Virus record (IMG/VR): IMGVR_UViG_3300017605_000956
Span: 1-64,000 of that record
DNA: 64,000 bases
Direction: 5' to 3' (one strand)
Origin: a virus
Part shown: positions 1 through 64,000 of the stretch, piece by piece
Layout of the letters: each line of letters starts with the position of its first letter
Numbering within the stretch: position 1 is the first letter of the stretch
Notes under the pieces: model-generated
Seen by the model: the letters and a program-made list of their open reading frames with translations, nothing else
What the model was told of the DNA's origin: nothing
Databases searched by the model: none
Translations under genes and position numbers: made by a program

Positions 1-8
1 AGATCCCG

Positions 9-734
9 ATGACCGTGCGCGCCCACTCGTTCGAGTTCACCGACTCGATCGTAGCTCAGACCCTCGCGATCCCGCAGCTCGAGCGGCTCTACCTGTTCCC
101 CCACCTGGCGCGTCTCGTGAACCACCCCAAGGTCGTCGCGCTGCCCGTCGCGTTCGACTCGATCCGGTACCCGGGCATGGCGCAGGGGAAGGATCGTCGT
201 CTCGCGCTTCGTCTCGGCGCAGGCCTGCCCACCAAGCGTCTCGGGGACTTCTTCCGCGTGTCGGAGCTCGAGCCCCGGTACCGCTACGTCGCGGGGATCG
301 CGTCGTGCGATCCGAGTGGTGCCGTGGCGGACCAGCTCCAGCGCGACAACCCGAAAGCGAAGGTCTCCGTCTTCAAGAACGTCGGCTGGGAGGCCGCGTC
401 GCAGCTCACCCGCCGCGCCGGCGTCTTCATCCACACCTACGACCAGGCGGCCCATCCCTTCGGGATGCCGATGTCGATCGCGGAGGCCCTCTCGACCGGG
501 AGCGTCGTCTTCACCCGGGACAGCATGGCGGCCCGGGAGTTCGCGAGCGATGCGGCGTTCTACTACAACGACCCTGCCGAGGTCGCCGCCACGATGGCGC
601 AGATCCTTGACTGGTCGGAAGAGACGTGGGCGAGGCAGTCGCAGCGCGCGGTGATGCAGGCGTCCCTCTACCGGGACAACGTCGTCCTCCCCCGCGTGCT
701 GCACGACTGGGAGCAGCTCCTCGAGCGACGTTGA
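9..734 (+). CDS. GT4-like glycosyltransferase, probably 5'-truncated by the window edge
   Basis: Predicted nucleotide-sugar glycosyltransferase of GT-B fold. The segment FGMPMSIAEAL (residues 151-161), followed by a strand ending VVFTRD, matches the donor-binding region of GT4 enzymes; a typical GT4 enzyme is 350-400 residues, and only the C-terminal half is clear here. The frame is open to the left edge of the window, so the ATG at 9 may be internal. A promoter follows immediately. The donor and acceptor cannot be told. It belongs with the glycosyltransferase block at 2738-7002. Confidence 0.75.
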   Translation: MTVRAHSFEFTDSIVAQTLAIPQLERLYLFPHLARLVNHPKVVALPVAFDSIRYPGMAQGKDRRLALRLGAGLPTKRLGDFFRVSELEPRYRYVAGIASCDPSGAVADQLQRDNPKAKVSVFKNVGWEAASQLTRRAGVFIHTYDQAAHPFGMPMSIAEALSTGSVVFTRDSMAAREFASDAAFYYNDPAEVAATMAQILDWSEETWARQSQRAVMQASLYRDNVVLPRVLHDWEQLLERR

Positions 735-759
735 CAAAGATCCGCAACGGCGGTACTCT
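731..759 (+). promoter_or_regulatory. sigma70-like promoter for the 786 gene
   Basis: TTGACA at 731-736, a 17-base spacer and TACTCT at 754-759. It begins inside the stop region of the upstream glycosyltransferase and lies 26 bases before the ATG at 786, with GGAGGC between them. Confidence 0.7.
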
Positions 760-785
760 TCCACCGAGACGGAGGCACAGCCCTC

Positions 786-1469
786 ATGAGCCTGAACAGC
801 GTCGTCGTCCTTCACGAGGCTCTCGGTAAAAAGATCCGGCACCCCATGCGTTCCGACTTCCGTCGCATCGTCTACAGCACCTACCCGGCGGCCATCGAGG
901 ATCTCGACCAGGAGGTCGCGGAGCTCGAGGCCCGTCACGACATCATCATCGTGGGCAGGGTGGGTGCGGCCATGCAGGTCCGCCCCGCCGTGGTCATGAA
1001 GCTGCGCGGGCGCGGCTGGATCGAGTCCACGAAGAACGGCCTGGTCCTCCTCTCGCCCCCCGGCTTCGTGGCGGCCCTGAAGGGCCTGGGCATGATCCAC
1101 GGGCTCGGTGAGATCACGCCCGAGCCGCTCCTCACCCCCGGCGAGCTGGTGGGTGGAGGCGTGGGCGCCGCGATCGCCGTCACGGGCATCGTGCTCGAGG
1201 GCAAGGTCGGAATCATCCTGGGCGTGCTGGGCGGTCTCGTCACGCTCATCGCGGGCGGATCCGCCGCCATCCGTCACCTGAAGTCGTCCCAGACCAGCGC
1301 GGCAGCCGGCTCCTCCCTGGCTCCGGCCGCTGCTGCGGCGGCGGCGGCTCCGCCGCCTCCGCCGCCCCCGCCTCCGAAACCCACGTCCCAGCAGCGTCTC
1401 CAGGCGGCCGTCACCGCCTACGGCCCGCTGGCCGCCGAGCTCATCAAGGGCGTGGTGTCGCTCTTCTGA
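786..1469 (+). CDS. Membrane protein with doubled GLG heptad and proline-rich tail
   Basis: 227 residues, family not recognised. Order: charged helical N-terminal domain (1-95); two adjoining heptads LKGLGMI and IHGLGEI (98-110); two glycine-rich hydrophobic segments (about 120-136 and 141-159); alanine and proline runs (180-199); a short helical tail. The heptad I-x-G-L-G-x-I recurs in membrane proteins at 12995, 13323, 14356 and 60665. The N-terminus MSLNS is identical to that of the 7063 gene. Its own promoter and abutment to the 1471 gene suggest a late structural operon. A virion membrane or scaffold role is only inferred. Confidence 0.75.
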   Translation: MSLNSVVVLHEALGKKIRHPMRSDFRRIVYSTYPAAIEDLDQEVAELEARHDIIIVGRVGAAMQVRPAVVMKLRGRGWIESTKNGLVLLSPPGFVAALKGLGMIHGLGEITPEPLLTPGELVGGGVGAAIAVTGIVLEGKVGIILGVLGGLVTLIAGGSAAIRHLKSSQTSAAAGSSLAPAAAAAAAAPPPPPPPPPKPTSQQRLQAAVTAYGPLAAELIKGVVSLF

Positions 1470-1470
1470 T

Positions 1471-1965
1471 ATGCAGCCCACGATGATGTTTGTCCGGGGT
1501 CGCATGGGGAGGATCTCCTCCCTGGGGAGCGACGTCTACAAGCGCCTCGTCACCTTCCGCCTGCTCGTGAAGGACTTCAAGGAGCGCGTCTTCCCGAACG
1601 TCGAGTTCGAGATCGTGCGCCACGGAGTCGGGGAGATGATCCTCTCGGGGAAGACCGACGGCAACGGGACCGCCGTGGTCGACTTCGAGACGTCGGCCCC
1701 CGAGTTCCTCGTTCGCGTCTATCTGCCCGAGGGCATGGTCATGAAGTCGGTGAGCGTCACCGCCGCCGACAGCGAGCCCATGGTCGTGAAGTCTCTCCAG
1801 GAGGCCCCACAGGTCCTCCTCAACACGATGGAGATGCTCGCGGGCGGCACGGGGCTCGCGCTGATCCTGATCGGCCTGCTGTCGAGGGTGACGCTGGTCG
1901 AGCGCATCGGAGAAACCGCCGTGATGGCGACCGTTTTCTACCGCGTGGGGAGAGCGGTCATATAA
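1471..1965 (+). CDS. Protein with Ig-like/carboxypeptidase-regulatory-like domain and C-terminal membrane segment
   Basis: 164 residues. Residues 25-100 alternate short strands around GKTDGNGTAVVDF (60-72), the pattern of carboxypeptidase-regulatory-like Ig folds often found on phage surfaces. A hydrophobic segment follows at 122-138. The N-terminus contains VRGRMGRI, loosely like the GLG heptad of its neighbour. The ATG lies one base after the previous stop. Function unknown. Confidence 0.65.
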   Translation: MQPTMMFVRGRMGRISSLGSDVYKRLVTFRLLVKDFKERVFPNVEFEIVRHGVGEMILSGKTDGNGTAVVDFETSAPEFLVRVYLPEGMVMKSVSVTAADSEPMVVKSLQEAPQVLLNTMEMLAGGTGLALILIGLLSRVTLVERIGETAVMATVFYRVGRAVI

Positions 1966-1966
1966 T
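1938..1966 (+). promoter_or_regulatory. Possible promoter, perfect -10 but weak -35
   Basis: TATAAT at 1961-1966 lies within the end of the preceding gene and 25 bases before the ATG at 1992. At 17 bases upstream there is only CTACCG, so activation or an extended -10 would be needed. Confidence 0.35.
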
Positions 1967-1991
1967 CGTTGGTCGGAACCGGAGGAATGGA

Positions 1992-2507
1992 ATGGAGAAC
2001 ACCGAGAAGGCAGATGCCATGGCCGCGATCGACGGCCTGGCTGCCGAGATCCACGGGGAATACGTGAAAGCCGCCGAAGCGCGCGGCTCGAGGCTTCCCG
2101 CGTGGACCGAGATCCCCGAAGACGCCAAATCCATGTGCCGCACCCTCGCGCGGCTCACGATCTCGAAGATGGAGAAGACCTACTTCGAGGCTCGCGAGAG
2201 CGCGATGAAGGACTTCGAGAAGCGCCTCGCGGAGCGTCCCGCGGCCGCGGCGCCGGCGAAGACCTCCACCCTCGACCCCTTCAACGTGATCAAGGAGATC
2301 AATGTCCAGATCGACAAGGTGCTCGACCGGGTCTACGAGATCAAGTCGGGCAACCCGCTCGAAAAGGGAATCGACTCCGCGATCGAGATGTTCGCCCAGA
2401 AGCTCGCCCTCGAGGTCCTGAGCTCGAGCCCGGAGCTCGTGGCGAAGCTGAAGGACAACGTCATCGGAGCCCTCACGGAAGGTCTTCTCGGGGACAAGGA
2501 GGAATAG
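1992..2507 (+). CDS. Hypothetical helical protein
   Basis: 171 residues, acidic and predicted mostly alpha-helical, with an Ala/Pro hinge near residues 82-92 and a C-terminal amphipathic helix region. The start is marked by GGAGGAATGGAATGG (1981-1995), the same 15 bases that introduce the gene at 18620. Not recognised. It precedes a 76-residue helical protein and the glycosyltransferase run. Confidence 0.75.
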   Translation: MENTEKADAMAAIDGLAAEIHGEYVKAAEARGSRLPAWTEIPEDAKSMCRTLARLTISKMEKTYFEARESAMKDFEKRLAERPAAAAPAKTSTLDPFNVIKEINVQIDKVLDRVYEIKSGNPLEKGIDSAIEMFAQKLALEVLSSSPELVAKLKDNVIGALTEGLLGDKEE

Positions 2508-2510
2508 ACC

Positions 2511-2741
2511 ATGTTCAAGAACCTGCTGTCGAATCTCGGCCTGGGCCAGTCGGATCTGATCCACGTCTTCGAGGAGACGCTGAAGCGCATTGACCAGCGC
2601 GACCTCTCGACGCCCGATCTCCGCAAGGGCCAGTCGATCGCCATCATCGAGATGATGAACGTCCTGCGCGACGAGGACGTCATGGCGAACGCCACCTACC
2701 AGCTCCTCCAGAAGAAGCTGATCGAGTGGCAGGGCAAGTGA
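2511..2741 (+). CDS. Hypothetical small helical protein
   Basis: 76 residues, helical, no cysteine and no membrane segment. It starts three bases after the previous stop with AAGGAGG just upstream, and its stop overlaps the GTG of the next gene (GTGA), so it is coupled to the glycosyltransferase operon. Not recognised. Confidence 0.7.
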   Translation: MFKNLLSNLGLGQSDLIHVFEETLKRIDQRDLSTPDLRKGQSIAIIEMMNVLRDEDVMANATYQLLQKKLIEWQGK

Positions 2742-4021
2742 ACGAGAACGAGATCGAGACCGCCGGGCAGGAGCAGCAGCCTACCATCCCAAGCCGCCTC
2801 GCCGGTTTCATGAACCGGATGCTCCGCCCGGCGTCGGCCAAGATCGCAGACCAGACGCTCGGGGTCGGGGGCCACTGCTGCACCGAAGACGGCCGCAAGC
2901 TGCTCAGTCCCGGCGTGCGGTGGGAAGGCGTCTTCTCGGGCTACTCCGGCTACGGCAAGGCGAACCGCGAGATCGTGATGCGGGTCGCGAACTCCATGGC
3001 CGTCGAGCTCCATCACTCCTTCGAGCCGCCCTACCGCGACGAGTACCAGCGCGCGCGGTACAAGCTCTACGAGAACTTCCGCGTGGCGAAGAAGGCGCCC
3101 TTCGTGCGCTTCTTCGGTCCCGATAAACCCGTCTCCGGGCAGCACCTCCCGAAAATCTGCTACACGATGATGGAGACGGAGCGGATCCACGCCGACATGG
3201 TGAACCACCTCAATGCGAAGTTCGACGAGCTCTGGTGCCCGACCGAGTGGAACATCAAGGCCTTCCAGAAGTCGGGGCTCAAGATCCCGGCGCGCGTGAT
3301 GCCCCTCGGCGTCGACCCGCTGCTCTACCGCCCCATGCCGCCGAAGGACTTCCCGCCGTGCCGGCTGCTCTCGACGAAGAACGCCGGGAAGAAGCACAGA
3401 CCCGACGGCTTCATCTTCATCTCGGTCGGGCTGCCGTCGATTCGCAAGGGCTTCGACGTTCTCACCCGCGCCTTCGAGGACGCCTTCGCCGGCGACAAGG
3501 ACGTCTCCCTCGTCTGCGCCGTCACCCACTACACGTCGAACGTCCAGGCCTTCGCGGAGCTCGAGAAGTACAAGAGCCGGATCTACGCGCTGACCGGGGA
3601 GTACACCGAAGCCCAGATGGCCCGGATCTACGCGAGCGCGAACGCCTACGCCAGCGCGAGCCGTGGCGAGGGCTGGAACCTCCCGGTGTGCGAAGCGGCC
3701 GCCTGCGGGCTTCCCGTGATCTGCCCCAACACGACCTCGCACCGCGAGGTCGTGGGCCAGGACGCCTTCATCTTCCACGCGGAAGGCTTCGCGCCCATCA
3801 AGGGCGCCGACTCGATCTCGCCGTGGTACAAGGACGTCCCCTTCTCGGTCTTCGGGAAGAAGTCGCACGAGGAGCTGGTGAGCATCCTCCGCAAGGTGCG
3901 TCGCAACCGGACCGAAGTGAAGATCATGGCCGAGTCGCTGAAGAACCGGATGCAGACGAAGCTGACGTGGGACCACGCGGCCGCGCGCATCACGAAGCAC
4001 CTCTTGGAGATCCAGGATTGA
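2738..4021 (+). CDS. GT4-family glycosyltransferase
   Basis: 427 residues, the normal size of a GT-B enzyme. The C-terminal domain carries SRGEGWNLPVCEAAACG (309-324), the classical E-x7-E donor motif, followed by PVICPNT. The middle part has the acceptor-domain signature CPTEWN (168-173) and FISVG (227-231). GTG at 2738 is chosen because it gives a 4-base GTGA overlap; an in-frame GTG at 2726 would add four residues. First of five coupled genes up to 7002. Probably decorates a virion or host surface glycan; the substrate is unknown. Confidence 0.85.
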   Translation: MNENEIETAGQEQQPTIPSRLAGFMNRMLRPASAKIADQTLGVGGHCCTEDGRKLLSPGVRWEGVFSGYSGYGKANREIVMRVANSMAVELHHSFEPPYRDEYQRARYKLYENFRVAKKAPFVRFFGPDKPVSGQHLPKICYTMMETERIHADMVNHLNAKFDELWCPTEWNIKAFQKSGLKIPARVMPLGVDPLLYRPMPPKDFPPCRLLSTKNAGKKHRPDGFIFISVGLPSIRKGFDVLTRAFEDAFAGDKDVSLVCAVTHYTSNVQAFAELEKYKSRIYALTGEYTEAQMARIYASANAYASASRGEGWNLPVCEAAACGLPVICPNTTSHREVVGQDAFIFHAEGFAPIKGADSISPWYKDVPFSVFGKKSHEELVSILRKVRRNRTEVKIMAESLKNRMQTKLTWDHAAARITKHLLEIQD

Positions 4022-4932
4022 GCGCCAAGGTCATCTACGGACACGAGAACCCCAAGGGCGGATCCAGCGAGTTCAGCGTCGCTCTCGCCAGAGCTCGGGC
4101 TGCAGGCCTCTATTTCGAGTTCGACGGCGGCTTCGGGGACGTGCTGATCCAGGCCACGAAGACGGACACCTTCATCAAGCTCGACAACATCGCCCCCGGA
4201 CAGCAGGCCGTCATCGTGATCTTCTGCCACAACCCGCACGCCTGGGAGCTCTTCGGGTTCCACCCGAAGAGCGACCAGTTCGTGATCCTCGCCCTGGGCT
4301 TCAGCGACCGGAAGAACATGGCGACGCGCCAGCGTCACGGGATCAACTTCCCCGCGTACTACCCTGAAGGCATCCCGCCCGTCGAGTGGTATCCCCACGC
4401 ATCGAAGGAGGACGTCGCCTTCCTGAAGACTCTGCCCGACAAGTTCGTCACGTTCGCGATCAACGCCTCCGGGGGGCCTGGCGACAATCGTTCCGTCCCG
4501 CGGCATCTCGTGGCCGACATGGTGAAGGTCTGCCGGGGGCTGGGCATCACGCCGGTCATCCTGGGTCGACGCTATCCCCACGTCATGAGGGACGACTTCG
4601 TCCCCGGCGGGAACCACGTCGAGCCCGAGGACCTGCCCGACACGATCTCCGCCGTCGACCGGCTCACGATCGCCGGCTCGATGGAGGCCTTGCGGCACTC
4701 GGTCTGCAACGTCGTCTGCGACAGCTCCATGATGCTCGCCTCGTGGAGGATGCGGTGCCCGACGTACTTCATGTGCGCCTGGGCGCTCTGGGAGATGTTC
4801 CGGAAGGACGGCGTGATCCGCGCCGAGGGCTATCGCTTCGGGATCGCCTACCCCGAGAACGAGAACTGCGTGTTCGAGGACTACGAGCAGACGAAGTTCA
4901 GCCAATACCTCCTGAAGAGGCTCTCGTCATGA
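4018..4932 (+). CDS. GT9-like (heptosyltransferase-like) glycosyltransferase A
   Basis: 304 residues. FEFDGGFGDVLIQ near the N-terminus recalls the glycine-rich loop of GT9 enzymes, with VVCDSS in the C-terminal half where GT9 proteins bind the nucleotide sugar. The start is inferred as TTG overlapping the previous stop (TTGA); no ATG fits. The next gene is a clear paralogue (MCHNP versus FCHNP, and shared spacing), so the two arose by duplication. Substrate not inferable. Confidence 0.7.
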   Translation: MSAKVIYGHENPKGGSSEFSVALARARAAGLYFEFDGGFGDVLIQATKTDTFIKLDNIAPGQQAVIVIFCHNPHAWELFGFHPKSDQFVILALGFSDRKNMATRQRHGINFPAYYPEGIPPVEWYPHASKEDVAFLKTLPDKFVTFAINASGGPGDNRSVPRHLVADMVKVCRGLGITPVILGRRYPHVMRDDFVPGGNHVEPEDLPDTISAVDRLTIAGSMEALRHSVCNVVCDSSMMLASWRMRCPTYFMCAWALWEMFRKDGVIRAEGYRFGIAYPENENCVFEDYEQTKFSQYLLKRLSS

Positions 4933-5810
4933 TCTTCACCAGCGTCCCCCACAACGTCGAAATCGTCCCTGCTGGCCTCCAGCGCGTCCAGCCCGACACG
5001 CACCAGCCCATGCACGTCGATTGGTACGCTGAACTGCTGGGGGGCTTGGGAGACGCTCTCTTGCGCATCTACAGCCACGAGCACGTCTACGCATCGCTCG
5101 CGAAGCTGCCCCCGGGCAAGAAGGCCGCCGTCGTCCTGATGTGCCACAACCCGGCGCTGGCGGAACTCTTCAAGTGGCACCCCATGAACCTGTCGGGCCA
5201 GCTCTCCGTCTTCGACCTGGGCTTCAACACGCCCTTCCATCCATGGGAGGATGCCTCCTGGCGTCGAGCCCACGGCCTCCCCGCGCAGTCCCCCTGCCCG
5301 ATGGGGGGAGCGGTTCAGCACCTCGAGGTCTACCCCGACCTCACCGACAAGGCGATGGTGAACTACATCAAGGCCGAGGGGCCGTACCTGATCCTGCACC
5401 CCAGCGCCGGCCAGTCGGACCGGGACGTGCCGCAGAACCAGTGCGAGTCGATGACCGAGCTGGCGAAGAAGCGCGGCCTGAAGGTCTACGTGATCGGCCA
5501 CTCGAAGTACATCCGGCACACCCCGATCCAGGGTGCCGAGGACCTCACCAACCGGCTCTCGGTACCGGGGATGATCGTCGCGATCCGGAACGCGGCCGGC
5601 GTCATCACCTCGCACAGCTCGGTGACGCACGTGGCCTGGCGGGAGTCGCGCCCGGTCTTCATGCTCTACCCGGACTGGGTGAAGAACACCTACGTCTCGC
5701 GCGGCGCCGTGGGCTACATGGAGGGGATCAACCGACCCGACTGCGACCATATGTTGTTCCCGGAGTACCGGGATGATCGTTTCTCGAAATGGATGGAGAG
5801 CTGCAAATGA
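4929..5810 (+). CDS. GT9-like (heptosyltransferase-like) glycosyltransferase B
   Basis: 293 residues, paralogous to the gene before it. Shared landmarks are LLGGLGDALL near residue 36, VVLMCHNP, and SHSSVTHVAWRE in the C-terminal domain, the usual place of the GT9 donor site. LILHPSAG resembles the strand that opens the second Rossmann domain. It begins at an ATGA overlap. Likely transfers a sugar onto the same glycan as its neighbours. Confidence 0.7.
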   Translation: MIFTSVPHNVEIVPAGLQRVQPDTHQPMHVDWYAELLGGLGDALLRIYSHEHVYASLAKLPPGKKAAVVLMCHNPALAELFKWHPMNLSGQLSVFDLGFNTPFHPWEDASWRRAHGLPAQSPCPMGGAVQHLEVYPDLTDKAMVNYIKAEGPYLILHPSAGQSDRDVPQNQCESMTELAKKRGLKVYVIGHSKYIRHTPIQGAEDLTNRLSVPGMIVAIRNAAGVITSHSSVTHVAWRESRPVFMLYPDWVKNTYVSRGAVGYMEGINRPDCDHMLFPEYRDDRFSKWMESCK

Positions 5811-6322
5811 GCATGAGCCTGTTCCCCGCGACCCTCATGAAGTACCGGAACGAAGCGTTCATCGAGACGGGCACCTACGACGGCCGCGGGATCATCCTGG
5901 CGCTCGCGCTGGGCTTCAAGAAGATCCGCTCGGTCGAGCTGGACCCGGGCCGCTACGACTACGCCCTGAAGTACCTGGGCGACACGCCCGGGGACTGGAA
6001 GGTCGAGCTCGACGACTCGAAGAACTTCATCCCGCGCGTCCTCTCCACGCTCGAGGAGCGGGCGACGATCTGGCTCGACGCCCACCCGATCTCGAAGGAC
6101 GACGTGGCCTTCAAGGACAAGCTCCAGTGGCCGCTCGTCGGGGAGCTGCGCGCCATCGCGCAGTTCTCGAAGCGCAAGGACCACACGATCCTCGTCGACG
6201 ACCGTCACGACTTCAAGCTGTTCGGCACCAACGACGACGAGGTCCTGGGCCTGATCCGGGCGATCAACCCGGCGTACAACGCGCGCATCGAGGCCAACAT
6301 CATCGTCGGAACCTGTCCTTGA
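5807..6322 (+). CDS. Class I SAM-dependent methyltransferase-like protein
   Basis: 171 residues. ETGTYDGRGI (motif I-like glycine loop, about 20-29) and SVELDPGRYDYA (acidic end of strand 2, about 42-53) fit a Rossmann methyltransferase; IWLDAHP is the motif IV position. An upstream ATG at 5789 is possible but the ATGA overlap at 5807 is preferred. Between glycosyltransferases, it may methylate a sugar. The target is inferred from context only. Confidence 0.65.
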   Translation: MSMSLFPATLMKYRNEAFIETGTYDGRGIILALALGFKKIRSVELDPGRYDYALKYLGDTPGDWKVELDDSKNFIPRVLSTLEERATIWLDAHPISKDDVAFKDKLQWPLVGELRAIAQFSKRKDHTILVDDRHDFKLFGTNDDEVLGLIRAINPAYNARIEANIIVGTCP

Positions 6323-7002
6323 GGAAGGCCGTCGTCTCGATGGCTTTCGGCAACGACTGGTGGAAGATCGCATCCGTCTCCTTCCAGGCGCTCTCGCTCT
6401 ACGCGGAGAAGATCGGGGCCGACTTCGTGGTCATGTCGAAGCGCCGGTACCCGAACCTGCACGTCCACTGGGAGAAGCTCGCGCTGCGCGAGATCGTGGC
6501 CGAGTACGACCGGACGTTCTACGTGGACGCCGATGCGGTGATCCGGCCCACCGCCCAGTCGGTCTTCGACTTCGTCCCTGAGACTCACTTCGCCGCCCAT
6601 GACGAGATGATCGAAACCGGGCGCGTCGACGAGTACCGCCGCTGCGCGGAGTTCTACGGCGTGGACCCGGTTCCCCGGTGGTACTTCAACGCAGGGGTCC
6701 TGGTCCTCTCGCGCCGGCACGCCGACATCTTCGCTGCCCCGACACACTTCCTCGAGAACAGCGGGATGCCCGAGCAGAACTACGTCAACGTCCGCACCCA
6801 CCAGCTCGAGGCGTCCTTCATGCACCTCGACTGGCGGTGGAACACGATCTGGGGCCGTCACCAGACCGTCGAGGAGGCTGCGGAGTCAAACATGATGCAC
6901 TACGCGGGCCTGGCGAAGTTCGGGGAGGGGGTCGCCACCATCGCCTCGAAAATGAGGGAAGACCTTGCCCGCTGGAAGTGCGCCTCCCCGGCAATCATCT
7001 AA
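6319..7002 (+). CDS. GT8-like glycosyltransferase
   Basis: 227 residues. TFYVDADAVIRP contains the D-x-D metal/nucleotide-sugar motif of GT-A enzymes, and WYFNAGVLVLSRR matches the conserved segment after it in GT8-like proteins. The start is taken as TTG overlapping the previous stop (TTGA); an ATG at 6340 would drop seven residues. It closes the coupled glycosylation operon; a new promoter starts 7 bases after the stop. Confidence 0.75.
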   Translation: MRKAVVSMAFGNDWWKIASVSFQALSLYAEKIGADFVVMSKRRYPNLHVHWEKLALREIVAEYDRTFYVDADAVIRPTAQSVFDFVPETHFAAHDEMIETGRVDEYRRCAEFYGVDPVPRWYFNAGVLVLSRRHADIFAAPTHFLENSGMPEQNYVNVRTHQLEASFMHLDWRWNTIWGRHQTVEEAAESNMMHYAGLAKFGEGVATIASKMREDLARWKCASPAII

Positions 7003-7008
7003 ACAGGC

Positions 7009-7037
7009 TTGACCTCCAGACTCCCATGCCGTACAGT
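7009..7037 (+). promoter_or_regulatory. sigma70-like promoter for the 7063 gene
   Basis: TTGACC at 7009-7014, 17-base spacer, TACAGT at 7032-7037, then GGGAGGAG and the ATG at 7063. Confidence 0.7.
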
Positions 7038-7062
7038 TCGGTCGAATGTGCGGGAGGAGAGC

Positions 7063-7497
7063 ATGAGCCTGAACAGCAGCGTCCAGTTCTACGGCGGGTC
7101 GCTCGCGTCGCCCCGTCCGATGATTCGCCACCTCGGCGTCATCAACCTGGCCCAGCCCATCGTGAAGACCGAGGAAGCGATCGGCCTCGCGGCCGGTGCC
7201 GGACTGCTGGGAGGCGGCCTCATCATGAAGGGCAAGGGCGGCATGGTCATGGCGATCCTGGGCGGCCTGACGGCTCTCGTCACGGGCGGCCTGACGCTGA
7301 TGCGCCACATGAGCCCGGCGCCCACCGCGGTCGTTCAGCTCCCCGCCGCTCCCGCGGCTCCCAAGCCCTCCAGCACGCAGCAGCTCCTGACCACGTTCGC
7401 GCCGGTCGCGCAGCAGCTCGCCCCGCTCGTCCAGAACCTCTTCGCGAAGCCCACCCCGCCCCCGGCTCCCACGGGCGCGATCGTCACCTCGCTCTAA
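7063..7497 (+). CDS. Small membrane protein, MSLNS family
   Basis: 144 residues. N-terminal MSLNS as in the 786 gene, then IRHLGVI (21-27), a degenerate form of the GLG heptad, then two glycine-rich hydrophobic segments (about 39-55 and 60-77), then a Pro/Ala-rich tail. Same domain order as the 786 protein but without its N-terminal domain, so the two are related. Monocistronic: own promoter and own terminator. Possibly an abundant virion membrane protein (inference). Confidence 0.75.
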   Translation: MSLNSSVQFYGGSLASPRPMIRHLGVINLAQPIVKTEEAIGLAAGAGLLGGGLIMKGKGGMVMAILGGLTALVTGGLTLMRHMSPAPTAVVQLPAAPAAPKPSSTQQLLTTFAPVAQQLAPLVQNLFAKPTPPPAPTGAIVTSL

Positions 7498-7513
7498 TCT
7501 CGACCGAACCTTG

Positions 7514-7553
7514 AGCCCCGGTTGCCTCTCCAGGCGGCCGGGGCTTTTTCTTT
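7514..7553 (+). terminator. Rho-independent terminator
   Basis: Stem AGCCCCGG (7514-7521) with CCGGGGCT (7538-7545), then TTTTT and CTTT. It closes the 7063 transcript. Confidence 0.8.
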
Positions 7554-7569
7554 CCCCGAGCCTCTTCTC

Positions 7570-7599
7570 GCCCGTTCCCGGCGTCAGCCGGGAACGGGC
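7570..7599. repeat. 13-bp perfect inverted repeat, loop GTCA
   Basis: GCCCGTTCCCGGC at 7570-7582 pairs exactly with 7587-7599. There is no T-run. It ends 6 bases before the -35 of the next promoter. One of about ten GC-rich perfect hairpins with 3-5-base loops in the window. Confidence 0.8.
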
Positions 7600-7605
7600 A
7601 TGAGG

Positions 7606-7634
7606 TTGACTCCGCCCTTCGCTCGCGATAGACT
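7606..7634 (+). promoter_or_regulatory. sigma70-like promoter for the 7641 gene
   Basis: TTGACT at 7606-7611, 17-base spacer, TAGACT at 7629-7634. The ATG at 7641 is only 7 bases after the -10, so the transcript would be leaderless or start translation downstream. Confidence 0.6.
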
Positions 7635-7640
7635 CCCGGC

Positions 7641-7805
7641 ATGGGAAAGCCTCGCAAGGTCCAGTACGTCACGGGCCAGCAGAAACCCCAGCCCGGCAGC
7701 ACGGTCCTCTCGCTGTGTTCGTCGTGCCCACTCGGGCGCAAGGTCGTCGACCTCTCGACGAAGGCCGTGGTGAAGGAGCTGAAGAAGAAATGGGGAAGCC
7801 GGTAG
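7641..7805 (+). CDS. 54-residue basic protein with C-x2-C
   Basis: Small basic protein: C26-x2-C29 followed by PLGRKVV and a lysine-rich helix. Not recognised. The next reading frame (7790-7951) is a diverged copy, overlapping it by 16 bases. No clear Shine-Dalgarno; it is expressed from the promoter just upstream. Confidence 0.6.
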   Translation: MGKPRKVQYVTGQQKPQPGSTVLSLCSSCPLGRKVVDLSTKAVVKELKKKWGSR

Positions 7806-7951
7806 ACCCGAAGAGCAACCCGGCGAAGCCGGGTTGTGGAGCGAAGAAAACGCCCAAGGGCGTCACCTACTACGTCTCCGCGACCTGACCCGCCGGCAAG
7901 AGGCTCGTTCGTCAGGTGACGAAGATGGTCAAGAAGGACATGGGGCTGTAG
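7790..7951 (+). pseudogene. Paralogue of the 7641 gene interrupted by an in-frame TGA
   Basis: Reads as 32 residues, TGA at 7886-7888, then 20 more residues to TAG at 7949-7951, directly against the ATG of the next gene. The part after TGA (PAGKRLVRQVTKMVKK) aligns with PLGRKVVDLSTKAVVKEL of the upstream paralogue, and TGA falls exactly where that protein has its second Cys. Either a TGC-to-TGA nonsense mutation or a recoded TGA; ACCTGAC containing the TGA can pair with GTCAGGT at 7909-7915. A nonsense mutation is the simpler explanation. Confidence 0.5.
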
Positions 7952-8824
7952 ATGCCGCTCACGCCCGTATTCGTCGAGAAGGCCACCGGAGATCAGGCGG
8001 CTCCTCAGATGGAGGAGCAGTTCGGTGGTGTCTCGAACGACGCCCGCCTGACCCAGTACATCGACTTCGTCGGCCGCCGGATGCTCCCCTACTCGCTCCG
8101 GGGCAACGAGCCCCACAAGTTCCTGGTCCTGAACGACGACAAGGTGATCAATGCCTTCACGCTCGGGAACGGGAACATCTACGTCACCAAGGGCCTCCTC
8201 AAGATGCTGGGCGACGAAGCCGAGCTCGCGGAGGTCCTGGGACACGAGAACGGTCACTTCGGCCATCGCCACATCGCAGCCCAGATGGACCGGGGGATCG
8301 GCCTCGGGCTTATGCTCGCGCTGGCGGAGGGCTTCTACGCGCAGGGCAAGGGCGGCCGGCTCAACGACACGCAGGGCGAGGCCATCGAGAAGGCGAACGA
8401 GCTGGCGATGGGCCTGGTCCTGAACGGCTTCGGCCGGGAGCAGGAGCTCGAGAGCGACGCCCACGGCCTCGAGACGATGGTGAAGTCCGGATACGACCCG
8501 ATGGGCGCCGTCTCGACCTTCCAGAAGTTCCAGCGCCTCGAGCACGAGGTCACGGGCCTGGACGCCTTCCTCCAGTCCCACCCCACGGCCAAGACCCGGA
8601 TCGACGACCTCACCGACGCCATCGCCCACAAGTACCCCAACGTCGAGGGGCGTCGCTACGTCGACCGCTACAACCGGATCGTGAACGGCGGCGAATCCCT
8701 GGACGACGTGGGCGAAGGCCGGGACGGCGGATCCAGCGAGATCCTGGGCGTCCCCACTCCCCTCGCGATCGCCGGAGGACTCGGACTTGCCATTACGACA
8801 GGGATTGTGATAGCCTCCCTCTGA
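7952..8824 (+). CDS. M48-family zinc metallopeptidase
   Basis: 290 residues. EVLGHENGHFGHRH contains H98-E-N-G-H102, the HExxH zinc site; ELESDAHG (165-172) supplies the third ligand as in M48 peptidases, and SHPTAKTRIDDL (209-220) is the conserved M48 segment after it. The M48 family includes membrane and secreted housekeeping proteases such as HtpX and BepA. There is no N-terminal signal peptide, but the last 25 residues are hydrophobic (IAGGLGLAITTGIVI), a likely tail anchor. It starts right after the preceding stop. In a virus it may process virion or envelope proteins; the substrate is not known. Confidence 0.85.
   Translation: MPLTPVFVEKATGDQAAPQMEEQFGGVSNDARLTQYIDFVGRRMLPYSLRGNEPHKFLVLNDDKVINAFTLGNGNIYVTKGLLKMLGDEAELAEVLGHENGHFGHRHIAAQMDRGIGLGLMLALAEGFYAQGKGGRLNDTQGEAIEKANELAMGLVLNGFGREQELESDAHGLETMVKSGYDPMGAVSTFQKFQRLEHEVTGLDAFLQSHPTAKTRIDDLTDAIAHKYPNVEGRRYVDRYNRIVNGGESLDDVGEGRDGGSSEILGVPTPLAIAGGLGLAITTGIVIASL
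8787..8816 (+). promoter_or_regulatory. Possible promoter for the 8837 gene
   Basis: TTGCCA (8787-8792), 18-base spacer, TAGCCT (8811-8816), inside the 3' end of the M48 gene and 20 bases before the next ATG. Confidence 0.4.
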
Positions 8825-8836
8825 ACGGGAGGCCCG

Positions 8837-9079
8837 ATGCCCAAGAACCTCGAGCGCGTCGCGGAACAAGCCGTGGAGGCCTGCGGCAGATTCCACACCA
8901 GCCTTCACCAGTGGCAGGATTGCGCGCGGGGCGTCAACATCGCCAAGCGCCTCACCAAGAAGCGTGGCCTCAAGGTCGGCCGGAAGGCGGCTCTGCGCGT
9001 CTGCAAGGCGACCGAGAAGGACCGGGGTCCTCGCCGGCGCTGTTTCGAGGGAGTCCGGTTCTTCACCACGGGGGTATGA
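8837..9079 (+). CDS. Basic C-x12-C protein 1
   Basis: 80 residues, strongly basic. Four cysteines in two pairs, each C-x12-C (A-C-G-R...D-C-A-R and V-C-K-A...R-C-F-E), separated by a Lys/Arg-rich link. The same pairing recurs in the genes at 9838, 10186, 10491, 10921 and 16038. No signal peptide. Function unknown; basic charge suggests nucleic-acid contact, the cysteine pairs suggest disulfide-linked helical hairpins or metal sites (inference). Confidence 0.75.
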   Translation: MPKNLERVAEQAVEACGRFHTSLHQWQDCARGVNIAKRLTKKRGLKVGRKAALRVCKATEKDRGPRRRCFEGVRFFTTGV

Positions 9080-9492
9080 TGAGCGGCAAGTACAAGCCCT
9101 TCGCGACCGCCAAGCTCACGGTGAAGAACAACCGGACCGGCTTCGGCTGGAGGTCTCCCAAGGACATGAAGGTCTTCGTCGACTCGGGTGCGTCCATCAC
9201 CATCCTGCCGCCCGAGGCCCTTCCGGTGCTCAAGCAGAAGACCGGCCACTTCGAGTCGATGCCGGCGCGCGTCCAGACGGCCAACGGCATCAAGGATGCG
9301 ACGGCCCTGAAGGACGCCACGCTCTGCCTCGACGCCGTCTGCTTCCGGGGCAACGTCCTCATCAGCGACGGGATCAACGGCGACGTCCTGATCGGTTCGG
9401 ACTTCCTCACGAAGGCGGGCTGTAAGCTCGACTTCAAAAAGAAGACCCTGAACTGCGGTGGCAAGCGGATCAAATTCAAGATGGAGGCGTAG
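9076..9492 (+). CDS. Retropepsin-like aspartic protease
   Basis: 138 residues, the size of a retropepsin monomer, so active as a homodimer. FVDSGASITILP (34-45) carries the catalytic D-S/T-G-A triad followed by the hydrophobic flap-side strand; VLIGSDFL (104-111) is the conserved I-L-G-x-D-F-L segment of single-domain aspartyl proteases, followed by LDFKKKTL. ATG at 9076 overlaps the previous stop; ATG 9079 is the alternative. It is flanked by C-x12-C proteins and lies one gene from an M48 peptidase, suggesting a role in maturing late proteins. Confidence 0.85.
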   Translation: MMSGKYKPFATAKLTVKNNRTGFGWRSPKDMKVFVDSGASITILPPEALPVLKQKTGHFESMPARVQTANGIKDATALKDATLCLDAVCFRGNVLISDGINGDVLIGSDFLTKAGCKLDFKKKTLNCGGKRIKFKMEA

Positions 9493-9531
9493 AAGGTTCC
9501 GTAGCCGAAATATTTATTTGAGGAGGCGGCT

Positions 9532-9765
9532 ATGGAACAACCCAAGGTGGGGCAGCACGTGGTGTACGTGGACGAGCGCGGAGTCGCTCGGGATGCGTTG
9601 GTGACGGCGAACTGGGGTTCGTCGATCAACGTGGTCGTGGTGGAGACGGACGAGAACCAGACCGACAGCTACGGTCGGAAGATCGCCCGGGAAACCAGCC
9701 AGGTGCATCGCAGCAACCAGCAGGCGCCGGGGCGCTACTGGCGCTGGCCCAGCGAAACCGCGTAA
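9532..9765 (+). CDS. Small SH3-like hypothetical protein
   Basis: 77 residues. VGQHVVYVDE, ALVTANW and INVVVVETD alternate as in a small beta-barrel; similar short proteins are common in phages and have no assigned function. Good Shine-Dalgarno GAGGAGG 7 bases upstream. The AT-rich stretch AAATATTTATTT at 9509-9520 may hold a promoter -10. Confidence 0.7.
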   Translation: MEQPKVGQHVVYVDERGVARDALVTANWGSSINVVVVETDENQTDSYGRKIARETSQVHRSNQQAPGRYWRWPSETA

Positions 9766-9837
9766 GCGGTTGAAGCCCGACGAGAGCCGACCTTGACGCG
9801 ACGCTCGACGAGGGCGACTTAGGAACAGGAGATGCTG

Positions 9838-10185
9838 ATGGCTCGACGCAAGCGCCGGATCCGCATGGGCGCGATCGACCGCGACGACATCATGAACGCC
9901 GCGGGCAAGATGAAGCACTTCTGCCTCAAGAAGTGGGACACGAAGCAGTTCGTCTCCGCCTGCTCGAAGACGGTCGACGTGATGACGAAGAACCTGCTCG
10001 CCCAAGGCCCCGAGCTCACCGCCCACAACGTCGCGGCGGCCGCCAACAAGACGGACAAGAAGTGCGAGAGCTACAAGGCCGACCGTCGTGGACGGAACCA
10101 GTACGGCAGCGTGTGCTTCCGCGTGGTGGGCGGCTTCATCCGGCTGCTCTCCCAGTCGAAGCCCGGCCTGCAGGGGAGGCGATAG
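9838..10185 (+). CDS. Basic C-x12-C protein 2
   Basis: 115 residues. N-terminal MARRKRRIRMG tail, then F-C-x12-C, a 33-residue helical link, K-C and V-C, ending KPGLQGRR. Start at ATG 9838 because AGGAG ends 7 bases before it; ATG 9832 is too close. Clear paralogue of the next gene (same C-x12-C spacing, shared HNVAAAAN/KNVASVAN and FIR-L segments). A protamine- or core-protein-like role is only a guess. Confidence 0.75.
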   Translation: MARRKRRIRMGAIDRDDIMNAAGKMKHFCLKKWDTKQFVSACSKTVDVMTKNLLAQGPELTAHNVAAAANKTDKKCESYKADRRGRNQYGSVCFRVVGGFIRLLSQSKPGLQGRR

Positions 10186-10488
10186 ATGCCGATGACGAAG
10201 TTCGAGGTCGAGGACACGTTCCACGAGGTCCTGAGCGTGTGCCGCGGCAAGTACGGGAGCAACCGCTCGAAGAAGGTGTGCAGCCGGGCGGCTCTCACGA
10301 TGAAGACCGAGCTCATGGACCGCGGCATCATCAACGCGAAGAACGTGGCCTCGGTCGCCAACGTGGTCGACCAGGAGTGCGCGAAGTCCGCGAAGGGCGA
10401 CCGGAAAGTCTGCATGAGGGCCGTCGCGACGTTCATCCGTCGCCTGGCATCCCGGAAGCCCGGTCTGAACGGCAGGAAGAGGAGATAG
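10186..10488 (+). CDS. Basic C-x12-C protein 3
   Basis: 100 residues, paralogue of the upstream gene: V-C-x12-C-SRA, then ...Q-E-C...V-C-M-R-A-V-A-T-F-I-R and a tail KPGLNGRKRR. It begins one base after the previous stop and is followed 2 bases later by another family member, so the three were produced by tandem duplication. Confidence 0.75.
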   Translation: MPMTKFEVEDTFHEVLSVCRGKYGSNRSKKVCSRAALTMKTELMDRGIINAKNVASVANVVDQECAKSAKGDRKVCMRAVATFIRRLASRKPGLNGRKRR

Positions 10489-10490
10489 CC

Positions 10491-10679
10491 ATGGCACGTC
10501 GTCGTCGTCGCTCCCGCATGAGCGGGATCTCGATCCCGGAGGTCAACAAGACCTGCGCCGTCGCCTACAAGGGCGACCCCAAGGCGATCGCGGTGTGCCA
10601 GCGCACGGCGGGCAGCCTGATCCGGAAGATCGTCGCCAACAAGCCCAAGGTCTGCCAGAAGTTCTGCGGCTGCAAGTAG
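10491..10679 (+). CDS. Basic C-x13-C protein 4 (short form)
   Basis: 62 residues. Starts MARRRRRSRMSG, like the tail of the 9838 protein, and keeps only the second cysteine pair (T-C-x13-C-QRTAGSLIRKI) before a cysteine cluster C-Q-K-F-C-G-C-K. Preceded by AAGAGGAG. Five cysteines in 62 residues without a signal peptide. Confidence 0.75.
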   Translation: MARRRRRSRMSGISIPEVNKTCAVAYKGDPKAIAVCQRTAGSLIRKIVANKPKVCQKFCGCK

Positions 10680-10691
10680 CTCGCCCGAGAG

Positions 10692-10931
10692 ATGGTCACT
10701 CCGGAAGATTTCGCCGCCATGATCAAGGTTCGCCTCTACACGAGGGAGGGGAAGTTTGTCGTCGATGCTCCGTTCCTCCCGTACAAGACCCAGCCCGATG
10801 CGGTACTCTGGGGGAGCAGGTTCTTCATCTGGCACCCGGAGCACAAGCAGTACCGGGAGGGCTACGTCCACTACTGCGTGCCGAACCCGGCCAAGGTCGA
10901 ACGCGAGGAAGGGAACGGTCATGAAAGGTAA
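10692..10931 (+). CDS. Hypothetical small protein
   Basis: 79 residues, aromatic-rich (FFIWHP, GYVHYCVPN), probably a small beta sheet. Not recognised. Overlaps the next gene by 11 bases. Confidence 0.65.
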   Translation: MVTPEDFAAMIKVRLYTREGKFVVDAPFLPYKTQPDAVLWGSRFFIWHPEHKQYREGYVHYCVPNPAKVEREEGNGHER

Positions 10932-11271
10932 AGGACTCTCGGGCGCGCTCAAGGTTCGCCAGTGGGCCATCCAGGGCTGCGTCAGACAGTACGGCGGGCG
11001 CAAGAGCGAGCGGTACGGCCGGCGAGGCGGCTACGGCGACCAGATCGAAGCGTGCGTGAAGGCGGTGGACGGAGTCGTGACGGCGATCTCGGAAGGCAAG
11101 GCTCTGTACTTCTCCGACGCGGTCGACCAGGTTTCCAAGGGCTGCGTCAAGCTGCGCGACATGGCGGAGCAGCAGGCCTGCCTCACGGGCGCAACAGAGG
11201 TTCTGCTCAGGTCGAAGGGAACGACGGCGTCGCTCGAGGGGCGTCGCCGCAAGAAGCGGAGGCACAAGTGA
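10921..11271 (+). CDS. Basic cysteine-paired protein 5
   Basis: 116 residues, basic, with MKGKGLSG at the N-terminus and an Arg/Lys cluster at the C-terminus (GRRRKKRRHK). Cysteines occur as G-C-V ... A-C-V-K-A-V and G-C-V-K-L ... A-C-L-T-G, a spaced-pair layout like the neighbouring family though the first spacing is longer. Ends in GTGA overlap with the next gene. Confidence 0.7.
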   Translation: MKGKGLSGALKVRQWAIQGCVRQYGGRKSERYGRRGGYGDQIEACVKAVDGVVTAISEGKALYFSDAVDQVSKGCVKLRDMAEQQACLTGATEVLLRSKGTTASLEGRRRKKRRHK

Positions 11272-11513
11272 GAAGCGGACTGATCCAGACGAAGGTCTCC
11301 TGTCGCGAGAAGGACAAGGCCATCCCCGCGTTCACCCATCTCGTCCGGGAAGCCAACTGCGCGGGCGTGGTGCTCTGCAACGACCGGGGCCGTCTGTCGA
11401 TCGCGTTCTCCTGCTCGAGGGGCGAGGACACGCGCAAGCTCAAGCGGTCCGTGAACCGCGAGATGCGGCTGCTCAGGCACCACGGCCTCGCGGCCGCTCG
11501 CCGGCGCCGGTAA
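11268..11513 (+). CDS. Small basic 4-Cys protein, TKVxC type A
   Basis: 81 residues. LIQTKVSC, then N-C, L-C-N-D-R-G-R-L-S-I and S-C-S, ending in poly-Arg. It aligns with the protein at 11885 (IPTKVVC, T-C, F-C-H-E-G-K-L-Y-I, T-C-D), so they form a second four-cysteine family. GTG start overlapping the previous stop. Confidence 0.7.
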   Translation: MRSGLIQTKVSCREKDKAIPAFTHLVREANCAGVVLCNDRGRLSIAFSCSRGEDTRKLKRSVNREMRLLRHHGLAAARRRR

Positions 11514-11576
11514 CTCTCCCCTGAGTTGTTGACAAAGGGACCCCGGAGAAGAAACCCAACGGAGAACGAGAGCCCC

Positions 11577-11828
11577 ATGTCGAATCGAAAGCATCGCCTC
11601 CGCGGCCGCGGGAAGCGCCTGGTCGACTGCTCGGTGGTCTGCAAGAAGGCGGGCCAGGTCGACTTCAACGTGTGGCCCCGGAAAGGCGAGAGCGACAACG
11701 AGGCCTGCCTGCGCCGGGCGAAGCTCTTCGTGCCCGGGAATCACTGCGAGATTCTGCGCGCCCGCGGCATCAACGGGCTCAAGCCGATCATGGGCGCCAC
11801 CAAGGTCGGCAGGATCGTTCGAGAGTAG
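11577..11828 (+). CDS. Small basic cysteine-containing protein
   Basis: 83 residues: basic N-terminus (MSNRKHRLRGRGKRL), D-C-S-V-V-C, A-C-L-R-R, H-C-E-I-L. Expressed perhaps from a TTGACA at 11529-11534, whose -10 is unclear. Not recognised; fits the cluster of basic cysteine proteins by composition. Confidence 0.7.
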   Translation: MSNRKHRLRGRGKRLVDCSVVCKKAGQVDFNVWPRKGESDNEACLRRAKLFVPGNHCEILRARGINGLKPIMGATKVGRIVRE

Positions 11829-11833
11829 CAGGG

Positions 11834-11862
11834 TTGACACCGTATCCTCCGGCGGGTACAGT
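11834..11862 (+). promoter_or_regulatory. sigma70-like promoter for the 11885 gene
   Basis: TTGACA at 11834-11839, 17-base spacer, TACAGT at 11857-11862, then ACCGGAGGA before a GTG start. Confidence 0.75.
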
Positions 11863-11884
11863 TCCCGAAGACCGGAGGATTGAC

Positions 11885-12139
11885 GTGGCGAAACACGCAT
11901 CCAAGAAGAACAAGGAACTCCACACCGCGTTCATCCCCACGAAGGTCGTCTGCGAGAGGGGCAAGAAGGACCAGCTCCTCAAGGCCGCCCGGTTCCCGAA
12001 GACGACGTGCATCGACCGGACGACGTTCTGCCACGAAGGGAAGCTGTACATCAAGGCCACGTGCGATACGAAGGGCGCGGCGATGTCCTACGCCGATCGT
12101 GTAAAGCCCCTCATCACGGTTCTCCAGAAAGTTCTCTGA
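11885..12139 (+). CDS. Small basic 4-Cys protein, TKVxC type B
   Basis: 84 residues. GTG start chosen because CCGGAGGA lies 5-6 bases upstream and no ATG fits. IPTKVVC, T-T-C-I-D, T-F-C-H-E-G-K-L-Y-I-K and T-C-D match the 11268 protein in spacing. Last 20 residues form a hydrophobic helix (VKPLITVLQKVL). Function unknown. Confidence 0.7.
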   Translation: MAKHASKKNKELHTAFIPTKVVCERGKKDQLLKAARFPKTTCIDRTTFCHEGKLYIKATCDTKGAAMSYADRVKPLITVLQKVL

Positions 12140-12152
12140 AGGGAGCTCGGAC

Positions 12153-12941
12153 ATGGTCGCACCCCTGGTGATCGCGGGCCTCGGCGTCCTGGCCGCCGGC
12201 GCCGCCAACGTCGTGATCGGCAAGGCGAAGACCATCTACGCCGTCATCCGGATCCTGCACCGGAATCTGGTCGGCAAGATGTTCGACGACGTCTCGAAGG
12301 CCGAGGCGTACCAGGAAGAGCTCTCCCGCCACGGCCACAGCTCCATCATCGTCCAGAAGGTCTCCGGCGACAACGGCCGGGGAACGCGCTACACGTCGCT
12401 CCACCCCGTCCAGTCGATGAAGCCCGGGATGCACGGGATGCTGGGCAAGGCCTTCAGCGTCGCCCCTCCGGGCTACTGGCTGGTCAAGTGGCGCGCGCCG
12501 GGCTCGACCAATGAGCACCTCGAAGTCTTCGAGTTCGAGCGCGAGGCGAAGGAGCGCGTCCGCAACCTCCAGCAGGAGGCGGCCTGGGCGAGCACGTCGA
12601 TGGTGCCCCGGACGAAGCGGACGGCCGCGCATCCGAAGCTGCCCAAGAACGCCGTCCGGAAGATGGGCAACGCCCGCACGCTCGACACCAAGGACCAGCA
12701 GGAACAGGCCATCCTCCTCACCACGCGCTATCCCGCGGCCGAGCGGTTCCAGCGCGCCCGCACCGGCCCGTTCCCCGAGACGGCCCTGTTCGCCCAGAAC
12801 AAGGAAGTCCAGGTCCCCCTCTTCGATCAGACCACCTCGAGCCACGAGTGGAAGACGAGCGTCGTGACGGAGGCTCCCCCGGACAGCCCCCGCCAGCCGG
12901 ATATGCTCACCGTCGTCCAGTCGCTCCAGGATCCTGACTGA
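12153..12941 (+). CDS. Membrane-anchored hypothetical protein
   Basis: 262 residues with an N-terminal membrane segment (3-22) that includes IAGLGVL, a variant of the GLG heptad. The rest is soluble and mixed charge, with VVIGKAKTIYAVI and KWRAPGSTNEHLEVF as its only orderly stretches. Heads the membrane-protein run to 15364. Not recognised. Confidence 0.7.
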   Translation: MVAPLVIAGLGVLAAGAANVVIGKAKTIYAVIRILHRNLVGKMFDDVSKAEAYQEELSRHGHSSIIVQKVSGDNGRGTRYTSLHPVQSMKPGMHGMLGKAFSVAPPGYWLVKWRAPGSTNEHLEVFEFEREAKERVRNLQQEAAWASTSMVPRTKRTAAHPKLPKNAVRKMGNARTLDTKDQQEQAILLTTRYPAAERFQRARTGPFPETALFAQNKEVQVPLFDQTTSSHEWKTSVVTEAPPDSPRQPDMLTVVQSLQDPD

Positions 12942-12947
12942 TCGGGT

Positions 12948-12972
12948 TTCGCCCCCGCTTCGCGGGGGCGAA
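12948..12972. repeat. 11-bp perfect inverted repeat, loop TTC
   Basis: TTCGCCCCCGC (12948-12958) and GCGGGGGCGAA (12962-12972). No T-run. Sits between the 12153 gene and the 12995 gene, whose Shine-Dalgarno GGGGGAG follows. Confidence 0.8.
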
Positions 12973-12994
12973 CGAAGAAGCTGGGGGAGTTGCG

Positions 12995-13312
12995 ATGACC
13001 GCGCAGATTCAAGTTCGTGAGCTCGGCCAGATCAAGGGCCTGGGCGAGATCACGTGGACCCGTCAGACCAACGAACGCCTCGTCGCCGCGGGGCTCTCGG
13101 TCGGAGTCGGCGCGCTCCTGGGCGTCGGCATCAACCTGATCCAGAAGCCCAAGGGCATGACCCGCATGGCGACCTGGCTCTCCGTCGTCGGCTCGATGAT
13201 CGCGCTGGGCTCGTCGCTCATCCCGGTCGAGGGCTCGTTCTTCACCCACATCAGCACCGTCTCGGGCGGCCTCACGGGGTATCATGCCGTGACCGCCATG
13301 ATGTCCAAGTAA
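12995..13312 (+). CDS. Two-pass membrane protein with GLG heptad
   Basis: 105 residues. IKGLGEI at 13-19, then predicted membrane segments at about 30-49 and 58-76 and a short polar end. The heptad comes just before the first membrane segment, as in the 786 and 60665 proteins. Unknown family; possible virion membrane protein. Confidence 0.75.
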   Translation: MTAQIQVRELGQIKGLGEITWTRQTNERLVAAGLSVGVGALLGVGINLIQKPKGMTRMATWLSVVGSMIALGSSLIPVEGSFFTHISTVSGGLTGYHAVTAMMSK

Positions 13313-13322
13313 GGGATCGACG

Positions 13323-13817
13323 ATGACGAAACCCATTCGCGGCCTCGGCAAGATCGGCAGTGGCATCGAGAGCGACGTGGGCCTCTCGATCATGCAGCTC
13401 GGCATGATCACGGGCCTGCACGCCGCGATCTCGCCAAGCCTGTTCACCTTCGCCTGCTTCGCCAAGAAGCCCGAGGAGTGCAAGATCGCGCGGAGGACCC
13501 TCTGGGTTTCTCTTCTCGCGACGACGCTGACCAACGTCGGCGTCCTCTTCGCCTTTGGGCGGTGGGCTCCCGCGATCGCCGGACAGATCACGGGCACCGG
13601 TCTCTTCGCGCTGGGGATGCGAGCCATCGCCAACGCCGAGGAGGCGCCGGCCGTGCCGTCGATGGAAGTGAAGCCGGAAGAGATCAGCGAAGGGATTCAC
13701 GGGCTGGGCATCATCGAGCAGCAGCCCGAGGTCCTCGTCGGCCAGGATCACTGGCTCGACCGTGAATGGGCAGATCGGTATGACGACTGGTGGGCCACGC
13801 CCGCCGCGAGACTTTGA
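13323..13817 (+). CDS. Membrane protein with two GLG heptads
   Basis: 164 residues. IRGLGKI at 5-11 and IHGLGII at 125-131 bracket a core with two or three membrane segments (about 21-47, 59-78, 83-103). The C-terminal 30 residues are acidic and Trp-rich. If the heptads are cleavage sites, processing would free the membrane core at both ends (inference). Confidence 0.75.
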   Translation: MTKPIRGLGKIGSGIESDVGLSIMQLGMITGLHAAISPSLFTFACFAKKPEECKIARRTLWVSLLATTLTNVGVLFAFGRWAPAIAGQITGTGLFALGMRAIANAEEAPAVPSMEVKPEEISEGIHGLGIIEQQPEVLVGQDHWLDREWADRYDDWWATPAARL

Positions 13818-13829
13818 TAGGGAGATGCC

Positions 13830-14351
13830 ATGCTCAAGCAGAACGAAAAAATGATGATCGGTGGCGCGGCGACGATCGCCGTGAACTCCACCATCCACTT
13901 CCTCGTCGCGAAGACGCCCTTCAAGACGCCGGAAGCTCCGAAGGTCGGGAAGAACGACTACGTGGCGCTGGGCCTCGAGCTCGGCGTCTCGGGCCTGTCG
14001 TACCTGGTCTTCGGCCCGGTACCCGCCATCGTGGGCGGCGTCGAGGCGCTGGCGCTGTTCGGCCTGCGTCTCGCCGGCGTCGGCCCGAAGGCTCCGGTCG
14101 AGGAGGAGGAGAAGCCGGCGCCGTCGTCGGCGAGCCTCCCTGCTCCCAAGACGACGGACGCGCCCGCTCCCAAGCCCGCGGCGCCGTCGCGTGAAGAGTT
14201 CCAGAACCCCGACGACTTCTCCGGCCCGGAGGACTTCGGCAACCCCGAGGACTTCGGCGGCCGCGAGGACTTCGCCAACCCCGACGTGCTCGAGGGCCGC
14301 GGCCGCAACCGTAGCCCCGAAGTCATGAACGGCGTGAGGTTCTACAGGTAA
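13830..14351 (+). CDS. Membrane protein with PEDFG repeats
   Basis: 173 residues. A hydrophobic N-terminal third is followed by an acidic Pro/Ala linker, then five degenerate repeats of (N/G)-P-E-D-F-(G/S/A) near residues 126-150, then LEGRGRN and MNGVRFYR at the end. The tail resembles that of the 60665 protein (LQGIGRD, MSG, VVFHR). Not recognised. Confidence 0.7.
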   Translation: MLKQNEKMMIGGAATIAVNSTIHFLVAKTPFKTPEAPKVGKNDYVALGLELGVSGLSYLVFGPVPAIVGGVEALALFGLRLAGVGPKAPVEEEEKPAPSSASLPAPKTTDAPAPKPAAPSREEFQNPDDFSGPEDFGNPEDFGGREDFANPDVLEGRGRNRSPEVMNGVRFYR

Positions 14352-14355
14352 GCCG

Positions 14356-14628
14356 ATGATCATCGAAGGGCTGGGACAGATCCATCCGGGCGCTCCCCTG
14401 GGCGCGATCCGGCTGGACGGCGTGACGAAGCTGATCGTCAATCCGTGGGCCGCGATTGGCACGGATGCCCTGCTCTTCACGATGTCGGCGGCGACGTTCG
14501 TGCTGACCAAGAACCCGATCCTGAAGACACTCTCGATCCTGGGCGGGATCTGGGGCGTGACGGCCATCGCTCTTGAGACGTCGAAGCTCACCGGCGAGGC
14601 CAGCGACCCGATCTCGCGAGAGTACTGA
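14356..14628 (+). CDS. Small membrane protein with N-terminal GLG heptad
   Basis: 90 residues. IEGLGQI at 3-9, then two predicted membrane segments (about 33-50 and 54-73). Its stop overlaps the ATG of the next gene. Another member of the heptad-carrying set. Confidence 0.75.
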   Translation: MIIEGLGQIHPGAPLGAIRLDGVTKLIVNPWAAIGTDALLFTMSAATFVLTKNPILKTLSILGGIWGVTAIALETSKLTGEASDPISREY

Positions 14629-14822
14629 TGGACACCCCTCCTGCCGAGAAGATCGACTGCGAGGGGTGTTCCGGACGGGGCTTCACGATGTCCGTCGACG
14701 AGGACACCGGAACCAGGCAGCCAAAAGAACACAGCCGGTGCAACGGCGCCGGCATTCTGATCTACAGGGGCACAGGGAATGGAGGGGAGCCGGTATACAC
14801 GGCTCCGAAACTGTGGGCATGA
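14628..14822 (+). CDS. DnaJ-type zinc-finger-like miniprotein
   Basis: 64 residues. C-E-G-C-S-G-R-G and, 21 residues on, C-N-G-A-G recall the CxxCxGxG repeats of the DnaJ zinc finger, although the second repeat has only one cysteine. Overlaps the next gene by ATGA. Binding partner unknown. Confidence 0.65.
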   Translation: MDTPPAEKIDCEGCSGRGFTMSVDEDTGTRQPKEHSRCNGAGILIYRGTGNGGEPVYTAPKLWA

Positions 14823-15364
14823 ACTGGTGGGGCCTTCACGTCAAGCACACCGTCACGTACACTAAGGCGGCCAAGTCCAAGAACCGGATCGACATCCTTC
14901 GCGCGCTGATCTCGCTGCTCGACGGCGTCGGGTGGTGGGGAGGCATGGTCGCGGCGAAGGGCGGCGAGGCCAACGGGATCCTCGCCCACGGCCTGATGGC
15001 CGAGCACATCGTCGCTGCGAAGATGCTGGCCGACCAGCTCCCGGCGAACGATGAGGGCAGCGTGAAGGTGGCGCTCGAGCTGCTCTCCCGGAACGCGGAC
15101 TTCCAGGCGATGTTCTTCGGGGCGGCGTTCAACGAGTTCCCTCACGCCGAGTTTCGCAAGCTGATGACCGGGCACCTCGAGGCGCTCAACGGCTACGTCC
15201 ACGACTGGAACGCCGGGGACGAGGCCTCGTTCAACGCCCACGTCGCGGCCGCCATGAAGAACGCCGCGGACCTCGACGAGTTCACGTCCAAGAACCTCGT
15301 CGTCCACCGTCGTCCGACTCCCCAGCCGGCGCCGGAGACGGAGGACGAGCCCGTCGCGCCTTGA
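14819..15364 (+). CDS. Hypothetical helical protein
   Basis: 181 residues. Predicted mainly helical, with MNWWGLHVKHT at the start and a Pro-rich acidic end. Leu/Ala-rich helices around residues 60-130 resemble DUF-type bundle proteins of phages, but I cannot name the family. Its last codons overlap the -35 of the next promoter. Confidence 0.65.
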   Translation: MNWWGLHVKHTVTYTKAAKSKNRIDILRALISLLDGVGWWGGMVAAKGGEANGILAHGLMAEHIVAAKMLADQLPANDEGSVKVALELLSRNADFQAMFFGAAFNEFPHAEFRKLMTGHLEALNGYVHDWNAGDEASFNAHVAAAMKNAADLDEFTSKNLVVHRRPTPQPAPETEDEPVAP

Positions 15365-15388
15365 CCTGCCTACGGGCAGAGCTATACT
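15361..15388 (+). promoter_or_regulatory. sigma70-like promoter for the 15409 gene
   Basis: TTGACC at 15361-15366, 16-base spacer, TATACT at 15383-15388. Confidence 0.7.
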
Positions 15389-15408
15389 CCATCTCGAGGG
15401 ATCTGCTT

Positions 15409-15861
15409 ATGCCGGTGTCGCACAACCTCCACCTCCGGAAGAAAGACCTGCGTGCCGCCCTCCAGAAGGCAGAGGACGACATCCGCATCACCTGCGAGAC
15501 GAGGGAGATCGGATCCGGCTGCGTCCAGCAGTGCAAGGTCGGTGGGATGATCGTCATCGGCCGGATGTACGAAGAGATCAACCGCGTTCGTGCGAACGAG
15601 GGCATGGGCATGAAGAAGATCAGGCTCGCCGGCGGGAAGCTCGGCATCATCGTCTCCCCGATGGAAGACTGCCCCAAGGGCTTCGAGGAGATCGTCGTCC
15701 GCGGCGGCAAGAACCCTCGCGTCAAAATCTGCCGCCTGGACGAGAACCACCGGAAGAAGTGGGCGCCCAAGGGCAAGCCCGCCCACAAGGGCGCGCTGCG
15801 CCGGAAGACGAAGCCCCGCTACCTGCCGGGCGTCACCACCCGGGACATCCGCGAGGGATAG
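15409..15861 (+). CDS. Basic cysteine-containing hypothetical protein
   Basis: 150 residues, basic. Cysteines at I-T-C-E-T, S-G-C-V-Q-Q-C-K, E-D-C-P-K-G-F-E and K-I-C-R; C-terminal 40 residues are Lys/Arg/Pro-rich. The ATG at 15409 is preferred over an upstream TTG that falls inside the promoter. First gene of a four-gene run ending with the Dam-like enzyme. Confidence 0.7.
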   Translation: MPVSHNLHLRKKDLRAALQKAEDDIRITCETREIGSGCVQQCKVGGMIVIGRMYEEINRVRANEGMGMKKIRLAGGKLGIIVSPMEDCPKGFEEIVVRGGKNPRVKICRLDENHRKKWAPKGKPAHKGALRRKTKPRYLPGVTTRDIREG

Positions 15862-16038
15862 ATGGCGAAGCCCCGACTGTCCTGCCGTGAGGTCCAGGTC
15901 TTCGTCGAGATGGGCGTCTTCAAGTCGGGCGACGTCGCCAAGCTGGCCCGACAGGGCGTGATCTCGATGAGCTGCGCCGAAGAGACTCGGCTCAAGATCG
16001 CCCGCAAGATCCAGATGAACGGTCGACGGAGGAAGTGA
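15862..16038 (+). CDS. 58-residue basic protein with two cysteines
   Basis: MAKPRLSC..., then S-M-S-C-A-E-E near residue 38 and a tail NGRRRK. Overlaps the next ATG (TGATG). Too short for family assignment; composition matches the basic cysteine proteins nearby. Confidence 0.6.
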   Translation: MAKPRLSCREVQVFVEMGVFKSGDVAKLARQGVISMSCAEETRLKIARKIQMNGRRRK

Positions 16039-16238
16039 TGGCTCGCAAGAAGGGCAAGCGCCGCCTCGCCGGCGAGATCACCGGCACCGACCTCCAGACG
16101 GCAATCCGCCTCGGCAAGAAGAACTGCGAGCGAACCTACGCCGACGACAACAAGGTCAAGATCAACGCCTGCTTCGACGGGGTGATCCAGGGAGCTCAGG
16201 CTCTCGACTGGGTCCATCGTGGAAAGGGAAGGTCGTAA
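16038..16238 (+). CDS. Basic C-x14-C protein 6
   Basis: 66 residues: MARKKGKRRLAGEITGTD, then N-C-x14-C-FDGVIQG. Same organisation as the short family member at 10491 (basic N-terminal tail, one cysteine pair, hydrophobic helix). ATG 16038 is used rather than the GTG one codon upstream. Confidence 0.7.
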   Translation: MARKKGKRRLAGEITGTDLQTAIRLGKKNCERTYADDNKVKINACFDGVIQGAQALDWVHRGKGRS

Positions 16239-17029
16239 TGGACAGCGTCTTCAAGCTGACCGCGCTCGACAAACCCCTGCGGCCGATCATCGGGTACCCG
16301 GGCGGCAAGAACCGCCTGGCGAAGAAGATCCTCGAGCACGCGCCCAAGCACACGATCTACGTCGAGCCCTTCATGGGCTCGGCCTCCGTCTTCTTCGCGA
16401 AGCCTCCCGCGGCGAAGAACGTGCTGAACGACATCGACCCCCAGCTCGTGAAGTTCCACCGGGACTTCTCGTGCCCCCGGCTCACGTCCTGCGTCGCGCG
16501 GAATCCCGCCACGATCGCCAACCGGAAGAAGTTCACCCAGCGGTTCCGGAAGGGCTCGACCGACACGTGCGATTACTTCATGGCCCGCCGGCTGTCCTTC
16601 AACTCCAACGGCAAGGACGTCAACCTGTCCAAGCCGTCGACGGCCCACGTCGGGAAGCACACCGTGAAGCACTGCTGGGAGCTCCGCGCGAAGCTGAACA
16701 AGGCGACGATCCTGAATCAGGACTTCCGGAAGGTCGCCAAGGACAACGACAAGGCGGGCGCGTTCCAGTTCTGGGATCCGCCCTACGAGGGTCGCGCCAA
16801 GGGCCTCTACAAGTTCGAGGAGGGCACATCGCCCCAGGCGGTCTGCGACGCCGCTCGAGGCCTGAAGAAAGCGAAGGTCCTGATCACGCACTACAACACG
16901 ACCGAGGTGCGCGAGGCCTGCGCCGGCCTCTACATGAAGACGATCCCGTACCAGTACGTCTCCCGGAACCGCAACCACGGCAAGGTCCACCAGGTGAAGG
17001 AGCTGCTGGTCGCGAACTACCCCCTCTAG
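16238..17029 (+). CDS. Dam-like D12-class DNA adenine methyltransferase
   Basis: 263 residues, typical length. GYPGGKNRLA (19-28) is motif X/I region of Dam enzymes, VEPFMGSASVFF (42-53) binds SAM, and D180-P-P-Y183 is catalytic motif IV. Methylates N6 of adenine in DNA; the target is probably a short palindrome but cannot be read from sequence. No restriction enzyme adjoins it, so protection of viral DNA or regulation is likely. Two terminators follow. Confidence 0.9.
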   Translation: MDSVFKLTALDKPLRPIIGYPGGKNRLAKKILEHAPKHTIYVEPFMGSASVFFAKPPAAKNVLNDIDPQLVKFHRDFSCPRLTSCVARNPATIANRKKFTQRFRKGSTDTCDYFMARRLSFNSNGKDVNLSKPSTAHVGKHTVKHCWELRAKLNKATILNQDFRKVAKDNDKAGAFQFWDPPYEGRAKGLYKFEEGTSPQAVCDAARGLKKAKVLITHYNTTEVREACAGLYMKTIPYQYVSRNRNHGKVHQVKELLVANYPL

Positions 17030-17040
17030 CTCCATTCCAG

Positions 17041-17088
17041 CCGGGGAGCGGCTCCTCCGAGGTCCCAAGCCGCTCTCCGGTTTTTTTT
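17041..17088 (+). terminator. Rho-independent terminator 1
   Basis: Stem CCGGGGAGCGGC (17041-17052) with GCCGCTCTCCGG (17069-17080; one mismatch), followed by eight T. Confidence 0.85.
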
Positions 17089-17103
17089 ATCGACCCGATC
17101 CCG

Positions 17104-17139
17104 CGGGGAGTCGACACTTTCGTCGGCTCCCCGTTTTTT
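17104..17139 (+). terminator. Rho-independent terminator 2
   Basis: Stem CGGGGAGTCGAC (17104-17115) with GTCGGCTCCCCG (17122-17133; one mismatch), followed by six T. Tandem with the first, so read-through into the beta-helix gene should be very low. Confidence 0.85.
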
Positions 17140-17170
17140 CTCCCGGCCGACCGATTCCCCCATGCGTCCT

Positions 17171-17213
17171 ATCGCGACTGGGGCTTGCCCCAGTCGCGAT
17201 GTGGGGCTATAGT
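17171..17213 (+). promoter_or_regulatory. 13-bp inverted repeat overlapping a promoter
   Basis: ATCGCGACTGGGG (17171-17183), loop CTTG, exact complement at 17188-17200. The loop and right arm contain TTGCCC (17185-17190), placed 17 bases before TATAGT (17208-17213). The dyad would therefore cover the -35, as an operator could, or be cruciform DNA. Confidence 0.5.
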
Positions 17214-17221
17214 CCCCTTTG

Positions 17222-18595
17222 ATGCCAACGAAGATGCCAAGGCAACCTAACATCCTCGTCGGAGACAAGATCAGGCTTCCCGACGGCCGAAGAGTGCCCA
17301 CCTTCGAGTTCATCTCGTGGTGGCGAGGACTGAGGCGTCGCTCATCTCGCACCAACCGCAAAGGCGGCCAGGCAGCTCCCACCAACATCTTCGTCGACCT
17401 CCTCACCGCGATCACCTTCGTGCCCGTCACCTACACCAACACGGTCAACGTTTCCGGTGGAGGCGCAGCACTTCAGACCGCGATCGACGCCGCTGGCCCG
17501 AACACGCGCCTTCTGGTCGCGACCGGAAATTACGACGCGATCACCATCGTCAACTGTCTCGACCTCACGATCGAGGCCGACGACGGCGCGAGCGTCACGA
17601 TCCTCGCCAGCGGTGGCGCCGGAGGCCACTGCGTCACGATTCAGGGCGGGAACGTTGGGCTCGCCATCATCGGCATCGACTTCGTCGGTGGCGGCAACGT
17701 CTCCGGCACGCAGCAGAATAACGGCCTGATCTGCGGGTCGAACACGACGACAGGCATGGCGAGCCTCTCGCGTCTTCAGATCATCAACTGCACTTTCTAC
17801 GAGCCCGGCAATCCCGCCAACGGCACGGTCGGCATCGTGCTGGTCGGAGTCAGCGGTGTCTCCCACACTGGCGTCGAGATCAGCGGCTGCACATTCACGA
17901 ACGTCGGATGCAGCACGAGCGCCGGCCTCAGCAACCTGGGCGTCATCACGGTCGCTGGCTTCGACAACTCCGTCTTCATCCGGAACTGCGCGATCTACCG
18001 TAGAGAAGTCGACATCCCTCGCATCTCGAGCTCCATGAAGGGCATCCTCGTCAACAATCTCGGGACGACGATCGAGGACGTCCTCTGCTACGACCTGGGT
18101 TCGGCAGGCAACAACGAAAACTTCATGCACGCCGCAAGCCTCAGCGCGGTGAGCGGCGGCGTGACGACTATCCGCAATTGCGTCGCCTTCCGTGCGAAGC
18201 GCGGCTTCCGCTCGAATAACAACACTGCGACGGTGACGATCTCGAACTCGGTCTGGTACCAGGACACCACGGGAGTCTCCAGCGGGCAGACGATCTTCCT
18301 CCGCAGCGCCGGCAGCATGACCGTCCACGACTGCGTGCTGTCGGGCCTGCTCGAGGGCACGGCCTTCAGCCTGACCGGAATCACCGAGGACCACAACTGC
18401 GTCTACAAGATCACGGCGGGACCTGCGCTCGACCCCACGGACACGATCCTCGATCCCACGATCTCCGACGTCGGCCTGAACGACTACCGCGTGACCGCGG
18501 AGCCGGCTCTCTCCGGAGGAACGGCCGGTCTTCCAATGGGCGTGATTTATCAGGGACCGACGGATATCATCTGGGCCGGAATACTGACGCCGTAA
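17222..18595 (+). CDS. Right-handed beta-helix protein, tailspike- or surface-protein-like
   Basis: 457 residues. After a basic N-terminal 60 residues, repeating short strands with N-C, G-I-x-V and I-x-I-x-N steps (LTIEADDGASVTI, IINCTFY, ISGCTFTNV, FIRNCAIY, TIRNCVAF, TISNSVWY) give the ladder of a pectate-lyase-type beta helix. Phage proteins of this kind bind or degrade polysaccharide; no catalytic residues can be assigned. The ATG lies about 9 bases after the -10, hence a leaderless transcript or use of ATG 17234. Cysteine-rich for this fold. Confidence 0.8.
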   Translation: MPTKMPRQPNILVGDKIRLPDGRRVPTFEFISWWRGLRRRSSRTNRKGGQAAPTNIFVDLLTAITFVPVTYTNTVNVSGGGAALQTAIDAAGPNTRLLVATGNYDAITIVNCLDLTIEADDGASVTILASGGAGGHCVTIQGGNVGLAIIGIDFVGGGNVSGTQQNNGLICGSNTTTGMASLSRLQIINCTFYEPGNPANGTVGIVLVGVSGVSHTGVEISGCTFTNVGCSTSAGLSNLGVITVAGFDNSVFIRNCAIYRREVDIPRISSSMKGILVNNLGTTIEDVLCYDLGSAGNNENFMHAASLSAVSGGVTTIRNCVAFRAKRGFRSNNNTATVTISNSVWYQDTTGVSSGQTIFLRSAGSMTVHDCVLSGLLEGTAFSLTGITEDHNCVYKITAGPALDPTDTILDPTISDVGLNDYRVTAEPALSGGTAGLPMGVIYQGPTDIIWAGILTP

Positions 18596-18619
18596 CCTGT
18601 TCACCTACGGAGGAATGGA

Positions 18620-18829
18620 ATGGCCGCGAAAGTGAAGCTCGGGTACTGTGACGCCTGCAAGCCCGTCGTCGCCCTCGCCGTGGGCGCTCTGCCCTCGGCT
18701 CCCTCGCACGTCGTCGACGGCGAGAAGCACGTCGGCAAGACCGTCGTGATCCAGGCGGAGGACGCCACGCGGAAGCCCGACGAGAAGATCCAGACCTACC
18801 TCAATCGCCTCGTCAAGAAGTACGTGTAG
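18620..18829 (+). CDS. Hypothetical small protein
   Basis: 69 residues. L-G-Y-C-D-A-C-K-P near the start is a single C-x2-C; the remainder has strands (KTVVIQAED) and a basic helix at the end. Introduced by the same GGAGGAATGGAATGG as the 1992 gene. Not recognised. Confidence 0.7.
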   Translation: MAAKVKLGYCDACKPVVALAVGALPSAPSHVVDGEKHVGKTVVIQAEDATRKPDEKIQTYLNRLVKKYV

Positions 18830-18832
18830 GCG

Positions 18833-18985
18833 ATGTTCGTCAACACCTGGCACTCGGACCCCTGGGGCTCGTACTGGTTCCATCGGTGGGAGAACACGCC
18901 GGCGCCGATCGTCCCGCAGTTCGTGGACAAGTTCAAGGCCTGGCGACCCCAGCAGCAGCGAGCTCGGGATGGGCTTCACTCCTGA
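18833..18985 (+). CDS. 50-residue tryptophan-rich miniprotein
   Basis: Starts 3 bases after the previous stop. Five of its first 37 residues are Trp (positions 6, 11, 15, 19, 37), with aromatic spacing W-x4-W-x3-W-x3-W. No clear Shine-Dalgarno apart from GTAGGCG. Could be a membrane-interface peptide, or non-coding. Confidence 0.45.
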   Translation: MFVNTWHSDPWGSYWFHRWENTPAPIVPQFVDKFKAWRPQQQRARDGLHS

Positions 18986-19189
18986 ACCATCAGCACGGCT
19001 CGAGGCCTCCCACCTCGAGCATCCTAATACCCACCCCGTCGCCCGAGCTCGGTCGCACTGGCCCAGCGCGGGCGATCTTGTTTCCCGACCTGGAGTTTTC
19101 TGTTTTGTGGAATCGTTTCATGAATTCTGGAATCTCGCCCAGACTGGGAGCGTTTGGAGCGTGACGACCACACCAGCACACGTACTCAC

Positions 19190-19205
19190 TACTCTCTAGA
19201 GAGTA
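19190..19205. repeat. 16-base perfect palindrome in a GTACTC cluster
   Basis: TACTCTCTAGAGAGTA. Just downstream GAGTACGGTACTC (19201-19213) forms a second near-palindrome. The same elements recur at 55358-55400. Probable operator pair. Confidence 0.6.
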
Positions 19206-19234
19206 CGGTACTCTACTAGCACTCAGAGGAATAC

Positions 19235-19267
19235 GGCTCTCTTACCAGCGTAGCTGGTAAGAGAGCC
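19235..19267. repeat. 15-bp perfect hairpin, loop GTA
   Basis: GGCTCTCTTACCAGC (19235-19249), GTA, exact complement 19253-19267. No T-run, so not a classical terminator; it lies 58 bases before the 19326 start. Confidence 0.8.
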
Positions 19268-19325
19268 AGAGGGATACGTGTAGTGTCTCTCGTCTCTCGT
19301 AGAAAGGAATGGAGGAGGAACACGT

Positions 19326-19871
19326 ATGGGATCACAGGCCGCCAGCACCGCCGAGCTCCTGCGCGAGCGCGGATACTTCGTCGAGAAGGTCGAGCAGGTC
19401 GTCCACGGGACCTTCATCAAGCGGGACTGCTTCGGGGCGTTCGACTTCATCGCGGTGAAGGCGGACGAGTCGGGAGTCACGGGCGTCCAGGTCTGCGCCA
19501 GCGATCGCAAGGCCGACCACATCGCGAAGCTCAAGGAGATCGAGGCGGTCTGGGCCTGGCTGCGCGCCGGCAACCGCATCCTCGTCCACTCGTGGAGGAA
19601 GAGGAAAGAGCGGCACCCGGTGACGAAGAACTGGAGCACGCCGCGGTGGGCCGTCATCGAGTTCCCGCTCACCGAGGAGGAGCTGCTCCCGGAGCCGGAC
19701 TGGCAGATCGTTCGGGCCAAGCTCGCCAAGATCGCGGAGGAGCGGAAGGCCGCCTCCCTCGCGAAGCGCCAGAAGACCATCGCGGAGAGGAAGGCGGTCT
19801 CGGCCGCTGCGAAGGCGGCGGCGATCCCGCCCGCGGCGCCGGTGCTGCCCGAGGCGGTGCCCGGCCTCTAA
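19326..19871 (+). CDS. Phage PD-(D/E)XK nuclease-like protein
   Basis: 181 residues. LLRERGYFVEKVE, then KRDCFGAFDFIAVK and GVTGVQVCASDRKADHI match a widespread phage family related to Holliday-junction/VRR nucleases, in which the catalytic D is in FGxxDxxA and the next position is G-x-Q rather than E-x-K. WLRAGNRILVHSWRKR is the conserved region after it. C-terminal 50 residues are a Lys/Ala helix. Start set by GGAATGGAGGAGG. DNA cleavage is expected from the family but the Q variant leaves catalysis uncertain. Confidence 0.7.
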   Translation: MGSQAASTAELLRERGYFVEKVEQVVHGTFIKRDCFGAFDFIAVKADESGVTGVQVCASDRKADHIAKLKEIEAVWAWLRAGNRILVHSWRKRKERHPVTKNWSTPRWAVIEFPLTEEELLPEPDWQIVRAKLAKIAEERKAASLAKRQKTIAERKAVSAAAKAAAIPPAAPVLPEAVPGL

Positions 19872-19889
19872 TCCCGGGGTCCTGGGCTC

Positions 19890-19911
19890 GTTGGGGGCTG
19901 ACGCCCCCAAC
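19890..19911. repeat. 9-bp perfect hairpin, loop TGAC
   Basis: GTTGGGGGC (19890-19898) and GCCCCCAAC (19903-19911), 18 bases after the stop of the nuclease gene. No T-run. Confidence 0.75.
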
Positions 19912-20250
19912 TCGCCCACCCCCTCTTTTGGGAGCCATCCCCGGCTGGCTGGCTGGCTGCCAGTCTAACGCATTGGGGCTGGGGGCGACCCAAGACCCAC
20001 CCCCACCCCTTCGACGCGCCAAATCGAAGAATAAAGCGTCACGCTGGGAGGCGTGGGGGATCTCTCTTCTCTTGGGGGTCGAGACGATGGGGGAGCCAAG
20101 GAGAGCGAGCGCAGCGGAGTCCGCGGAGCGGAGCGAGCTCGACGCGGCGAGCCCAGCGGCTCGGCCACCCAGCACGTGCAGAGGGGGAGGAGGAGAGAGG
20201 ACGACGGACGCACGGGACCGTACCATCGTATTCCTTCTCCCCAAAGACCT

Positions 20251-20377
20251 TGCACGTGCATGGGTTGAGCCGCGCGAGACGCGCGGACGCCGCGCGCTCC
20301 GCGCGCGTCGTGCGGTCTTGGGCATCCGCGCCCTCTGCACCTGCATGGGGGCTTGCAGATGCAGCCCTGCACCTGCA
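20251..20377 (+). repeat. Iterated TGCAc(c/g)TGCA motifs, group 1
   Basis: TGCACGTGCA 20251-20260, TGCACCTGCA 20336-20345 and 20368-20377, TGCAGATGCA 20354-20363; a partial GCACGTGCA is at 20172. The CC copies all face the same way as those at 21295-21467. Confidence 0.7.
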
Positions 20378-20557
20378 GGAGGAGCGGAGCCAGGCGTCCG
20401 CATCGAAGGAAAGGACCAGGACGTCCGCCGGCGAAGAAGGACAAAAGAACCGCGTAAAAGAGCGCGGAGAGAAGAGAGAGGACAGAGAAAAGCGGACTGT
20501 TTCAGATCCGCTGGGGGAATCCGCTTTTCCAGTCCGCTTCTTTGTTCTTCCGCTTTG

Positions 20558-20607
20558 TGACGTTTTCCGTCGTTTGTGGACACTTTGCGTCAAACGTCAA
20601 AACGTCA
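20558..20607. repeat. Spaced inverted repeat TGACGTTTT/AAAACGTCA
   Basis: Nine-base arms at 20558-20566 and 20599-20607 in a locally AT-rich stretch that also repeats CGTC/GACG. It lies 130 bases upstream of the 20741 gene. Confidence 0.5.
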
Positions 20608-20740
20608 TCGCGATTTCTGGCGCGCAAATCGCGTTGCGCCCCATGGCGGGTCATTTGCAACAATGGCTCGCGTCGTTCGACAGTCTGCCCAGTATCACTG
20701 GGCGGTCGAACGAAGTCCGCGTATGGAATGGAGGTTCCAG

Positions 20741-21238
20741 ATGGCTCAGAAGAACATGGCGACCCCGGCGAAGCCCGCGTCTCCCGCTCCGGCCGCTCCC
20801 ACCACCGAGAAGGCGGCGGACCCCAAGAAGCCGACGAAGATGTCCCGCGCCAACGTCATCGCGATGATCGCGGCGGGCGTCTTCCCGGCGGACACGCTGG
20901 AGAAGATGGAGAAGCAGGGCCTCGTGACCAGCGGCGATGGTGGCGGTGAGGACATCTTCGTCCAGCTCAAGGAAGGCGGCATCGACGAGAAGCTGATCGA
21001 GAAGTTCAAGGGCGTCCTGGCGGAGGTCAACGCCGCGCTCTGGAAGGACGCGAAGACGTACATCGGGAAGAACCCGAAGCACAAGTTCACCTTCCGCGAC
21101 GACGCGAAGAAGGAGTACTCCTACGAAGCGCCCGCCGAGATCGAGCTGGCCGCGTGGGTGAAGCACTTCGACCCGAAGCAGAAGGAGAACCGCGAGGCCG
21201 CCGTGAAGGCCGCCAGCGCGACTCCCGCGAAGAGCTAA
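20741..21238 (+). CDS. Hypothetical protein with Ala/Pro linker
   Basis: 165 residues: an Ala/Pro/Lys N-terminal linker, a predicted helical domain (MSRANVIAMIAAGVF, TLEKMEKQG), then KFTFRDDAKKEYSYEAP and a Lys/Ala end. The start is set by GGAATGGAGG (20725-20734). A strong terminator follows, so it is a single-gene unit placed between two repeat regions; it could bind them, but there is no recognisable DNA-binding motif. Confidence 0.75.
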   Translation: MAQKNMATPAKPASPAPAAPTTEKAADPKKPTKMSRANVIAMIAAGVFPADTLEKMEKQGLVTSGDGGGEDIFVQLKEGGIDEKLIEKFKGVLAEVNAALWKDAKTYIGKNPKHKFTFRDDAKKEYSYEAPAEIELAAWVKHFDPKQKENREAAVKAASATPAKS

Positions 21239-21245
21239 CACCGCG

Positions 21246-21282
21246 AGCGGGGTGGCGGGCAACCGCCACCCCGCTTTTTTTT
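21246..21282 (+). terminator. Strong rho-independent terminator
   Basis: 13-bp perfect stem AGCGGGGTGGCGG (21246-21258), loop GCAA, CCGCCACCCCGCT (21263-21275), run of eight T. Confidence 0.9.
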
Positions 21283-21294
21283 ATCCGCACTTCC

Positions 21295-21467
21295 TGCACC
21301 TGCATGATCCAGAGCCATCCCCATGCACCTGCAGGACCCCATGCACCTGCTACGCTGCGGAAGAAAAGAACACCGCGCACAACACGCGGAGAAAAGACCC
21401 TTTCCCACTTCGGACAAACGAACACCGCATCCCATCGCGCGCTGCACCTGCAAGGGATGCACCTGCA
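21295..21467 (+). repeat. Iterated TGCACCTGCA motifs, group 2
   Basis: Copies at 21295, 21324, 21342 (TGCACCTGCT), 21443 and 21458, all in one orientation, spaced 29, 18, 101 and 15 bases. Confidence 0.75.
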
Positions 21468-21733
21468 AGAGATCCGGGGGGCCTGGCTGCGGATGTTTCG
21501 TCCGCTCGATCGACGGAGAAGAAAAGCCGCGCCTGGCAGCGCCGCGGCCGGCTCGCGGTTCTTCTTCCTCGTGGACTGGGGCGCGCAGCGGATCTCCGCG
21601 CGCGCTCGCCCAGGGGAGCTGGTTCTGCCTCGAGAATCGGCATCCGTGGCCTGGCACGGGGGGCGTTTCGCGAGGAAGAACAGCCCGACAAAGCGACTTT
21701 TCGCGCCATTTTGTGACACTTTTTGTATTTTGT

Positions 21734-21750
21734 ATGACAGAACTTGTCAT
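21734..21750. promoter_or_regulatory. Operator-like dyad ATGACA-N5-TGTCAT
   Basis: Six-base arms 5 bases apart, flanked by further TGACA and GTCAT half sites (21713, 21756). It is 140 bases upstream of the 21892 gene. The binding protein is unknown; the regulator at 28684 is a candidate only because it is the sole HTH protein seen. Confidence 0.4.
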
Positions 21751-21891
21751 TTCTGGTCATTCTGGGTGGGGGTGGGATCTACCCCCACTATAACCCCATG
21801 ATTTCGCATGGGTTACGATTGGACGTTTTTGGACACGTTCGGCGGGTCATTTGCTGCAACCCCCATGGGTTCTATTTGGGGGGTGACGAAA

Positions 21892-22530
21892 ATGCGGTCG
21901 AGTGATGTCGAAGTGATGCGCGCCGCTGGCCTGAGCGAGGAGATCATCGCGAAGGCCTTGGCGCTGAGTCCGATCAAGACGCGGGAGCCGAGAGTGCGGA
22001 TTGACGTCTGCCCGGCGTGTGGGCAGAAGTCGATGCGCGGCGACTTCGTCTGTGGCGCGTGTAGCGCCCTCAAGGCGAAGTCCGACCGGCGCTTCTGGCA
22101 GCTCGTAGACAACCGCACCCGTGGCTTCGATGGTCGCCCCATCTACGAGAAGCCCGGCCCGCAGCAGCTCCCCGCGCAGACGCCGAAACCGGTGGCCCAC
22201 AAGATCGTCGCGCTGCGGGAGACGACGCCCACGGTTGAGCGCGAGCCCGAGCGCCGGGAGTTCCTCGTCACCGTCGGCAAGCTGGGGCGCGTGGTCGTGG
22301 CGACCAGCGCGCCGCGCGCGGCAGCGGTGGCCCACGCGATCAACGAAGACCCCGAGACCGCCGGGCACGCGATCCTCGACCTGGGCGTCACCGTGGAGCC
22401 CGAGACGGAGATCCCGGCGAAGGTGGGCAAGATGGGGGCGCCGGTCGCGGTCGAGCGCCGCTTCCGCGTCGCCGGCCCGGGAATGGAGATCGAGGTGGCG
22501 ACGAATGCCGTGACCCAGAAGCGCGGATAG
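21892..22530 (+). CDS. Hypothetical protein with zinc ribbon
   Basis: 212 residues. N-terminal helix (SSDVEVMRAAGLSEEIIAKAL) resembling a UBA/HTH-like start, then C-P-A-C-G...F-V-C-G-A-C (zinc ribbon, about 40-57), then two copies of a strand-rich segment (FLVTVGKLGRVVV, RRFRVAGPGMEIEV). ATG 21892 is preferred because GGGGGG ends 8 bases before it. Not assigned to a family. Confidence 0.65.
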   Translation: MRSSDVEVMRAAGLSEEIIAKALALSPIKTREPRVRIDVCPACGQKSMRGDFVCGACSALKAKSDRRFWQLVDNRTRGFDGRPIYEKPGPQQLPAQTPKPVAHKIVALRETTPTVEREPERREFLVTVGKLGRVVVATSAPRAAAVAHAINEDPETAGHAILDLGVTVEPETEIPAKVGKMGAPVAVERRFRVAGPGMEIEVATNAVTQKRG

Positions 22531-22645
22531 CGCGTCCACTCGCTCCCCACGTTCGACCCCCACAATAGATGGGGGCGAATGGGTGGGGGGCGCGATGGGT
22601 GCGCGGGGGTTGTCCCCGCGACGTGAATGTGAGGAGGTCCCAGAT

Positions 22646-23707
22646 ATGTTGAGCGTGACAAGTCCACAGTATCAGCGGATTCTGCGTACCGCTTTGGCGG
22701 CGCGGTACAAGTCGGGCAACGGAGCCTTCAACGGCTCGATCATGTTGCTGGGCGACACGGGCATCGGGAAGACCGATTCGACGGAGCACGCCTTCGACGG
22801 CGTTCTCTGCCCCCGCTGCCAGAAGCACGACGTGATCGTCCTGCCGTTCTATCTCTCGCAGATGGCGACGGAGGACATCAAGGGCCTGTACATCTACTCC
22901 CCGCAGCACGACAAGGTGAAGCTCCACCCGAACCCCGACTTCCAGCTCGACGAAGAGTGCCCGCGCGTCTACTTCCTCGACGAGTTCACGACGGTCGAGC
23001 GTCCGATGCAGAAGTCCTCGCTCGAGTTCACCCTGAAGCATTCGATCGGCGGCACGAAGCTCCCGAAGGGGTCGATCGTGGTTCTGGGCGGCAACCGGGT
23101 CGAAGACGGCGCGGACGTCGAAGACATGGTGCGCCCCCAGCGGACGCGCATGACCTTCCTCCAGTTCGAGTTCTCGTCGGAGGCGTGGTTCGACTGGGCG
23201 CTGAAGAAGGGCATCCACCCCTACGTGATCTCCTTCCTCCACAACAAGGAGTCGATGATCTACAAGCCCGACGTCAACGCGCAGCACGGCGAGCCGCTCC
23301 CCCGCACCTGGGAGAGGACGTCGGAGGTCCTGCACACGTTCGATCAGGCCGACTGGGAACCGCTCGTGAACGGCACGATCGGGGACGGCGCGGCGACCGA
23401 GTTCATGGCGTGGACCGCGACGGCCGGAACGCTGATGCCGCTCGTCGACCGGATCATCGCTGGCGAGAACATCGCGGCGCCGGAGCTGTCCGCGCAGTTC
23501 TTCATCTCGGGCGTCCTGGTGGACCGCTTCGTGAAGAACGCGAAGCTGGCGGAGCGCCTGTGCCAGTACGCGATCTGGTCGGCTGACAAGAACCCGGAGG
23601 CCGCGGCGGTGATGGTGAAGGACTCCACTCGCGTCGCGAAAGACAAGATCACCGTGGCGCCCTCGTGGAAGAAGACCGTGGCCCGCCTGGCGGACTACGT
23701 GGTCTAG
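22646..23707 (+). CDS. MoxR-type AAA+ ATPase
   Basis: 353 residues. Walker A G36-D-T-G-I-G-K-T43, Walker B VYFLDEF (108-114), sensor-1 region VVLGGNRVEDGADVEDM. A C-x2-C sits in the insertion after Walker A (LCPRCQKHD). MoxR ATPases work with von Willebrand factor A proteins as remodelling or chaperone machines; the very next gene encodes such a partner. Shine-Dalgarno GAGGAGG, 8 bases before the ATG. Confidence 0.9.
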   Translation: MLSVTSPQYQRILRTALAARYKSGNGAFNGSIMLLGDTGIGKTDSTEHAFDGVLCPRCQKHDVIVLPFYLSQMATEDIKGLYIYSPQHDKVKLHPNPDFQLDEECPRVYFLDEFTTVERPMQKSSLEFTLKHSIGGTKLPKGSIVVLGGNRVEDGADVEDMVRPQRTRMTFLQFEFSSEAWFDWALKKGIHPYVISFLHNKESMIYKPDVNAQHGEPLPRTWERTSEVLHTFDQADWEPLVNGTIGDGAATEFMAWTATAGTLMPLVDRIIAGENIAAPELSAQFFISGVLVDRFVKNAKLAERLCQYAIWSADKNPEAAAVMVKDSTRVAKDKITVAPSWKKTVARLADYVV

Positions 23708-23806
23708 GGACGGCGAGCGACCGGGCAGCCCCGCATCCGGGGCTGGTCGCTGGCGCGACCAGCCCCCCGTGTGTGAGCCATCCGAGTCTTGAGAAAGGAG
23801 AATGGC

Positions 23807-25018
23807 GTGGACGAGATGCAGAGAATGAAGCGAGCCCGAACGATGCTCCTTCTACACTACCCCTTCTTCGGCTACTTGGCGGCGAAGCTGAAGATCGTCG
23901 AATCGACGGCGTATCCGACGATGGCGACGGACGGGCGGCACATCTTCTTCAACCCGGACTTCACGAAGAAGCTGTCCGCGAACCAGACGCTCACGGGCAT
24001 CGCCCACGAGGTCATGCACAACGCCTGCGAGCACTTCAGCCGCGCCGGCTCGCGGGACCCCGAGAAGTGGAAGAAGGCGGCGGACTACGCGATCAACCTG
24101 ATCCTGAAGGACTCGGGCTTCGCGCCGATCGACATCCCCGGCGTCTTCTCGTGGCTGCTCGACGAACAGTGGCGCGGCATGACGGCGGAGCGGATCTGCG
24201 ACACGATGCCCAGCTCCCCGCCGTGCCCGAGCTGCGTGATCGTGAAGGTGAGCGGAGGCGGGCTGCCCGGGGCCGAGTCGAACGAGGATCCTGGGGAAGA
24301 CCCCCAGAAGCAGGACCCGACGGCCCCCGACCACAGCCAGTCGAAAGATCCCATCCCCCCGCCGGTCAACTGGAAGCGGGCGCTCGTCGAGGCGGCCCAG
24401 TTCGCCAAGATGCGCGGCAAGCTCCCCGCCGGGATGGAGGAGATGGTCGACGGCATCATCCACCCGAAGGTCAACTGGAAGCAGATCATCCGGAACTCGT
24501 TCGCCGCGGCGAAGAAGACGGACTGGACGTACCGCCGACCCAACAGGCGCTACGCCCACACGGGGATCGCGATGCCGGTGCCGTTCGGGTACCGCTCGTC
24601 GGTCGAGTGGTGGGGCGACTCCTCCGGGTCGGTCGGAGCCCAGGAATGGAAGATGGGGCTCGGGATCTGCGTGGACATCGCCAAGTCGATGCGGATTCCG
24701 ATCAACGTCGGGGTCTGCGACGCGCAGGTCCACCTGTTCGAGGAGAACGTGAAGGACAACGACATCGCGAAGAGAGTGAAGTTCCTCGGTCGCGGCGGCA
24801 CCGACTTCCGTCCGATCTTCGAGCACATCACGAAGGGCAAGCGCAAGCCCGACTGCGTGGTCGTCTGGACGGACGGCTATGGGACGTTCCCGCAGAACTG
24901 GAAGCCGAAGTACCAGGTCATCTGGGCGATGCCGGAGAGCTCGGCCACGGTCAAAGTGCCGTTCGGCCGGAAGCTCCTCATCGACATGAAGAACCTGGTT
25001 GGGGCGGTGAGCGCATGA
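23807..25018 (+). CDS. VWA-like protein with N-terminal HExxH (DUF2201-type)
   Basis: 403 residues. HEVMH (67-71) in an N-terminal metallopeptidase-like domain, a charged Pro-rich linker (about 150-187), and a C-terminal VWA fold with W-G-D271-S-S-G-S275 (MIDAS), GRGGTDFRP and VVWTDGYG. This is the domain order of the DUF2201 proteins that pair with MoxR ATPases. GTG 23807 follows AAAGGAG by 6 bases. Probably a metal-dependent remodelling partner of the 22646 ATPase; whether the HExxH is catalytic is not shown. Confidence 0.85.
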   Translation: MDEMQRMKRARTMLLLHYPFFGYLAAKLKIVESTAYPTMATDGRHIFFNPDFTKKLSANQTLTGIAHEVMHNACEHFSRAGSRDPEKWKKAADYAINLILKDSGFAPIDIPGVFSWLLDEQWRGMTAERICDTMPSSPPCPSCVIVKVSGGGLPGAESNEDPGEDPQKQDPTAPDHSQSKDPIPPPVNWKRALVEAAQFAKMRGKLPAGMEEMVDGIIHPKVNWKQIIRNSFAAAKKTDWTYRRPNRRYAHTGIAMPVPFGYRSSVEWWGDSSGSVGAQEWKMGLGICVDIAKSMRIPINVGVCDAQVHLFEENVKDNDIAKRVKFLGRGGTDFRPIFEHITKGKRKPDCVVVWTDGYGTFPQNWKPKYQVIWAMPESSATVKVPFGRKLLIDMKNLVGAVSA

Positions 25019-25728
25019 TCCCGATGCGATGCTGTATCTGTGGGGAAGCCGAACGGCTCCCCGGCACCGTCGTCTGCAAGAACTGCAAGGCGGAGATCGT
25101 GCTGACCGAGGGCCAGGCGGGCCTCAAAGCCATCGAGGCGCTCCACGAGCTGCCGTCGCATACGACGGTCGCGATCGGGTCACAGCCAGGTGGCCCGATG
25201 CTCGCGAAGGCGATCAAGTGCGAGAGCTGCGGGAAGTCGGAGGTGTACAACCCTCAGAAGCGCAAGGCCTCGTACTTCTGCGATCTCTGCGGCAAGCAGC
25301 TCTGCACCGCGTGCGCCGCCTACTGCAACCACAAGGACTGGAACTATCAGGCGAAGATCGTCTGCAAGCTCTGCCGCGCCGAGACGTCGCTGACCGGGCA
25401 GCCCGTCGAAGAAGTCGAGGGCTCGCTCCCCGGCCAGGGCGACGAGGTGAAGCGTGTGCCGAAGCCCCACTGCGGTCGGGCGACGTGCGTGGAGGACCCG
25501 GAAATGACCGCGCACCCGTGCCCGACTCCAGGCTGCGACCACAAGCCCTTTTGCGAGTGCAAGTGTCCGAAGTGCCGCGAGGCTGTTGCGTCGGGATTCG
25601 TGGAGCCCATGTTCGGCAAGATGCCGCCCGACCCGGATCCGGAGCCCCCGAAGCCGCCGCCGGCACCGGACGATGAAGACCTCGAAGACGAGATGGAAGC
25701 CCATCGTCGGGAGGCGGAGCAGGCATGA
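25015..25728 (+). CDS. Multi-zinc-ribbon protein with CxxCxAExxLT knuckles
   Basis: 237 residues with at least 20 cysteines. C-C-I-C-G-E-A, V-C-K-N-C-K-A-E-I-V-L-T-E, C-E-S-C-G, F-C-D-L-C-G-K-Q-L-C-T-A-C, V-C-K-L-C-R-A-E-T-S-L-T-G, then C-P-T-P-G-C and C-E-C-K-C-P-K-C; Pro/Asp/Glu tail. The motif C-x2-C-x-A-E-x-x-L-T occurs twice here and again at 31350, 31930 and 32247. ATGA overlap with the VWA gene puts it in the MoxR module. Likely zinc-dependent protein-protein contact. Confidence 0.75.
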   Translation: MIPMRCCICGEAERLPGTVVCKNCKAEIVLTEGQAGLKAIEALHELPSHTTVAIGSQPGGPMLAKAIKCESCGKSEVYNPQKRKASYFCDLCGKQLCTACAAYCNHKDWNYQAKIVCKLCRAETSLTGQPVEEVEGSLPGQGDEVKRVPKPHCGRATCVEDPEMTAHPCPTPGCDHKPFCECKCPKCREAVASGFVEPMFGKMPPDPDPEPPKPPPAPDDEDLEDEMEAHRREAEQA

Positions 25729-26045
25729 TCCTCAGAACGAAGTGGGCCGCCGCTTACGAGGCGGTGAAAGAGCGGATCGAGAAGACCAGACCGAAGAACG
25801 TGGTCATCTTCGAGCTTGTCTGCAAGGGGCTCTATCCGCCCGACGTGCGGATGAAGGACGACGCCGACAAATGCTCGGCATGCCGCGTGTCGTGGTACAG
25901 CTTCGAGCCCGCTTTCGGACACGCGAACGGGCTCCCGCACTTCGTCGCCTGGTGCCTTGAGCACCCGACCGAAGTGCGGGAGCGGTTCCCGGAGGCGGTC
26001 ATGGTGTTGACCGAGACGACGCTCATCAAGAAGGAGGCCGTATGA
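25725..26045 (+). CDS. Small helical protein with C-x2-C and AExxLT-like end
   Basis: 106 residues. K-C-S-A-C-R in the middle, H-F-V-A-W-C near residue 80, and the C-terminus VMVLTETTLIKKEAV, a variant of the A-E-x-x-L-T tail of the following genes. ATGA overlaps at both ends. Not recognised. Confidence 0.7.
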   Translation: MILRTKWAAAYEAVKERIEKTRPKNVVIFELVCKGLYPPDVRMKDDADKCSACRVSWYSFEPAFGHANGLPHFVAWCLEHPTEVRERFPEAVMVLTETTLIKKEAV

Positions 26046-26785
26046 AGACGATCGCGATGATCATGCTTCCTCTGGCTCTTCAGGGATACGAAGAGTCGTC
26101 CCAGAAGCTCGCGGACGATCTGGCGAAAGCCGATACCGCCCCGGCCAAGGTCGCTGTGGCGGACGAGTTCGTGAAGCTCGCGAAGAAGTTCCCGAAGCAG
26201 CGCCAGGAGGCGATCGACGGGGCCTCAAGCGCGTACCGCGCAGCGTGGCCGGATCTGGACCCGGTGTGGAAGATGAAGACGCGGGAGCGCCTGGCTCGGC
26301 TCTACGTCCCTCTCGCTCCGGTACCGGAGAAGAAGCTGCCTGTCGCTGGCTGGGGTGCGATCAGTGGCGCGAAGGCGGACTCGTTGCGCGTCCACTCAGG
26401 ATCCGCATCGCTCCACCTGAAGATCGCGAGGAAGGATGGTGGGCTGGCCGACATGGGCGGCACCGACTTCTTCGAGGTGAAGCCGGGCAAGGAGCTCGAG
26501 CTCTCCGCCTGGGTGCTCACCGATGGGACGGATGGGCTCGACGACAAGTTCGGGTTCGTCCTCTACGATGCTGCGGGCAAGTCGCTCGTGACGAAGGAAC
26601 TCGTCGCGCCGAAGGACATTCCGGCCTGGACGCGGCTGTCTGATCGGTTCGAGGTTCCTGCCGGCGCCGTGAAGGCGAAGATCGGCATCCTCGTGTCGTC
26701 GAAGGGCGGCGATCTCTGGTGGGACGACTTCTCCGTCAAGATCGACGGCAAAGAGCAGCTCCGGAATGGGGGCTTCGAGAAATGA
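26042..26785 (+). CDS. Exported CBM-like (jelly-roll) protein
   Basis: 247 residues. A short hydrophobic N-terminus (MKTIAMIMLPLALQG) could be a signal peptide; then a helical segment (20-95); then a beta-sandwich with SGSASLHLKI, LELSAWVLTD, FGFVLYDAAGKSL, AKIGILVSSKGGDLWWDDFSV and RNGGF, typical of family 4/9-like carbohydrate-binding modules. No catalytic domain. It may bind host glycans. Confidence 0.7.
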   Translation: MKTIAMIMLPLALQGYEESSQKLADDLAKADTAPAKVAVADEFVKLAKKFPKQRQEAIDGASSAYRAAWPDLDPVWKMKTRERLARLYVPLAPVPEKKLPVAGWGAISGAKADSLRVHSGSASLHLKIARKDGGLADMGGTDFFEVKPGKELELSAWVLTDGTDGLDDKFGFVLYDAAGKSLVTKELVAPKDIPAWTRLSDRFEVPAGAVKAKIGILVSSKGGDLWWDDFSVKIDGKEQLRNGGFEK

Positions 26786-26991
26786 GCAGGAAAGAAGACC
26801 CTAACCAGTACTGGTTCTGGCTCCAGCCCCTTCCCCCGTTCGAGGTACGGTACGCCCCGAACTGGGAGGGCCGGGGTCGCGGCTTCGTCGGCCCCTTCAC
26901 GTTCCGCGCTTGCGCGGAACGTGAGAGGACCGATCGGCTTCTCGCTGGGGCGCCCCTGCGACTGATCGGGCCAAAGAGAAAGGAGCAATAG
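26782..26991 (+). CDS. Small aromatic-rich protein containing a hairpin insertion
   Basis: 69 residues. The first 35 are Trp/Phe/Pro-rich (NQYWFWLQPLPPF). The coding sequence then contains a 13-bp perfect inverted repeat (26897-26924) translated as TFRACAER, unlike its surroundings. Starts in an ATGA overlap. Function unknown. Confidence 0.6.
   Translation: MSRKEDPNQYWFWLQPLPPFEVRYAPNWEGRGRGFVGPFTFRACAERERTDRLLAGAPLRLIGPKRKEQ
26897..26924. repeat. 13-bp perfect hairpin inside a gene, loop TT
   Basis: TCACGTTCCGCGC (26897-26909) and GCGCGGAACGTGA (26912-26924) within the 26782 coding sequence. Confidence 0.75.
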
Positions 26992-26992
26992 C

Positions 26993-27661
26993 ATGGCCGC
27001 GAAACCGCTGGTCAAGCCGAAGCACAAGGTGCTGTCGGTGCCGATCGGGATGGTGAACTACAACATCCCGAGCCCCGAGGCGGCGAAGAAGCGCAACGCC
27101 CCCGAGGAGACCGTCAAGTTTCTCTCCCGCGCGACGTGGAGCATCCCCGGAGCGATGCGCCGCGTGTCGATCCCTTGGGATGGCAGCTTCTACATCTACG
27201 CGATGGTGAACGACGCGGAGATCAAGAAGATCCGGGACGAGTGGAACGAGGAGAAGGGCATCCGGTTCCACGTCGTCGAGGACTGGACCTCGAAGAACCC
27301 GGAGGAGACCGCCGAGATCGTTCGGGGCTGTATCGCCCGCAGCCTGGGCGACATCATCGGCTCGAAGGGCGAGGAGCCCGGGGACGAGCCCAGCGGCCTC
27401 CGTGGGTCGCTCGCGAAGCTCTCGAAGCGGTACGAGGAGCTGGACTCGACGGACGCCGATGGCCTCATCGTCGACCGCATCCAGGACGCGAAGAAGAAGC
27501 TGGAGGACGCCATGGTCGTCGCCGCTTCCTTCGCTCTCACCGAGGACTACGAGGAGCTGCGGAAGACGGTTGTCACGACGATCGAGGCGGAGCTGGAACT
27601 GGCCCGCATCGAAGTCGGCAAGGTGGCCCTCTCGCGCATGAAGGCAGCCGGGGTGATCTAG
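26993..27661 (+). CDS. Hypothetical protein, helical C-terminus
   Basis: 222 residues. N-terminal mixed domain (LSVPIGMVNYNIPSPEAA, WDGSFYIYAMV) and a C-terminal bundle of charged helices (about 125-222). Shine-Dalgarno AAAGGAG. Followed by a 13-bp hairpin. Not recognised. Confidence 0.75.
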   Translation: MAAKPLVKPKHKVLSVPIGMVNYNIPSPEAAKKRNAPEETVKFLSRATWSIPGAMRRVSIPWDGSFYIYAMVNDAEIKKIRDEWNEEKGIRFHVVEDWTSKNPEETAEIVRGCIARSLGDIIGSKGEEPGDEPSGLRGSLAKLSKRYEELDSTDADGLIVDRIQDAKKKLEDAMVVAASFALTEDYEELRKTVVTTIEAELELARIEVGKVALSRMKAAGVI

Positions 27662-27691
27662 GAGAGCCGGGACCTCCTCTCCTGGGTACGG

Positions 27692-27720
27692 GTGGGGTGG
27701 GGGCGCAGCCCCCACCCCAC
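27692..27720. repeat. 13-bp perfect hairpin, loop GCA
   Basis: GTGGGGTGGGGGC (27692-27704), GCA, GCCCCCACCCCAC (27708-27720), in the gap before the 27772 gene. Same GGGGC-GCA-GCCCC core as the hairpins at 46585 and 54275. Confidence 0.8.
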
Positions 27721-27771
27721 TTCGGGAGAGCGACGAAGGGGAAACGACCGAAAGATTTTTGGAGGATGACC

Positions 27772-28131
27772 ATGACCACGATGCTCGGCACGTTTGGGGT
27801 AGCCGAAGAGGAGATCGGGAGATTCAACCGGACGCTCCCGCCTCAGACCAAGGTGAAGTACGACGCCCGGTGGGAGCTGGGGCTCGAAGTCGTGCGGTGG
27901 TTCCACTACCGCTACAACGTCGACCACACGTTCATCGGCCGGATCAACTCGGTGGAGGAGCTGCGGAAGAACATGGTCCCGCGGTACCAGGCCTACTTCA
28001 TGTCGAGAGGCGTCCCGAAGAAGATGTTCCCGGCCCTCGACACGATCCTCATTGAGCCGCGGATCCAGGAGTTCTGCGAGATGTTCAAGGACGTCCTGGC
28101 GGAGATCGAACTTCTCCGGGAGGCACAATGA
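27772..28131 (+). CDS. Helical protein with AExxL end
   Basis: 119 residues. Aromatic helix RWFHYRYNVDHTF, and an end M-F-K-D-V-L-A-E-I-E-L-L-R. ATG 27772 chosen over 27766 because GGAGG ends 6 bases before it. Overlaps the next gene by ATGA. A member of the AExxL-tailed set. Confidence 0.75.
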   Translation: MTTMLGTFGVAEEEIGRFNRTLPPQTKVKYDARWELGLEVVRWFHYRYNVDHTFIGRINSVEELRKNMVPRYQAYFMSRGVPKKMFPALDTILIEPRIQEFCEMFKDVLAEIELLREAQ

Positions 28132-28433
28132 AGACGAAGCCGACGAAGTGGACCCTCGTGCAGCACTCGGGCTACGGCTACGCCGCGAAGCCCGCGTTCA
28201 AGCTCGGGGTCGAGACGCGACAGGTCGAAGGCGCCAAGGAGATCGAGCGCGTCCGCCGCGCCGGCGGGATGCTCTTCGACTCCTACGGCGAGGCCGAGGA
28301 CCAGGCGGACATCGAGAACTACCCGAAGGGGTACGAGGGGCTCGAGCCGCGAGTTCTCGGTACGTTCGCGGACGCGGAGGTGGATCAGCTTCGGGTGTAC
28401 ATCCCGAAGCTGGTATCCGCAGCATCGAGATGA
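28128..28433 (+). CDS. Hypothetical small protein
   Basis: 101 residues. TLVQHSGYGYAAKPAF and ETRQVEGAKEIERVRRAGG suggest an alpha/beta fold; repeats of aromatic/charged residues, no cysteine. Ends the coupled run; a 250-base gap follows. Not recognised. Confidence 0.7.
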   Translation: MKTKPTKWTLVQHSGYGYAAKPAFKLGVETRQVEGAKEIERVRRAGGMLFDSYGEAEDQADIENYPKGYEGLEPRVLGTFADAEVDQLRVYIPKLVSAASR

Positions 28434-28448
28434 AAAGAGCGTGCGGGG

Positions 28449-28525
28449 GCGCGGTCGTTTTGACCGCGCTTCCCGGCTCTCGAGGGTTTGCACGTGCTGG
28501 CCTTCCTGCGGCTTTGCACGTGCTG
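28449..28525 (+). promoter_or_regulatory. Hairpin and direct repeats upstream of the HTH regulator
   Basis: Hairpin GCGCGGTC-N5-GACCGCGC (28449-28469), then the 13-base direct repeat TTTGCACGTGCTG at 28487-28499 and 28513-28525, 26 bases apart. GCACGTGC is palindromic. Good candidate binding sites for the regulator encoded at 28684 or for a protein that also binds TGCACGTGCA at 20251. Confidence 0.5.
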
Positions 28526-28683
28526 ACGAAAGATTGGCGGACGAAAAATGCTCCGCGTTTGGACGACGCGGCTGTATGGCTGGCCGGGGCCTTTTCCGGC
28601 AGGGAAAAGAGTGAGGCGAGAGGTGGACGATGGTTCTTCGAGGTTCAGCGTAATCGCCCCTCACGGGGCGGAAGGAGTGATGA

Positions 28684-28947
28684 ATGTCGCAGGTGAAGAT
28701 CAACGGGTCGAAGCTGAGAGAGGTTCGGATGGGGAAACGCATGACGACCAAGGAGCTCGCGGAGCGGTCGGGTGTGTCCCCCCGGACGATCGACCGCATC
28801 GAATCCGGGGCGCTGAAGGAGGGCGTGAGGGAAGGAACCCTCTTCGCCATCACGAAGGCGCTCGAGGTCGAGCTGGACGTTCTGATCGAGTCCGCGCCGA
28901 TTCCCGCGGAAGTCGGAGAGAAGAGTGAAGACAAGAAAACCGCGTAA
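28684..28947 (+). CDS. Cro/CI-type HTH transcriptional regulator
   Basis: 87 residues. LREVRMGKRMTTKELAERSG followed by VSPRTIDRIESG is a standard HTH_3 domain (residues about 10-45), with a following helix TLFAITKALEVELDVL. Only clear transcription factor in the window. Direct repeats upstream suggest autoregulation. The end overlaps the next gene by 23 bases. Confidence 0.9.
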   Translation: MSQVKINGSKLREVRMGKRMTTKELAERSGVSPRTIDRIESGALKEGVREGTLFAITKALEVELDVLIESAPIPAEVGEKSEDKKTA

Positions 28948-29449
28948 CGCCGCTCTTGAATTCGCCAAGGGCTTCACGGTCCTCGTGGCGCGGGAGGCGC
29001 TGCGGCAGGGCCGCAAGAGAGTCCTGAACCCGGCGAAGTTCGAGAAGTGGGCGCGCAGCGCGATCCGGTCGGGCGGTGGGGACCCCGACCGGATCGGGGA
29101 GGCCGTCGGAAGGCGGCTTCACTGGATGGTATTCCCTCAGAAGGCGAAGTGGCAGCAGGACGTGGAGTACTGCATCCGTCGCGGGCGTTCGTTCGCCCGC
29201 CGGCATAAGGTGCTGATTGCCGAGCAGGTGCTGACGGGAGACGCGGAGAGGACCCAACTTGAGATGGCAGCGGAAGAGATGGTCCGCATCCTTGGGCCGA
29301 AGAAGGTCTTGGACCTTCTCGGCAAAGGGAAAGAGAGTAGGGCGTGCGTAAGTCGAAGTCGGAAGCGTTCGAGGATCTCGCGGCGCCGCTTGGCGAGTTC
29401 GTGTTCGAGCTGCGGGCGTCGTGGGGGACGAAAGCGATCGGCACGGTGA
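28925..29449 (+). CDS. Helical protein with internal AExxLT; no stop before the next gene
   Basis: 174 residues as read. The genuine part is about 138 residues: basic helical N-terminus, then HKVLIAEQVLTGDAE and VRILGPKKVLDLLG. From 29344 on it runs in another frame through the next gene, giving an Arg/Ser-rich tail (SRSRKRSRISRRR). A TAG lies one frame away at 29338-29340, just before the next GTG; a one-base indel or frameshift would restore a normal end. GTG start. Confidence 0.6.
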   Translation: MKTRKPRNAALEFAKGFTVLVAREALRQGRKRVLNPAKFEKWARSAIRSGGGDPDRIGEAVGRRLHWMVFPQKAKWQQDVEYCIRRGRSFARRHKVLIAEQVLTGDAERTQLEMAAEEMVRILGPKKVLDLLGKGKESRACVSRSRKRSRISRRRLASSCSSCGRRGGRKRSAR

Positions 29450-29664
29450 GGGACCTGTCGTGGGGGCTGAGGAATGGTCTTCGCCTCGTCGTGGTGTCAC
29501 CGGAGCCGGAGCTGGCCCTGGCGTTCATGATGACGGCGGTGGTCTTGAACGTGTCGGCTGACAAGCTCGACCGGCCGGATCCGATCGTTGAGCGGTACGC
29601 GCAGGACTTTATCGAGAAGCATCGGAGAGAATTTGCGGAGGCGATCCTGACGTGGCAGGCATAA
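29344..29664 (+). CDS. AExxLT-tailed helical protein
   Basis: 106 residues, helical. The last 25 residues read as helix then R-R-E-F-A-E-A-I-L-T-W-Q-A. GTG start, overlapped by the upstream frame. No domain recognised. Confidence 0.7.
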   Translation: MRKSKSEAFEDLAAPLGEFVFELRASWGTKAIGTVRDLSWGLRNGLRLVVVSPEPELALAFMMTAVVLNVSADKLDRPDPIVERYAQDFIEKHRREFAEAILTWQA

Positions 29665-30134
29665 GCAAAATGAATGGGAAGCCGCTGATCATCGAGGGCT
29701 TTTGCGATTTCGACCAGCCGCTTCGGCGAGTCGAGATCGGGAAGCACACGACGATCGAGGCGTTCGAGCGGTCGAAGAAGCGCGCCCAGTCCGGGGGCGA
29801 GTCGACCTATGGCTGGGTCTGGGCGGAGTTCCCTGATCCGCAGAGCGTCAACCCCATTCCGATGCGGCCGTGGAAGATGCACGAGGTCATCGTGGGAAGC
29901 CACCAGGCGGGCTGGCTCGCGGCGAGGGATCGCGCCCATGCGGAGCGTCCCGGCGTGTGCTGGTGGACGGCCACGCCATCCTGCTGCTCGAAGCTCGTCG
30001 CCGTTCCGCTCGGGGAGCATCAGAAGTCGGTGCGGCATTTCTTCTACACCGCCATGGAGTTCCAAGAGCTGACGGTGAGGCTGTGGCCCTGGATGAAGCC
30101 TTTGATCGCGGAGGAGGTCTTGTGCGAAAAGTAG
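29652..30134 (+). CDS. Hypothetical protein with AExxL end
   Basis: 160 residues. N-terminal part looks alpha/beta (GKPLIIEGFCDFDQP, VWAEFPDP), with a Cys-rich middle (VCWWTATPSCCSK), and ends MKPLIAEEVLCEK. GTG 29652 gives a 13-base overlap and has GGAGG 10 bases upstream; ATG 29670 is the alternative. Not recognised. Confidence 0.65.
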   Translation: MAGISKMNGKPLIIEGFCDFDQPLRRVEIGKHTTIEAFERSKKRAQSGGESTYGWVWAEFPDPQSVNPIPMRPWKMHEVIVGSHQAGWLAARDRAHAERPGVCWWTATPSCCSKLVAVPLGEHQKSVRHFFYTAMEFQELTVRLWPWMKPLIAEEVLCEK

Positions 30135-30505
30135 AGCCTCAGATCCAGCTCGCCAATTACTACCTCGCGCTGTGCTACTCGCTGTGGGCGAGGTACGAGT
30201 GGCTCGGGATCAACCTGAACTACGCGGGCATCCAGAGGGTCATGGAGCGTTTGGCGCTGGGGATACCGCTCCGGTGGCAACGTGATGGGGAAGCGCCGAA
30301 GGACATGGAAGAGCGGCTCGCGCAACATCTCACCTGGCTTGTGGTGTCGCGCGGCCGAAAGGTCGAGGACAGCGTCGTGAAGGACCTGCGCGTCGAAGCT
30401 GCGGCGTTCGTCGCGAAGCATCGAGAGCTGTTCGCGGAGATCAAGCTCGCCGGCGCGAGCAAAGACCTGAACAAAGAATTGGCGGAGACGGGGAGCAGGG
30501 TATGA
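30122..30505 (+). CDS. AExxL helical protein
   Basis: 127 residues. Aromatic helix YYLALCYSLWARYEW, then charged helices and A-K-H-R-E-L-F-A-E-I-K-L-A-G, followed by 18 more residues. GTG start with GGAGGTC directly upstream; ATGA overlap at the end. Confidence 0.7.
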   Translation: MRKVEPQIQLANYYLALCYSLWARYEWLGINLNYAGIQRVMERLALGIPLRWQRDGEAPKDMEERLAQHLTWLVVSRGRKVEDSVVKDLRVEAAAFVAKHRELFAEIKLAGASKDLNKELAETGSRV

Positions 30506-30831
30506 GCAGGATGACGCGGATCCAGGTGATCGCGATCCTCGAGAAGAGGATCAAGGACTTCGTCGAGTCCGCTACCAACGAGAAGATGTGGCCTCCGTTG
30601 TCGCTGACTTCGGGCCAGCTCTCGAATCAGGAAGCGATGATCGGGCTGATCATGATGAGGCTGTCGAAGCCCCGGTTCCTGAGAGAGCATTTCACGGATC
30701 AGCACGTCCCGCAACACTGCAACCTGTGTCAGACGTTCATCTCGAACTACCGGTATGAGTTCGAGGGCAAGGCCAGAGAGTTTCTGAGCACGAACCGTGA
30801 GCTCTTCGCGGAGCTCAACCTGTTGGGCTAA
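30502..30831 (+). CDS. AExxL-tailed helical protein with C-x2-C
   Basis: 109 residues. Q-H-C-N-L-C-Q-T between helices; ends S-T-N-R-E-L-F-A-E-L-N-L-L-G. Both a zinc-knuckle-like pair and the shared tail occur in one protein. Confidence 0.7.
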   Translation: MSRMTRIQVIAILEKRIKDFVESATNEKMWPPLSLTSGQLSNQEAMIGLIMMRLSKPRFLREHFTDQHVPQHCNLCQTFISNYRYEFEGKAREFLSTNRELFAELNLLG

Positions 30832-30853
30832 TTTTACGAGGGTGGGGTAGCAG

Positions 30854-31357
30854 ATGAGAGAGATGGCAGAGCCGAAGTGTCCGAAGGGGTGCCGGGCGCC
30901 CGTTGCGCGCCTGGCGGGGACGGATGGCTACAAGCGATACCAATGCGGAAACATGGACTGCCTCGAGACGTGGGATGTTCCCATCGAGAAGAGACGGTCA
31001 GATACGCCGGAGCCCGAAGCTCCGGAGACTCAGGAGGACGACGTGGCGAAGCCCAAGCTGACGTGCCAGTACAACTGCGGGCACAAACCCTTCTCGTCGG
31101 AGAAGTGGAAGCTGAAGCACGAGGAGGCTTGCGCGAAGGAGAAGGACGGCTCCGTCGAAGAGAGCCCGGATCTCCCCCACACGCCGGCGACGGAGACGGC
31201 GAGGAGCGCCATGGGCTCGGTGATCGACTCCCTCAGGAACAAGCGCGAGTCGATGATCCGGGACAACGAGGAGATCCAGAAGATCATCGCGGAGCACCCC
31301 GACATCAGGAAGATCGACGCCGCGATCAAGCTGCTGGAGTCGGTTCAGGATGTGTAG
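30854..31357 (+). CDS. Two-zinc-finger protein with C-terminal coiled coil
   Basis: 167 residues. Finger 1: C-P-K-G-C ... Y-Q-C-G-N-M-D-C (about 9-35); linker; finger 2: C-Q-Y-N-C ... H-E-E-A-C (about 72-92); then a charged helix (RNKRESMIRDNEEIQKII). ATG 30854 or 30863. Stop overlaps the WGR gene. Nucleic-acid or protein binding is plausible. Confidence 0.7.
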   Translation: MREMAEPKCPKGCRAPVARLAGTDGYKRYQCGNMDCLETWDVPIEKRRSDTPEPEAPETQEDDVAKPKLTCQYNCGHKPFSSEKWKLKHEEACAKEKDGSVEESPDLPHTPATETARSAMGSVIDSLRNKRESMIRDNEEIQKIIAEHPDIRKIDAAIKLLESVQDV

Positions 31358-31640
31358 GCTCTGCGACGCCGAGTGCGCGCTGACCGGCGAGATGGAGCGG
31401 GTGATCCTCGAGAACACGAACCCGGGTCACAACAAGCAGTACACCGTCTTCATCGAGCTGGTCGAGGACAACGGCACCGGCAACGTCCGGGTCATGGGCC
31501 GCTGGGGACCTATTGGCGAGAAGTGGACGAGGTCCCAGGAAAAGGGTCGCTTCGTGGCGATCTCGAGTGCGCGGCAGGCGGTCTATGACCTGGTGCGAGA
31601 AAAAGAGGGCCGTGGCTACAAGAGGAGGATCTGTCCGTGA
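31350..31640 (+). CDS. Minimal WGR-domain protein with zinc knuckle
   Basis: 96 residues. The N-terminus C-R-L-C-D-A-E-C-A-L-T-G is the C-x2-C-x-A-E-x-x-L-T element; the rest is a WGR domain: YTVFIELVEDNGTGN, VRVMGRWGPIGEKW, then the basic FVAISSARQAVYDLVREKEGRGY. WGR domains bind DNA near breaks in PARP-type and bacterial proteins. Overlaps neighbours by 8 and 4 bases. Confidence 0.85.
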   Translation: MCRLCDAECALTGEMERVILENTNPGHNKQYTVFIELVEDNGTGNVRVMGRWGPIGEKWTRSQEKGRFVAISSARQAVYDLVREKEGRGYKRRICP

Positions 31641-31927
31641 AGCCGACGACCACGCGCACCCTCGCCTCCCGCTTCGTTCGGTTCTGCCTGGATGAGGCGG
31701 AGGCGAGGGGCGTTTGGCCCCGTGATCTGCGGTTGGCTTTTGTCGAGCGGGAGTTCTCGGACTTCGGCTCGAAGAATTTGGTGAACCGGTTGACGAACGT
31801 CTACCGACGCATTCTTTACGGGAGGCCGGGAAGCCACCTCGAGGACGAGCTGAAGGTCCGGGTGGAGTTTTGGATGGGCCTCCCAGAGAACAGGGAGTTC
31901 TTGGCGGAGATCGTGCTGACGAGATAG
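31637..31927 (+). CDS. AExxLT-tailed helical protein (type member)
   Basis: 96 residues, all helical. ENREFLAEIVLTR is the last 13 residues; N-terminal helix SRFVRFCLDEAEARG resembles SRRLVHEANEYAKRVG of the 33154 protein. GTGA overlap with the WGR gene. Best example of the family. Confidence 0.75.
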   Translation: MKPTTTRTLASRFVRFCLDEAEARGVWPRDLRLAFVEREFSDFGSKNLVNRLTNVYRRILYGRPGSHLEDELKVRVEFWMGLPENREFLAEIVLTR

Positions 31928-31929
31928 CG

Positions 31930-32250
31930 ATGCCGAAAGAGAAGGCGACGCACACGAGGTTTCGGACCTACTGGTCGCTCTCGTCGACGGGCCAGCGGTC
32001 GACGTGCAGCGATTGCGGCCGGCGCGAGCTGCGGGTCGGGTACCAGTGCCGCGGCATGGACTACGGGCACGGCTTCTGCCAGCGGGTGCGCTGCTGGCTG
32101 TGTGCCGGGATCAAGAGAGTCGAGAAGAAGACGATGACCGATATGTGGACGCTCTGCCTCTACTTCGCGGTGATCGAGAACCAGCTCTGCAAGCCCTGTC
32201 GCGCGGAGAACGAGCTGCTTGGCGAGATAAAGGTCATGGTGTCCTCGTGA
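31930..32250 (+). CDS. Zinc-knuckle protein with CRAExxL
   Basis: 106 residues. T-C-S-D-C-G-R, Y-Q-C-R-G, R-C-W-L-C-A-G and, near the end, L-C-K-P-C-R-A-E-N-E-L-L-G-E. GTGA overlap with the next, related gene. Zinc binding likely, function unknown. Confidence 0.7.
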   Translation: MPKEKATHTRFRTYWSLSSTGQRSTCSDCGRRELRVGYQCRGMDYGHGFCQRVRCWLCAGIKRVEKKTMTDMWTLCLYFAVIENQLCKPCRAENELLGEIKVMVSS

Positions 32251-32621
32251 GCTGCGCTCTCTGTCACCGAGGGGTCGAGACGCTCGCGCTGAACATGAAC
32301 GACCTCTCGCGCGGACGCCAGCTTGCCGAGAAGCTCGGGGTGAAGTGGGGCGAGAGTGCAGCGGTCTGTATCTGCAAGCTATGTGTTGCGGAGTTTGAGT
32401 TTACGGGAGAATGGACCGTGATCTGCTCGGCTTGCAAGAAGGGGTTCGCCAAGGTGCCGCCGCTCTGCGATAGCTGCGGGCAGCCCACGTGCGAGGATTG
32501 CGCTGCGAAGGAGATACCGCCTGGTCGGTGGGAGATCAGGCACAGCGCGGTGCTGCGGGCCGGAGATCGAATCCGGATCTGCAAGAACTGTCGAGCGGAA
32601 CGAGTGCTTACGGAGGACTGA
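32247..32621 (+). CDS. Zinc-ribbon protein with two CxxCxAExxxT elements
   Basis: 124 residues. C-A-L-C at the start, C-K-L-C-V-A-E-F-E-F-T-G at about 48-59, C-S-A-C-K...C-D-S-C-G-Q-P-T-C-E-D-C-A treble-clef-like core, and the terminal C-K-N-C-R-A-E-R-V-L-T-E-D. GTG start (GTGA). Same family as 25015. Confidence 0.75.
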   Translation: MSCALCHRGVETLALNMNDLSRGRQLAEKLGVKWGESAAVCICKLCVAEFEFTGEWTVICSACKKGFAKVPPLCDSCGQPTCEDCAAKEIPPGRWEIRHSAVLRAGDRIRICKNCRAERVLTED

Positions 32622-33157
32622 TGGAGACCGCCGAGATTCAGATGTCGCCCAGGGCTGCACGTACCGAAGCCGAGAGGTATTCACGGTGCCGGGACCTGAC
32701 GAAGACCGACCGCCTGATCATGAAGGCGTACAAGTCGATCGCGCACGGGAGCCGGATCATCGACCTCAAGAAGACGATGGAGATTGCGGGCTTCGACGAC
32801 AACGGGCGGCCGCGGCTGGCGATCTGCTGCGCCAATGCGACGCGGGTCGACGTGCGCTGCTGGCCGGGGTCGACGGAGTTCAAGTGGAACCATCGGTACT
32901 ACGACCGGAGCTCGATGAGGATCGTGGGCTTTGGGAACAACAGGACCTCCACCGTCGATGGGTGGGCGACGACGCCGTACATCCCGCCGTACATCCGGCG
33001 CGCTCGGATGAGCCGGTACTTCGTGCTGTGGGAGGCGACGTGGCACAACGTTCCGGCGGGAGATCCCTACCTGCTGGAGCAGATCGACCAGAACCTCTTC
33101 CGCGTGGTCGCGGCGTGGGACATCACGCCGCTCGAGGCGGCGGTGCTGAGGCGATGA
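32621..33157 (+). CDS. Hypothetical protein
   Basis: 178 residues. Mixed fold: helical basic start, AICCANATRVDVRCWPG and RYFVLWEATWHNVP with several aromatic residues; ends EAAVLRR. Starts in a TGATG junction with the upstream gene. Not recognised. Confidence 0.7.
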   Translation: METAEIQMSPRAARTEAERYSRCRDLTKTDRLIMKAYKSIAHGSRIIDLKKTMEIAGFDDNGRPRLAICCANATRVDVRCWPGSTEFKWNHRYYDRSSMRIVGFGNNRTSTVDGWATTPYIPPYIRRARMSRYFVLWEATWHNVPAGDPYLLEQIDQNLFRVVAAWDITPLEAAVLRR

Positions 33158-33495
33158 GAAGAAGAACGATCAATCGGCCTCCGGTCCACACGTTCTCCCG
33201 CCGTCTCGTCCACGAGGCGAACGAGTACGCGAAGAGGGTGGGCCTGAAGCAGATCGACAAGGACCTGCATCTCCCGGCGTGGGAACAGCTCGAGGATATT
33301 ATGGCATTGGGCGACGCCTGGAAGGTGGCTGACGTGCTGGCTCTGCACTTCACGAAGGTCTACGATCCGACCGGGAAGGTGGAGCGGCACGTGGAGGTCA
33401 TGAGGAAGTTCGTGAGCGACAACAAGGAGCTGGTGGCCGAGGTCGTGTTGACCTATGTGCCTCGACCCAAGATCAAAGGGAGGAGATTTCCGTGA
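33154..33495 (+). CDS. AExxLT helical protein with basic extension
   Basis: 113 residues. Helices as in the 31637 protein, then D-N-K-E-L-V-A-E-V-V-L-T followed by a Lys/Arg/Pro extension (YVPRPKIKGRRFP). ATGA and GTGA overlaps. Confidence 0.75.
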   Translation: MRRRTINRPPVHTFSRRLVHEANEYAKRVGLKQIDKDLHLPAWEQLEDIMALGDAWKVADVLALHFTKVYDPTGKVERHVEVMRKFVSDNKELVAEVVLTYVPRPKIKGRRFP

Positions 33496-33698
33496 AGGGG
33501 CAACTGATCCGGGCGATCCACGTCGAGGCCTCGAGGCTGTCGACGGCCGGCAGGATGATCCGGGAGGACCAGCTCGAGAAGATGGACGAGCTTTCCCTCC
33601 GGGCGCTCCTGTCGACGCTGCGGGACGCGCAGGGCGAGATAGATCGGGCGAAGAGGACGTTCCGGCCGTTTCCCGGTGGCCCCAGGATGCGAATGTAG
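33492..33698 (+). CDS. Small helical hypothetical protein
   Basis: 68 residues; two predicted amphipathic helices then FRPFPGGPRMRM. GTG start. No motif. Confidence 0.65.
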   Translation: MKGQLIRAIHVEASRLSTAGRMIREDQLEKMDELSLRALLSTLRDAQGEIDRAKRTFRPFPGGPRMRM

Positions 33699-33708
33699 GA
33701 GGTGGTCG

Positions 33709-34260
33709 ATGAAGCTGTGGGTCAAGATTAGAGTCCACGTCCTGTTGGCGCTTTGCGGAGTCGCGTCAACGATGCACGCCTGGAACGACGGTCGGAAGGC
33801 CGGCGTCCAGCAGAAGATCGGCGGGCCGGGAGAGTTCCGAACGGCGATCGTGGAGTGGCAGGACTTCAACACGAAGAAGGTGGTGCTGTACCTGAACGAC
33901 GGGGCCAACGGGTACGCCTTCTGGATGAAGCTGGACCCGGGCTTCCTCCACTACACCGCGGCCGCGAAGGTCTTCGTATGCGACAACGAGGACCCGGTCG
34001 ACATGAAGGAGAAGCTTGACTGGGCTCGCGAGTGGTGCCGCGAGGACAAGGAAGGTCACGACTCGAGAATCATCGGTGGCGAGCTGAAGCCGCGCGCCGA
34101 TGACGACGAAGCCCCGGCGGGCCTGGATGAGCGGGACTGGCACGCGATCCAGTACGACCGCGAATGCCTGGAGCAGGCGCGGAAGGACATCAGCCAGTTG
34201 GCCCTCGAACGGGATCTTCTCCGGTCGAGGCTTGAGAAGTACGAGAGCTTGAGCCGATAG
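33709..34260 (+). CDS. Membrane-anchored or exported hypothetical protein
   Basis: 183 residues. N-terminal MKLWVKIRVHVLLALCGVAS is signal-anchor-like; then a strand-rich part (FRTAIVEWQDFNTKKVVLYLND, FWMKLDPGFLHY), and a C-terminal coiled-coil-like helix (ARKDISQLALERDLLRSRL). GGAGG precedes the ATG by 8 bases. Family unknown. Confidence 0.7.
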   Translation: MKLWVKIRVHVLLALCGVASTMHAWNDGRKAGVQQKIGGPGEFRTAIVEWQDFNTKKVVLYLNDGANGYAFWMKLDPGFLHYTAAAKVFVCDNEDPVDMKEKLDWAREWCREDKEGHDSRIIGGELKPRADDDEAPAGLDERDWHAIQYDRECLEQARKDISQLALERDLLRSRLEKYESLSR

Positions 34261-34270
34261 GAGGTATGGG

Positions 34271-34720
34271 ATGGGGAAGTTCAAGGCGTCGTTCGAGGGG
34301 TACTCGAACGATCTGGTCATGATGGTCGGGATGTCGATGAACGCCTGCGTGCGGAAAATCTGCGAGGAGCAGAGCTGCAAGCCCGCGAAGTCGTCGTTCC
34401 TCGTGCCCGAGACGGCGAACCCCGAGTGGCTACGGAACAACATCGCCTGGCAGGTCGCCACGGCGATCTTCGCGAAGCCCACGGAGAAGCGCAACGTCAA
34501 CGAGCTGCACCGCAAGGTGCTCGAGGTCTACGCCGACGTGATCGAGGAGTGGATTCAGGAGAACAAGGCGAACCTGGCGGAGATCGGCTTCCTCTTCACG
34601 CCAGAGGACACCGTGATCCAGACCCAGTCGCCTCCGGTGCAGCACTTCGCCCCCGCGGCAGCGCCTGCGGCGCTGCCGCCGGGGATCAACGCCATCGTTT
34701 GCAGAAGGGGACGGAGATAG
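34271..34720 (+). CDS. Helical protein with internal LAExxF
   Basis: 149 residues. Helical first 105 residues ending E-N-K-A-N-L-A-E-I-G-F-L-F-T, a variant of the shared tail, then a Pro/Ala linker and a basic end. GGAGG upstream of the ATG. Confidence 0.7.
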   Translation: MGKFKASFEGYSNDLVMMVGMSMNACVRKICEEQSCKPAKSSFLVPETANPEWLRNNIAWQVATAIFAKPTEKRNVNELHRKVLEVYADVIEEWIQENKANLAEIGFLFTPEDTVIQTQSPPVQHFAPAAAPAALPPGINAIVCRRGRR

Positions 34721-34723
34721 CCG

Positions 34724-35014
34724 GTGAAGAAAGCGCAGCAACGCGGCGGGGACAGACCCGCAGCGACAACGACTAGCGCCGAGTCAAAGAAGAGGTCGAC
34801 CGGATCCGGCGAAGGCAAGCCCGGAAAGGATGACTCTCGGCAGCCGGTAGGAGAACGACCGGCCGTTGCTGCGCCCTGTGATTGTCGGACGACGCACCCC
34901 GCGGCGGCGTGGAGGTGCGAGGGGTGTGGTCGATGCCTGTGGCGGCATGGGTACCATACCACGGGGATCTACTACATCTGCACGGCGTGCGGTGTTCCGA
35001 ACGCCAGAGCTTAG
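34724..35014 (+). CDS. Basic linker plus C-terminal zinc ribbon
   Basis: 96 residues: 45 of low-complexity Lys/Ser/Gly/Pro, then C-D-C-R...W-R-C-E-G-C-G-R-C...Y-I-C-T-A-C-G. GTG start 3 bases after the previous stop. Confidence 0.65.
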   Translation: MKKAQQRGGDRPAATTTSAESKKRSTGSGEGKPGKDDSRQPVGERPAVAAPCDCRTTHPAAAWRCEGCGRCLWRHGYHTTGIYYICTACGVPNARA

Positions 35015-35029
35015 GAATGGAGGATGGGT

Positions 35030-35974
35030 GTGGGAAAGAAGCTGAAGGGAAAGTATCGGTCCTATTCGCAGTTCTCTACTTTCGGGATGTGTCCCCGGAA
35101 GTGGCAGCTCTCGAAGAAGTTCGAGCCGAAGATCATCGCGGCGCCGCTCGCGGAGGGTGACATCTTCCACCTCGCGGTGGGCAAGATGTACGCCCAGAAC
35201 GACCCCAACGCCGGGAAGGCGGTCTTCGACTTCGCGAGGAACGACTATCTCCAGCGGCTCAGTACCGCGAAGGCCAGCCAGGAGCAGATCGACCGGCTGA
35301 CGGTGAAGTTCGCCGCCCTCGAGGCCATGATCACCTGCTACGCGAAGTCGATCTTCTCGATGGACATGACGCGGTTCGAGGTGCTCGAGACGGAGAAGGA
35401 ATTCCGGGTGAAGGCCGGCCCCGGCCTGGTGCTCGGAGGGTTCATCGACGGGATCTGGCGCGACAAGCAGAGCGGGGTGCGCTTCATCGTGGAGCATAAA
35501 TACAAATCTGCACACGAGCCAGAGCTTATGCCCCTTGACTTGCAAGTCTCGCTCTATACACTGGCACTTCTCGAGGAATATGGACCCCTTCCCACGCTCT
35601 ACAACGTCGCGCTGAAGCCAGCGAACCGGCAGGGGAAAAACGAGACGACTGCCGAGTTCGTAACGAGGCTGACTGCCTCGATCGACGAGGAGATGCAGGC
35701 CTTCCGGTGGACGCCGGGAGACTTCAAGGAGAAGAGGTTCGTCAGGCAGACGTATTCGAGAGGACGAGCAGAGCTCACCGCGGCGCTGTCGCAGATCAGG
35801 ACGCAGCACAAGGCGATGACGGCCGTGGCGAGGACGGGAGAGGCATGGCGCAACGTCGGGGACCACTGCCTGTGGATGTGCCCGTTCAAGAACATCTGCA
35901 TCGAGGAAGACGCTCTCGTGATTGATCGGTTCTTCGACCGGAAGGACTTGGGGAAGCCCGCGCCGGCGAAGTAG
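35030..35974 (+). CDS. RecB-like PD-(D/E)XK nuclease with Fe-S cysteines
   Basis: 314 residues. GGFID140, VEHKYK (E155-x-K157) and Q172-x3-Y176 are motifs II, III and the QxxxY of the RecB/Cas4 exonuclease group. Cys21 (FGMCPRKW) and the C-terminal HCLWMCPFKNIC provide four cysteines spaced like an iron-sulfur cluster. GTG 35030 is preferred to ATG 35024 because GGAATGGAGG ends 6 bases before it. With the next ATPase it forms a recombination module. Confidence 0.85.
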   Translation: MGKKLKGKYRSYSQFSTFGMCPRKWQLSKKFEPKIIAAPLAEGDIFHLAVGKMYAQNDPNAGKAVFDFARNDYLQRLSTAKASQEQIDRLTVKFAALEAMITCYAKSIFSMDMTRFEVLETEKEFRVKAGPGLVLGGFIDGIWRDKQSGVRFIVEHKYKSAHEPELMPLDLQVSLYTLALLEEYGPLPTLYNVALKPANRQGKNETTAEFVTRLTASIDEEMQAFRWTPGDFKEKRFVRQTYSRGRAELTAALSQIRTQHKAMTAVARTGEAWRNVGDHCLWMCPFKNICIEEDALVIDRFFDRKDLGKPAPAK

Positions 35975-36007
35975 GGGTAGAGGTTCGGTTTTCGAGGGAA
36001 GGACGAC

Positions 36008-36277
36008 ATGGACGCAATCACAGCATCTCAGTCTCCCGCTATCGACGGAGTGCTGCTCTTCGACCTGTTTTCGATCAGGACGAGCGAGCCGTTCCTGGTG
36101 ATGTACGGGATCTCCGCCGCCTTCGGGTACAAGCCCACCGCGGATCAGGTGAAGCTGATCCGGAAGAACATGGGCAACCGCGCCATCTTCGAGAAGTGGG
36201 AGAAGCTCGGCCAGGAGATGAAGGCCGGGACGCGCCCCTTCCCCGAGTGGCTGACGAAGGTGGAGGCGGTGCGATGA
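36008..36277 (+). CDS. Small hypothetical protein
   Basis: 89 residues. Predicted alpha/beta, ending in helices (GNRAIFEKWEKLGQEM). ATGA overlap with the next gene. Not recognised. Confidence 0.65.
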   Translation: MDAITASQSPAIDGVLLFDLFSIRTSEPFLVMYGISAAFGYKPTADQVKLIRKNMGNRAIFEKWEKLGQEMKAGTRPFPEWLTKVEAVR

Positions 36278-36543
36278 ACGGAAAACTGTTCCAGAACTTC
36301 TCGGGCGTCATCCCGCAGCACGCCCAGGTGAAGGGGTCGGGCAATACGATGTCGAACGCGACGTCGGACACGCCCTTCTTGACGCTCGGGCTCTACTCGG
36401 ATTCTGACGGCTCGGGGACCGTCCCGTGGCTGCTGTGCCTGCTCCAGGGCGGCCAGGTGGTCTCGGTTCGGGCGACTGACGTGTGCATCGAGATGACGGA
36501 TGAGATGAAAAAGTCGCTGGCCGAAGTGGTGCTGAAGTCATGA
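36274..36543 (+). CDS. AExxL-tailed small protein, paralogue of the next
   Basis: 89 residues. LCLLQGGQVVSVRATDV then M-K-K-S-L-A-E-V-V-L-K-S. Aligns with the following protein from LCL/VCL onward. Beta-rich body, helical tail. Confidence 0.7.
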   Translation: MNGKLFQNFSGVIPQHAQVKGSGNTMSNATSDTPFLTLGLYSDSDGSGTVPWLLCLLQGGQVVSVRATDVCIEMTDEMKKSLAEVVLKS

Positions 36544-36758
36544 CGTTCTCGAGGCCGCTTCCGGGGATCGTGAACATCAACAGGGAGCCTGAAGCCGTGG
36601 CCGTACTCGGGGTCGAGTCCGGGTCGAGCGGAGGCATCGCGATCGTGTGCCTCAACGGCAAGGGCCAGATATTCACGATGCCGCCCGGCTCGGTGAAGGT
36701 GCTGGTGGATAAAGAGCTCCGCGAGTGTATCGCGGAAGCAGAGTTGCAGAAACCCTAG
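36540..36758 (+). CDS. AExxL-tailed small protein, paralogue of the previous
   Basis: 72 residues. IVCLNGKGQIFTMPPGSV, then L-R-E-C-I-A-E-A-E-L-Q-K-P. ATGA overlap; tandem duplication with 36274. Followed by GGAGGAGG and the Sak4-like gene. Confidence 0.7.
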   Translation: MTFSRPLPGIVNINREPEAVAVLGVESGSSGGIAIVCLNGKGQIFTMPPGSVKVLVDKELRECIAEAELQKP

Positions 36759-36775
36759 TTGGAGGAGGTGGAAGC

Positions 36776-37528
36776 GTGGATTTCGACACGTACCTGTCCC
36801 AGTGGACCTTCTTGAAGACGTTCGTGAAGGGTCCTCCGGGCAGCGGCAAGACGTTCTTTGCCGCTCAGATGACGCACCTGTGGAGGACGCTCTACATCGA
36901 CGTGGAAGGCGGCCTGTTCAGCGCCTTCCCCACGGTGAAGCGGGACAACATCGAAGTCCGGCTGATCCGTGAGCCCGAGCCGAAAGAGTTCTTCGAGAAG
37001 CTCGGGGACGCGGTGGGCGAGGCCGAGAGCGGGAAGTACGAAGCCGTGGTGGTCGACTCCCTGACCGAGATTTCGGGCAGGATGGAAGACGACTACGCGC
37101 AGAAGTCCGCGAGCGGCAAGCTCGAGTTCGGGGCCTGGTACGAGCTCCAGGAGCGGCTCCGTCGTATGTGCCGCCGGCTCAAGGACCTGAACTGCCACGT
37201 CTGCGTCACGAGCCTGACGAAGCCCCAGGGCGGGGACAAGGCGGAAGCGGCGTTCGAGCCGGTGTTCCCCGGCCAGAGCGCGACCGTCATCCCCAGCTTC
37301 TTCGACACCGTCGGGCTCATGCGGAAGTCGTCGACCAAGACCGGGTCCGAGTTCGTCTTCACGACGGACGGCCCCGCGATCTACCAGGTGCGCGATCGGT
37401 ACCGGGCTCTCCGGCCGGAGGAGCGCGTGTCCGAGAAGGACCCGCTCGCGGTCTGGAAGAAGCTCAAGGACGGCATCGTCTCGATGGCGAGCAGCGGAAA
37501 GGAGGCCCAGACGGCAAGCGCGAAATAG
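36776..37528 (+). CDS. Sak4/RecA-like ATPase (AAA_24 type)
   Basis: 250 residues. Walker A G19-P-P-G-S-G-K-T26, Walker B EAVVVDS (89-95), and the RecA-like core common to phage single-strand annealing-associated ATPases. GTG 36776 follows GGAGGAGG by 7 bases. Works in phage recombination with a single-strand binding or DUF669 protein, here the next gene, and a nuclease. Confidence 0.85.
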   Translation: MDFDTYLSQWTFLKTFVKGPPGSGKTFFAAQMTHLWRTLYIDVEGGLFSAFPTVKRDNIEVRLIREPEPKEFFEKLGDAVGEAESGKYEAVVVDSLTEISGRMEDDYAQKSASGKLEFGAWYELQERLRRMCRRLKDLNCHVCVTSLTKPQGGDKAEAAFEPVFPGQSATVIPSFFDTVGLMRKSSTKTGSEFVFTTDGPAIYQVRDRYRALRPEERVSEKDPLAVWKKLKDGIVSMASSGKEAQTASAK

Positions 37529-37538
37529 AGAGCGTTTC

Positions 37539-37563
37539 GCGGCCTCGCCTGTCGCGAGGCCGC
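37539..37563. repeat. 10-bp perfect hairpin
   Basis: GCGGCCTCGC (37539-37548), loop CTGTC, GCGAGGCCGC (37554-37563). It follows the ATPase stop and lacks a T-run; may act as a weak terminator or mRNA stabiliser. Confidence 0.7.
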
Positions 37564-37601
37564 TGGGGTTTGAGAGAAACGAAATTCGGAGACACGCGAC
37601 C

Positions 37602-38147
37602 ATGGCAAAGTTCACGACCGATCCGAGCGAGAAGTGGAAGTCCGTTCCCAAGGGCGAGTACAACGTGATGATCACCAAGGCCGAGATCAAGGAGTCCCGG
37701 CCCGACAAGAACGACCCGTCGAAGGAGAAGTTCCCCTACATCGAGGTCTCGATGCAGATCCTCGACGGCGAGTACACCGGAGAAGTCGTCTCGGACCGGC
37801 TCTCGCTGTCGCCCAAGGCGAAGCCCCGGCTCAACGGGTTCCTCTACGCCGCGAACCTGGCGGCCGCGGACGCGAAGGGCGAGATGGAGTTCGACACCGA
37901 CGACTTCGTCAACAAGTGCCTGACCGTCAAGGGCGACGTCGAGGTCTTCAACGGCCAGGAGCGGTTCCGGCCGTCGAGCTTCAAGCAGCACCCGGACGTG
38001 GCGCGCACGAACGAGGCCCAGGCGGCGGGAACGCCCCCGGCCCCGGCGCCCACGCCGACCGGCGCTGCTCCCGCTCCGGCCCCGGCGGCGCGTCCGGCTC
38101 CCGCTCCGGCGCGTCCCGCCCCGGCTCCGGCCCGGAGGCCCATCTAG
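37602..38147 (+). CDS. DUF669-like / single-strand-binding-associated protein
   Basis: 181 residues. KGEYNVMITKAEIKESR, YIEVSMQILDGEYTGEVVSDRL and VNKCLTVKGDVEVFNGQERFRP match the DUF669 phage family that accompanies Sak-type recombinases. The last 45 residues are Pro/Ala-rich. Single-stranded DNA binding is inferred from context. Confidence 0.75.
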   Translation: MAKFTTDPSEKWKSVPKGEYNVMITKAEIKESRPDKNDPSKEKFPYIEVSMQILDGEYTGEVVSDRLSLSPKAKPRLNGFLYAANLAAADAKGEMEFDTDDFVNKCLTVKGDVEVFNGQERFRPSSFKQHPDVARTNEAQAAGTPPAPAPTPTGAAPAPAPAARPAPAPARPAPAPARRPI

Positions 38148-38167
38148 TTCTCCCAGGCGGTTCCTCA

Positions 38168-38198
38168 TGCTGCCAGCGGGCTCTGCCCGCTGGCAGCA
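38168..38198. repeat. 14-bp perfect hairpin, loop TCT
   Basis: TGCTGCCAGCGGGC (38168-38181) and its exact complement (38185-38198), 20 bases after the 37602 stop. No T-run. Confidence 0.8.
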
Positions 38199-38259
38199 CC
38201 GGAGGCGCCTTGGGGAAACGGGGCGCGGTTTTCGAGTCGCGAGTTGAGAGGGTAGAGAG

Positions 38260-38436
38260 ATGGGGCTTGAGGTGACGTCGGAGGACCCGGACGAATTGAT
38301 CCGGATCGCGGTGCGCCTGTGGGGGCGCATCAAGGAATCGAAGGACAAGACGAGGACGCTGGAAATGGAGCTGGCGAAGATCGAGGACAAGATCGCGCTC
38401 AAGATGCCAGGGAATCGGGAGGCGGCAAGTGCTTAG
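38260..38436 (+). CDS. 58-residue coiled-coil-like protein
   Basis: ATG after GGTAGAGAG. Acidic start, then heptad-like helix (KTRTLEMELAKIEDKIALK). Overlaps the next gene by 8 bases. Not recognised. Confidence 0.6.
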   Translation: MGLEVTSEDPDELIRIAVRLWGRIKESKDKTRTLEMELAKIEDKIALKMPGNREAASA

Positions 38437-39421
38437 GTTCGCGGACTTTCTATCGAAGGCGCATTCGGTCTTCGACAAGGCCGACTGGGTCGATCCCGAC
38501 CTGAAGATCCCGCCGCTGTCGGAGAGCCACGTCTTCCTGCTCGGGGAGGACGCGGACTTCAACGAGGCGCTGAAGGAGATCGACCGGGACCTGCTGGACG
38601 AGATGAAGGATGGCGTGCCGCTCCCCTTCAACGACGTCGCGGTCTGCTCGCTCGTTCGCAAGCCGATGGACCCGCAGCGCGAGATGGAGCTGCACAACAC
38701 AGTGAAGGAGATGTGGCCCACGAAGGTCGAGGTGTCGGGCGATCTGATCGTCGCCTCCGGCGGAAAGCCGGTATGGGTGATGGACCGGCTGATCCAGGTC
38801 GACGTGAGCCACCCCGCGGTGCAGGAGATCGTCCGCGCGCCCGGCTCTGGCCCGATCGACAGGGTCAAGCAGTGGTTCGTCATGATCCGGTACCACGGGG
38901 TCGAGGGCATGAAGAATATGCCGATGGCGTGGGCCTTCGGCTACGCCGGTGTCGGCCAGCGAGGGGACCTGAGCGTCGTCGCGCTCTCCATCGCCTCGCC
39001 CCTCTGCAACGAAATGTGCGAGAGCATGAGGTACATCGCGGCGATCTCGCACCCGGCGAACTACGTCGTCCGCGTGACGCCGGAGCTGACGCCAAGGGAG
39101 AGACGCCGCGTGACCGAAGGCAAGCAGGTTCCCCGAGAGAAGACCCCGCACTTCATCGTGTGCGACCACGAGGTGATCGTCGGACTGCGGCGGGACCCCG
39201 TCACGAAGCACGCGAGCCCGGTACCCCACGAGAGGCGCGGCCACTGGGCTCGCCTGGCGGAGCGGTGCCGGCACGCCCGCCTGCTCGGGAAGGACAAGGT
39301 GTGGAAGCGGCCCACGTTCGTTGGTGAGCGAACTTTCCGTGACGAAAAGAACCTTTACGAGGTACTCTTGGATTTCGGGAAACGAGATAATGTGAATTCC
39401 GGTATGGGGACGCCCCAATGA
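38429..39421 (+). CDS. Large phage hypothetical protein with HxRRGHW motif
   Basis: 330 residues. N-terminal alpha/beta part with WVDPDLKIPPLSESHVFLL; a C-terminal segment PHERRGHWARLAE, then VWKRPTFVGERTF, resembling a widespread uncharacterised motif (HxRRGHxR then R-x-x-W/F-V). Family known only as hypothetical. GTG start; ATGA overlap with the glycosyltransferase. Confidence 0.7.
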   Translation: MLRFADFLSKAHSVFDKADWVDPDLKIPPLSESHVFLLGEDADFNEALKEIDRDLLDEMKDGVPLPFNDVAVCSLVRKPMDPQREMELHNTVKEMWPTKVEVSGDLIVASGGKPVWVMDRLIQVDVSHPAVQEIVRAPGSGPIDRVKQWFVMIRYHGVEGMKNMPMAWAFGYAGVGQRGDLSVVALSIASPLCNEMCESMRYIAAISHPANYVVRVTPELTPRERRRVTEGKQVPREKTPHFIVCDHEVIVGLRRDPVTKHASPVPHERRGHWARLAERCRHARLLGKDKVWKRPTFVGERTFRDEKNLYEVLLDFGKRDNVNSGMGTPQ

Positions 39422-40017
39422 CGCTACCGGTATCGGTTGTGATCCCCCACCTGAAGACTCGCGAGGAGTTCTTCCACACGGTCTGCCTGCCCTCGGTTGA
39501 GGCGGCCAGGCCCGCGCAGATCATCGTGGTGGATCGCGAGGGTGGGGCTGCGGAGAAGCGCAACGAAGGGGCCGCCAAGGCTCGCTTCCCGTACCTGATC
39601 TTCCTCGACGACGACGCGGAGCTCGAGCTGGGCGCTCTCGATGTCGCGCTCCACTGGCTCGGCGTGGACCCGGGCGCAGCGTTCGCCTACGGCGACACGC
39701 GCTTCGTATCGCACGTGCATCCCGTGGGGGAGTTCACCAAGGTCGCCGTCGGGTGGAACGCGGAGACGCTCCGCCGATCGAACTTCATCGACGTGACGGC
39801 GCTGATCCGGACTGAGAAGTTCCCTGGCTTCGATGTGAGAGTGAGGCGGTTCCAGGACTGGGATCTCTGGCTCACCATGGCGGCGCGCGGCGATCGCGGG
39901 GTGTACTGCCGGCGCGCGCTCCACCGCACCCACCGGCTGTCGAACGAGAGGATTTCGGAGAGGGAAGACTACGACATGAATTCGGAGTTCGTGAAACGTA
40001 AGCACGGTATTTCGTAG
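39418..40017 (+). CDS. GT2-like glycosyltransferase
   Basis: 199 residues, short for GT2. PVSVVIPHLKTRE (strand 1), KRNEGA, and IFLDDDAELE carry the nucleotide-sugar and D-D-D metal motif; VRRFQDWDLWLTMA is the catalytic-base region (E/QDWD). Isolated among DNA-metabolism genes. The acceptor is unknown; DNA-base glycosylation is possible but not supported by sequence. Confidence 0.75.
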   Translation: MTLPVSVVIPHLKTREEFFHTVCLPSVEAARPAQIIVVDREGGAAEKRNEGAAKARFPYLIFLDDDAELELGALDVALHWLGVDPGAAFAYGDTRFVSHVHPVGEFTKVAVGWNAETLRRSNFIDVTALIRTEKFPGFDVRVRRFQDWDLWLTMAARGDRGVYCRRALHRTHRLSNERISEREDYDMNSEFVKRKHGIS

Positions 40018-40039
40018 GCCACTTTTTCTGGAGGACGGC

Positions 40040-41683
40040 ATGACCGAGGTCAAGGACGCAACCCCGCGAGAAGTGCTCGCGGAGGTCAACTTCGAGGAGA
40101 TCGAGCTCTCGAAGCTGATCGAGTCGCGGAGGAATCCGCGAAAGGCATTCGACGCGACGGCCATGAGGGGGCTGGTCGAGTCGATCAAGAGGTACGGGGT
40201 GCTCACGCCGCTGATCGTGAGGGCGGTGGGAAACGACGGGAAATTCGAGATCCTGGCTGGCGCCAGGCGCAGCAGGGCATCGAGAGAGGCGGGCCTCGAA
40301 AAGGTTCCGTGTCGCGTCATCGAGGCTGAGAACGATCTCGCCTTGGACGTGATCGTCGTCGAGAACCTCCAGCGGCAGAACGTCCACCCCCTCGAGGAGG
40401 CGGACAGCTTCGCTGAGATCCTCGAGCTCTCCGGTGGCGATCTCCATGGCCTGTGCAACAAGGTCGGCAAGGACAGGCCCTACGTCATGAAGCGACTGGC
40501 CCTCAACAAGCTGGTCGATTCGGGCAAGAAGATGTTCCTCCAGGGCAAGATGTCGGAGGGACACGCGATGCTGATCTCGCGGCTCACGCCCGAGGACCAG
40601 AAGGACGCGATGGAGTACCTCGAGAACGACGAGCCTTCGGTCACGATCATGCGGGAGTGGATTGAGTCGACGCTGATGCTCGACCTCGCGAAGGCGGGCT
40701 TCTCGAAGACGGATCCGGCGCTGGACAAGAAGGCCGGTCCCTGCACGACGTGCCCCAAGCGGACTGGCTGCTCGAAGGACCTCTTCGACGACATCAAGAG
40801 CGGGGACCGCTGCACCGATGTCGAGTGCTTCCAGGGCAAGATGCGGGCGCACATCACCCAGCTCGAGAACGCCCTCCGCGGGAAGGGCTACAAGGTGTAC
40901 GGCGTCTACGAGAGCTATCAGTCGAAGCCCGGGAAGGGCACGCTGGCATCGGGCCAGTGGGTCGAGATCAAGAAGAAGGACTTCTGCGACAACGCGGCGA
41001 AGATGATCATCCTCGACCAACCCCGTGCCGGCCACTACGTCGACGGATGCGCCAACCTGGAGAACTGCAAGATCCACGGGCGGACCGGGATGCACGGCTC
41101 GAACTCCACCATGCAGGAGCAGACGCGAAAGCAGGTCCTCGCCAACAAGATCGAGGCCGAGGTTCGCCTTCGGACCTTCAAGCTGATCTACGAGAAGCAG
41201 GAGAAGCTGACCGTCTCCGACAAGAGGCTGCTGGCCGAACACTGCTTCAGTCGCCTCTGGTTCGGAGCCAAGGTGCGGCTCTGCCGGGCGCTGGGCATCG
41301 AGCCCAAGGTGTCGAAGATCGGCGGCAAGGACTACGAGACGCCCTTCTCGAGAGTGGTGACCGAGGCGGTGAAGGAAGAGACGCTCGACAAGCTGCTCAT
41401 CTCTCTGGCGTGTGGCGGCGATCTCGACCCGAACTACCGGCACGCCGAGAACATCGACTTCTACGCCAACAAGCTCAAGCTGGACGTGAAGGCCATCGAG
41501 ACGGAGGTCAAAGCGTCCTTCGAGAAGAAGTCGAAGAAGATGCCCAAGGAGAAGCCCATCGAGGCTGAGGGCAAGAAGCCGAAGAAGGCCAAGGCGAAAT
41601 CTGTGGCGAAGGCCCAGACGAAGCCCATGGAGGTCGATCCCCTGGAGCACAGCGAGGGCATGGGGGATGACCTTCCGGAGTAG
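40040..41683 (+). CDS. ParB-like nuclease-domain protein
   Basis: 547 residues. RNPRKAFD, GARRSRASREAG (74-85) and VVENLQRQNVHPLEEA (106-121) are ParB boxes I-III; then a helical DNA-binding part (LCNKVGKDRPYVMKRLAL). A cysteine cluster C-T-T-C-P-K-R-T-G-C...R-C-T-D-V-E-C-F follows, as in other phage and plasmid ParB-like proteins, and a Lys-rich tail. Could bind the TGCACSTGCA repeats at 20-21 kb. No ParA seen. Confidence 0.85.
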   Translation: MTEVKDATPREVLAEVNFEEIELSKLIESRRNPRKAFDATAMRGLVESIKRYGVLTPLIVRAVGNDGKFEILAGARRSRASREAGLEKVPCRVIEAENDLALDVIVVENLQRQNVHPLEEADSFAEILELSGGDLHGLCNKVGKDRPYVMKRLALNKLVDSGKKMFLQGKMSEGHAMLISRLTPEDQKDAMEYLENDEPSVTIMREWIESTLMLDLAKAGFSKTDPALDKKAGPCTTCPKRTGCSKDLFDDIKSGDRCTDVECFQGKMRAHITQLENALRGKGYKVYGVYESYQSKPGKGTLASGQWVEIKKKDFCDNAAKMIILDQPRAGHYVDGCANLENCKIHGRTGMHGSNSTMQEQTRKQVLANKIEAEVRLRTFKLIYEKQEKLTVSDKRLLAEHCFSRLWFGAKVRLCRALGIEPKVSKIGGKDYETPFSRVVTEAVKEETLDKLLISLACGGDLDPNYRHAENIDFYANKLKLDVKAIETEVKASFEKKSKKMPKEKPIEAEGKKPKKAKAKSVAKAQTKPMEVDPLEHSEGMGDDLPE

Positions 41684-41782
41684 CGTACGGCGCCTGGCTT
41701 TGGACTGAGGGGAACGTAGCCCGGCCGGTGTGCCACGGAAGACGTGTCGCGCCGGCCGGCCAAAATTCGAGTCGAGGACGAG

Positions 41783-42307
41783 ATGAACGAGGACGAAAGG
41801 CACGAGGTGTTCAAGTGGCTCCTGAAGAAGAGCTTTTTCTACCAGGGGCTAGTTTGGTGTTACCTACGCGGAAATGATGTCCCAGCGATTCTCGGAAAGA
41901 TGCAGGTCTGGGAAAAGAACCCCGGCCGGAAGTTCTTCGACGAAGACGGCGGCGACATCATGGTGGGGGACCTGATCATCGAGGTGAAGAGCATCGGGCT
42001 TGAGTTCACCTGCGTAGACGACTACCCCTACGGAGACGTGGTCGTCGACAACATCGGGCAGCACGACGAGAAGGTTCGCAAGGGCTACTGCCCGAACATC
42101 TACGTCTTCGTGTCTCAGGTTACCGGCGCGATGATCTGGACCTCGGTGAAGGAGTGGAAGCACGAGTGGCAGAAGAAGGTAATTCCGCACAGGTGGACAA
42201 AGGAGATGAGGCACGTTTACACCTGTTGGAAAAGCCACTGCAATCCGATCAGGGCGCTGGTGAGTGACCTGAAAGACATCTTGGGAGATCAGGCGGTAGC
42301 AGGATGA
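41783..42307 (+). CDS. Predicted PD-(D/E)XK nuclease
   Basis: 174 residues (187 from GTG 41744). GGDIMVGDLIIEVKS gives D-x-n-E-V-K, the metal site of PD-(D/E)XK enzymes, followed by VVVDNIGQHDEKV and NIYVFVSQ strands. Family name uncertain; perhaps a structure-specific or nicking enzyme. Confidence 0.6.
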   Translation: MNEDERHEVFKWLLKKSFFYQGLVWCYLRGNDVPAILGKMQVWEKNPGRKFFDEDGGDIMVGDLIIEVKSIGLEFTCVDDYPYGDVVVDNIGQHDEKVRKGYCPNIYVFVSQVTGAMIWTSVKEWKHEWQKKVIPHRWTKEMRHVYTCWKSHCNPIRALVSDLKDILGDQAVAG

Positions 42308-42612
42308 ATGCGGCGTGGCTGGATGGCGAGTTCTCTCGCGGAGGGCCGGAATGGAAGCTGGTGATCCGGTGGACCCATTTCGTCGCGAGGAAGAAGCAGG
42401 GAATCACTTCCAGCGAGAGGCACACGTGGAACAAGGGCGTGGTCAACGTCTCGGTCAAGTTCATGGCGCAGGCAATCAAGAAGGGTGAGATCGTGCTCCT
42501 GCCCGAAGCGTTCGGGCGGGGCATGAGCACTTGGGAGCTGCTGAGGGCGTGGTGGCCGGAGTTCATGCAAACAGAAAAGGAGCTGATCGCAGAGCTGGTG
42601 TTGACGCGGTAG
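42304..42612 (+). CDS. AExxLT-tailed protein
   Basis: 102 residues. Unlike the helical members it begins strand-rich (WKLVIRWTHFVARKKQG, GVVNVSVKF), then helix and T-E-K-E-L-I-A-E-L-V-L-T-R, the same ending as the 31637 protein. ATGA overlap. Confidence 0.75.
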   Translation: MNAAWLDGEFSRGGPEWKLVIRWTHFVARKKQGITSSERHTWNKGVVNVSVKFMAQAIKKGEIVLLPEAFGRGMSTWELLRAWWPEFMQTEKELIAELVLTR

Positions 42613-42641
42613 AGGCAGGGTTAGAGAGAGGATTCGGCATC

Positions 42642-43808
42642 ATGTGGATTGACGACTGGAAGGCGGAGCTCGAGCAACATCTCGACACGCCGGACGAATT
42701 CATTGAGGCAGTCGGGTATTTCGCCGTGGGTGCGGCGCTTGCGAATAAGGTCTACGTCAGAAGTCCGAAGTACGTCGGGACCAATATGTACGTGATCCTG
42801 ACGTCGCCGCCTGGGTGGATGCACAAGTCGTCCACGGTGGGCGTCGGGGTCGAGCTGCTGCGGCAGGTCATCCCGTCGGACGAGGTGTTGCCGTCGAATC
42901 CGTCGATCGAGGCGCTGGGCCGGAAGATCCCGGGCCTGTGCCATGGCGACGTGGGTCACGGCGTCCTGCTGTACGACGAGTTCCGGTCGTTTCTGACGCA
43001 CGTCCGGAAGGAGTACGCCTCGAGCTTGGCGTCGCTGGTGACGGAGAAGCTCGAGCGGGGGCTTCCGGTGACGTTCTCGAAGACGAAGGATTCGGGGACG
43101 GAGGAGTTCACGATCCCCGGGAAGTTCGTGTTCTCGTTCGTGGCGTCTACGACGACGCCGTGGCTGCTGGAGAACATGAAGGGCAGCGACATCGCGGGAG
43201 GCATGATGGCGCGCTTCCTGCTGGTCGAGGCGAGGAAGCAGACGCGGCTCTACGAGCTCCCGCCGCCGATCGACGACCAGGCGATCCAGAGGCTCGCGCA
43301 GGATCTGCTGAGGATCCGGGCGCACTACACGGGAGTCGAGTTCACGTTCCGGAGCGACTCGTCGAGGATGTACGCGGCGCTGTATCGGGACCTGAAGAAG
43401 GACGCCGAAGGACATGGGCACCCGGAGTACTCGTCGCTCGTGTCCCGTGGCCCCCTCTACCTGAAGAAGCTCTCGCTGCTGCGCGCGGCGCTGGCGGAGC
43501 GCGGATCCACGGTGATCCACCCGGAGGACGTGGACGCGGCCGCGGAGATGGTCTGGAAGAGCGTGAAGTCCTGCCAGGCCCTCGTCGACGAGGCATCGGC
43601 TCACGATGGGGTGTGGGGGAAGACGGTGATGCGGGTCAAGAAGATCGTCTCGGGAGCCAACCGCATCTCCAAGAGCGATTTACTGAAGTTCGTCCACGTG
43701 CGGCCTCGGGAGCTCGATGAGGTCCTCGAGAGCCTCGTCGCCCAGGAGTCGGTCTGCATGGAGAAAGACGGGAATCGCCCCGTGGTCGTCTGGGTGGGCG
43801 AAGACTAG
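42642..43808 (+). CDS. DUF3987-like helicase/primase-associated protein
   Basis: 388 residues. FAVGAALANKVYV, then NMYVILTSPPGWMHKSSTVG in the place of a P-loop (G-W-M-H-K-S rather than G-x-x-G-K-S), LLYDEF (Walker B-like) and VFSFVASTTTPWLL. The pattern follows DUF3987 proteins of phages; the degenerate P-loop questions ATP hydrolysis. C-terminal winged-helix-like end. Confidence 0.65.
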   Translation: MWIDDWKAELEQHLDTPDEFIEAVGYFAVGAALANKVYVRSPKYVGTNMYVILTSPPGWMHKSSTVGVGVELLRQVIPSDEVLPSNPSIEALGRKIPGLCHGDVGHGVLLYDEFRSFLTHVRKEYASSLASLVTEKLERGLPVTFSKTKDSGTEEFTIPGKFVFSFVASTTTPWLLENMKGSDIAGGMMARFLLVEARKQTRLYELPPPIDDQAIQRLAQDLLRIRAHYTGVEFTFRSDSSRMYAALYRDLKKDAEGHGHPEYSSLVSRGPLYLKKLSLLRAALAERGSTVIHPEDVDAAAEMVWKSVKSCQALVDEASAHDGVWGKTVMRVKKIVSGANRISKSDLLKFVHVRPRELDEVLESLVAQESVCMEKDGNRPVVVWVGED

Positions 43809-43835
43809 CGTTTATACGTCGATTTGGCGCGTCGT

Positions 43836-43872
43836 TGGGGGTGGGATGGGTCTGTGACCCATCCCACCCCCA
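43836..43872. repeat. 17-bp perfect hairpin, loop TGT
   Basis: TGGGGGTGGGATGGGTC (43836-43852) and its exact complement (43856-43872): longest perfect dyad found here. It lies in the 115-base gap before the NYN gene. Confidence 0.85.
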
Positions 43873-43923
43873 GCACGTCGATTGGGGGCCATGTGTGGCC
43901 CAACTGGAATGGAGGGTACTGGT

Positions 43924-44439
43924 ATGGGACTCGGTGCTATTTTCGTGGATGGCGGCAACGTCTCGTTCGCGCTGAAGAAGCGATCTCGGGACCAGGGCAC
44001 GCCGCGGCAGAAGCTCGAGTACGGCGAGCTGGTCAAGGCGCTCGAGGGGAAGCTGGGCGTCAGCCTGGCGTTCAAGGCATACTACACGGCGCATCACGAT
44101 CCGGCCCTCTTGGTGCATCGGGCCGGGTTCTACACGCATCTCCGGCTGAACGGCTGGTCGATCTTCGACACGCCCTCGAAGCTCTGTCCCGACGGCATCT
44201 GGAGGGACAAGGGCGTCGACATGGCGATCGGCCTGGACGCCTACGCGCTGGCCCTCAAGACGCAGATCGACACGCTGGTCCTCCTGTCCCATGACGAGGA
44301 CTTCGTCGAGCTGTTCAAGCGGCTGCCAGACGGCATGAGGGGCGTCTCCGTGGGCTTCAAGGATCGCACCGCGATGGCGATCCAGAAGGTCGCGACGGAG
44401 GTGATCTGGCTCGAGGAGCTGGCCGGGGTGATCCGGTGA
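43924..44439 (+). CDS. NYN-domain ribonuclease-like protein
   Basis: 171 residues. AIFVDGGNVSFAL (D9, N12), KGVDMAIGLDAYALAL and DTLVLLSHDEDFVELFKRL give the acidic residues of the PIN-like NYN fold (LabA group). Expected to cut RNA. Start set by GGAATGGAGG, 8 bases upstream. GTGA overlap next. Confidence 0.85.
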   Translation: MGLGAIFVDGGNVSFALKKRSRDQGTPRQKLEYGELVKALEGKLGVSLAFKAYYTAHHDPALLVHRAGFYTHLRLNGWSIFDTPSKLCPDGIWRDKGVDMAIGLDAYALALKTQIDTLVLLSHDEDFVELFKRLPDGMRGVSVGFKDRTAMAIQKVATEVIWLEELAGVIR

Positions 44440-44885
44440 ACAAAGGCGGTACCTGGCCTGAGACAAAGTACTGGCGCGAGGCGATGGAGGCTGCTCAGAA
44501 GAGGCTCGGCAAGGTCAACCTCTTCAACGGGACCAATGGGACCGGGAGCGGCTACTACGTGGCTCACGACTCACGGGCGATGTGCTGCTCGCAGTTCGTC
44601 CCGTCGGCCAGGAACTCTCAGGGGCCACGCAAGGTGAAGGAACACCTGAGGACCGCGGTCCATTTCAGGACGTGGTGCGTCGGGAATCGGGAGAAGGCCC
44701 TGGAGCTGTTCCCGGAAGTGAAGCCGCTGTTCGCGGAGTACGAGCTGACGAAGGACGCGATCCGTCCTGGCGTCTCGTCGACTACGTCGATCGAGATGGT
44801 CGGATCGAAGCTCACAATCGTCAGGACGACGGTCGATGCGTCGAAGGCGAAGTTCACGATCAGGGATGGAGGGAGGAAACCTTGA
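44436..44885 (+). CDS. Hypothetical protein with internal FAExxLT
   Basis: 149 residues. Cys-containing N-terminal half (AMCCSQF), then P-E-V-K-P-L-F-A-E-Y-E-L-T-K, and a beta-rich end (SIEMVGSKLTIVRTTV). Shares the motif but not at the end. Confidence 0.65.
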   Translation: MNKGGTWPETKYWREAMEAAQKRLGKVNLFNGTNGTGSGYYVAHDSRAMCCSQFVPSARNSQGPRKVKEHLRTAVHFRTWCVGNREKALELFPEVKPLFAEYELTKDAIRPGVSSTTSIEMVGSKLTIVRTTVDASKAKFTIRDGGRKP

Positions 44886-45277
44886 GTCGCAAGCGGAAGG
44901 AGGTGGTTGATCCGGATCTGGTGGAGGTGGCCCCAGGCCTTCAGCTCTGGGAGCTGGATCTCTACCGGAAGCTGATCATGTTCGGAGAATGGCACAACCT
45001 GGACTTTCTTTTTCCCCGCGCAGGTCCACTTGTGCCGACGCCGTTGTTCAACGTGCTCGTGAAAGCGGGGAGGAAGAAGGAGCCGATGTCGATCGACGAC
45101 GTGGAACTCTCGGAGGAGACGAAGGCGCTCCTCGAGCAGCGGGCAAAGGCCGGCTGCGTCTGCTGCCAGTACATCCTCGATGACTGGAAGGCGAACAACA
45201 AGCTGACCGACTACGGGAACTTCCCCGGAGAGGCGAAGCTGAACCACATCCAGGCTGAGAAGGATTGCCAGGTATGA
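44882..45277 (+). CDS. C-x2-C protein, CxxxILxD family A
   Basis: 131 residues. Ends L-S-E-E-T-K-A-L-L-E-Q...C-V-C-C-Q-Y-I-L-D-D-W...K-L-T-D-Y. Paralogous to the 46242 protein over the last 60 residues. TTG start inferred from the TTGA overlap. Confidence 0.65.
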   Translation: MSRKRKEVVDPDLVEVAPGLQLWELDLYRKLIMFGEWHNLDFLFPRAGPLVPTPLFNVLVKAGRKKEPMSIDDVELSEETKALLEQRAKAGCVCCQYILDDWKANNKLTDYGNFPGEAKLNHIQAEKDCQV

Positions 45278-45546
45278 CGGACGTAGATGCGGTGATCGTC
45301 CCGGAGAGTCGTGCCAACGAGACGTTCAAGGCCCTCGGGTTCTCGGTCTTCATGGTGAAGGGCACCGTGGGGATCGCGATGGTCGAGGTGGTCCAGCGGG
45401 CCGAGCGTCTCAACAAGGTCTACACGGCGTGGATGAAGCGAGGAGTCAACACCAACATCTCGAAGGTACTTCGGGAGCTGGCGTCCGTTTCTGACGCGGT
45501 GGAGAAGTATCAGGACGCGCAGAAGAAGGCGAGAGGAGGGGTCTGA
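45274..45546 (+). CDS. Small helical hypothetical protein
   Basis: 90 residues. N-terminal strands (DAVIVPES, VFMVKGTVGIAMV), then helices to the end. ATGA overlap. Not recognised. Confidence 0.65.
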   Translation: MTDVDAVIVPESRANETFKALGFSVFMVKGTVGIAMVEVVQRAERLNKVYTAWMKRGVNTNISKVLRELASVSDAVEKYQDAQKKARGGV

Positions 45547-46034
45547 TGTCGAGGTACCTGATGTTTTTCGATGGCGCCTGTCCAGGCGGGATTCCGCACT
45601 TTGGGTGGATCTTGGAGACGGACGACGGCAAGCCCGTCACCGAGGGGAATGGTCCAGTGTTCCTCCTCGGGACTGAGCAGACGACGAACATCGCGGAGTA
45701 TGGCGGCCTGATCCACGGGCTCGCCGGCGCCATCGCGCATCTGAAGGACGGGGACGCGCTCGCGGTCTTCGGGGACAGCCAGCTCATCGTGCGGCAGGTG
45801 AACGGCTGGTACCGGATCAAGAAGGAGCACCTGCTCCCCTACGTGAGGAAGGCCCACGAGCTGATCAAGGCGCTGCAGGAGAAGAAGGTCACCGTGTCGA
45901 TCGACTGGGTCCCGCGCGAGAGGAATGAGAAGGCGGACAGGCTCTCGAAAAGGTCGACCTTGACCTATCCGACAGATGCGGAGCGTGCGCCGAAGGACCA
46001 GACGCTGAACGACGAATGCAAGAGCGATGAATAG
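45546..46034 (+). CDS. Ribonuclease HI
   Basis: 162 residues, standard size. D9 (FFDGACPGG), E51 (NIAEYGG), D77 (FGDSQLIV) and D131 (RNEKAD) form the DEDD site. Removes RNA from RNA-DNA hybrids, e.g. replication primers. TGATG junction with the upstream gene; 8-base overlap downstream. Confidence 0.9.
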   Translation: MSRYLMFFDGACPGGIPHFGWILETDDGKPVTEGNGPVFLLGTEQTTNIAEYGGLIHGLAGAIAHLKDGDALAVFGDSQLIVRQVNGWYRIKKEHLLPYVRKAHELIKALQEKKVTVSIDWVPRERNEKADRLSKRSTLTYPTDAERAPKDQTLNDECKSDE

Positions 46035-46245
46035 CATCGAGGAGAAGCTCGCGGAATTCCGTGAGCAGTACCGTCGTGAGCGAGAGCTGGAGAGGCTCTG
46101 GAACGCGGCCTCGCGGCCGGTCCAGGCCCTGTTCTACTACTTCGAGATGGAGTACTACTTCATCCGCTGGAACTGGCGGTCCATGACCAAGGAAGAGGCC
46201 ACGATTGTGTGGCCCAAAGAGGTCGATAAGCCCCGAAAGAAATGA
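46027..46245 (+). CDS. Small helical hypothetical protein
   Basis: 72 residues. Charged helix (KLAEFREQYRRERELERL), then aromatic YYFEMEYYFIRWNW. ATGA overlap next. No family. Confidence 0.65.
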   Translation: MNSIEEKLAEFREQYRRERELERLWNAASRPVQALFYYFEMEYYFIRWNWRSMTKEEATIVWPKEVDKPRKK

Positions 46246-46634
46246 TCCCGCAGAAGGAACCGCTCGGAAGTGAGAGCGGTCTCTTTCTGCCCGAAGATCA
46301 GAAGCGATCGTCGGGGCTGCCGCCGATGAAGCGTGTCAGGGTAAAGGTCTACTTCAAGAAGATGGAGAAGGTGATGGAAGGCGAAGAGATCGTGCTGTCT
46401 CCCGAGACGCAGGCGTACCTCGAGACGCAGCGGAACAAGTGTATGCTCTGCAAAATGATCCTCGAGGATCACGCCCAGCACGGGAAACTGACCGGGTACC
46501 CGAAGGAGATCGACGGGCGAGGGCAGTTCCCGGTCGAAGCGAAGATCCGGCACGTCCAGATCGAGAAGCTCCACGCGCCGGAGGTTCCGGCTGGGGCGCA
46601 GCCCCAGCCGGAAGGGGGAGCCGATGGGGAATAA
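46242..46634 (+). CDS. C-x2-C protein, CxxxILxD family B
   Basis: 130 residues. L-S-P-E-T-Q-A-Y-L-E-T...C-M-L-C-K-M-I-L-E-D...K-L-T-G-Y matches the 44882 protein. Its 3' end contains the 46585 hairpin, coding PAGAQPQPEGG. Zinc binding would require a partner because only two cysteines are present. Confidence 0.7.
   Translation: MIPQKEPLGSESGLFLPEDQKRSSGLPPMKRVRVKVYFKKMEKVMEGEEIVLSPETQAYLETQRNKCMLCKMILEDHAQHGKLTGYPKEIDGRGQFPVEAKIRHVQIEKLHAPEVPAGAQPQPEGGADGE
46585..46613. repeat. 13-bp perfect hairpin inside a gene, loop GCA
   Basis: TTCCGGCTGGGGC (46585-46597), GCA, GCCCCAGCCGGAA (46601-46613). Located just before the next ATG. Confidence 0.8.
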
Positions 46635-46884
46635 CGGCGTCTACCAGGCCAGCCTGATCATCGAGGGAATCCGTCGCGACGCGATCGACTGGGCCGCGAA
46701 GGAAGGGCTTGGCATGGCGCGAAAGGGCCGGCCCAAAAGCGAGCTTCAGGTCATGGGAGTCGCCGTGACCGACTTCGGGTTCAAGGTGACGGTGGTCGAG
46801 AAGACCGGGGACCGGATGGCGACCTGCACGTTCCTGTCGACGGGCGCGCGGTCGATGTACGAGCTCGACAAGAAAGGAGGGTGA
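46624..46884 (+). CDS. Small hypothetical protein
   Basis: 86 residues, alpha/beta (QVMGVAVTDFGFKVTVVEK). Overlaps upstream gene by 11 bases. Not recognised. Confidence 0.65.
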   Translation: MGNNGVYQASLIIEGIRRDAIDWAAKEGLGMARKGRPKSELQVMGVAVTDFGFKVTVVEKTGDRMATCTFLSTGARSMYELDKKGG

Positions 46885-46885
46885 T

Positions 46886-47029
46886 GTGCCCGAGAAAACG
46901 TGCTGCGGCCGGAAGTTGAAGTCGCTGGGCGGGATCGGCTGGTGGAAGTTCTTCTCGTGCCCAAAGTGCGCGACGATCTGGCGACAGCATCGTGGATCGA
47001 AGGCGTGGAAGAAGGAAGGCGGCTGCTGA
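46886..47029 (+). CDS. 47-residue zinc-ribbon miniprotein
   Basis: GTG directly after AAGGAGGGTGAT. T-C-C-G-R-K-L ... S-C-P-K-C-A-T-I-W-R, then basic end and a terminal Cys. Classic short zinc ribbon. Confidence 0.65.
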   Translation: MPEKTCCGRKLKSLGGIGWWKFFSCPKCATIWRQHRGSKAWKKEGGC

Positions 47030-47064
47030 GGGCCGAAGAGGAAGGCCCGTGTGGCCGGATCAAG

Positions 47065-47256
47065 ATGACGACCTGTATGGCCTGTGGGAAATCGCTGAAG
47101 AAAGGCGTAGACTATCCGCGGGAGACGACGGAGATCCACGGGATCGTCGTCACGCCGGAGACGCCAATCCTCTGCTGGGACCCGGACGCCTGTATCAAGC
47201 GCGCTCGTGAGAGGCGCGACTTGCCAGGGTCCGTGAGAAAGGAGCTGTTCAAATGA
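47065..47256 (+). CDS. Zinc-finger-like miniprotein
   Basis: 63 residues. T-C-M-A-C-G-K ... L-C-W-D-P-D-A-C, four cysteines. Weak Shine-Dalgarno. ATGA overlap with the next gene. Confidence 0.6.
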   Translation: MTTCMACGKSLKKGVDYPRETTEIHGIVVTPETPILCWDPDACIKRARERRDLPGSVRKELFK

Positions 47257-47474
47257 CCAAGTACTTCTTTTTCGGAAACGTGCGTTCCGAAGGAAGCCTC
47301 GACGATCAGGATCGTGTGACGCGGGGCAAGGGTTTCGTGGTCGCCGGCGGCAACGCGAAGGACCACAAAGAGACGGTCGAGATCACTCGCCTGGTGCAGG
47401 AGGGCGTCCAGATGGACGGCATCCACCACGTCGAGGAGATCATCAAGGACGTGGTCAAGAAGGTGAAGGGATGA
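47253..47474 (+). CDS. Small hypothetical protein
   Basis: 73 residues. YFFFGNVRSEGS, KGFVVAGG and a helix HHVEEIIKDVVKKVKG. Overlaps both neighbours by 4 bases. Confidence 0.6.
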   Translation: MTKYFFFGNVRSEGSLDDQDRVTRGKGFVVAGGNAKDHKETVEITRLVQEGVQMDGIHHVEEIIKDVVKKVKG

Positions 47475-47599
47475 GCTGCAAGAAGAGGAAGATCCAGCAC
47501 CGCCCCTGCCGATGGAAGGGCGGCTGGATGTGCTTCAACTGCGGCCGTCGGTGGAAGAACTATCCGAGCAACGTGGACCCGAGAAAGGTGAAGGCCTAG
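47471..47599 (+). CDS. 42-residue zinc-ribbon miniprotein
   Basis: M-S-C-K-K-R ... P-C-R-W-K-G-G-W-M-C-F-N-C-G-R-R-W-K-N. Basic and Trp-rich. ATGA overlap upstream; next ATG follows its stop directly. Confidence 0.65.
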   Translation: MSCKKRKIQHRPCRWKGGWMCFNCGRRWKNYPSNVDPRKVKA

Positions 47600-47788
47600 A
47601 TGGCGACCAACGACGAAGTCGAGCAGTCGTTCCTGCGCCAGCTTCCGCCGCGTGTCTTGCGGTGGCTCGAGGACTACCACCGCTGCGCGCCCGAGCTGAA
47701 GGATCTCAACTTGGCCCGCCTACTGGTCAACACCTACGGACATGGGTTGGAAGACGGCGCGAAAGCTAAACCCAAGGAAAGGAGCTAG
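47600..47788 (+). CDS. Small helical hypothetical protein
   Basis: 62 residues. LPPRVLRWLEDYHRCAPELKD, helical; no motif. AAGGTG ends 11 bases before the ATG. Confidence 0.6.
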   Translation: MATNDEVEQSFLRQLPPRVLRWLEDYHRCAPELKDLNLARLLVNTYGHGLEDGAKAKPKERS

Positions 47789-47792
47789 GCCG

Positions 47793-48089
47793 ATGTCGAT
47801 GCCGATCGTGAAGTACGACAAGAAGGGCAGACTGATCTGCCCGACCTGCGAGATGACGATTCCGATCCCGGAGACGCACTGGCTCGGCAAGGGGCCGGGG
47901 ACGTGTCCAAACACCCAGTGGCGCGGAGGTCTGCACCGCTTCTGGATCACGGAGGACGTGTCCTACGCGGTGAACGACATCCGCTCGAAGAGCAATCCCG
48001 ACGGCGAGCAGAAGCGCCTCCTCAAGACGTTCGAGGAGATCCCGCGCGAGATCCGGCCGGAGCAGGAGGGCGGAATCGTCCATGGATGA
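47793..48089 (+). CDS. Zinc-ribbon-like protein
   Basis: 98 residues. L-I-C-P-T-C-E and, 21 residues later, G-T-C-P-N-T; aromatic HRFWITEDVSYAV. AAGGAG 7-8 bases before the ATG. Confidence 0.65.
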   Translation: MSMPIVKYDKKGRLICPTCEMTIPIPETHWLGKGPGTCPNTQWRGGLHRFWITEDVSYAVNDIRSKSNPDGEQKRLLKTFEEIPREIRPEQEGGIVHG

Positions 48090-48426
48090 GCGGTGGACCG
48101 TCATCCTGGAGTTGGCGCCTCCTACGAAGAACAAGCTCGAGGCCGCGGAGCGCGCCCTGAAGGGTGAGGACTACGGGGCGGAGTACGTCGCCACGAAGAA
48201 GAGCGTCCTTCTGTCCGTCGACGTGAGCGGTCAGTTCAAGGCCATCGTGAAGATGTTCCTCGTCGGCCGCCTGATGACGCAGTTCTACGTCGATCAGAGC
48301 GGGTCGTACCACTGGGAAGCGCCTCCCGGCGTGGAGATGAACCAGGGAGAGCGGCTCTTCTTCGTACTCGACGAGTTGGAGGAAGGCGGGGGCAGAGCTA
48401 AGGTTACGTTGGTAGGGATGCGATGA
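48082..48426 (+). CDS. Hypothetical alpha/beta protein
   Basis: 114 residues. WTVILELAPPTKNKLEAA, SVLLSVDVSGQFKAIVKMFLVG, LFFVLDELEE suggest a compact alpha/beta fold, cysteine-free. Not recognised. Confidence 0.65.
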   Translation: MDERWTVILELAPPTKNKLEAAERALKGEDYGAEYVATKKSVLLSVDVSGQFKAIVKMFLVGRLMTQFYVDQSGSYHWEAPPGVEMNQGERLFFVLDELEEGGGRAKVTLVGMR

Positions 48427-48662
48427 GCCTGATGAAAGGGTCGATCGGAGTGGCGCGTCGGATCCACTATCTCGACCAGGTGGATCGGCCTCAGTTCGGC
48501 GTGTGGGCGAGCTCGGCCTGCGGGTCCTGGGCCGGCTCGGTGAAGGTCGTGCCGGAGAAGGTCCCGGTGTCGTGCGGCGCGTGTCGAAAGCTCGACCCGT
48601 CGAAGATCGAGACGAAGGACATCTCGAACCGGCCTTACGAGCCGGGCAAAGGCGTTTTCTAG
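48423..48662 (+). CDS. Zinc-ribbon-like miniprotein
   Basis: 79 residues. S-A-C-G-S-W...V-S-C-G-A-C-R-K. Reads like half a zinc ribbon with upstream beta strands. ATGA overlap. Confidence 0.65.
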   Translation: MSLMKGSIGVARRIHYLDQVDRPQFGVWASSACGSWAGSVKVVPEKVPVSCGACRKLDPSKIETKDISNRPYEPGKGVF

Positions 48663-48678
48663 GATCGAGGGGGACATC

Positions 48679-48930
48679 ATGGATATTGGCGATCTTGCGG
48701 TCTTTCCAGCGGGGCTGCCGATCAAGGATCGGAGCAGGGCCTTCCAGTACGAGATCGTGCGGCGATGCGAGTGCGGGAAGGTCGACTGCTGGATTGGACG
48801 ATTGACGTCGGGCTTGGAGATGCACTTCCAGGCCAGCAAAGCCCGCATCGTGAAGACGAAGGAGCAGCGCGCCGAGGAGCTGCTGGTCTACGGACCTGAA
48901 GACGAGCTTGAGGAGAACCCGGGTCTATGA
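48679..48930 (+). CDS. Small C-x-C protein
   Basis: 83 residues. R-R-C-E-C-G-K-V-D-C-W, then a helix and an acidic end. GAGGGGG 7 bases upstream. ATGA overlap next. Confidence 0.65.
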   Translation: MDIGDLAVFPAGLPIKDRSRAFQYEIVRRCECGKVDCWIGRLTSGLEMHFQASKARIVKTKEQRAEELLVYGPEDELEENPGL

Positions 48931-49400
48931 TCTGCGACGAGTGCAACGAGCGGGTGAAGACGCTTCACCAGAACTTCTACGGAGCCTACTGCGACAAGTG
49001 CGTGGGAGGTGCCGATGACCGGGCGAAGAAGCTCTATGCGGAGCTCCGGAAGGAGGAGCTGCTGTCGGGACCTGAGTTCTTCACCCTGAAGGACTTCGAG
49101 CGGTTCATGATGAAGTTCTCGCTCTACTTCCTCGACAACATGAGCCGGGAGAGCACGAAGCGGATCCGGGGGACGATCCCCCAGCTCCTCCAGCCGGTGT
49201 TCATGTGCTTGCACCTGAAGGACCTCGTGGTCGAGAAGATGCCGTTGAACTACGTGTCGTCGATGAAGTCGGAAGGACGGGACCGGTTCCACTACGGGGC
49301 GACCTACCAGTTCAAGAGGGATGTCCCGAAGGCAGTGGTCATCAAGGCGATGGAAGACGCAGGTTTGATACGAGCAGGGGAACGAGAGGAGGGTTCATGA
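48927..49400 (+). CDS. Zinc-finger hypothetical protein
   Basis: 157 residues. M-I-C-D-E-C-N ... Y-C-D-K-C-V at the start, then helical FERFMMKFSLYFLDNM and basic helices. Nucleic-acid binding is possible. ATGA overlaps. Confidence 0.65.
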   Translation: MICDECNERVKTLHQNFYGAYCDKCVGGADDRAKKLYAELRKEELLSGPEFFTLKDFERFMMKFSLYFLDNMSRESTKRIRGTIPQLLQPVFMCLHLKDLVVEKMPLNYVSSMKSEGRDRFHYGATYQFKRDVPKAVVIKAMEDAGLIRAGEREEGS

Positions 49401-49582
49401 CGGGTTACAGGATCGCGGTGTACTGGGAGAAGTTCGGAGGGACGGAAGAGGGCTCGATGAACGACGAGCGGCAGATCGTCGTCGACCGGAAGCCCTCGGG
49501 TCAGGAGATGCGAGATGTCGAGGACGCGCTCCACCTGAAGCTGATGGAGATGGGACTCAAGAAGCAGGGGGACACGCGATGA
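49397..49582 (+). CDS. Small hypothetical protein
   Basis: 61 residues, strands (YRIAVYWEKFGG, RQIVVDRKP) and a helix. Overlaps both neighbours by 4 bases. Confidence 0.6.
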   Translation: MTGYRIAVYWEKFGGTEEGSMNDERQIVVDRKPSGQEMRDVEDALHLKLMEMGLKKQGDTR

Positions 49583-51402
49583 GGCGCAGCATTGTAGCGG
49601 TAGACCTGTTTTGTGGCGCAGGCGGAACGAGCACGGGCCTCGCCCAGGCGTGCGAGCAGCTCGGCCTGAAGGTCGAGCTCACGGCGATCAACCACTGGAA
49701 GGTCGCCATCGCGTCCCACAAGAAAAACCATCCGTGGGCGAGGCACATCGACTCCACCATCGAGAAGGTCGACCCGTTGGACGTGGCGCCAGGGCGGCGC
49801 ATCGACCTCCTGGTGGCGAGCCCGGAGTGCAGGCACCACTCGACGGCCCGCGGCGGCCGGCCGATCAACGACCAGAAGCGGTCGAGCGCGTGGCACATCC
49901 TCCGCTGGGCGGAGCTGCTCTACGTGAAGAACATCCTGATCGAGAACGTCCCCGAGTTCAGGAAGTGGGGGCCGGTGAATTCCAAGGGCAAGCGGATCAA
50001 GTCGCTCGAGGGGAAGACCTACGAGGCCTTCGTCAACGCGCTGCGCGCCCTCGGCTACCACGTCGAGGAGCGGATCCTCAATGCGGCGGACTACGGCGAC
50101 GCCACGACCCGCAAGAGGCTCTTCATCATCGCCAGGCGGCACAAACGGACGATCCCTTGGCCGAAGCCGTCCCACTCCCAGGCTCAGTGGACGCCGGCGA
50201 AGAAGATCATCAACTGGGCGCTCCCGGGAACCTCGATCTTCCGGCGCAAGGAGGCCGGGCTTCAGCCGCTCGCGGCGAAGACGATCGACCGGATCGCGGA
50301 GGGCATCAAGAAGTTCGCCGGGCCGTGGGCCGAGCCGTTCCTGGTGCTGCTCCGTGGTACCGGGAAGTCCAGGTCGATCAAGCTCCCCCTCCCGGCGCTG
50401 ACCGCGCAGGGGAACCACGTCGCACTGTGCGAACCCTTCCTGCTGTCGCACCGCGTGTTCAAGCAGAGCAACGTCGACTCGATCAAGAAGCCGATGCGGA
50501 CGATCACGTCGACGGCGAGGGACATCGCTCTCGCCCAGCCGTTCCTGATCAACCTCGAGCACTACGGCGGAAACGGGAAGAACGTCCGGTCGATGAAGGA
50601 CCCGATCTACACGATTTCCACGAAGACCGGGATGGGGATAGCGGTGCCCTTCATGGTACCGCAGTTCGGGGAGAACAAGGGGCAGAAGCCCAGGACTCAC
50701 TCTGTCGGGAAGCCTCTGCCCGCACCCACCAGTCATGGCGCCGGCGCGCTGGTCGCTCCGATCATCATCACCCCCGGAGGTCCAAATCTCAGGAAGGGAC
50801 GAAGCGTGAACGAGCCGCTGCCCACGGTGACGTGCAAGGACCGCTTCGCCGTGGCGACGCCGTTCATCCTGCCCAGGAAGGGCTTCTACCAGAGCACGGG
50901 CAACATCCCGCGATCGGTGGAGAAGCCCATCCCGACGGCCACGACCCGCGGCGCCGGGTTCCTGGTCGAGCCGTACATGGTGAAGGTCAACCACGGCCAG
51001 AACGACACGAAGAAGGGCTCTGTGGGACGTCGAGCCCACTCGCTCAAGAAGCCCCTGCCCACGCTGACGACGCACAACGGGATGGCGCTCGTCGCGCCCA
51101 TGCTGGTGAAGTACTACGGCACCGGGCAAGCCAAGAGCGTGACGGATCCGGTTCCGACGATGACCACGAAGGCGAGGGCCGGGCTCTGCACGCCCATCGC
51201 GGCCGGGGAGTACGCGATCGACATCCTGTTCCGGATGCTGACCCCGCAGGAGCTGGCGGCCGCGATGAGCTTCCCAAAGGGATACGAGTTCGCAGGGCGC
51301 AAAGAGGACCAGGTGAAGCAGATCGGGAATGCCGTGGCGGTGAAGAAGGCGCGCGCCCTCTGCACGGCGATCCTCAAGGAAGAGTTTCGAGTCAGGGCGT
51401 AG
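49579..51402 (+). CDS. DNA C5-cytosine methyltransferase with repeat array
   Basis: 607 residues. Motif I DLFCGAGGTS (9-18), catalytic C84 in ASPECRHHS (the usual P-C-Q is S-P-E-C), ENV motif VI (122-124), ADYGDATTRKRLF motif VIII, and C-terminal QIGNAV motif X. Between motif VIII and X lie about seven repeats of 30-40 residues each with P-(L/V/I)-P-T-x-T (e.g. KPLPTLTTHN, DPVPTMTTKA, EPLPTVTCKD), replacing a normal target-recognition domain. Methylates cytosine; sequence unknown. Confidence 0.9.
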   Translation: MRRSIVAVDLFCGAGGTSTGLAQACEQLGLKVELTAINHWKVAIASHKKNHPWARHIDSTIEKVDPLDVAPGRRIDLLVASPECRHHSTARGGRPINDQKRSSAWHILRWAELLYVKNILIENVPEFRKWGPVNSKGKRIKSLEGKTYEAFVNALRALGYHVEERILNAADYGDATTRKRLFIIARRHKRTIPWPKPSHSQAQWTPAKKIINWALPGTSIFRRKEAGLQPLAAKTIDRIAEGIKKFAGPWAEPFLVLLRGTGKSRSIKLPLPALTAQGNHVALCEPFLLSHRVFKQSNVDSIKKPMRTITSTARDIALAQPFLINLEHYGGNGKNVRSMKDPIYTISTKTGMGIAVPFMVPQFGENKGQKPRTHSVGKPLPAPTSHGAGALVAPIIITPGGPNLRKGRSVNEPLPTVTCKDRFAVATPFILPRKGFYQSTGNIPRSVEKPIPTATTRGAGFLVEPYMVKVNHGQNDTKKGSVGRRAHSLKKPLPTLTTHNGMALVAPMLVKYYGTGQAKSVTDPVPTMTTKARAGLCTPIAAGEYAIDILFRMLTPQELAAAMSFPKGYEFAGRKEDQVKQIGNAVAVKKARALCTAILKEEFRVRA

Positions 51403-51404
51403 CT

Positions 51405-51614
51405 ATGTGCCTGAGCTGCAAGCGGTGCGCGTGTCCCCACGGCGCCGGTCCCTGTGACCTGTACACGCCGAATGGGGTTTGCGTCGCCTGTCGTAACTTT
51501 TGCGAGAAGGGGTTGAACCGTGGCCTGTCGTGGGCACATTTGGGACGTGCCTCGTCTGGAGCACCTGGACTTCGGGACGGGGCCGCGGCACAGGAAGTAC
51601 AGGAAGTGCCTTAG
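51405..51614 (+). CDS. Zinc-cluster miniprotein, unusual overlap
   Basis: 69 residues as read; about 39 appear genuine: C-L-S-C-K-R-C-A-C-P...P-C-D...V-C-V-A-C-R-N-F-C-E. From 51520 it overlaps the next gene in another frame. A TGA one base out of frame (51514-51516) would end it naturally. Confidence 0.55.
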   Translation: MCLSCKRCACPHGAGPCDLYTPNGVCVACRNFCEKGLNRGLSWAHLGRASSGAPGLRDGAAAQEVQEVP

Positions 51615-51993
51615 GTGCGAGAAGCGTCAAACGGAGTTTTCGGTTCCCTGTAATTGCGAAGGAATGGAGAAGAGAGATGGGCAAGTACGCGGAGGGGACG
51701 AGCGTCCCCGTGGAGAGAAGTCAGACCGAGATCAACCGGGTCCTGGCGAAGTTCGGCGCGGACCAGTTCGCGCAGGCCTCGAGCACGACGCCTCCGGCGG
51801 TCCTGATCGGGTTCAGGGCCAAGGGCAAGCTGATCAAGTTCCACCTGCCCATGCCGACGGGAAAGGACTTCCGGGGCACGGAGCTCCAGATCGAGAAGCA
51901 GTTCCAGGCGGAGTGCCGGCGCCGGTGGCGCGCGCTGCTCCTCGTGCTGAAGGCGAAGCTCGAAGCGGTCGACTCGGGCATCACCACGTTTGA
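51520..51993 (+). CDS. Zinc-ribbon protein, uncertain 3' end
   Basis: First ~50 residues convincing: A-C-R-G-H-I-W-D-V-P-R, RHRKYRKC-L-R-C, V-P-C-N-C-E-G, preceded by AAGGGG. After about 51677 the frame runs through the next gene and has shadow-like composition. Either the stop is lost or there is an indel. Confidence 0.45.
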   Translation: MACRGHIWDVPRLEHLDFGTGPRHRKYRKCLRCEKRQTEFSVPCNCEGMEKRDGQVRGGDERPRGEKSDRDQPGPGEVRRGPVRAGLEHDASGGPDRVQGQGQADQVPPAHADGKGLPGHGAPDREAVPGGVPAPVARAAPRAEGEARSGRLGHHHV

Positions 51994-52129
51994 GCAGGAG
52001 TTCTACGCCCACATGGTCCTGCCTGGCGGGATGACGGTCTTCGAGTCGACGAACAAGGAGGTCTCGCGGGCGATCGAGACGGGAACGCCTCCTTCGTTCA
52101 TGATCGGCTTCGACGGGGGAAAGAAGTGA
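51677..52129 (+). CDS. Conserved phage hypothetical protein (TSVPVxRSxxEI family)
   Basis: 150 residues. EGTSVPVERSQTEINRVLAKFGADQF, IKFHLPMP, RRRWRALLLVLKAKLEAVDSGI and FYAHMVLPGG are the landmarks of a protein found in many phages, function unknown. Interestingly the family segment (E)FLAxIVLP resembles the AEIVLT motif. Shine-Dalgarno GGAGAAGAG. Confidence 0.75.
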   Translation: MGKYAEGTSVPVERSQTEINRVLAKFGADQFAQASSTTPPAVLIGFRAKGKLIKFHLPMPTGKDFRGTELQIEKQFQAECRRRWRALLLVLKAKLEAVDSGITTFEQEFYAHMVLPGGMTVFESTNKEVSRAIETGTPPSFMIGFDGGKK

Positions 52130-52911
52130 GCGACAACATCGAGCTGGTCTTGGGGGACGGCATCCGCTGGCTCGAGCGCCAGTCGGCCAGCTCGCTCGAC
52201 GGGATCTTCACGGATCCGCCATGGGGCGCAGGCCCGGAGATCAAGGGCCAGGCCCAGTGGAAGGAGCTGATCTCGAAGATGTCGCGTGCCGCGTTTCGGG
52301 CGTTGAAGCCGAGCGGTCGGCTCCTGCTGTGGGTGGGGATCAACCGGATGGACGGGGCGATCCGTTCAGTGACGAAACGCCTGACCTTCTCTGGAGCGAT
52401 CGTTATTCGCACCATCCCGCCCACGTGCCGCGGCCGCTGGGTGCTCGGTGGCGACCACGTTCTGATCTACGGCCGCTACGGGTACGCGAGGCCTGTCGCG
52501 AAGATGGCTGCCGGGGAGATCACGCTGCCGTCGCTCTACGGGAACTTCACGAGCTCCGGCGTCCGGACGGGACCGGACACCGATCACCCATGCGCGCGGG
52601 ACCTGCGGCCGGCGACGATCATCGCGCGGCAGTGGTTCCGAGCTGGGGAGCGAGTCGCTGACCCGTTCGGCGGATCCGCCGTGCTGGCGTGCGCCCTCGC
52701 GGACGTCGGAGCGAAAGCCACGTCGATCGAGATCGACCCGAAGATGCACAAGACCGCGGTGAACCGTGTGGCTCACCGCACGCCGAATCTGTTTAGGGAG
52801 AGGGACCATGGCCCACAAGATCAGGACCATCTGTTCGATCTGCGACAAGGAGCTCGCACCCAGGAACGGCGCCCCCGGCGATCCCGCGCACATCCGGTAC
52901 GTGGACGATGA
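52126..52911 (+). CDS. DNA N4/N6 methyltransferase, runs into the next gene
   Basis: Core about 226 residues. D30-P-P-W33 catalytic motif IV, GRLLLWVG, and VADPFGGSAVLACALAD (motif I placed C-terminally, as in beta-class enzymes). The last about 35 residues (after 52808) overlap the next gene out of frame. A TAG at 52792-52794 is one frame away. Methylates C-N4 or A-N6; DPPW occurs in both. Confidence 0.8.
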   Translation: MSDNIELVLGDGIRWLERQSASSLDGIFTDPPWGAGPEIKGQAQWKELISKMSRAAFRALKPSGRLLLWVGINRMDGAIRSVTKRLTFSGAIVIRTIPPTCRGRWVLGGDHVLIYGRYGYARPVAKMAAGEITLPSLYGNFTSSGVRTGPDTDHPCARDLRPATIIARQWFRAGERVADPFGGSAVLACALADVGAKATSIEIDPKMHKTAVNRVAHRTPNLFRERDHGPQDQDHLFDLRQGARTQERRPRRSRAHPVRGR

Positions 52912-53065
52912 GCGCCACAGCGGGTGCAGCCGGCCGTCCTCGATCGGGAAGAAGCCGATCCGGGTCGGCGGCTACGACCCGGAGAAGAAGCGCGACACGA
53001 CCGGCGAGTCGGTGCGCGCCCTGGATGGGACCGGTCTGACGGAGCGCCCGGCTCCGGTCGTCTAA
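52808..53065 (+). CDS. Small C-x2-C hypothetical protein
   Basis: 85 residues. T-I-C-S-I-C-D-K near the N-terminus, H-S-G-C-S further on, then unstructured Lys/Pro. ATG after GGGAGAGGG. Confidence 0.65.
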   Translation: MAHKIRTICSICDKELAPRNGAPGDPAHIRYVDDERHSGCSRPSSIGKKPIRVGGYDPEKKRDTTGESVRALDGTGLTERPAPVV

Positions 53066-53081
53066 CTTTTCTGGCCTGGTA

Positions 53082-53112
53082 TCGGGGGGTGGGGCGGAGC
53101 CCCACCCCCCGA
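53082..53112. repeat. 14-bp perfect hairpin, loop GGA
   Basis: TCGGGGGGTGGGGC (53082-53095), GGA, exact complement 53099-53112, in the gap between 52808 and 53132 genes. Confidence 0.8.
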
Positions 53113-53131
53113 CCGAAGACGCGAGGAGAAT

Positions 53132-53539
53132 ATGGATCTGCCCTGCCCGTACTGCCGGGGGTCCGGCAAGTTTCGTCACGAGCGTCCGAAGAACGTCTCG
53201 GACAAGTGGTGGTTCGACATGGTCGGTCAGAGGATGGCTTGCCCCCTGTGCAAGGGCGCGGGCAAGATCGTCCGAGGCGCGGACTCGCTGGTCGTGGACA
53301 CCGGCCTGATCTTCATCAAGAACCTCGACCGCAGGGTTCTGGTGGGATGCCCGGACCAGACCTGCACCCTCTGGGTCGATGCGACGGACGCCTTCGGCCG
53401 GCGCGAGATGAGCGCACCCACCGGGCGCGCGAAGACCGTGGCCGACACGCCCCAGGCCGACTTCGCGGTGAAGTGCAAGAACGGCCACGACGTCGTTCTC
53501 TCGATGACTCCGGGAGCTGCTCGGTGGAAGCCCCATTGA
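53132..53539 (+). CDS. DnaJ-type CxxCxGxG protein
   Basis: 135 residues. C-P-Y-C-R-G-S-G and C-P-L-C-K-G-A-G at 5-12 and about 37-44, the DnaJ zinc-finger repeat; then a beta domain (FIKNLDRRVLVGC) and K-C-K-N-G-H-D-V. May help folding or protein contacts. Confidence 0.75.
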   Translation: MDLPCPYCRGSGKFRHERPKNVSDKWWFDMVGQRMACPLCKGAGKIVRGADSLVVDTGLIFIKNLDRRVLVGCPDQTCTLWVDATDAFGRREMSAPTGRAKTVADTPQADFAVKCKNGHDVVLSMTPGAARWKPH

Positions 53540-53790
53540 TCGGCATCGCGAAGTCGCTGGTGAAGCACCTCGAGGAGGCTGGGGTCGAGGTCACTCCCGA
53601 TCTCGACTTCGCGGTCGAGGCCTGCAGGGGCTCCCTCAAGAAGGGGGTCCGGGAGTTCATGGACCTGGCCGAGAAGACGTTCACGAATCGGATCAGGCCG
53701 AGGCGGAAGGCGCTGGGCGTCTTCAGGAAGTTCCGGGAGGACGTGAAGGTGTGGCTGGCGGAATTGGTGCTCACGGAGAGAGAGGTCTGA
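53536..53790 (+). CDS. AExxLT-tailed helical protein
   Basis: 84 residues. IAKSLVKHLEEAGVEV resembles the opening helix of 31637/33154; ends V-K-V-W-L-A-E-L-V-L-T-E-R-E-V. TTG start by TTGA overlap; GTG 53524 possible. Confidence 0.7.
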   Translation: MIGIAKSLVKHLEEAGVEVTPDLDFAVEACRGSLKKGVREFMDLAEKTFTNRIRPRRKALGVFRKFREDVKVWLAELVLTEREV

Positions 53791-54227
53791 TGAACACGCA
53801 CGATGCGGTGATGCCGTTCGGGAAGTACCAGGGAGAGCGGGTGACGAGGGTCCCCGTGAGCTACCTGAAGTGGGCCGTCTCGGTGAGGGCCGAGGCGCCA
53901 GTCGAGACGAAGGAGGGCAGCTTCCCGTTCCACGAGGTCGCGAAGTCGGAGATGCAGCGCCGCGGGGAGCGGCTCGAGAACATCGACGTCTCGCTCCATG
54001 CGATCGACCGGGCGAGCCTGTACTTCGTCCCGAAGTTCCGCCTGGAGCACGGGCACATGGAGGGGATCGCGAGCTGGCTGGGCCGGCTGGCGTGGGAGGC
54101 GTGGCAGCGCCGGACGGAGCTCGGCGCGCGCAAGGAAGACGGGACCTGGAAGCTGATCCACAACGGGATCAAGTTCGTGATCGAGGAACAGGCGATCCCG
54201 GTCGTGAAGACCGTGGAGACGCTGTAG
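53790..54227 (+). CDS. DUF3820-like protein
   Basis: 145 residues. MPFGKYQGERVTRVPVSYLKWAV (residues 8-30) matches the DUF3820/exonuclease-C-terminal motif MPFGK-x-x-G-x-x-x-x-x-V-P-x-x-Y-L-x-W; remainder helical. Often accompanies DNA-processing proteins in phages. Confidence 0.75.
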   Translation: MNTHDAVMPFGKYQGERVTRVPVSYLKWAVSVRAEAPVETKEGSFPFHEVAKSEMQRRGERLENIDVSLHAIDRASLYFVPKFRLEHGHMEGIASWLGRLAWEAWQRRTELGARKEDGTWKLIHNGIKFVIEEQAIPVVKTVETL

Positions 54228-54237
54228 GGAGGACGCG

Positions 54238-54642
54238 ATGACAAAGTTCAAGACCGACCTGTTCGGCGGGGCGAAGAGGGGGGCGCAGCCCCCCTCTGAG
54301 CCCAGCGACCCCAATGCCCCTCCGCCGGGGCCGTTCGCCCAGGAGCCGCCCAAGCCCGAGAAGGCCAAGGGCCGGAAGGCGATCCACCCCGGGCTGGAGC
54401 TGACCACCCGGCGATGCTTGAAATGCTCGGCGTTTCTACACTTCAGGGTCTACGCCGTTGACGAGCAGGACCTAGTATTGCTGGCCCCCTTCATCCACGT
54501 CAAAATCGCCTACTGCGAGTGCGGGATCTGGACGATGGATAGTCGTGACCGGATCCGCTGGATCAGGTATTCTTCCGGGGAGGCCGTGCCGGGCGGTGGC
54601 CCGCTCTACGCGCCGGAGAAGCAGCATGAGCCCAAGGAATGA
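54238..54642 (+). CDS. Zinc-ribbon protein carrying a hairpin insertion
   Basis: 134 residues. Near the start GGAKRGAQPPSEP is coded by a 10-bp hairpin (54275-54297); Pro-rich linker; then R-C-L-K-C-S ... Y-C-E-C-G. ATGA overlap with the next gene. Confidence 0.65.
   Translation: MTKFKTDLFGGAKRGAQPPSEPSDPNAPPPGPFAQEPPKPEKAKGRKAIHPGLELTTRRCLKCSAFLHFRVYAVDEQDLVLLAPFIHVKIAYCECGIWTMDSRDRIRWIRYSSGEAVPGGGPLYAPEKQHEPKE
54275..54297. repeat. 10-bp perfect hairpin inside a gene, loop GCA
   Basis: AGAGGGGGGC (54275-54284), GCA, GCCCCCCTCT (54288-54297). Confidence 0.8.
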
Positions 54643-54848
54643 AGACGATCAACACGGGCTTCCTGGGACTCCTCAGGAGCAGGGTGACGACCCTGGAACT
54701 GGAGCGCCGGTACCAGGAGGCGGCAGCCTGCCGTTCCCTGCTCAGGCAGGCGGAGCGGGCGGTGCTCAAGCCCGAGCAAATGCTACCGGACGCACTCAAA
54801 TTGCTGGACCTGGAAATCCGCAAGATTCTGGGCATCCGCCCGGAGTGA
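54639..54848 (+). CDS. Small helical hypothetical protein
   Basis: 69 residues. TTLELERRYQEAAACRSLL and LPDALKLLDLEIRKIL: two helices, coiled-coil-like. GTGA overlap next. Confidence 0.65.
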   Translation: MKTINTGFLGLLRSRVTTLELERRYQEAAACRSLLRQAERAVLKPEQMLPDALKLLDLEIRKILGIRPE

Positions 54849-55345
54849 GAAAGGGCCGTCGGTCGGCCGTCCGGGGTGAGCAGGACTTCTTCGCCGGCCA
54901 GGTGATCAAGGCCCAGATCGTCAACCGGATGCCCCAGGCCTACTTCAAGAAGCTCATGAAGAAGGGCTGGGACCCGGGGTACTTCGTGGAGCTGGAGCCC
55001 GACGACTACCCGACGCTGGCGACCCGCATCAGGTTCGAGAGGTTCGGGATGGTCGACCACGGCAACGGCAAGAAGGTCCCGATCCTCAACGAGTACAGGA
55101 CGCGGGCCGTGGTCCTCTCGAAGGGTATCGACGACACCAACCGCCGGATTGTTGGGCAGGGAGACGGGTGGGTGATCGGTCTGTGGATCTCGATCCTCCG
55201 GCGCCAGATCAAGCAGGGGTCCCTGGACGTGAAGGCGTGGGCGTTCGAGGTCCTGACCGGGCTGGAGCGCGACGACGCCTACTGGCACACCCAGGCCGAC
55301 AACTGGACGACGGACCTTCTGCAAAAAAACGCGCCGGAGGCGTGA
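54845..55345 (+). CDS. Hypothetical protein
   Basis: 166 residues. Basic start, VELEPDDYPTLATRIRFERFG, GWVIGLWISILRRQIK and an acidic aromatic end. GTG start. Last gene before a control region. Confidence 0.65.
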   Translation: MRKGRRSAVRGEQDFFAGQVIKAQIVNRMPQAYFKKLMKKGWDPGYFVELEPDDYPTLATRIRFERFGMVDHGNGKKVPILNEYRTRAVVLSKGIDDTNRRIVGQGDGWVIGLWISILRRQIKQGSLDVKAWAFEVLTGLERDDAYWHTQADNWTTDLLQKNAPEA

Positions 55346-55357
55346 CCGCCGCGCGCA

Positions 55358-55400
55358 TAGTACTCGAGTACTAGAGGAGAGTAGAGTAGTACGTATCGGG
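55358..55400. repeat. 16-base perfect palindrome with GTACTC cluster
   Basis: TAGTACTCGAGTACTA (55358-55373), then GAGAGTAGAGTAGTACG. Same GTACTC/GAGTAC vocabulary as 19190-19213. Confidence 0.65.
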
Positions 55401-55403
55401 CTC

Positions 55404-55424
55404 GGCCACCCCTTCGGGGTGGCC
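55404..55424. repeat. 9-bp perfect hairpin, loop TTC
   Basis: GGCCACCCC (55404-55412), TTC, GGGGTGGCC (55416-55424). No T-run nearby. A second dyad ACCCCCC-GGA-GGGGGGT lies at 55463-55479. Confidence 0.75.
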
Positions 55425-55542
55425 TCGCCCGAACTGGGTGAATGGTGTCTCGCGCCCCCCCTACCCCCCGGAGGGGGGTTATGGGGGGAAACGGGATTTT
55501 TGTCAAGATGGAAAACGCTTTTCGATTTCGGATAAGCTACAA

Positions 55543-56259
55543 ATGCTGATGACGCGAAATCTGCTGTTCCACCTGTACCCGAAGCGGAAGACTTTCTGGC
55601 GGTGGCACGTCGAGCAGCTCATCCGCTTCCGCGACGTGTGGAACGGCAAGAAGATCATCGTCGTCGTCGAGGACGATCACACCGAGCCGTGGCAGGACGT
55701 GTTCGAGGCACTCAGCCCGGTCGACGCCCTGGTGTACTTCAAGCGCAACACCCCCGAGCTGGGCGAGGTGAAGTACTTCATCCCGATGCTGCGCCTCCTC
55801 GAGTCGCTCGACCCCAACGAGGCCACGTTCTACGCGCACGCCAAGGGCGTGTCGCACGACTCGATGCTGGCCCAGATCCAGATGTGGTCGAAGGCGATGT
55901 ACGAGCTCAACCTGTCCTTCCCGGAGATCGTCGATCGACGGCTCGAGAAGGCGGCCACGGTCGGAGCCTTCCGCGTCCAGATCAAGCACTCGGGCGCCCC
56001 CTGGTGTTACGCGGGGACCTACTTCTGGCTCAAGCACTCCGAGCTGTTTTCTCGGAATTGGACCGAGATCGAGCAGACGCGGTATGGGGTCGAGGGGTAC
56101 CCCGGGCGCCACTTCAAGTTCAGCGAGTCCTCGGCGCTCACGGTGAACTCGATGCCCGACCACGAGCTCCCCAACTGGCTCTACGCCCGCAACAGTATGG
56201 CTGGCGTGACCCAGGCCCATCTCGGTAGGATGCTCGAGCATTTGCAGAAGGAGGGGTGA
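55543..56259 (+). CDS. Glycosyltransferase-like protein
   Basis: 238 residues. IIVVVEDDHTEPW, YFIPMLRLLES, and TFYAHAKGVSHD resemble a phage/bacterial GT-like family with an AHxKG motif; FWLKHSELFSRN follows. The donor motif is not certain. ATG 55543 or 55549; no strong Shine-Dalgarno. A locally AT-rich leader may hold the promoter. Confidence 0.55.
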   Translation: MLMTRNLLFHLYPKRKTFWRWHVEQLIRFRDVWNGKKIIVVVEDDHTEPWQDVFEALSPVDALVYFKRNTPELGEVKYFIPMLRLLESLDPNEATFYAHAKGVSHDSMLAQIQMWSKAMYELNLSFPEIVDRRLEKAATVGAFRVQIKHSGAPWCYAGTYFWLKHSELFSRNWTEIEQTRYGVEGYPGRHFKFSESSALTVNSMPDHELPNWLYARNSMAGVTQAHLGRMLEHLQKEG

Positions 56260-56795
56260 TGCACCCGAGCGTGATGGACTTCCTGGCCGCCGACATCCAG
56301 AGGTCGGAGATCGCTGGGAAGGATGTGCTGGAGGTCGGCTCCCAGGACGTGAACGGCTCGCCGCGGCAGGTGCTGGGCAAGTTCTCCCCGCAGAAGTACG
56401 TCGGGGTGGACTTCGCGGCTGGCAAGGGCGTGGACCTCGTGCTCGACGTCGCGAGGCTGTCCTCGCACTTCGGCTGCGAGAGCTTCGACGTGGTGATCTC
56501 GACGGAGATGCTGGAGCACGCCCAGGACTGGCGGACGGCCGTGAACCAGATGAAGGACGTCCTCCGGCCTGGCGGCCTTCTCGTGGTGACGACCCGCGGG
56601 CCGGGGTTCCCCTACCACGGCTACCCCCACGACTACTGGAGATACGAGATCCAGCATTTTCTCAGGATCTTCGCGGATATGCGGATCGACCGGCTGATCA
56701 GCGACCCGCAGTTCCCGGGGGTGTTCCTGAAGGCTCAGAAGGTCGACGGGACGGCCTCGATCGACCTGTCGAAGATCGAAGTGAAGAGGGTCTGA
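56259..56795 (+). CDS. SAM-dependent methyltransferase (type 11)
   Basis: 178 residues. VLEVGSQDVNGS (motif I), YVGVDFAAGKGVDLVLD (motif II), FDVVISTEMLEHAQDW (motif IV) and LRPGGLLVVTT. AAGGAGGGG precedes ATG 56259; GTG 56256 is an alternative. Likely modifies a sugar or small molecule with the preceding transferase. Confidence 0.85.
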   Translation: MHPSVMDFLAADIQRSEIAGKDVLEVGSQDVNGSPRQVLGKFSPQKYVGVDFAAGKGVDLVLDVARLSSHFGCESFDVVISTEMLEHAQDWRTAVNQMKDVLRPGGLLVVTTRGPGFPYHGYPHDYWRYEIQHFLRIFADMRIDRLISDPQFPGVFLKAQKVDGTASIDLSKIEVKRV

Positions 56796-56965
56796 TGAAC
56801 AACGGCGTGGACCACAACAACCGGGTGCAGAGGATGTACCTCCCGCCGGCCAAGAACTCGCCGGTGGTGAACTGCTTCGCGATCCTGATCCTGGCGACGG
56901 CGATAATCTGCGGGCTGGCGACGCTCGGCTGCTTCGCAGCCATGATCTACTACTCGAGGCGATGA
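56795..56965 (+). CDS. 56-residue membrane protein
   Basis: One hydrophobic segment (NCFAILILATAIICGLATLGCFAAM in part, residues about 26-50) with four cysteines, positive inside C-terminus YYSRR. TGATG junction upstream, ATGA overlap downstream. Could be a holin-like or virion membrane protein, undetermined. Confidence 0.7.
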   Translation: MNNGVDHNNRVQRMYLPPAKNSPVVNCFAILILATAIICGLATLGCFAAMIYYSRR

Positions 56966-57231
56966 TGGCGAAGAAGACGAAGCTCAAGAAGCTCACGATC
57001 GAGGACCTCATGCACGAGGTCTCGAAGGTCCAGGCGGCTCTCGGGCCGGTGCTGAAGCTCAACGAGACGCTCCAGCAGCTCCAGCCCACCATGAACCAGT
57101 TGCTCGGGGAGCTCCGCGCGGTGCGGATCCTGCTCGACGAGAAAAAGCAGTACGCCTTCATGGACAAGCCCAGGGTCAAGCCCGAGGACCAGCGTCCGAT
57201 TCCAGAGAGCCTCGGCCTTCCCAGGCTCTGA
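56962..57231 (+). CDS. Coiled-coil hypothetical protein
   Basis: 89 residues. Lys-rich start, helices with heptad pattern (VLKLNETLQQLQPTMNQLL). Paired with the membrane protein before it: a two-gene layout seen for spanin or holin accessory genes, but no lipobox or signal is visible. Confidence 0.6.
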   Translation: MMAKKTKLKKLTIEDLMHEVSKVQAALGPVLKLNETLQQLQPTMNQLLGELRAVRILLDEKKQYAFMDKPRVKPEDQRPIPESLGLPRL

Positions 57232-57302
57232 ATCCAGCTAAGGCGGGGGCATACCGGAGAAATTACTCGGAGCAAATACTCAGCCGCATTCTGGCTATCT
57301 GC

Positions 57303-57331
57303 TTGACAAACTTCTGAGGTCGCCATACACT
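57303..57331 (+). promoter_or_regulatory. sigma70-like promoter for the 57359 gene
   Basis: TTGACA 57303-57308, 17-base spacer, TACACT 57326-57331, then GGAGG and ATG 57359. Confidence 0.75.
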
Positions 57332-57358
57332 TCCGACCAAGAAACCTCGGAGGATGGA

Positions 57359-59101
57359 ATGGCAGGCGCAAAGCCGAACGACATCGAGAAGGCCCAGATC
57401 CTCGACATGGTGAAGGGGAACTACCGCATCGAGGAGATCCAGCAAAAGTTCCCGCACGTCGATGGCCGGTCGATCTCCGGAATCCACATGAGGCACAACC
57501 GGAGAGCCCCCAGCCCGGAAACCCTGCACTCCGCGACCCTGGCGCCGCCCGGCTCGCCCGCGGCCGCCATGGCACCCCCGATGGCCCCCGCGCCCGTCGG
57601 CAACCGCACTCCCCAGGACGAGGCCACCGAGTCGACCGGTTTCACCCCCGCGGCCCAGACCGTCCACACCCCCCAGGGCTTCAAGCCCGGCTACCGCGAG
57701 TACTTCGTCGTCAAGAAGCTCGACCCGCCCGGCGACGGCGTCATGAAGACCGAGTACCCGCCCTTCGGCATCCACGAGCTGATGGACCGCTACTCGAGCG
57801 GCGACTACGAGATCCAGCACTACCGCGAGGGCCGGCTGTTCAACACCTACCGTGAGAAGATCGCGACGAAGGCCACGTCGCTGATCTCGTCCGCTCCTGG
57901 CGTGCAGCGCGAGGCGACGCGCCCGGAGAGCCCGACCGATGCGCTGGTGAAGACGATCGACATCTACCACAAGATCCACACCGAGGGTCGCAGCGAGGCC
58001 GCGGCGTCCCGCCGTGACGAGGTCATCGCGAAATCCGAGGAGACGAAGGCCAAGGCCCAGGTCGAGACCGCGGCCACCGTCGGACTGATCGAGCTCGTCA
58101 AGACGATGGGCACCCCGAAGCCCACCGGCAACGAGGGCTCCATCGACCGGCTCTTCGCGCTGATGCAGGAGGACCGGAAGAACGCCGAGTCGCGCATGAA
58201 GACCGAGATCGAGATGATGCGCGAGCGGTCGAAGCTCGACCTCGAGGCCGCGCGCGAGCAGGCGAAGCTCGAGCGCCAGAAGGCGCAGGACGAAGCCGCC
58301 GAGCGCCTCCAGCGCGAGCGCGACTTCATGGGCAAGCTCCAGGAGCTCGACAAGGACCGCCAGGCTCTCTGGAAGGAGAGCTACGACAAGATGACCGAGG
58401 AACTCCGCGGGATGCAGGAGGCCCTCAGTCGCGAGCTCGACGAAAAGAAGAAGTGGTTCGACTCCTACTTCGAGATCCAGAAGGCACACACCGACGAGCT
58501 GATCGCCATCAAGAAGTCCGCCGGGACCGGCGCCGACTCCCTCAAGATGGCCGAGATCGTGCGCGACGGCTTCGTCCAGGGGCTCGATCGCGTGGGCGCC
58601 CGCATCGACATGATGGTCGACAAGGGCGTGATCCCCGGCAGCGTGAAGAATCCGGGCAACGGCAAGAAACTGGGACACACGGACGGTGGGACCACGCCGG
58701 CGGCCGCGGGTGGAGCCGCAGCTCCGGCAGCGAAGGAGGAGAAAGCCGTGCTCACGAAGGAAGGAATCCAGAAGGCGCTCAAGGAGCCGTGGTTCCTGGA
58801 CCTGCAGGATGAGATCGTCAGGACCGTGAAGAAGCGCAAGGCGGCGACCAATCCGCGCCTCAAGCCTCACGGGACGCTGCTGGGCCAGGCGTTCATCGAC
58901 AACATGAACGAGGACGTGTCCCTGCGGAAGTATATGCACTTCCTGATCTCGCGGAACTGGCAGGAGATCCTGGCCGAGGTCGGCGAAGGCTTCAAGCCGG
59001 AGTACGCAGAGGTCTTCCGCGATCCCGAGGCCGAGGTGTGGTTCGGTGAGTTCCAGGAGTTCCTCAGCGCCGCCTGGAACGCCTCGATTGGGGTGAAATA
59101 A
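57359..59101 (+). CDS. Long coiled-coil protein
   Basis: 580 residues. Residues 8-45 resemble an HTH (AQILDMVKGNYRIEEIQ, GRSISGIHMRH); a Pro/Ala linker; a folded part (REYFVVKKLDPPGDG); a long Glu/Lys/Arg coiled coil about residues 215-385; Gly/Ala linker; a C-terminal helical domain (KEPWFLDLQDEIVRTVKKRK). Largest protein in the late right part; may be structural or scaffold. Family unknown. Confidence 0.75.
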   Translation: MAGAKPNDIEKAQILDMVKGNYRIEEIQQKFPHVDGRSISGIHMRHNRRAPSPETLHSATLAPPGSPAAAMAPPMAPAPVGNRTPQDEATESTGFTPAAQTVHTPQGFKPGYREYFVVKKLDPPGDGVMKTEYPPFGIHELMDRYSSGDYEIQHYREGRLFNTYREKIATKATSLISSAPGVQREATRPESPTDALVKTIDIYHKIHTEGRSEAAASRRDEVIAKSEETKAKAQVETAATVGLIELVKTMGTPKPTGNEGSIDRLFALMQEDRKNAESRMKTEIEMMRERSKLDLEAAREQAKLERQKAQDEAAERLQRERDFMGKLQELDKDRQALWKESYDKMTEELRGMQEALSRELDEKKKWFDSYFEIQKAHTDELIAIKKSAGTGADSLKMAEIVRDGFVQGLDRVGARIDMMVDKGVIPGSVKNPGNGKKLGHTDGGTTPAAAGGAAAPAAKEEKAVLTKEGIQKALKEPWFLDLQDEIVRTVKKRKAATNPRLKPHGTLLGQAFIDNMNEDVSLRKYMHFLISRNWQEILAEVGEGFKPEYAEVFRDPEAEVWFGEFQEFLSAAWNASIGVK

Positions 59102-59134
59102 AGCGTCCGAAAAAACGCTTCCCGCAATCGAAAG

Positions 59135-59163
59135 TTGACCTCGCCCGTTCTCTGGAATATAGT
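59135..59163 (+). promoter_or_regulatory. sigma70-like promoter with long leader
   Basis: TTGACC 59135-59140, 17-base spacer, TATAGT 59158-59163. The 158-base leader to ATG 59322 includes GCCAGGTC/GACCTGGC (59220-59258) and other GC-rich pairings. Confidence 0.7.
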
Positions 59164-59321
59164 CCGTACAGCCCGGGGTGCCCTCGACGCCCTGGGTTAC
59201 GTTTCCCCCTCTCCCCGGGGCCAGGTCGCGCAGGGCGCGTCCTCCCTTGTGACCTGGCTCCCACGAGAGAGGGCGGCGAAGCAGCTCCGCGAGGTAGAAT
59301 GGTGGAATGGAGGGGAACAAG

Positions 59322-59624
59322 ATGCCTCAGAGCTTGACGAAACTGAAATGGGCGGAGCTCAAGGAAGTCCTGCTTCACGTCCCGATCCGCGCGAGGACGG
59401 CCGTGTGGCGCGAGTCCATGGACTTCGTCGACAAGGTCCTCGCCGGCCGCAACAACCTCTCTCCCACGATCGACCTCAAGACGATGCAGTACTCGGTCGC
59501 GTGCGACATCTGCAAGGAAACGCTCCGCGTCGAGGACGACTACGTCTTCCACGCGATCACCGCGAAGTTCGTCCACTACGACTGTCACCACAGGTCCACT
59601 GGGAATATCGGGGAAACCACCTGA
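59322..59624 (+). CDS. Small zinc-finger-like protein
   Basis: 100 residues. Helical N-terminal half, then V-A-C-D-I-C-K-E ... F-V-H-Y-D-C-H-H. Start set by GGAATGGAGGGG; ATG 59307 is inside that signal. Function unknown. Confidence 0.7.
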   Translation: MPQSLTKLKWAELKEVLLHVPIRARTAVWRESMDFVDKVLAGRNNLSPTIDLKTMQYSVACDICKETLRVEDDYVFHAITAKFVHYDCHHRSTGNIGETT

Positions 59625-59637
59625 CCGGAGATCCGCT

Positions 59638-60399
59638 ATGTCGAATCCCATCTCTCGCCGCCGCCAGTCCCAGCTCGACGCGCTGAACGATGCGCCGCCC
59701 GGCCGCGGCGAGTCGATCCAGCGCCCCATGTCCGCCGGCGCCGACGGGATTCGCAAGCTCGAGGTCCCGAAGATGGTGCAGTACGTCCAGACCTTCAACT
59801 CGGATCCGAAGGTTGTCACCCTCGCGCAGCGCGTCATCCAGCTCTGCGAGGCGAAGGACAAGATGTGCGAGATGAACACCCTGTTCCAGTGGACGAAGAA
59901 CCACTTCCGCTACGTCAACGATCCGATCGACAAGGAAGCGATCAAGACCGCGCCGCGCATGATTGGCGAGATCATGACGCCGCCCGAGGTGATCGAGCAC
60001 ATCCTGGGACCCGAGCTCATCACGCAGATGAATGGCTTCGGCCTGGGTCACGGCTCGCTGCTCGAGGGCGACCCGCGCAAGCGTCTCGTCCTCTGCATGG
60101 GCTGCTTCGATCAGCGCCTCTCCGGCCCGGTCCACTCGAAGGGCTCCGGTGACTGCGACGACGGCGCGACGTTCCTGGCGACGCTGCTCGCGGCTGTCGG
60201 CATCACGCCGCGCTTCCGCTTTGGCGGCCAGGAAGACGATTCCATGTCCGACGGCTGCAATTACCACCACGTCTGGGTGCAGGGCCAGGACGACAAGGGC
60301 GACTGGCACGACATGGACGTCACCGAGAAACGCTCGAAGCTCGGCTGGTTCTACGAAGGCTTCTCCTGCACCGGTGTTGCGGCCATCTTCGCGGAGTAG
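59638..60399 (+). CDS. Transglutaminase-like (papain-fold) protein
   Basis: 253 residues. GDCDDGATFLATLLAAVGI (171-189) with C173, YHHVWVQ with H211, and DWHDMDVTE with D227 form the Cys-His-Asp triad of the transglutaminase-like superfamily, which includes proteases, amidases and cross-linking enzymes. N-terminal 170 residues helical. In a structural neighbourhood it could process or cross-link virion proteins, or cut peptides of the cell wall. Confidence 0.8.
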   Translation: MSNPISRRRQSQLDALNDAPPGRGESIQRPMSAGADGIRKLEVPKMVQYVQTFNSDPKVVTLAQRVIQLCEAKDKMCEMNTLFQWTKNHFRYVNDPIDKEAIKTAPRMIGEIMTPPEVIEHILGPELITQMNGFGLGHGSLLEGDPRKRLVLCMGCFDQRLSGPVHSKGSGDCDDGATFLATLLAAVGITPRFRFGGQEDDSMSDGCNYHHVWVQGQDDKGDWHDMDVTEKRSKLGWFYEGFSCTGVAAIFAE

Positions 60400-60531
60400 A
60401 GTGCCCGGCAGCGGGTCGGGGTTCGGTGGATCGGGACGGATACGCTGAAGAAGTCCCGCGCGGTTGAGTCATCCGCGCAGAGTCCATCGCCCGACTCGCG
60501 GGGTTTTCCCCTCACCGTGCTCCCCCTGCGA

Positions 60532-60550
60532 CGGCCCGCAACGCGGGCCG
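60532..60550. repeat. 8-bp hairpin, loop AAC
   Basis: CGGCCCGC and GCGGGCCG, 36 bases before the -35 of the next promoter. The 265 bases between 60400 and 60664 hold no gene. Confidence 0.6.
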
Positions 60551-60585
60551 GCGCATGAGCGGAATTCTTTCTGTACGATTTAGGC

Positions 60586-60613
60586 TTGACACACCGAGCC
60601 ACTGCGGTAATAC
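60586..60613 (+). promoter_or_regulatory. sigma70-like promoter for the 60665 gene
   Basis: TTGACA 60586-60591, 16-base spacer, TAATAC 60608-60613. Confidence 0.75.
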
Positions 60614-60664
60614 TCCGTCTCGATGAGGTCGTCACACCCGAGCCGCCGAAATAAGGAGATGCCC

Positions 60665-61258
60665 ATGAGCTCGAAGTGCCCGCCGGTCACCGTCAACCTC
60701 GACGAAGTCGTCGACACCGTCAAGGCGAAGATCCTGAGCGAGCACCCCGAGCTGACCTCCAAGAAGGTCGACGGGAACGTCCACAGCGTCGGCATCCGCG
60801 GCCTCGGCGAGATCCGTCTCGTCGAGCCCACCGTCGATCCGAGCCAGTTCGTGATCGGCTTCGTGTCGATCCCGAGCGTCGTCAACATGGCGACGAAGCT
60901 GATGCAGGTCGGCGTCATCTTCCCGAAGGTCGACCTCGCGCTCTCGCGCGGCATCTTCGCGGGCGTCACGCTCGCGGGCACCCTCATCTCCGGCGGCAAG
61001 TCCTTTCTCCTCGGCGCCTTCCTCGGCCAGGTCCCCTCGACGATCGACGCGCTCGCGGACATCGCGGTCGCGGCCATCACGAAGGCCAAGGCAGGCTCGG
61101 CGGCGGTCCAGGGCATCGACCTGGGCGGCCTGGGCGCGACGCAGGAGGAGGAGCTGCTGAAGCTCCGCGCCGACCTGATGCAGCTCCAGGGCATCGGGCG
61201 CGACGGCGGCGAGCAGATGTCGGGCCACCGCGGCGGCTCGGTCGTGTTCCACCGGTAA
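60665..61258 (+). CDS. Membrane protein with GLG heptad
   Basis: 197 residues. IRGLGEI at 44-50, a hydrophobic core (about 64-130) with GIFAGVTLAGTLISGG, then LGGLGATQEEE and a tail LQGIGRDGGEQMSG...VVFHR related to that of the 13830 protein. AAGGAG 6 bases before ATG 60665. Extends the heptad set to a second locus 46 kb away. Confidence 0.75.
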   Translation: MSSKCPPVTVNLDEVVDTVKAKILSEHPELTSKKVDGNVHSVGIRGLGEIRLVEPTVDPSQFVIGFVSIPSVVNMATKLMQVGVIFPKVDLALSRGIFAGVTLAGTLISGGKSFLLGAFLGQVPSTIDALADIAVAAITKAKAGSAAVQGIDLGGLGATQEEELLKLRADLMQLQGIGRDGGEQMSGHRGGSVVFHR

Positions 61259-61360
61259 CCTAAAAAAAAGAGCCGTACCAAGGCTCTCGGGAAGTCGTGG
61301 CCTGTAGCCGCGGCGTCAAGTAGCCCGGGTTCGCTTGGGCGGAGTTGAAGGAGAAGTCTC

Positions 61361-61954
61361 ATGAACGTCGGATTGCTGCCCCTGTTCCCGCGCGGCGTCG
61401 ACTTCCGCGCCCGTCGGTTCCGGCTCCTGAAGGACCGGCACCTGTTCGACACCGAGGACATCGCCACGACGGACACGACGAAGCAGTTCTTCGTCTCGAT
61501 CTCGTCGAAGCGCAAGAGCCAGGCGATCTTCACCGGCGACTTCTCGCTGGTGAAGGAGGCGAACCTGTTCCTGGTGGTCGGCCTGCAGGCGCTGGTCCGG
61601 GACCAGACCCTGACGGTCTCCATCTGGCGCACCTTCTTCAACAAGGGTGCGTTCCAGTGGAACGTCATCGTCCCCGAGACGGTGACGGTCGACGAGGACC
61701 GCCTCTCGGCCATCGCGCCGGGACCGGACTGGTACTCGTCCAACTCCGCCGACGCGGTGACCGCGGCGGGGACGAAGTACGAGGACCGTCGCTCGTACCT
61801 CACCGGCGCGAACAAGATCGTCCCCGGCGGCCGGGCGATCGAGTTCACGGTGAACTGGCAGGAGTCGGCCGGCAACGGCCTCTCCACCACGACCAGCCTG
61901 AGCATCGTGTTCGCCGGGGGCGAGTACGAGCCCGGCCAGGTCGTCGGCAAGTAG
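61361..61954 (+). CDS. Beta-rich putative structural protein
   Basis: 197 residues. Alternating strands (QFFVSISSKRKSQAIFTGD, NLFLVVGLQALV, LTVSIWRTFF, SLSIVFAGG) suggest a beta-sandwich. Good Shine-Dalgarno GAAGGAGAAG. Location among similar proteins suggests virion structure; no named family. Confidence 0.7.
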   Translation: MNVGLLPLFPRGVDFRARRFRLLKDRHLFDTEDIATTDTTKQFFVSISSKRKSQAIFTGDFSLVKEANLFLVVGLQALVRDQTLTVSIWRTFFNKGAFQWNVIVPETVTVDEDRLSAIAPGPDWYSSNSADAVTAAGTKYEDRRSYLTGANKIVPGGRAIEFTVNWQESAGNGLSTTTSLSIVFAGGEYEPGQVVGK

Positions 61955-61971
61955 TCCGCTTCGGCGGGCGC

Positions 61972-62000
61972 TTGACCAGCGTCACCTTTCACGGTAGCGT
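61972..62000 (+). promoter_or_regulatory. sigma70-like promoter for the 62079 gene
   Basis: TTGACC 61972-61977, 17-base spacer, TAGCGT 61995-62000; followed by a 14-bp hairpin in the leader. Confidence 0.65.
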
Positions 62001-62010
62001 GTAACCGGGT

Positions 62011-62041
62011 GGTGGCTGGGGGTCGCTGACCCCCAGCCACC
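62011..62041. repeat. 14-bp perfect hairpin in a 5' leader, loop GCT
   Basis: GGTGGCTGGGGGTC (62011-62024), GCT, exact complement 62028-62041. It starts 10 bases after the -10 box, so the mRNA would begin with this hairpin. Confidence 0.8.
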
Positions 62042-62078
62042 CATCCTCACAAGAACGACGAGCTCGAGAGGGACCAAG

Positions 62079-62594
62079 ATGGCCGAAATCGACATCGGCA
62101 ACCTGAAGATCGTCAACGTCACCAAGGACCTTTCCGCGGCGACCGAAGACGACTTCTCCTTCCGCGTCCCCCCGGGCGGCGTCGGGCTCATGAAGGAGTC
62201 CACGTACCACCTGCTGCGTTCCGCTCCCCTCTCGGGGACCGTGGACGCCGCGACGGTGCTGACCCCCGGCGAAGGGGGCAACGCCTACACCTCCGAGGCC
62301 GTGATCGTCAAGTCCCTCGAGGTGACGAAGCAGGGCGCCAGCGAGCGCACCAACCTGCTCTCGGGCAGCCCGAACATCAAGGAGTTCGCGGGCGACGGAA
62401 AGCTCTCCAAACTCTTCACCGTGATCGAGACCCTGGAGAACAACGAGGACGTCGTCATCAAGGTCCGCAACGACGACTCCGTCGAGGTCAAGGTCTCCAT
62501 CACGCTCTGGTTCGCGATCAAGCCGCGCGAGCGGCGTATCGCCGGCCAGCCCGGAAGGGAGAAGGCCCCGATCGTCCCCGGCATCGACGAGTAG
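62079..62594 (+). CDS. Beta-rich putative structural protein
   Basis: 171 residues. LKIVNVTKDL, DFSFRVPPGGVGLM, SKLFTVIETLENNEDVVIKV, SVEVKVSITLWFAIKP: a beta-sandwich of the kind seen in phage head or tail accessories. Not recognised. Confidence 0.7.
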   Translation: MAEIDIGNLKIVNVTKDLSAATEDDFSFRVPPGGVGLMKESTYHLLRSAPLSGTVDAATVLTPGEGGNAYTSEAVIVKSLEVTKQGASERTNLLSGSPNIKEFAGDGKLSKLFTVIETLENNEDVVIKVRNDDSVEVKVSITLWFAIKPRERRIAGQPGREKAPIVPGIDE

Positions 62595-62633
62595 CGTCGC
62601 GCCCCTTGGGGCGGCGCATAACAAGGGGACGAC

Positions 62634-63194
62634 ATGGCTCGCCAGAAACTCGGTGAGGTCCGGGCAAGGATCAAGAAGCGGTACCAGGATGCCGCTGAAG
62701 AGGTCCGGCACTACTCCGTCCCCGACCTGATCCAGAACAAGCTGGAGCGGACCATCTGGGGGTTCCTCAACGAGTTCGGGATCAACTACCCCATCGACCT
62801 CGACCGTCCGCCGCCGGACGTCTACGTGCCGGCCCGGCAGGGTACCGGCTGCCTCGAGCCCCAGGGTTCGACCGACGAGAGAACGCCCCCGAGCCACACC
62901 GACGAGAAGTGCCTGACGTGGCGGGCTCGCGACGGTGGCATCCTCGTCATCGACTCCCTGGACTTCATCATGGAGGACCCGATCGCGGAGGAGTTCTTCA
63001 CGATCACGTACCAGTTCGACCAGCAGTACAACAGCGCGACCTTCCAGCGCAACAACGGCGACGTCGAGTTCGGCCACTGGAAGTTCAACCGCGTGGTGCT
63101 GGTCGATGGCGAGGTGCTCACGGTCTGCATCGCCAACTCGAACCCTTACGCGGGCGGTTGTTTCTCTCTCGAGTCCCGGAGCTGGAGCCTGTAG
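62634..63194 (+). CDS. Putative structural protein
   Basis: 186 residues. Basic helical start (RARIKKRYQDAAEEVRHY), then strands (FFTITYQFDQQYNSATF, RVVLVDGEVLTVCI). The next gene follows without a gap. Function unknown. Confidence 0.7.
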   Translation: MARQKLGEVRARIKKRYQDAAEEVRHYSVPDLIQNKLERTIWGFLNEFGINYPIDLDRPPPDVYVPARQGTGCLEPQGSTDERTPPSHTDEKCLTWRARDGGILVIDSLDFIMEDPIAEEFFTITYQFDQQYNSATFQRNNGDVEFGHWKFNRVVLVDGEVLTVCIANSNPYAGGCFSLESRSWSL

Positions 63195-63941
63195 ATGGCA
63201 TCGAAAGCCAAGTCCGGAATGTCCGCCGTCCGGATGTTCACCGAGAAGATCGTTGAACCTCCGAACACCTTCGTCGAGGGCGACACGTCGTTCTCGACGT
63301 CCGTCCGCGACGGCAAGGGTCATGCCGCGCTTCACGCCGGCGCGCTGAACGACACGACCGGAACGCTGGAGATCCTGCAGGCTTGGCGTGCGGCTGGACC
63401 GTTCGCCGTGCTCTTCTCGAAAGCGACCACGCTCGATTCCGAGAGCGGCCTCTATACCGTGGACATGACGGTTCCAGTGGTTCGCCGGTTCGTGAAGGTT
63501 CGCTTCACGCCCGCCGCGGATCCGCCCGGCCTGGGCGTGAACTTCGAGCTGGGCGCCTACTTCCTGCCGCGAGCCGACTCGACGCCCTTCGAGAGCGAGT
63601 CGGGCGGTGCGGTGGTGGTCGAGGTCGCCGGCAGCCCCGGCAGCGTGATCGACGCAGGGGCCGATACCACCGTCAACGTGGGCACGACCGTTCCCCTCCC
63701 GGCCATCCCCGCCGGCACGCGCCGGATGACGGTCCAGAACACCGGCCCAGCCGGGACCTGGATCCGCGTCCGGAAGGTGGGCGGCGCAGCCGGTTCCGGA
63801 AGACTCCTCCCCCGCCTGGGCGAGTACACCTACGGCGGCGCCGATGGCGCCATCGCGGCGCTCGAGGTGGAAGACGTTTCCCTCGCCGTGGGAGGTTCGG
63901 CCGTTGCGACGACGGTCCTCCTCGAATTCGAGGAGGACTAA
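63195..63941 (+). CDS. Beta-rich putative structural protein
   Basis: 248 residues. Two beta-sandwich-like parts (about 10-135 and 145-248; RRFVKVRFTPA, RRMTVQNTGPAGTWIRVRK). The second resembles small receptor- or head-decoration domains. No cysteine. Not recognised. Confidence 0.7.
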   Translation: MASKAKSGMSAVRMFTEKIVEPPNTFVEGDTSFSTSVRDGKGHAALHAGALNDTTGTLEILQAWRAAGPFAVLFSKATTLDSESGLYTVDMTVPVVRRFVKVRFTPAADPPGLGVNFELGAYFLPRADSTPFESESGGAVVVEVAGSPGSVIDAGADTTVNVGTTVPLPAIPAGTRRMTVQNTGPAGTWIRVRKVGGAAGSGRLLPRLGEYTYGGADGAIAALEVEDVSLAVGGSAVATTVLLEFEED

Positions 63942-63943
63942 AC

Positions 63944-64000
63944 GATGGGCGCTCCGACCTTCCTCGATCTCGCAGCCGCGATCGACCGAGTCCTCCACCG
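63944..64000 (+). CDS. Start of a gene cut by the window edge
   Basis: ATG after GAGGAGGAC; 19 codons (MGAPTFLDLAAAIDRVLHR) are visible before the window ends. Continues the structural run. Confidence 0.65.

Follow-up and report, generated by a model that had tools for sequence, protein, structure and literature searches.

A short AExxLT motif shared by 18 small proteins of one virus, possibly a docking tag

Motif copies and their carriers

The DNA belongs to an IMG/VR virus record of 78,478 bp; coordinates are given within a 64,000-nt window, the whole stretch analysed. Twenty copies of a short motif, every one at 25.0-53.8 kb, occur in 18 proteins. Their genes are plausible, tightly packed and on the plus strand, with the motif in frame, and many lie side by side at 27.7-36.8 kb. 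The core of the motif is [K/R]-x-x-x-A-E-x-x-L-T, and its fuller form is [C/N/H]-[K/R]-x-[L/C]-x-A-E-x-x-L-T; apart from these roughly 10-15 residues, the proteins have unlike bodies. With the alanine counted as position 0, all 20 copies have a basic residue (K or R) at -4, as do 11 of 11 in the strict AExxLT set. An earlier note on this DNA listed 14 motifs. All 14 are present and in frame, and the list proved incomplete, with six more copies found. Two classes can be distinguished: the 14 listed copies, termed helical, with F at -9 in 8 of the 14; and the six others, each directly after a CxxC pair. Neither this F nor the basic residue at -4 figures in the earlier note.

Among the helical copies, the motif lies near the C-terminus in g47 (27772..28131; FKDVLAEIELL, alanine codon at 28099, with later copies described likewise), 3 residues before the end of g50 (29344..29664; HRREFAEAILT, 29635), and 2 before the end of both g51 (29670..30134; MKPLIAEEVLC, 30108) and g66 (36540..36758; LRECIAEAELQ, 36732). 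A single residue follows it in g53 (30502..30831; NRELFAELNLL, 30808), in the predicted helical bundle g56 (31637..31927; NREFLAEIVLT, 31904), in g65 (36274..36543; MKKSLAEVVLK, 36520) and in g74 (42304..42612; EKELIAELVLT, 42589); four follow it in g99 (53536..53790; VKVWLAELVLT, 53758). The remaining helical copies are found in gA (28925..29449; HKVLIAEQVLT, 29219), g52 (30122..30505; HRELFAEIKLA, 30434), g59 (33154..33495; NKELVAEVVLT, 33436), g62 (34271..34720; NKANLAEIGFL, 34577; 41-residue tail) and g77 (44436..44885; VKPLFAEYELT, 44733; 44-residue tail). The g62 copy is weak, with a leave-one-out score of 9.6 that is near noise. The gA reading frame overlaps g50 by 105 nt, and its last 35 or so codons look non-coding. 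The earlier description of the motif as lying at or near the C-terminus thus fits 9 of the 14 listed copies, which have 1-4 residues after the motif, but not the others, which have tails of 13-70 residues.

The CxxC class comprises two copies in Cys-rich g43 (25015..25728; CKNCKAEIVLT, 25090, and CKLCRAETSLT, 25378); the N-terminal copy of g55 (31350..31640; CRLCDAECALT, 31368), which precedes a WGR domain (PF05406, E 1.1e-7); one copy in Cys-rich g57 (31930..32250; CKPCRAENELL, 32203); and two in Cys-rich gB (32247..32621; CKLCVAEFEFT, 32388, and CKNCRAERVLT, 32595, 2 residues before the end). A further degenerate candidate lies outside the 18 carriers: RFPEAVMVLTE (about 25983-26015, with AVMVLT at 25995) in g44 (25725..26045, plus strand), which near the motif resembles g77.

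The motif array is known from this single virus genome, and conservation here means conservation across its own proteins. Searches of IMG/VR with g75, g108, the g41 ATPase and motif patterns as queries brought up no relative with the array: for g75 and g108 there were unconfirmed pattern matches only, for the g41 ATPase none, and for two AExxLT DNA patterns and a CxxCxAExxLT pattern scattered single matches only. In a tblastn search of 50,697 phage records, a joined set of 17 proteins, made up of g44 and all carriers except gA and g55, had no match even at E 1. A pattern scan of prokaryote genomes yielded at least 119 stretches, with no array among the matches listed; some of the stretches listed look HemB-like.

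Frequency and level of selection

These copies represent one shared motif, present far above chance. In the shuffled-protein test that the earlier note had named beforehand, AExxLT occurs 11 times in the proteins against 0.59 expected from composition (2000 shuffles, maximum 4). Similarly, 15 proteins contain AE..L within their last 25 residues (1.4 expected; shuffle maximum 7). When all four-residue spaced patterns were scanned without bias, K...AE..L came out on top, with 14 proteins; the best pattern reaches 7-9 proteins in shuffled proteomes and 6-7 in four control phages. Moreover, the two classes recognize one another: scored against all other proteins, a matrix trained on helical copies alone places CxxC copies at ranks 1, 2, 3 and 5, and its CxxC-trained counterpart places helical copies at ranks 1-3.

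The codons for A, E, K and T within the motif match genome usage, and the motif is separated from the following start by anything between 14 and 453 nt. Both facts indicate selection on the protein rather than the DNA, as the earlier note had proposed, and speak against AExxLT being the incidental translation of a DNA or RNA element, be it a promoter, a ribosome-binding site or a recombination site. Promoter and ribosome-binding roles are rejected on this varying spacing together with the usage-conforming codons, and the explanation as a whole is barely credible. Its favourable points are the location of many copies at gene ends and a mild CTG/TTG bias among leucine codons (14 of 18; p 0.0008 against genome usage and about 0.02-0.03 against the same genes, both uncorrected). 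However, some copies lie inside genes, the motif is always in frame, and the basic residue at -4 is variously written AAG, AAA, CGN or AGG. AExxLT occurs 11 times on the plus strand and 0 times, in any frame, on the minus strand.

Carrier bodies and predicted structure

The carriers have diverse bodies, among them helical proteins, zinc-type fingers rich in Cys, and the WGR protein. Conservation drops to background upstream of about -10. Masking positions -10 to +6 removes nearly all similarity from an all-against-all comparison, leaving the best carrier pair at E 0.04 (phmmer). The suggestion of a common degenerate helical domain fared less well, leaving unexplained the copies that stand right after zinc-type CxxC pairs or before the WGR domain.

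Within three subgroups, even so, a degree of ancient paralogy is likely: g43/gB/g57; g44/g51/g77; and g65/g66. Over about 60 residues, gB aligns with g43 (38% identity) and g57 (26%), and the second g43 copy aligns with both gB and g57. With the motif included, phmmer links g44-g77 (E 0.002), g51-g77, g52-gA and g65-g66, at E 0.0009-0.011 for the four pairs. Several helical members, g44 and g53 among them, keep stray CxxC pairs. Common descent could therefore explain part of the sharing, and its fullest version is the main rival to docking: a small number of ancestral genes, possibly just one and perhaps for a zinc finger with CKxCRAExxLTG at its end, were duplicated and diverged fast, leaving the motif as the last recognizable piece of a fold core, with no common partner. 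These alignments and stray cysteines speak for it, but this version is rather doubtful. Similarity nearly vanishes once the motif is masked, conservation ends abruptly at -10, and the motif residues recur on different bodies in N-terminal (g55), internal (g43) and C-terminal (g56) positions.

An AlphaFold2 model of g56 places the motif in the terminal helix with moderate confidence (pLDDT 71 overall and 66-69 over the last 30 residues; pTM 0.53); a zinc-protein model (pLDDT 44) was too poor for use. On a helical wheel, the shared K-4, A0, L+4, E+1 and T+5 span 320-140 degrees, and the 160-260 degree sector holds the presumed body-facing residues, hydrophobic ones at -1, -2 and +2 (or Cys -5 and -2). 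The most conserved positions thus fall on one helix side, whose orientation relative to the carrier is inferred. The CxxC-class segment could instead be a strand.

Structure searches with the g56 model returned nothing below E 1, and profile searches of the PDB gave noise apart from one weak zinc-finger match (E 0.0045). Helical carriers scanned against PHROGs, Pfam and PADLOC had no match below E about 0.03. For gB, the FYVE family (PF01363) matched at E 0.0012, with a score of 19.4 that is below the curated cut-off of 27.8. The likeness lies in the eight-Cys layout: gB has four CxxC pairs (CSAC, CDSC, CEDC and CKNC), with a motif copy after the last; g43 is similar, and g57 less complete. 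FYVE domains carry a basic RRHHCR-type patch, however, which is absent in gB, g43 and g57.

A putative common partner

The earlier note had offered a docking tag for a common partner among its possible meanings. It is the best-supported reading here, since the constant stretch is short, occurs on several body types, and has its conserved positions on one helix side; the chances are about even that the motif acts as a helix docking onto a single, putative partner common to the carriers. In this model, a short, probably helical signal would bring some 18 small, non-virion phage proteins to the same partner. The K(-4)/A(0)/E(+1)/L(+4)/T(+5) side would face away from the carrier to contact the partner, and the variable bodies would supply different activities. 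Most likely, the partner would be one hub, encoded by phage or host, that serves in replication or takeover. Alternatively, the carriers may bind each other, or their own copies, through the motif and so form a mixed complex. A short amphipathic segment with fixed basic and acidic positions could self-pair, and many of the carriers adjoin in the genome; still, nothing specific favours such assembly over a separate partner, and it is improbable.

All 18 carriers lie in the replication block (25-54 kb), and the flanking blocks are free of them (hypergeometric P 4e-8). This confinement makes virion sorting or packaging, another of the earlier suggestions, less likely. ParB is encoded at 40040-41683. 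A close parallel is the T4 capsid targeting sequence, an N-terminal tag on internal proteins ipI-ipIII that directs packaging into the scaffold core (PMC3012670). The resemblance is one of design: in each case a single phage has several small proteins that are joined by a short tag and not by their bodies, and F/L-I/F-A-E occurs in the T4 tag and in core protein segments. T4 internal proteins are diverse and share that tag alone (PMC3012670), and T4 core proteins show, near the N-terminus, FIAEA (ipII and ipIII), LIAEA (gp22) and LFAEA (gp67), which look like the F/L-I/F-A-E part of helical copies. A comparable sorting or maturation tag, possibly cut after Glu, is nonetheless quite improbable here. 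The T4 internal proteins reach no more than 0.5-4.5 bits with the helical-class matrix; they have only F/L-I-A-E in common with the motif and lack K-4, L+4 and T+5. Copies here are mostly C-terminal, 9 of the 14 helical ones ending 1-4 residues before the stop and only g55 having an N-terminal one; what follows AE is usually I, L, V or E, not a small residue; and in the CxxC class AE is preceded by K, R, D or V. Moreover, about 18 proteins are involved, in the replication block, and no gp21-like head maturation protease or scaffold core was matched among the proteins scanned (PHROGs/Pfam), which are a part of the gene set. The genome does have genes for an aspartyl protease-like protein (9076-9492) and an M48 peptidase (7952-8824).

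Two other systems offer partial parallels to docking. Poxvirus ankyrin/F-box (PRANC) proteins bind Skp1 (PMC4353913): these viral proteins form an array, differ in their front parts and attach to a single hub by an unvarying helical module at the C-terminus. By analogy, the virus might possess a docking code, in which small proteins with various types of body, at least 18 in all, present a helical plug, [K/R]xxxAExxLT, to a single hub, as a bacterial-virus counterpart of poxvirus F-box adaptor arrays; this extension is tentative. The poxviral fronts are ankyrin repeats and the hub is the eukaryotic SCF, whereas the bodies here are varied and the motif spans about 10-15 residues. Pfam ankyrin and PRANC models were absent in ten carriers scanned (E up to 1) and in g55 and gB (E up to 0.1). 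In the PicA pathway of Chimallivirus nucleus import, one phage factor routes several phage proteins, and the cargo feature described is a surface region specific to the species (PMC11087766), in contrast to a short shared tail in a record of 78 kb. The motif may be likened to T4 capsid-targeting tags and poxvirus F-boxes, but is assigned to neither. The literature search found no precedent for a shared C-terminal phage motif beyond the T4, poxvirus PRANC and Chimallivirus analogues.

Small orphan phage proteins of unknown function are numerous. A shared plug, if real, would reduce 18 of them to one question: what does the plug bind? It would also mean that phages can give diverse small proteins a single recruitment tag outside virion packaging.

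Shared motif in diverse small proteins

All 14 motifs listed in the earlier note were confirmed, each in frame, and the total now stands at 20 copies of [K/R]-x-x-x-A-E-x-x-L-T in 18 small proteins (carriers). AExxLT occurs 11 times in plus-strand frames and 0 times in minus-strand frames. The motif's recurrence withstood the shuffling of each protein: 11 observed, against a mean of 0.59 and a maximum of 4. As a control for hindsight, all patterns that fix four residues in a span of up to nine were counted across the whole proteome. K...AE..L headed the list with 14 proteins, ahead of A..VLT (11) and AE..LT (10); the highest count was 7–9 in 12 shuffled proteomes and 6–7 in four control phages, whose proteomes are smaller.

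The scan recovered the basic position unprompted: taking A as position 0, K/R lies at −4 in all 20 copies and in all 11 strict AExxLT matches. The other fixed positions are A 0, E +1, L/F +4 and mostly T +5; copy selection made A, E and L constant, and K/R lies outside those criteria. Two classes are apparent. Fourteen copies are hydrophobic at −1 and mostly so at −2, with F at −9 in 8. In the other six, carried by the Cys-rich g43, g57 and gB and by g55, the motif comes immediately after a CxxC pair (C at −5 and −2); in g55 it precedes a WGR domain. A matrix built from one class ranks the other top among the remaining proteins. Column conservation is absent upstream of −10, and masking the motif abolishes nearly all detectable similarity between carriers, leaving a weak remainder (g43–gB, E 0.04).

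Selection had been attributed to protein rather than DNA, and this still holds: A, E, K and T are encoded in line with genome codon usage, and the distance from motif to next start ranges from 14 to 453 nt. Leucine codons show a mild CTG/TTG excess (uncorrected p 0.0008 versus the genome, 0.02 versus the same genes). A nucleic-acid signal is therefore unlikely.

A second short motif, [G/E/D]LGxI (for example RGLGKI, KGLGEI and RGLGRI), recurs in presumed virion-block proteins (window 786–1469, 12995–14628 and 60665–61258; record 72492–76308), with 11 observed, 2.5 expected and a shuffle maximum of 8. GLG.I (7 proteins) was among the top patterns of the four-residue scan. This second motif may mark a site of processing or assembly.

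Genomic setting

The full IMG/VR virus record is 78,478 bp, of which the window covers bases 1–64,000. A custom caller, whose list supplies the gene numbers, found 138 closely packed genes, all on the plus strand, with predicted starts; ORFs gA (28925–29449) and gB (32247–32621) were added by hand. gA overlaps g50 (29344–29664) by 105 nt, and its final ~35 codons look non-coding. Because an out-of-frame TAG immediately precedes the g50 start, a frameshift or assembly error is possible in this region (29320–29350).

The 25–54 kb block also encodes a PD-(D/E)XK nuclease, an AAA_24 ATPase, DUF669 and DUF3987 proteins, NYN, RNase H-like and ParB-like proteins, and a cytosine methyltransferase. Within it, g78 (44882–45277) and g82 (46326–46634) look homologous around CxLCKxILED...KLTxY...FPxEAKxxHxQxEK. 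The left block holds an M48 peptidase (7952–8824, E 5e-30) close to a retroviral/gag-type aspartyl protease-like protein (9076–9492; PF13975, E 4e-8). Several small basic Cys-containing proteins (9832–11828) with similar tails (SKPGLQGRR, SRKPGLNGRKRR, LEGRRRKKRR) are apparently local paralogues. g132 (L001; record 74767–76308) contains many GVSAYDLAGLREDDAAVRM repeats.

PHROGs and Pfam scans of larger or structural-region proteins recognised neither a terminase nor a portal or major capsid protein. Searches of IMG/VR and INPHARED turned up no related genome, nor did the matches listed from a genome scan include one. The virus appears distant from described phages.

A putative docking helix

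The AlphaFold2 model of g56, a helical carrier (31637–31927), used 12 aligned window proteins and is a helical bundle of moderate confidence (pLDDT 71), with the motif within its last helix; structure searches found no fold relative. If the motif is helical, K−4, A0, L+4, E+1 and T+5 share one side, opposite the hydrophobic or Cys positions. By inference, the conserved side would then face a partner and the opposite side the carrier; this picture is unproven in the CxxC class because the gB model failed.

The closest precedent in principle for tagged diverse bodies is the T4 internal proteins, which share a single conserved targeting tag (PMC3012670); the closest functional analogy is the poxvirus ankyrin/F-box proteins (PMC4353913). 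In the T4 genes, ipII and ipIII begin MKTYQEFIAEA, gp22 contains LIAEA and gp67 LFAEA. The resemblance to the carriers' L-I/F-A-E is striking enough to note, but the T4 segments differ in where they lie, in the residues that come next and at the K, L and T positions. T4 internal proteins score low on the motif matrix; a segment of the scaffold gp22 (AKEWLAENKLA) scores 14.4, so single matches mean little and the signal lies in the number of copies.

All 18 carriers fall inside the 25–54 kb block (P 4e-8; 1.6e-7 for proteins of ≤240 residues), which supports a non-virion use. The main rival to docking, that the motifs are fold relics of a paralogous radiation, seems rather unlikely, and it may be partly true alongside docking. 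To docking itself we give about an even chance: the motif would be a helix bringing diverse small proteins to one partner, recruiting them to this putative shared partner during the replication phase.
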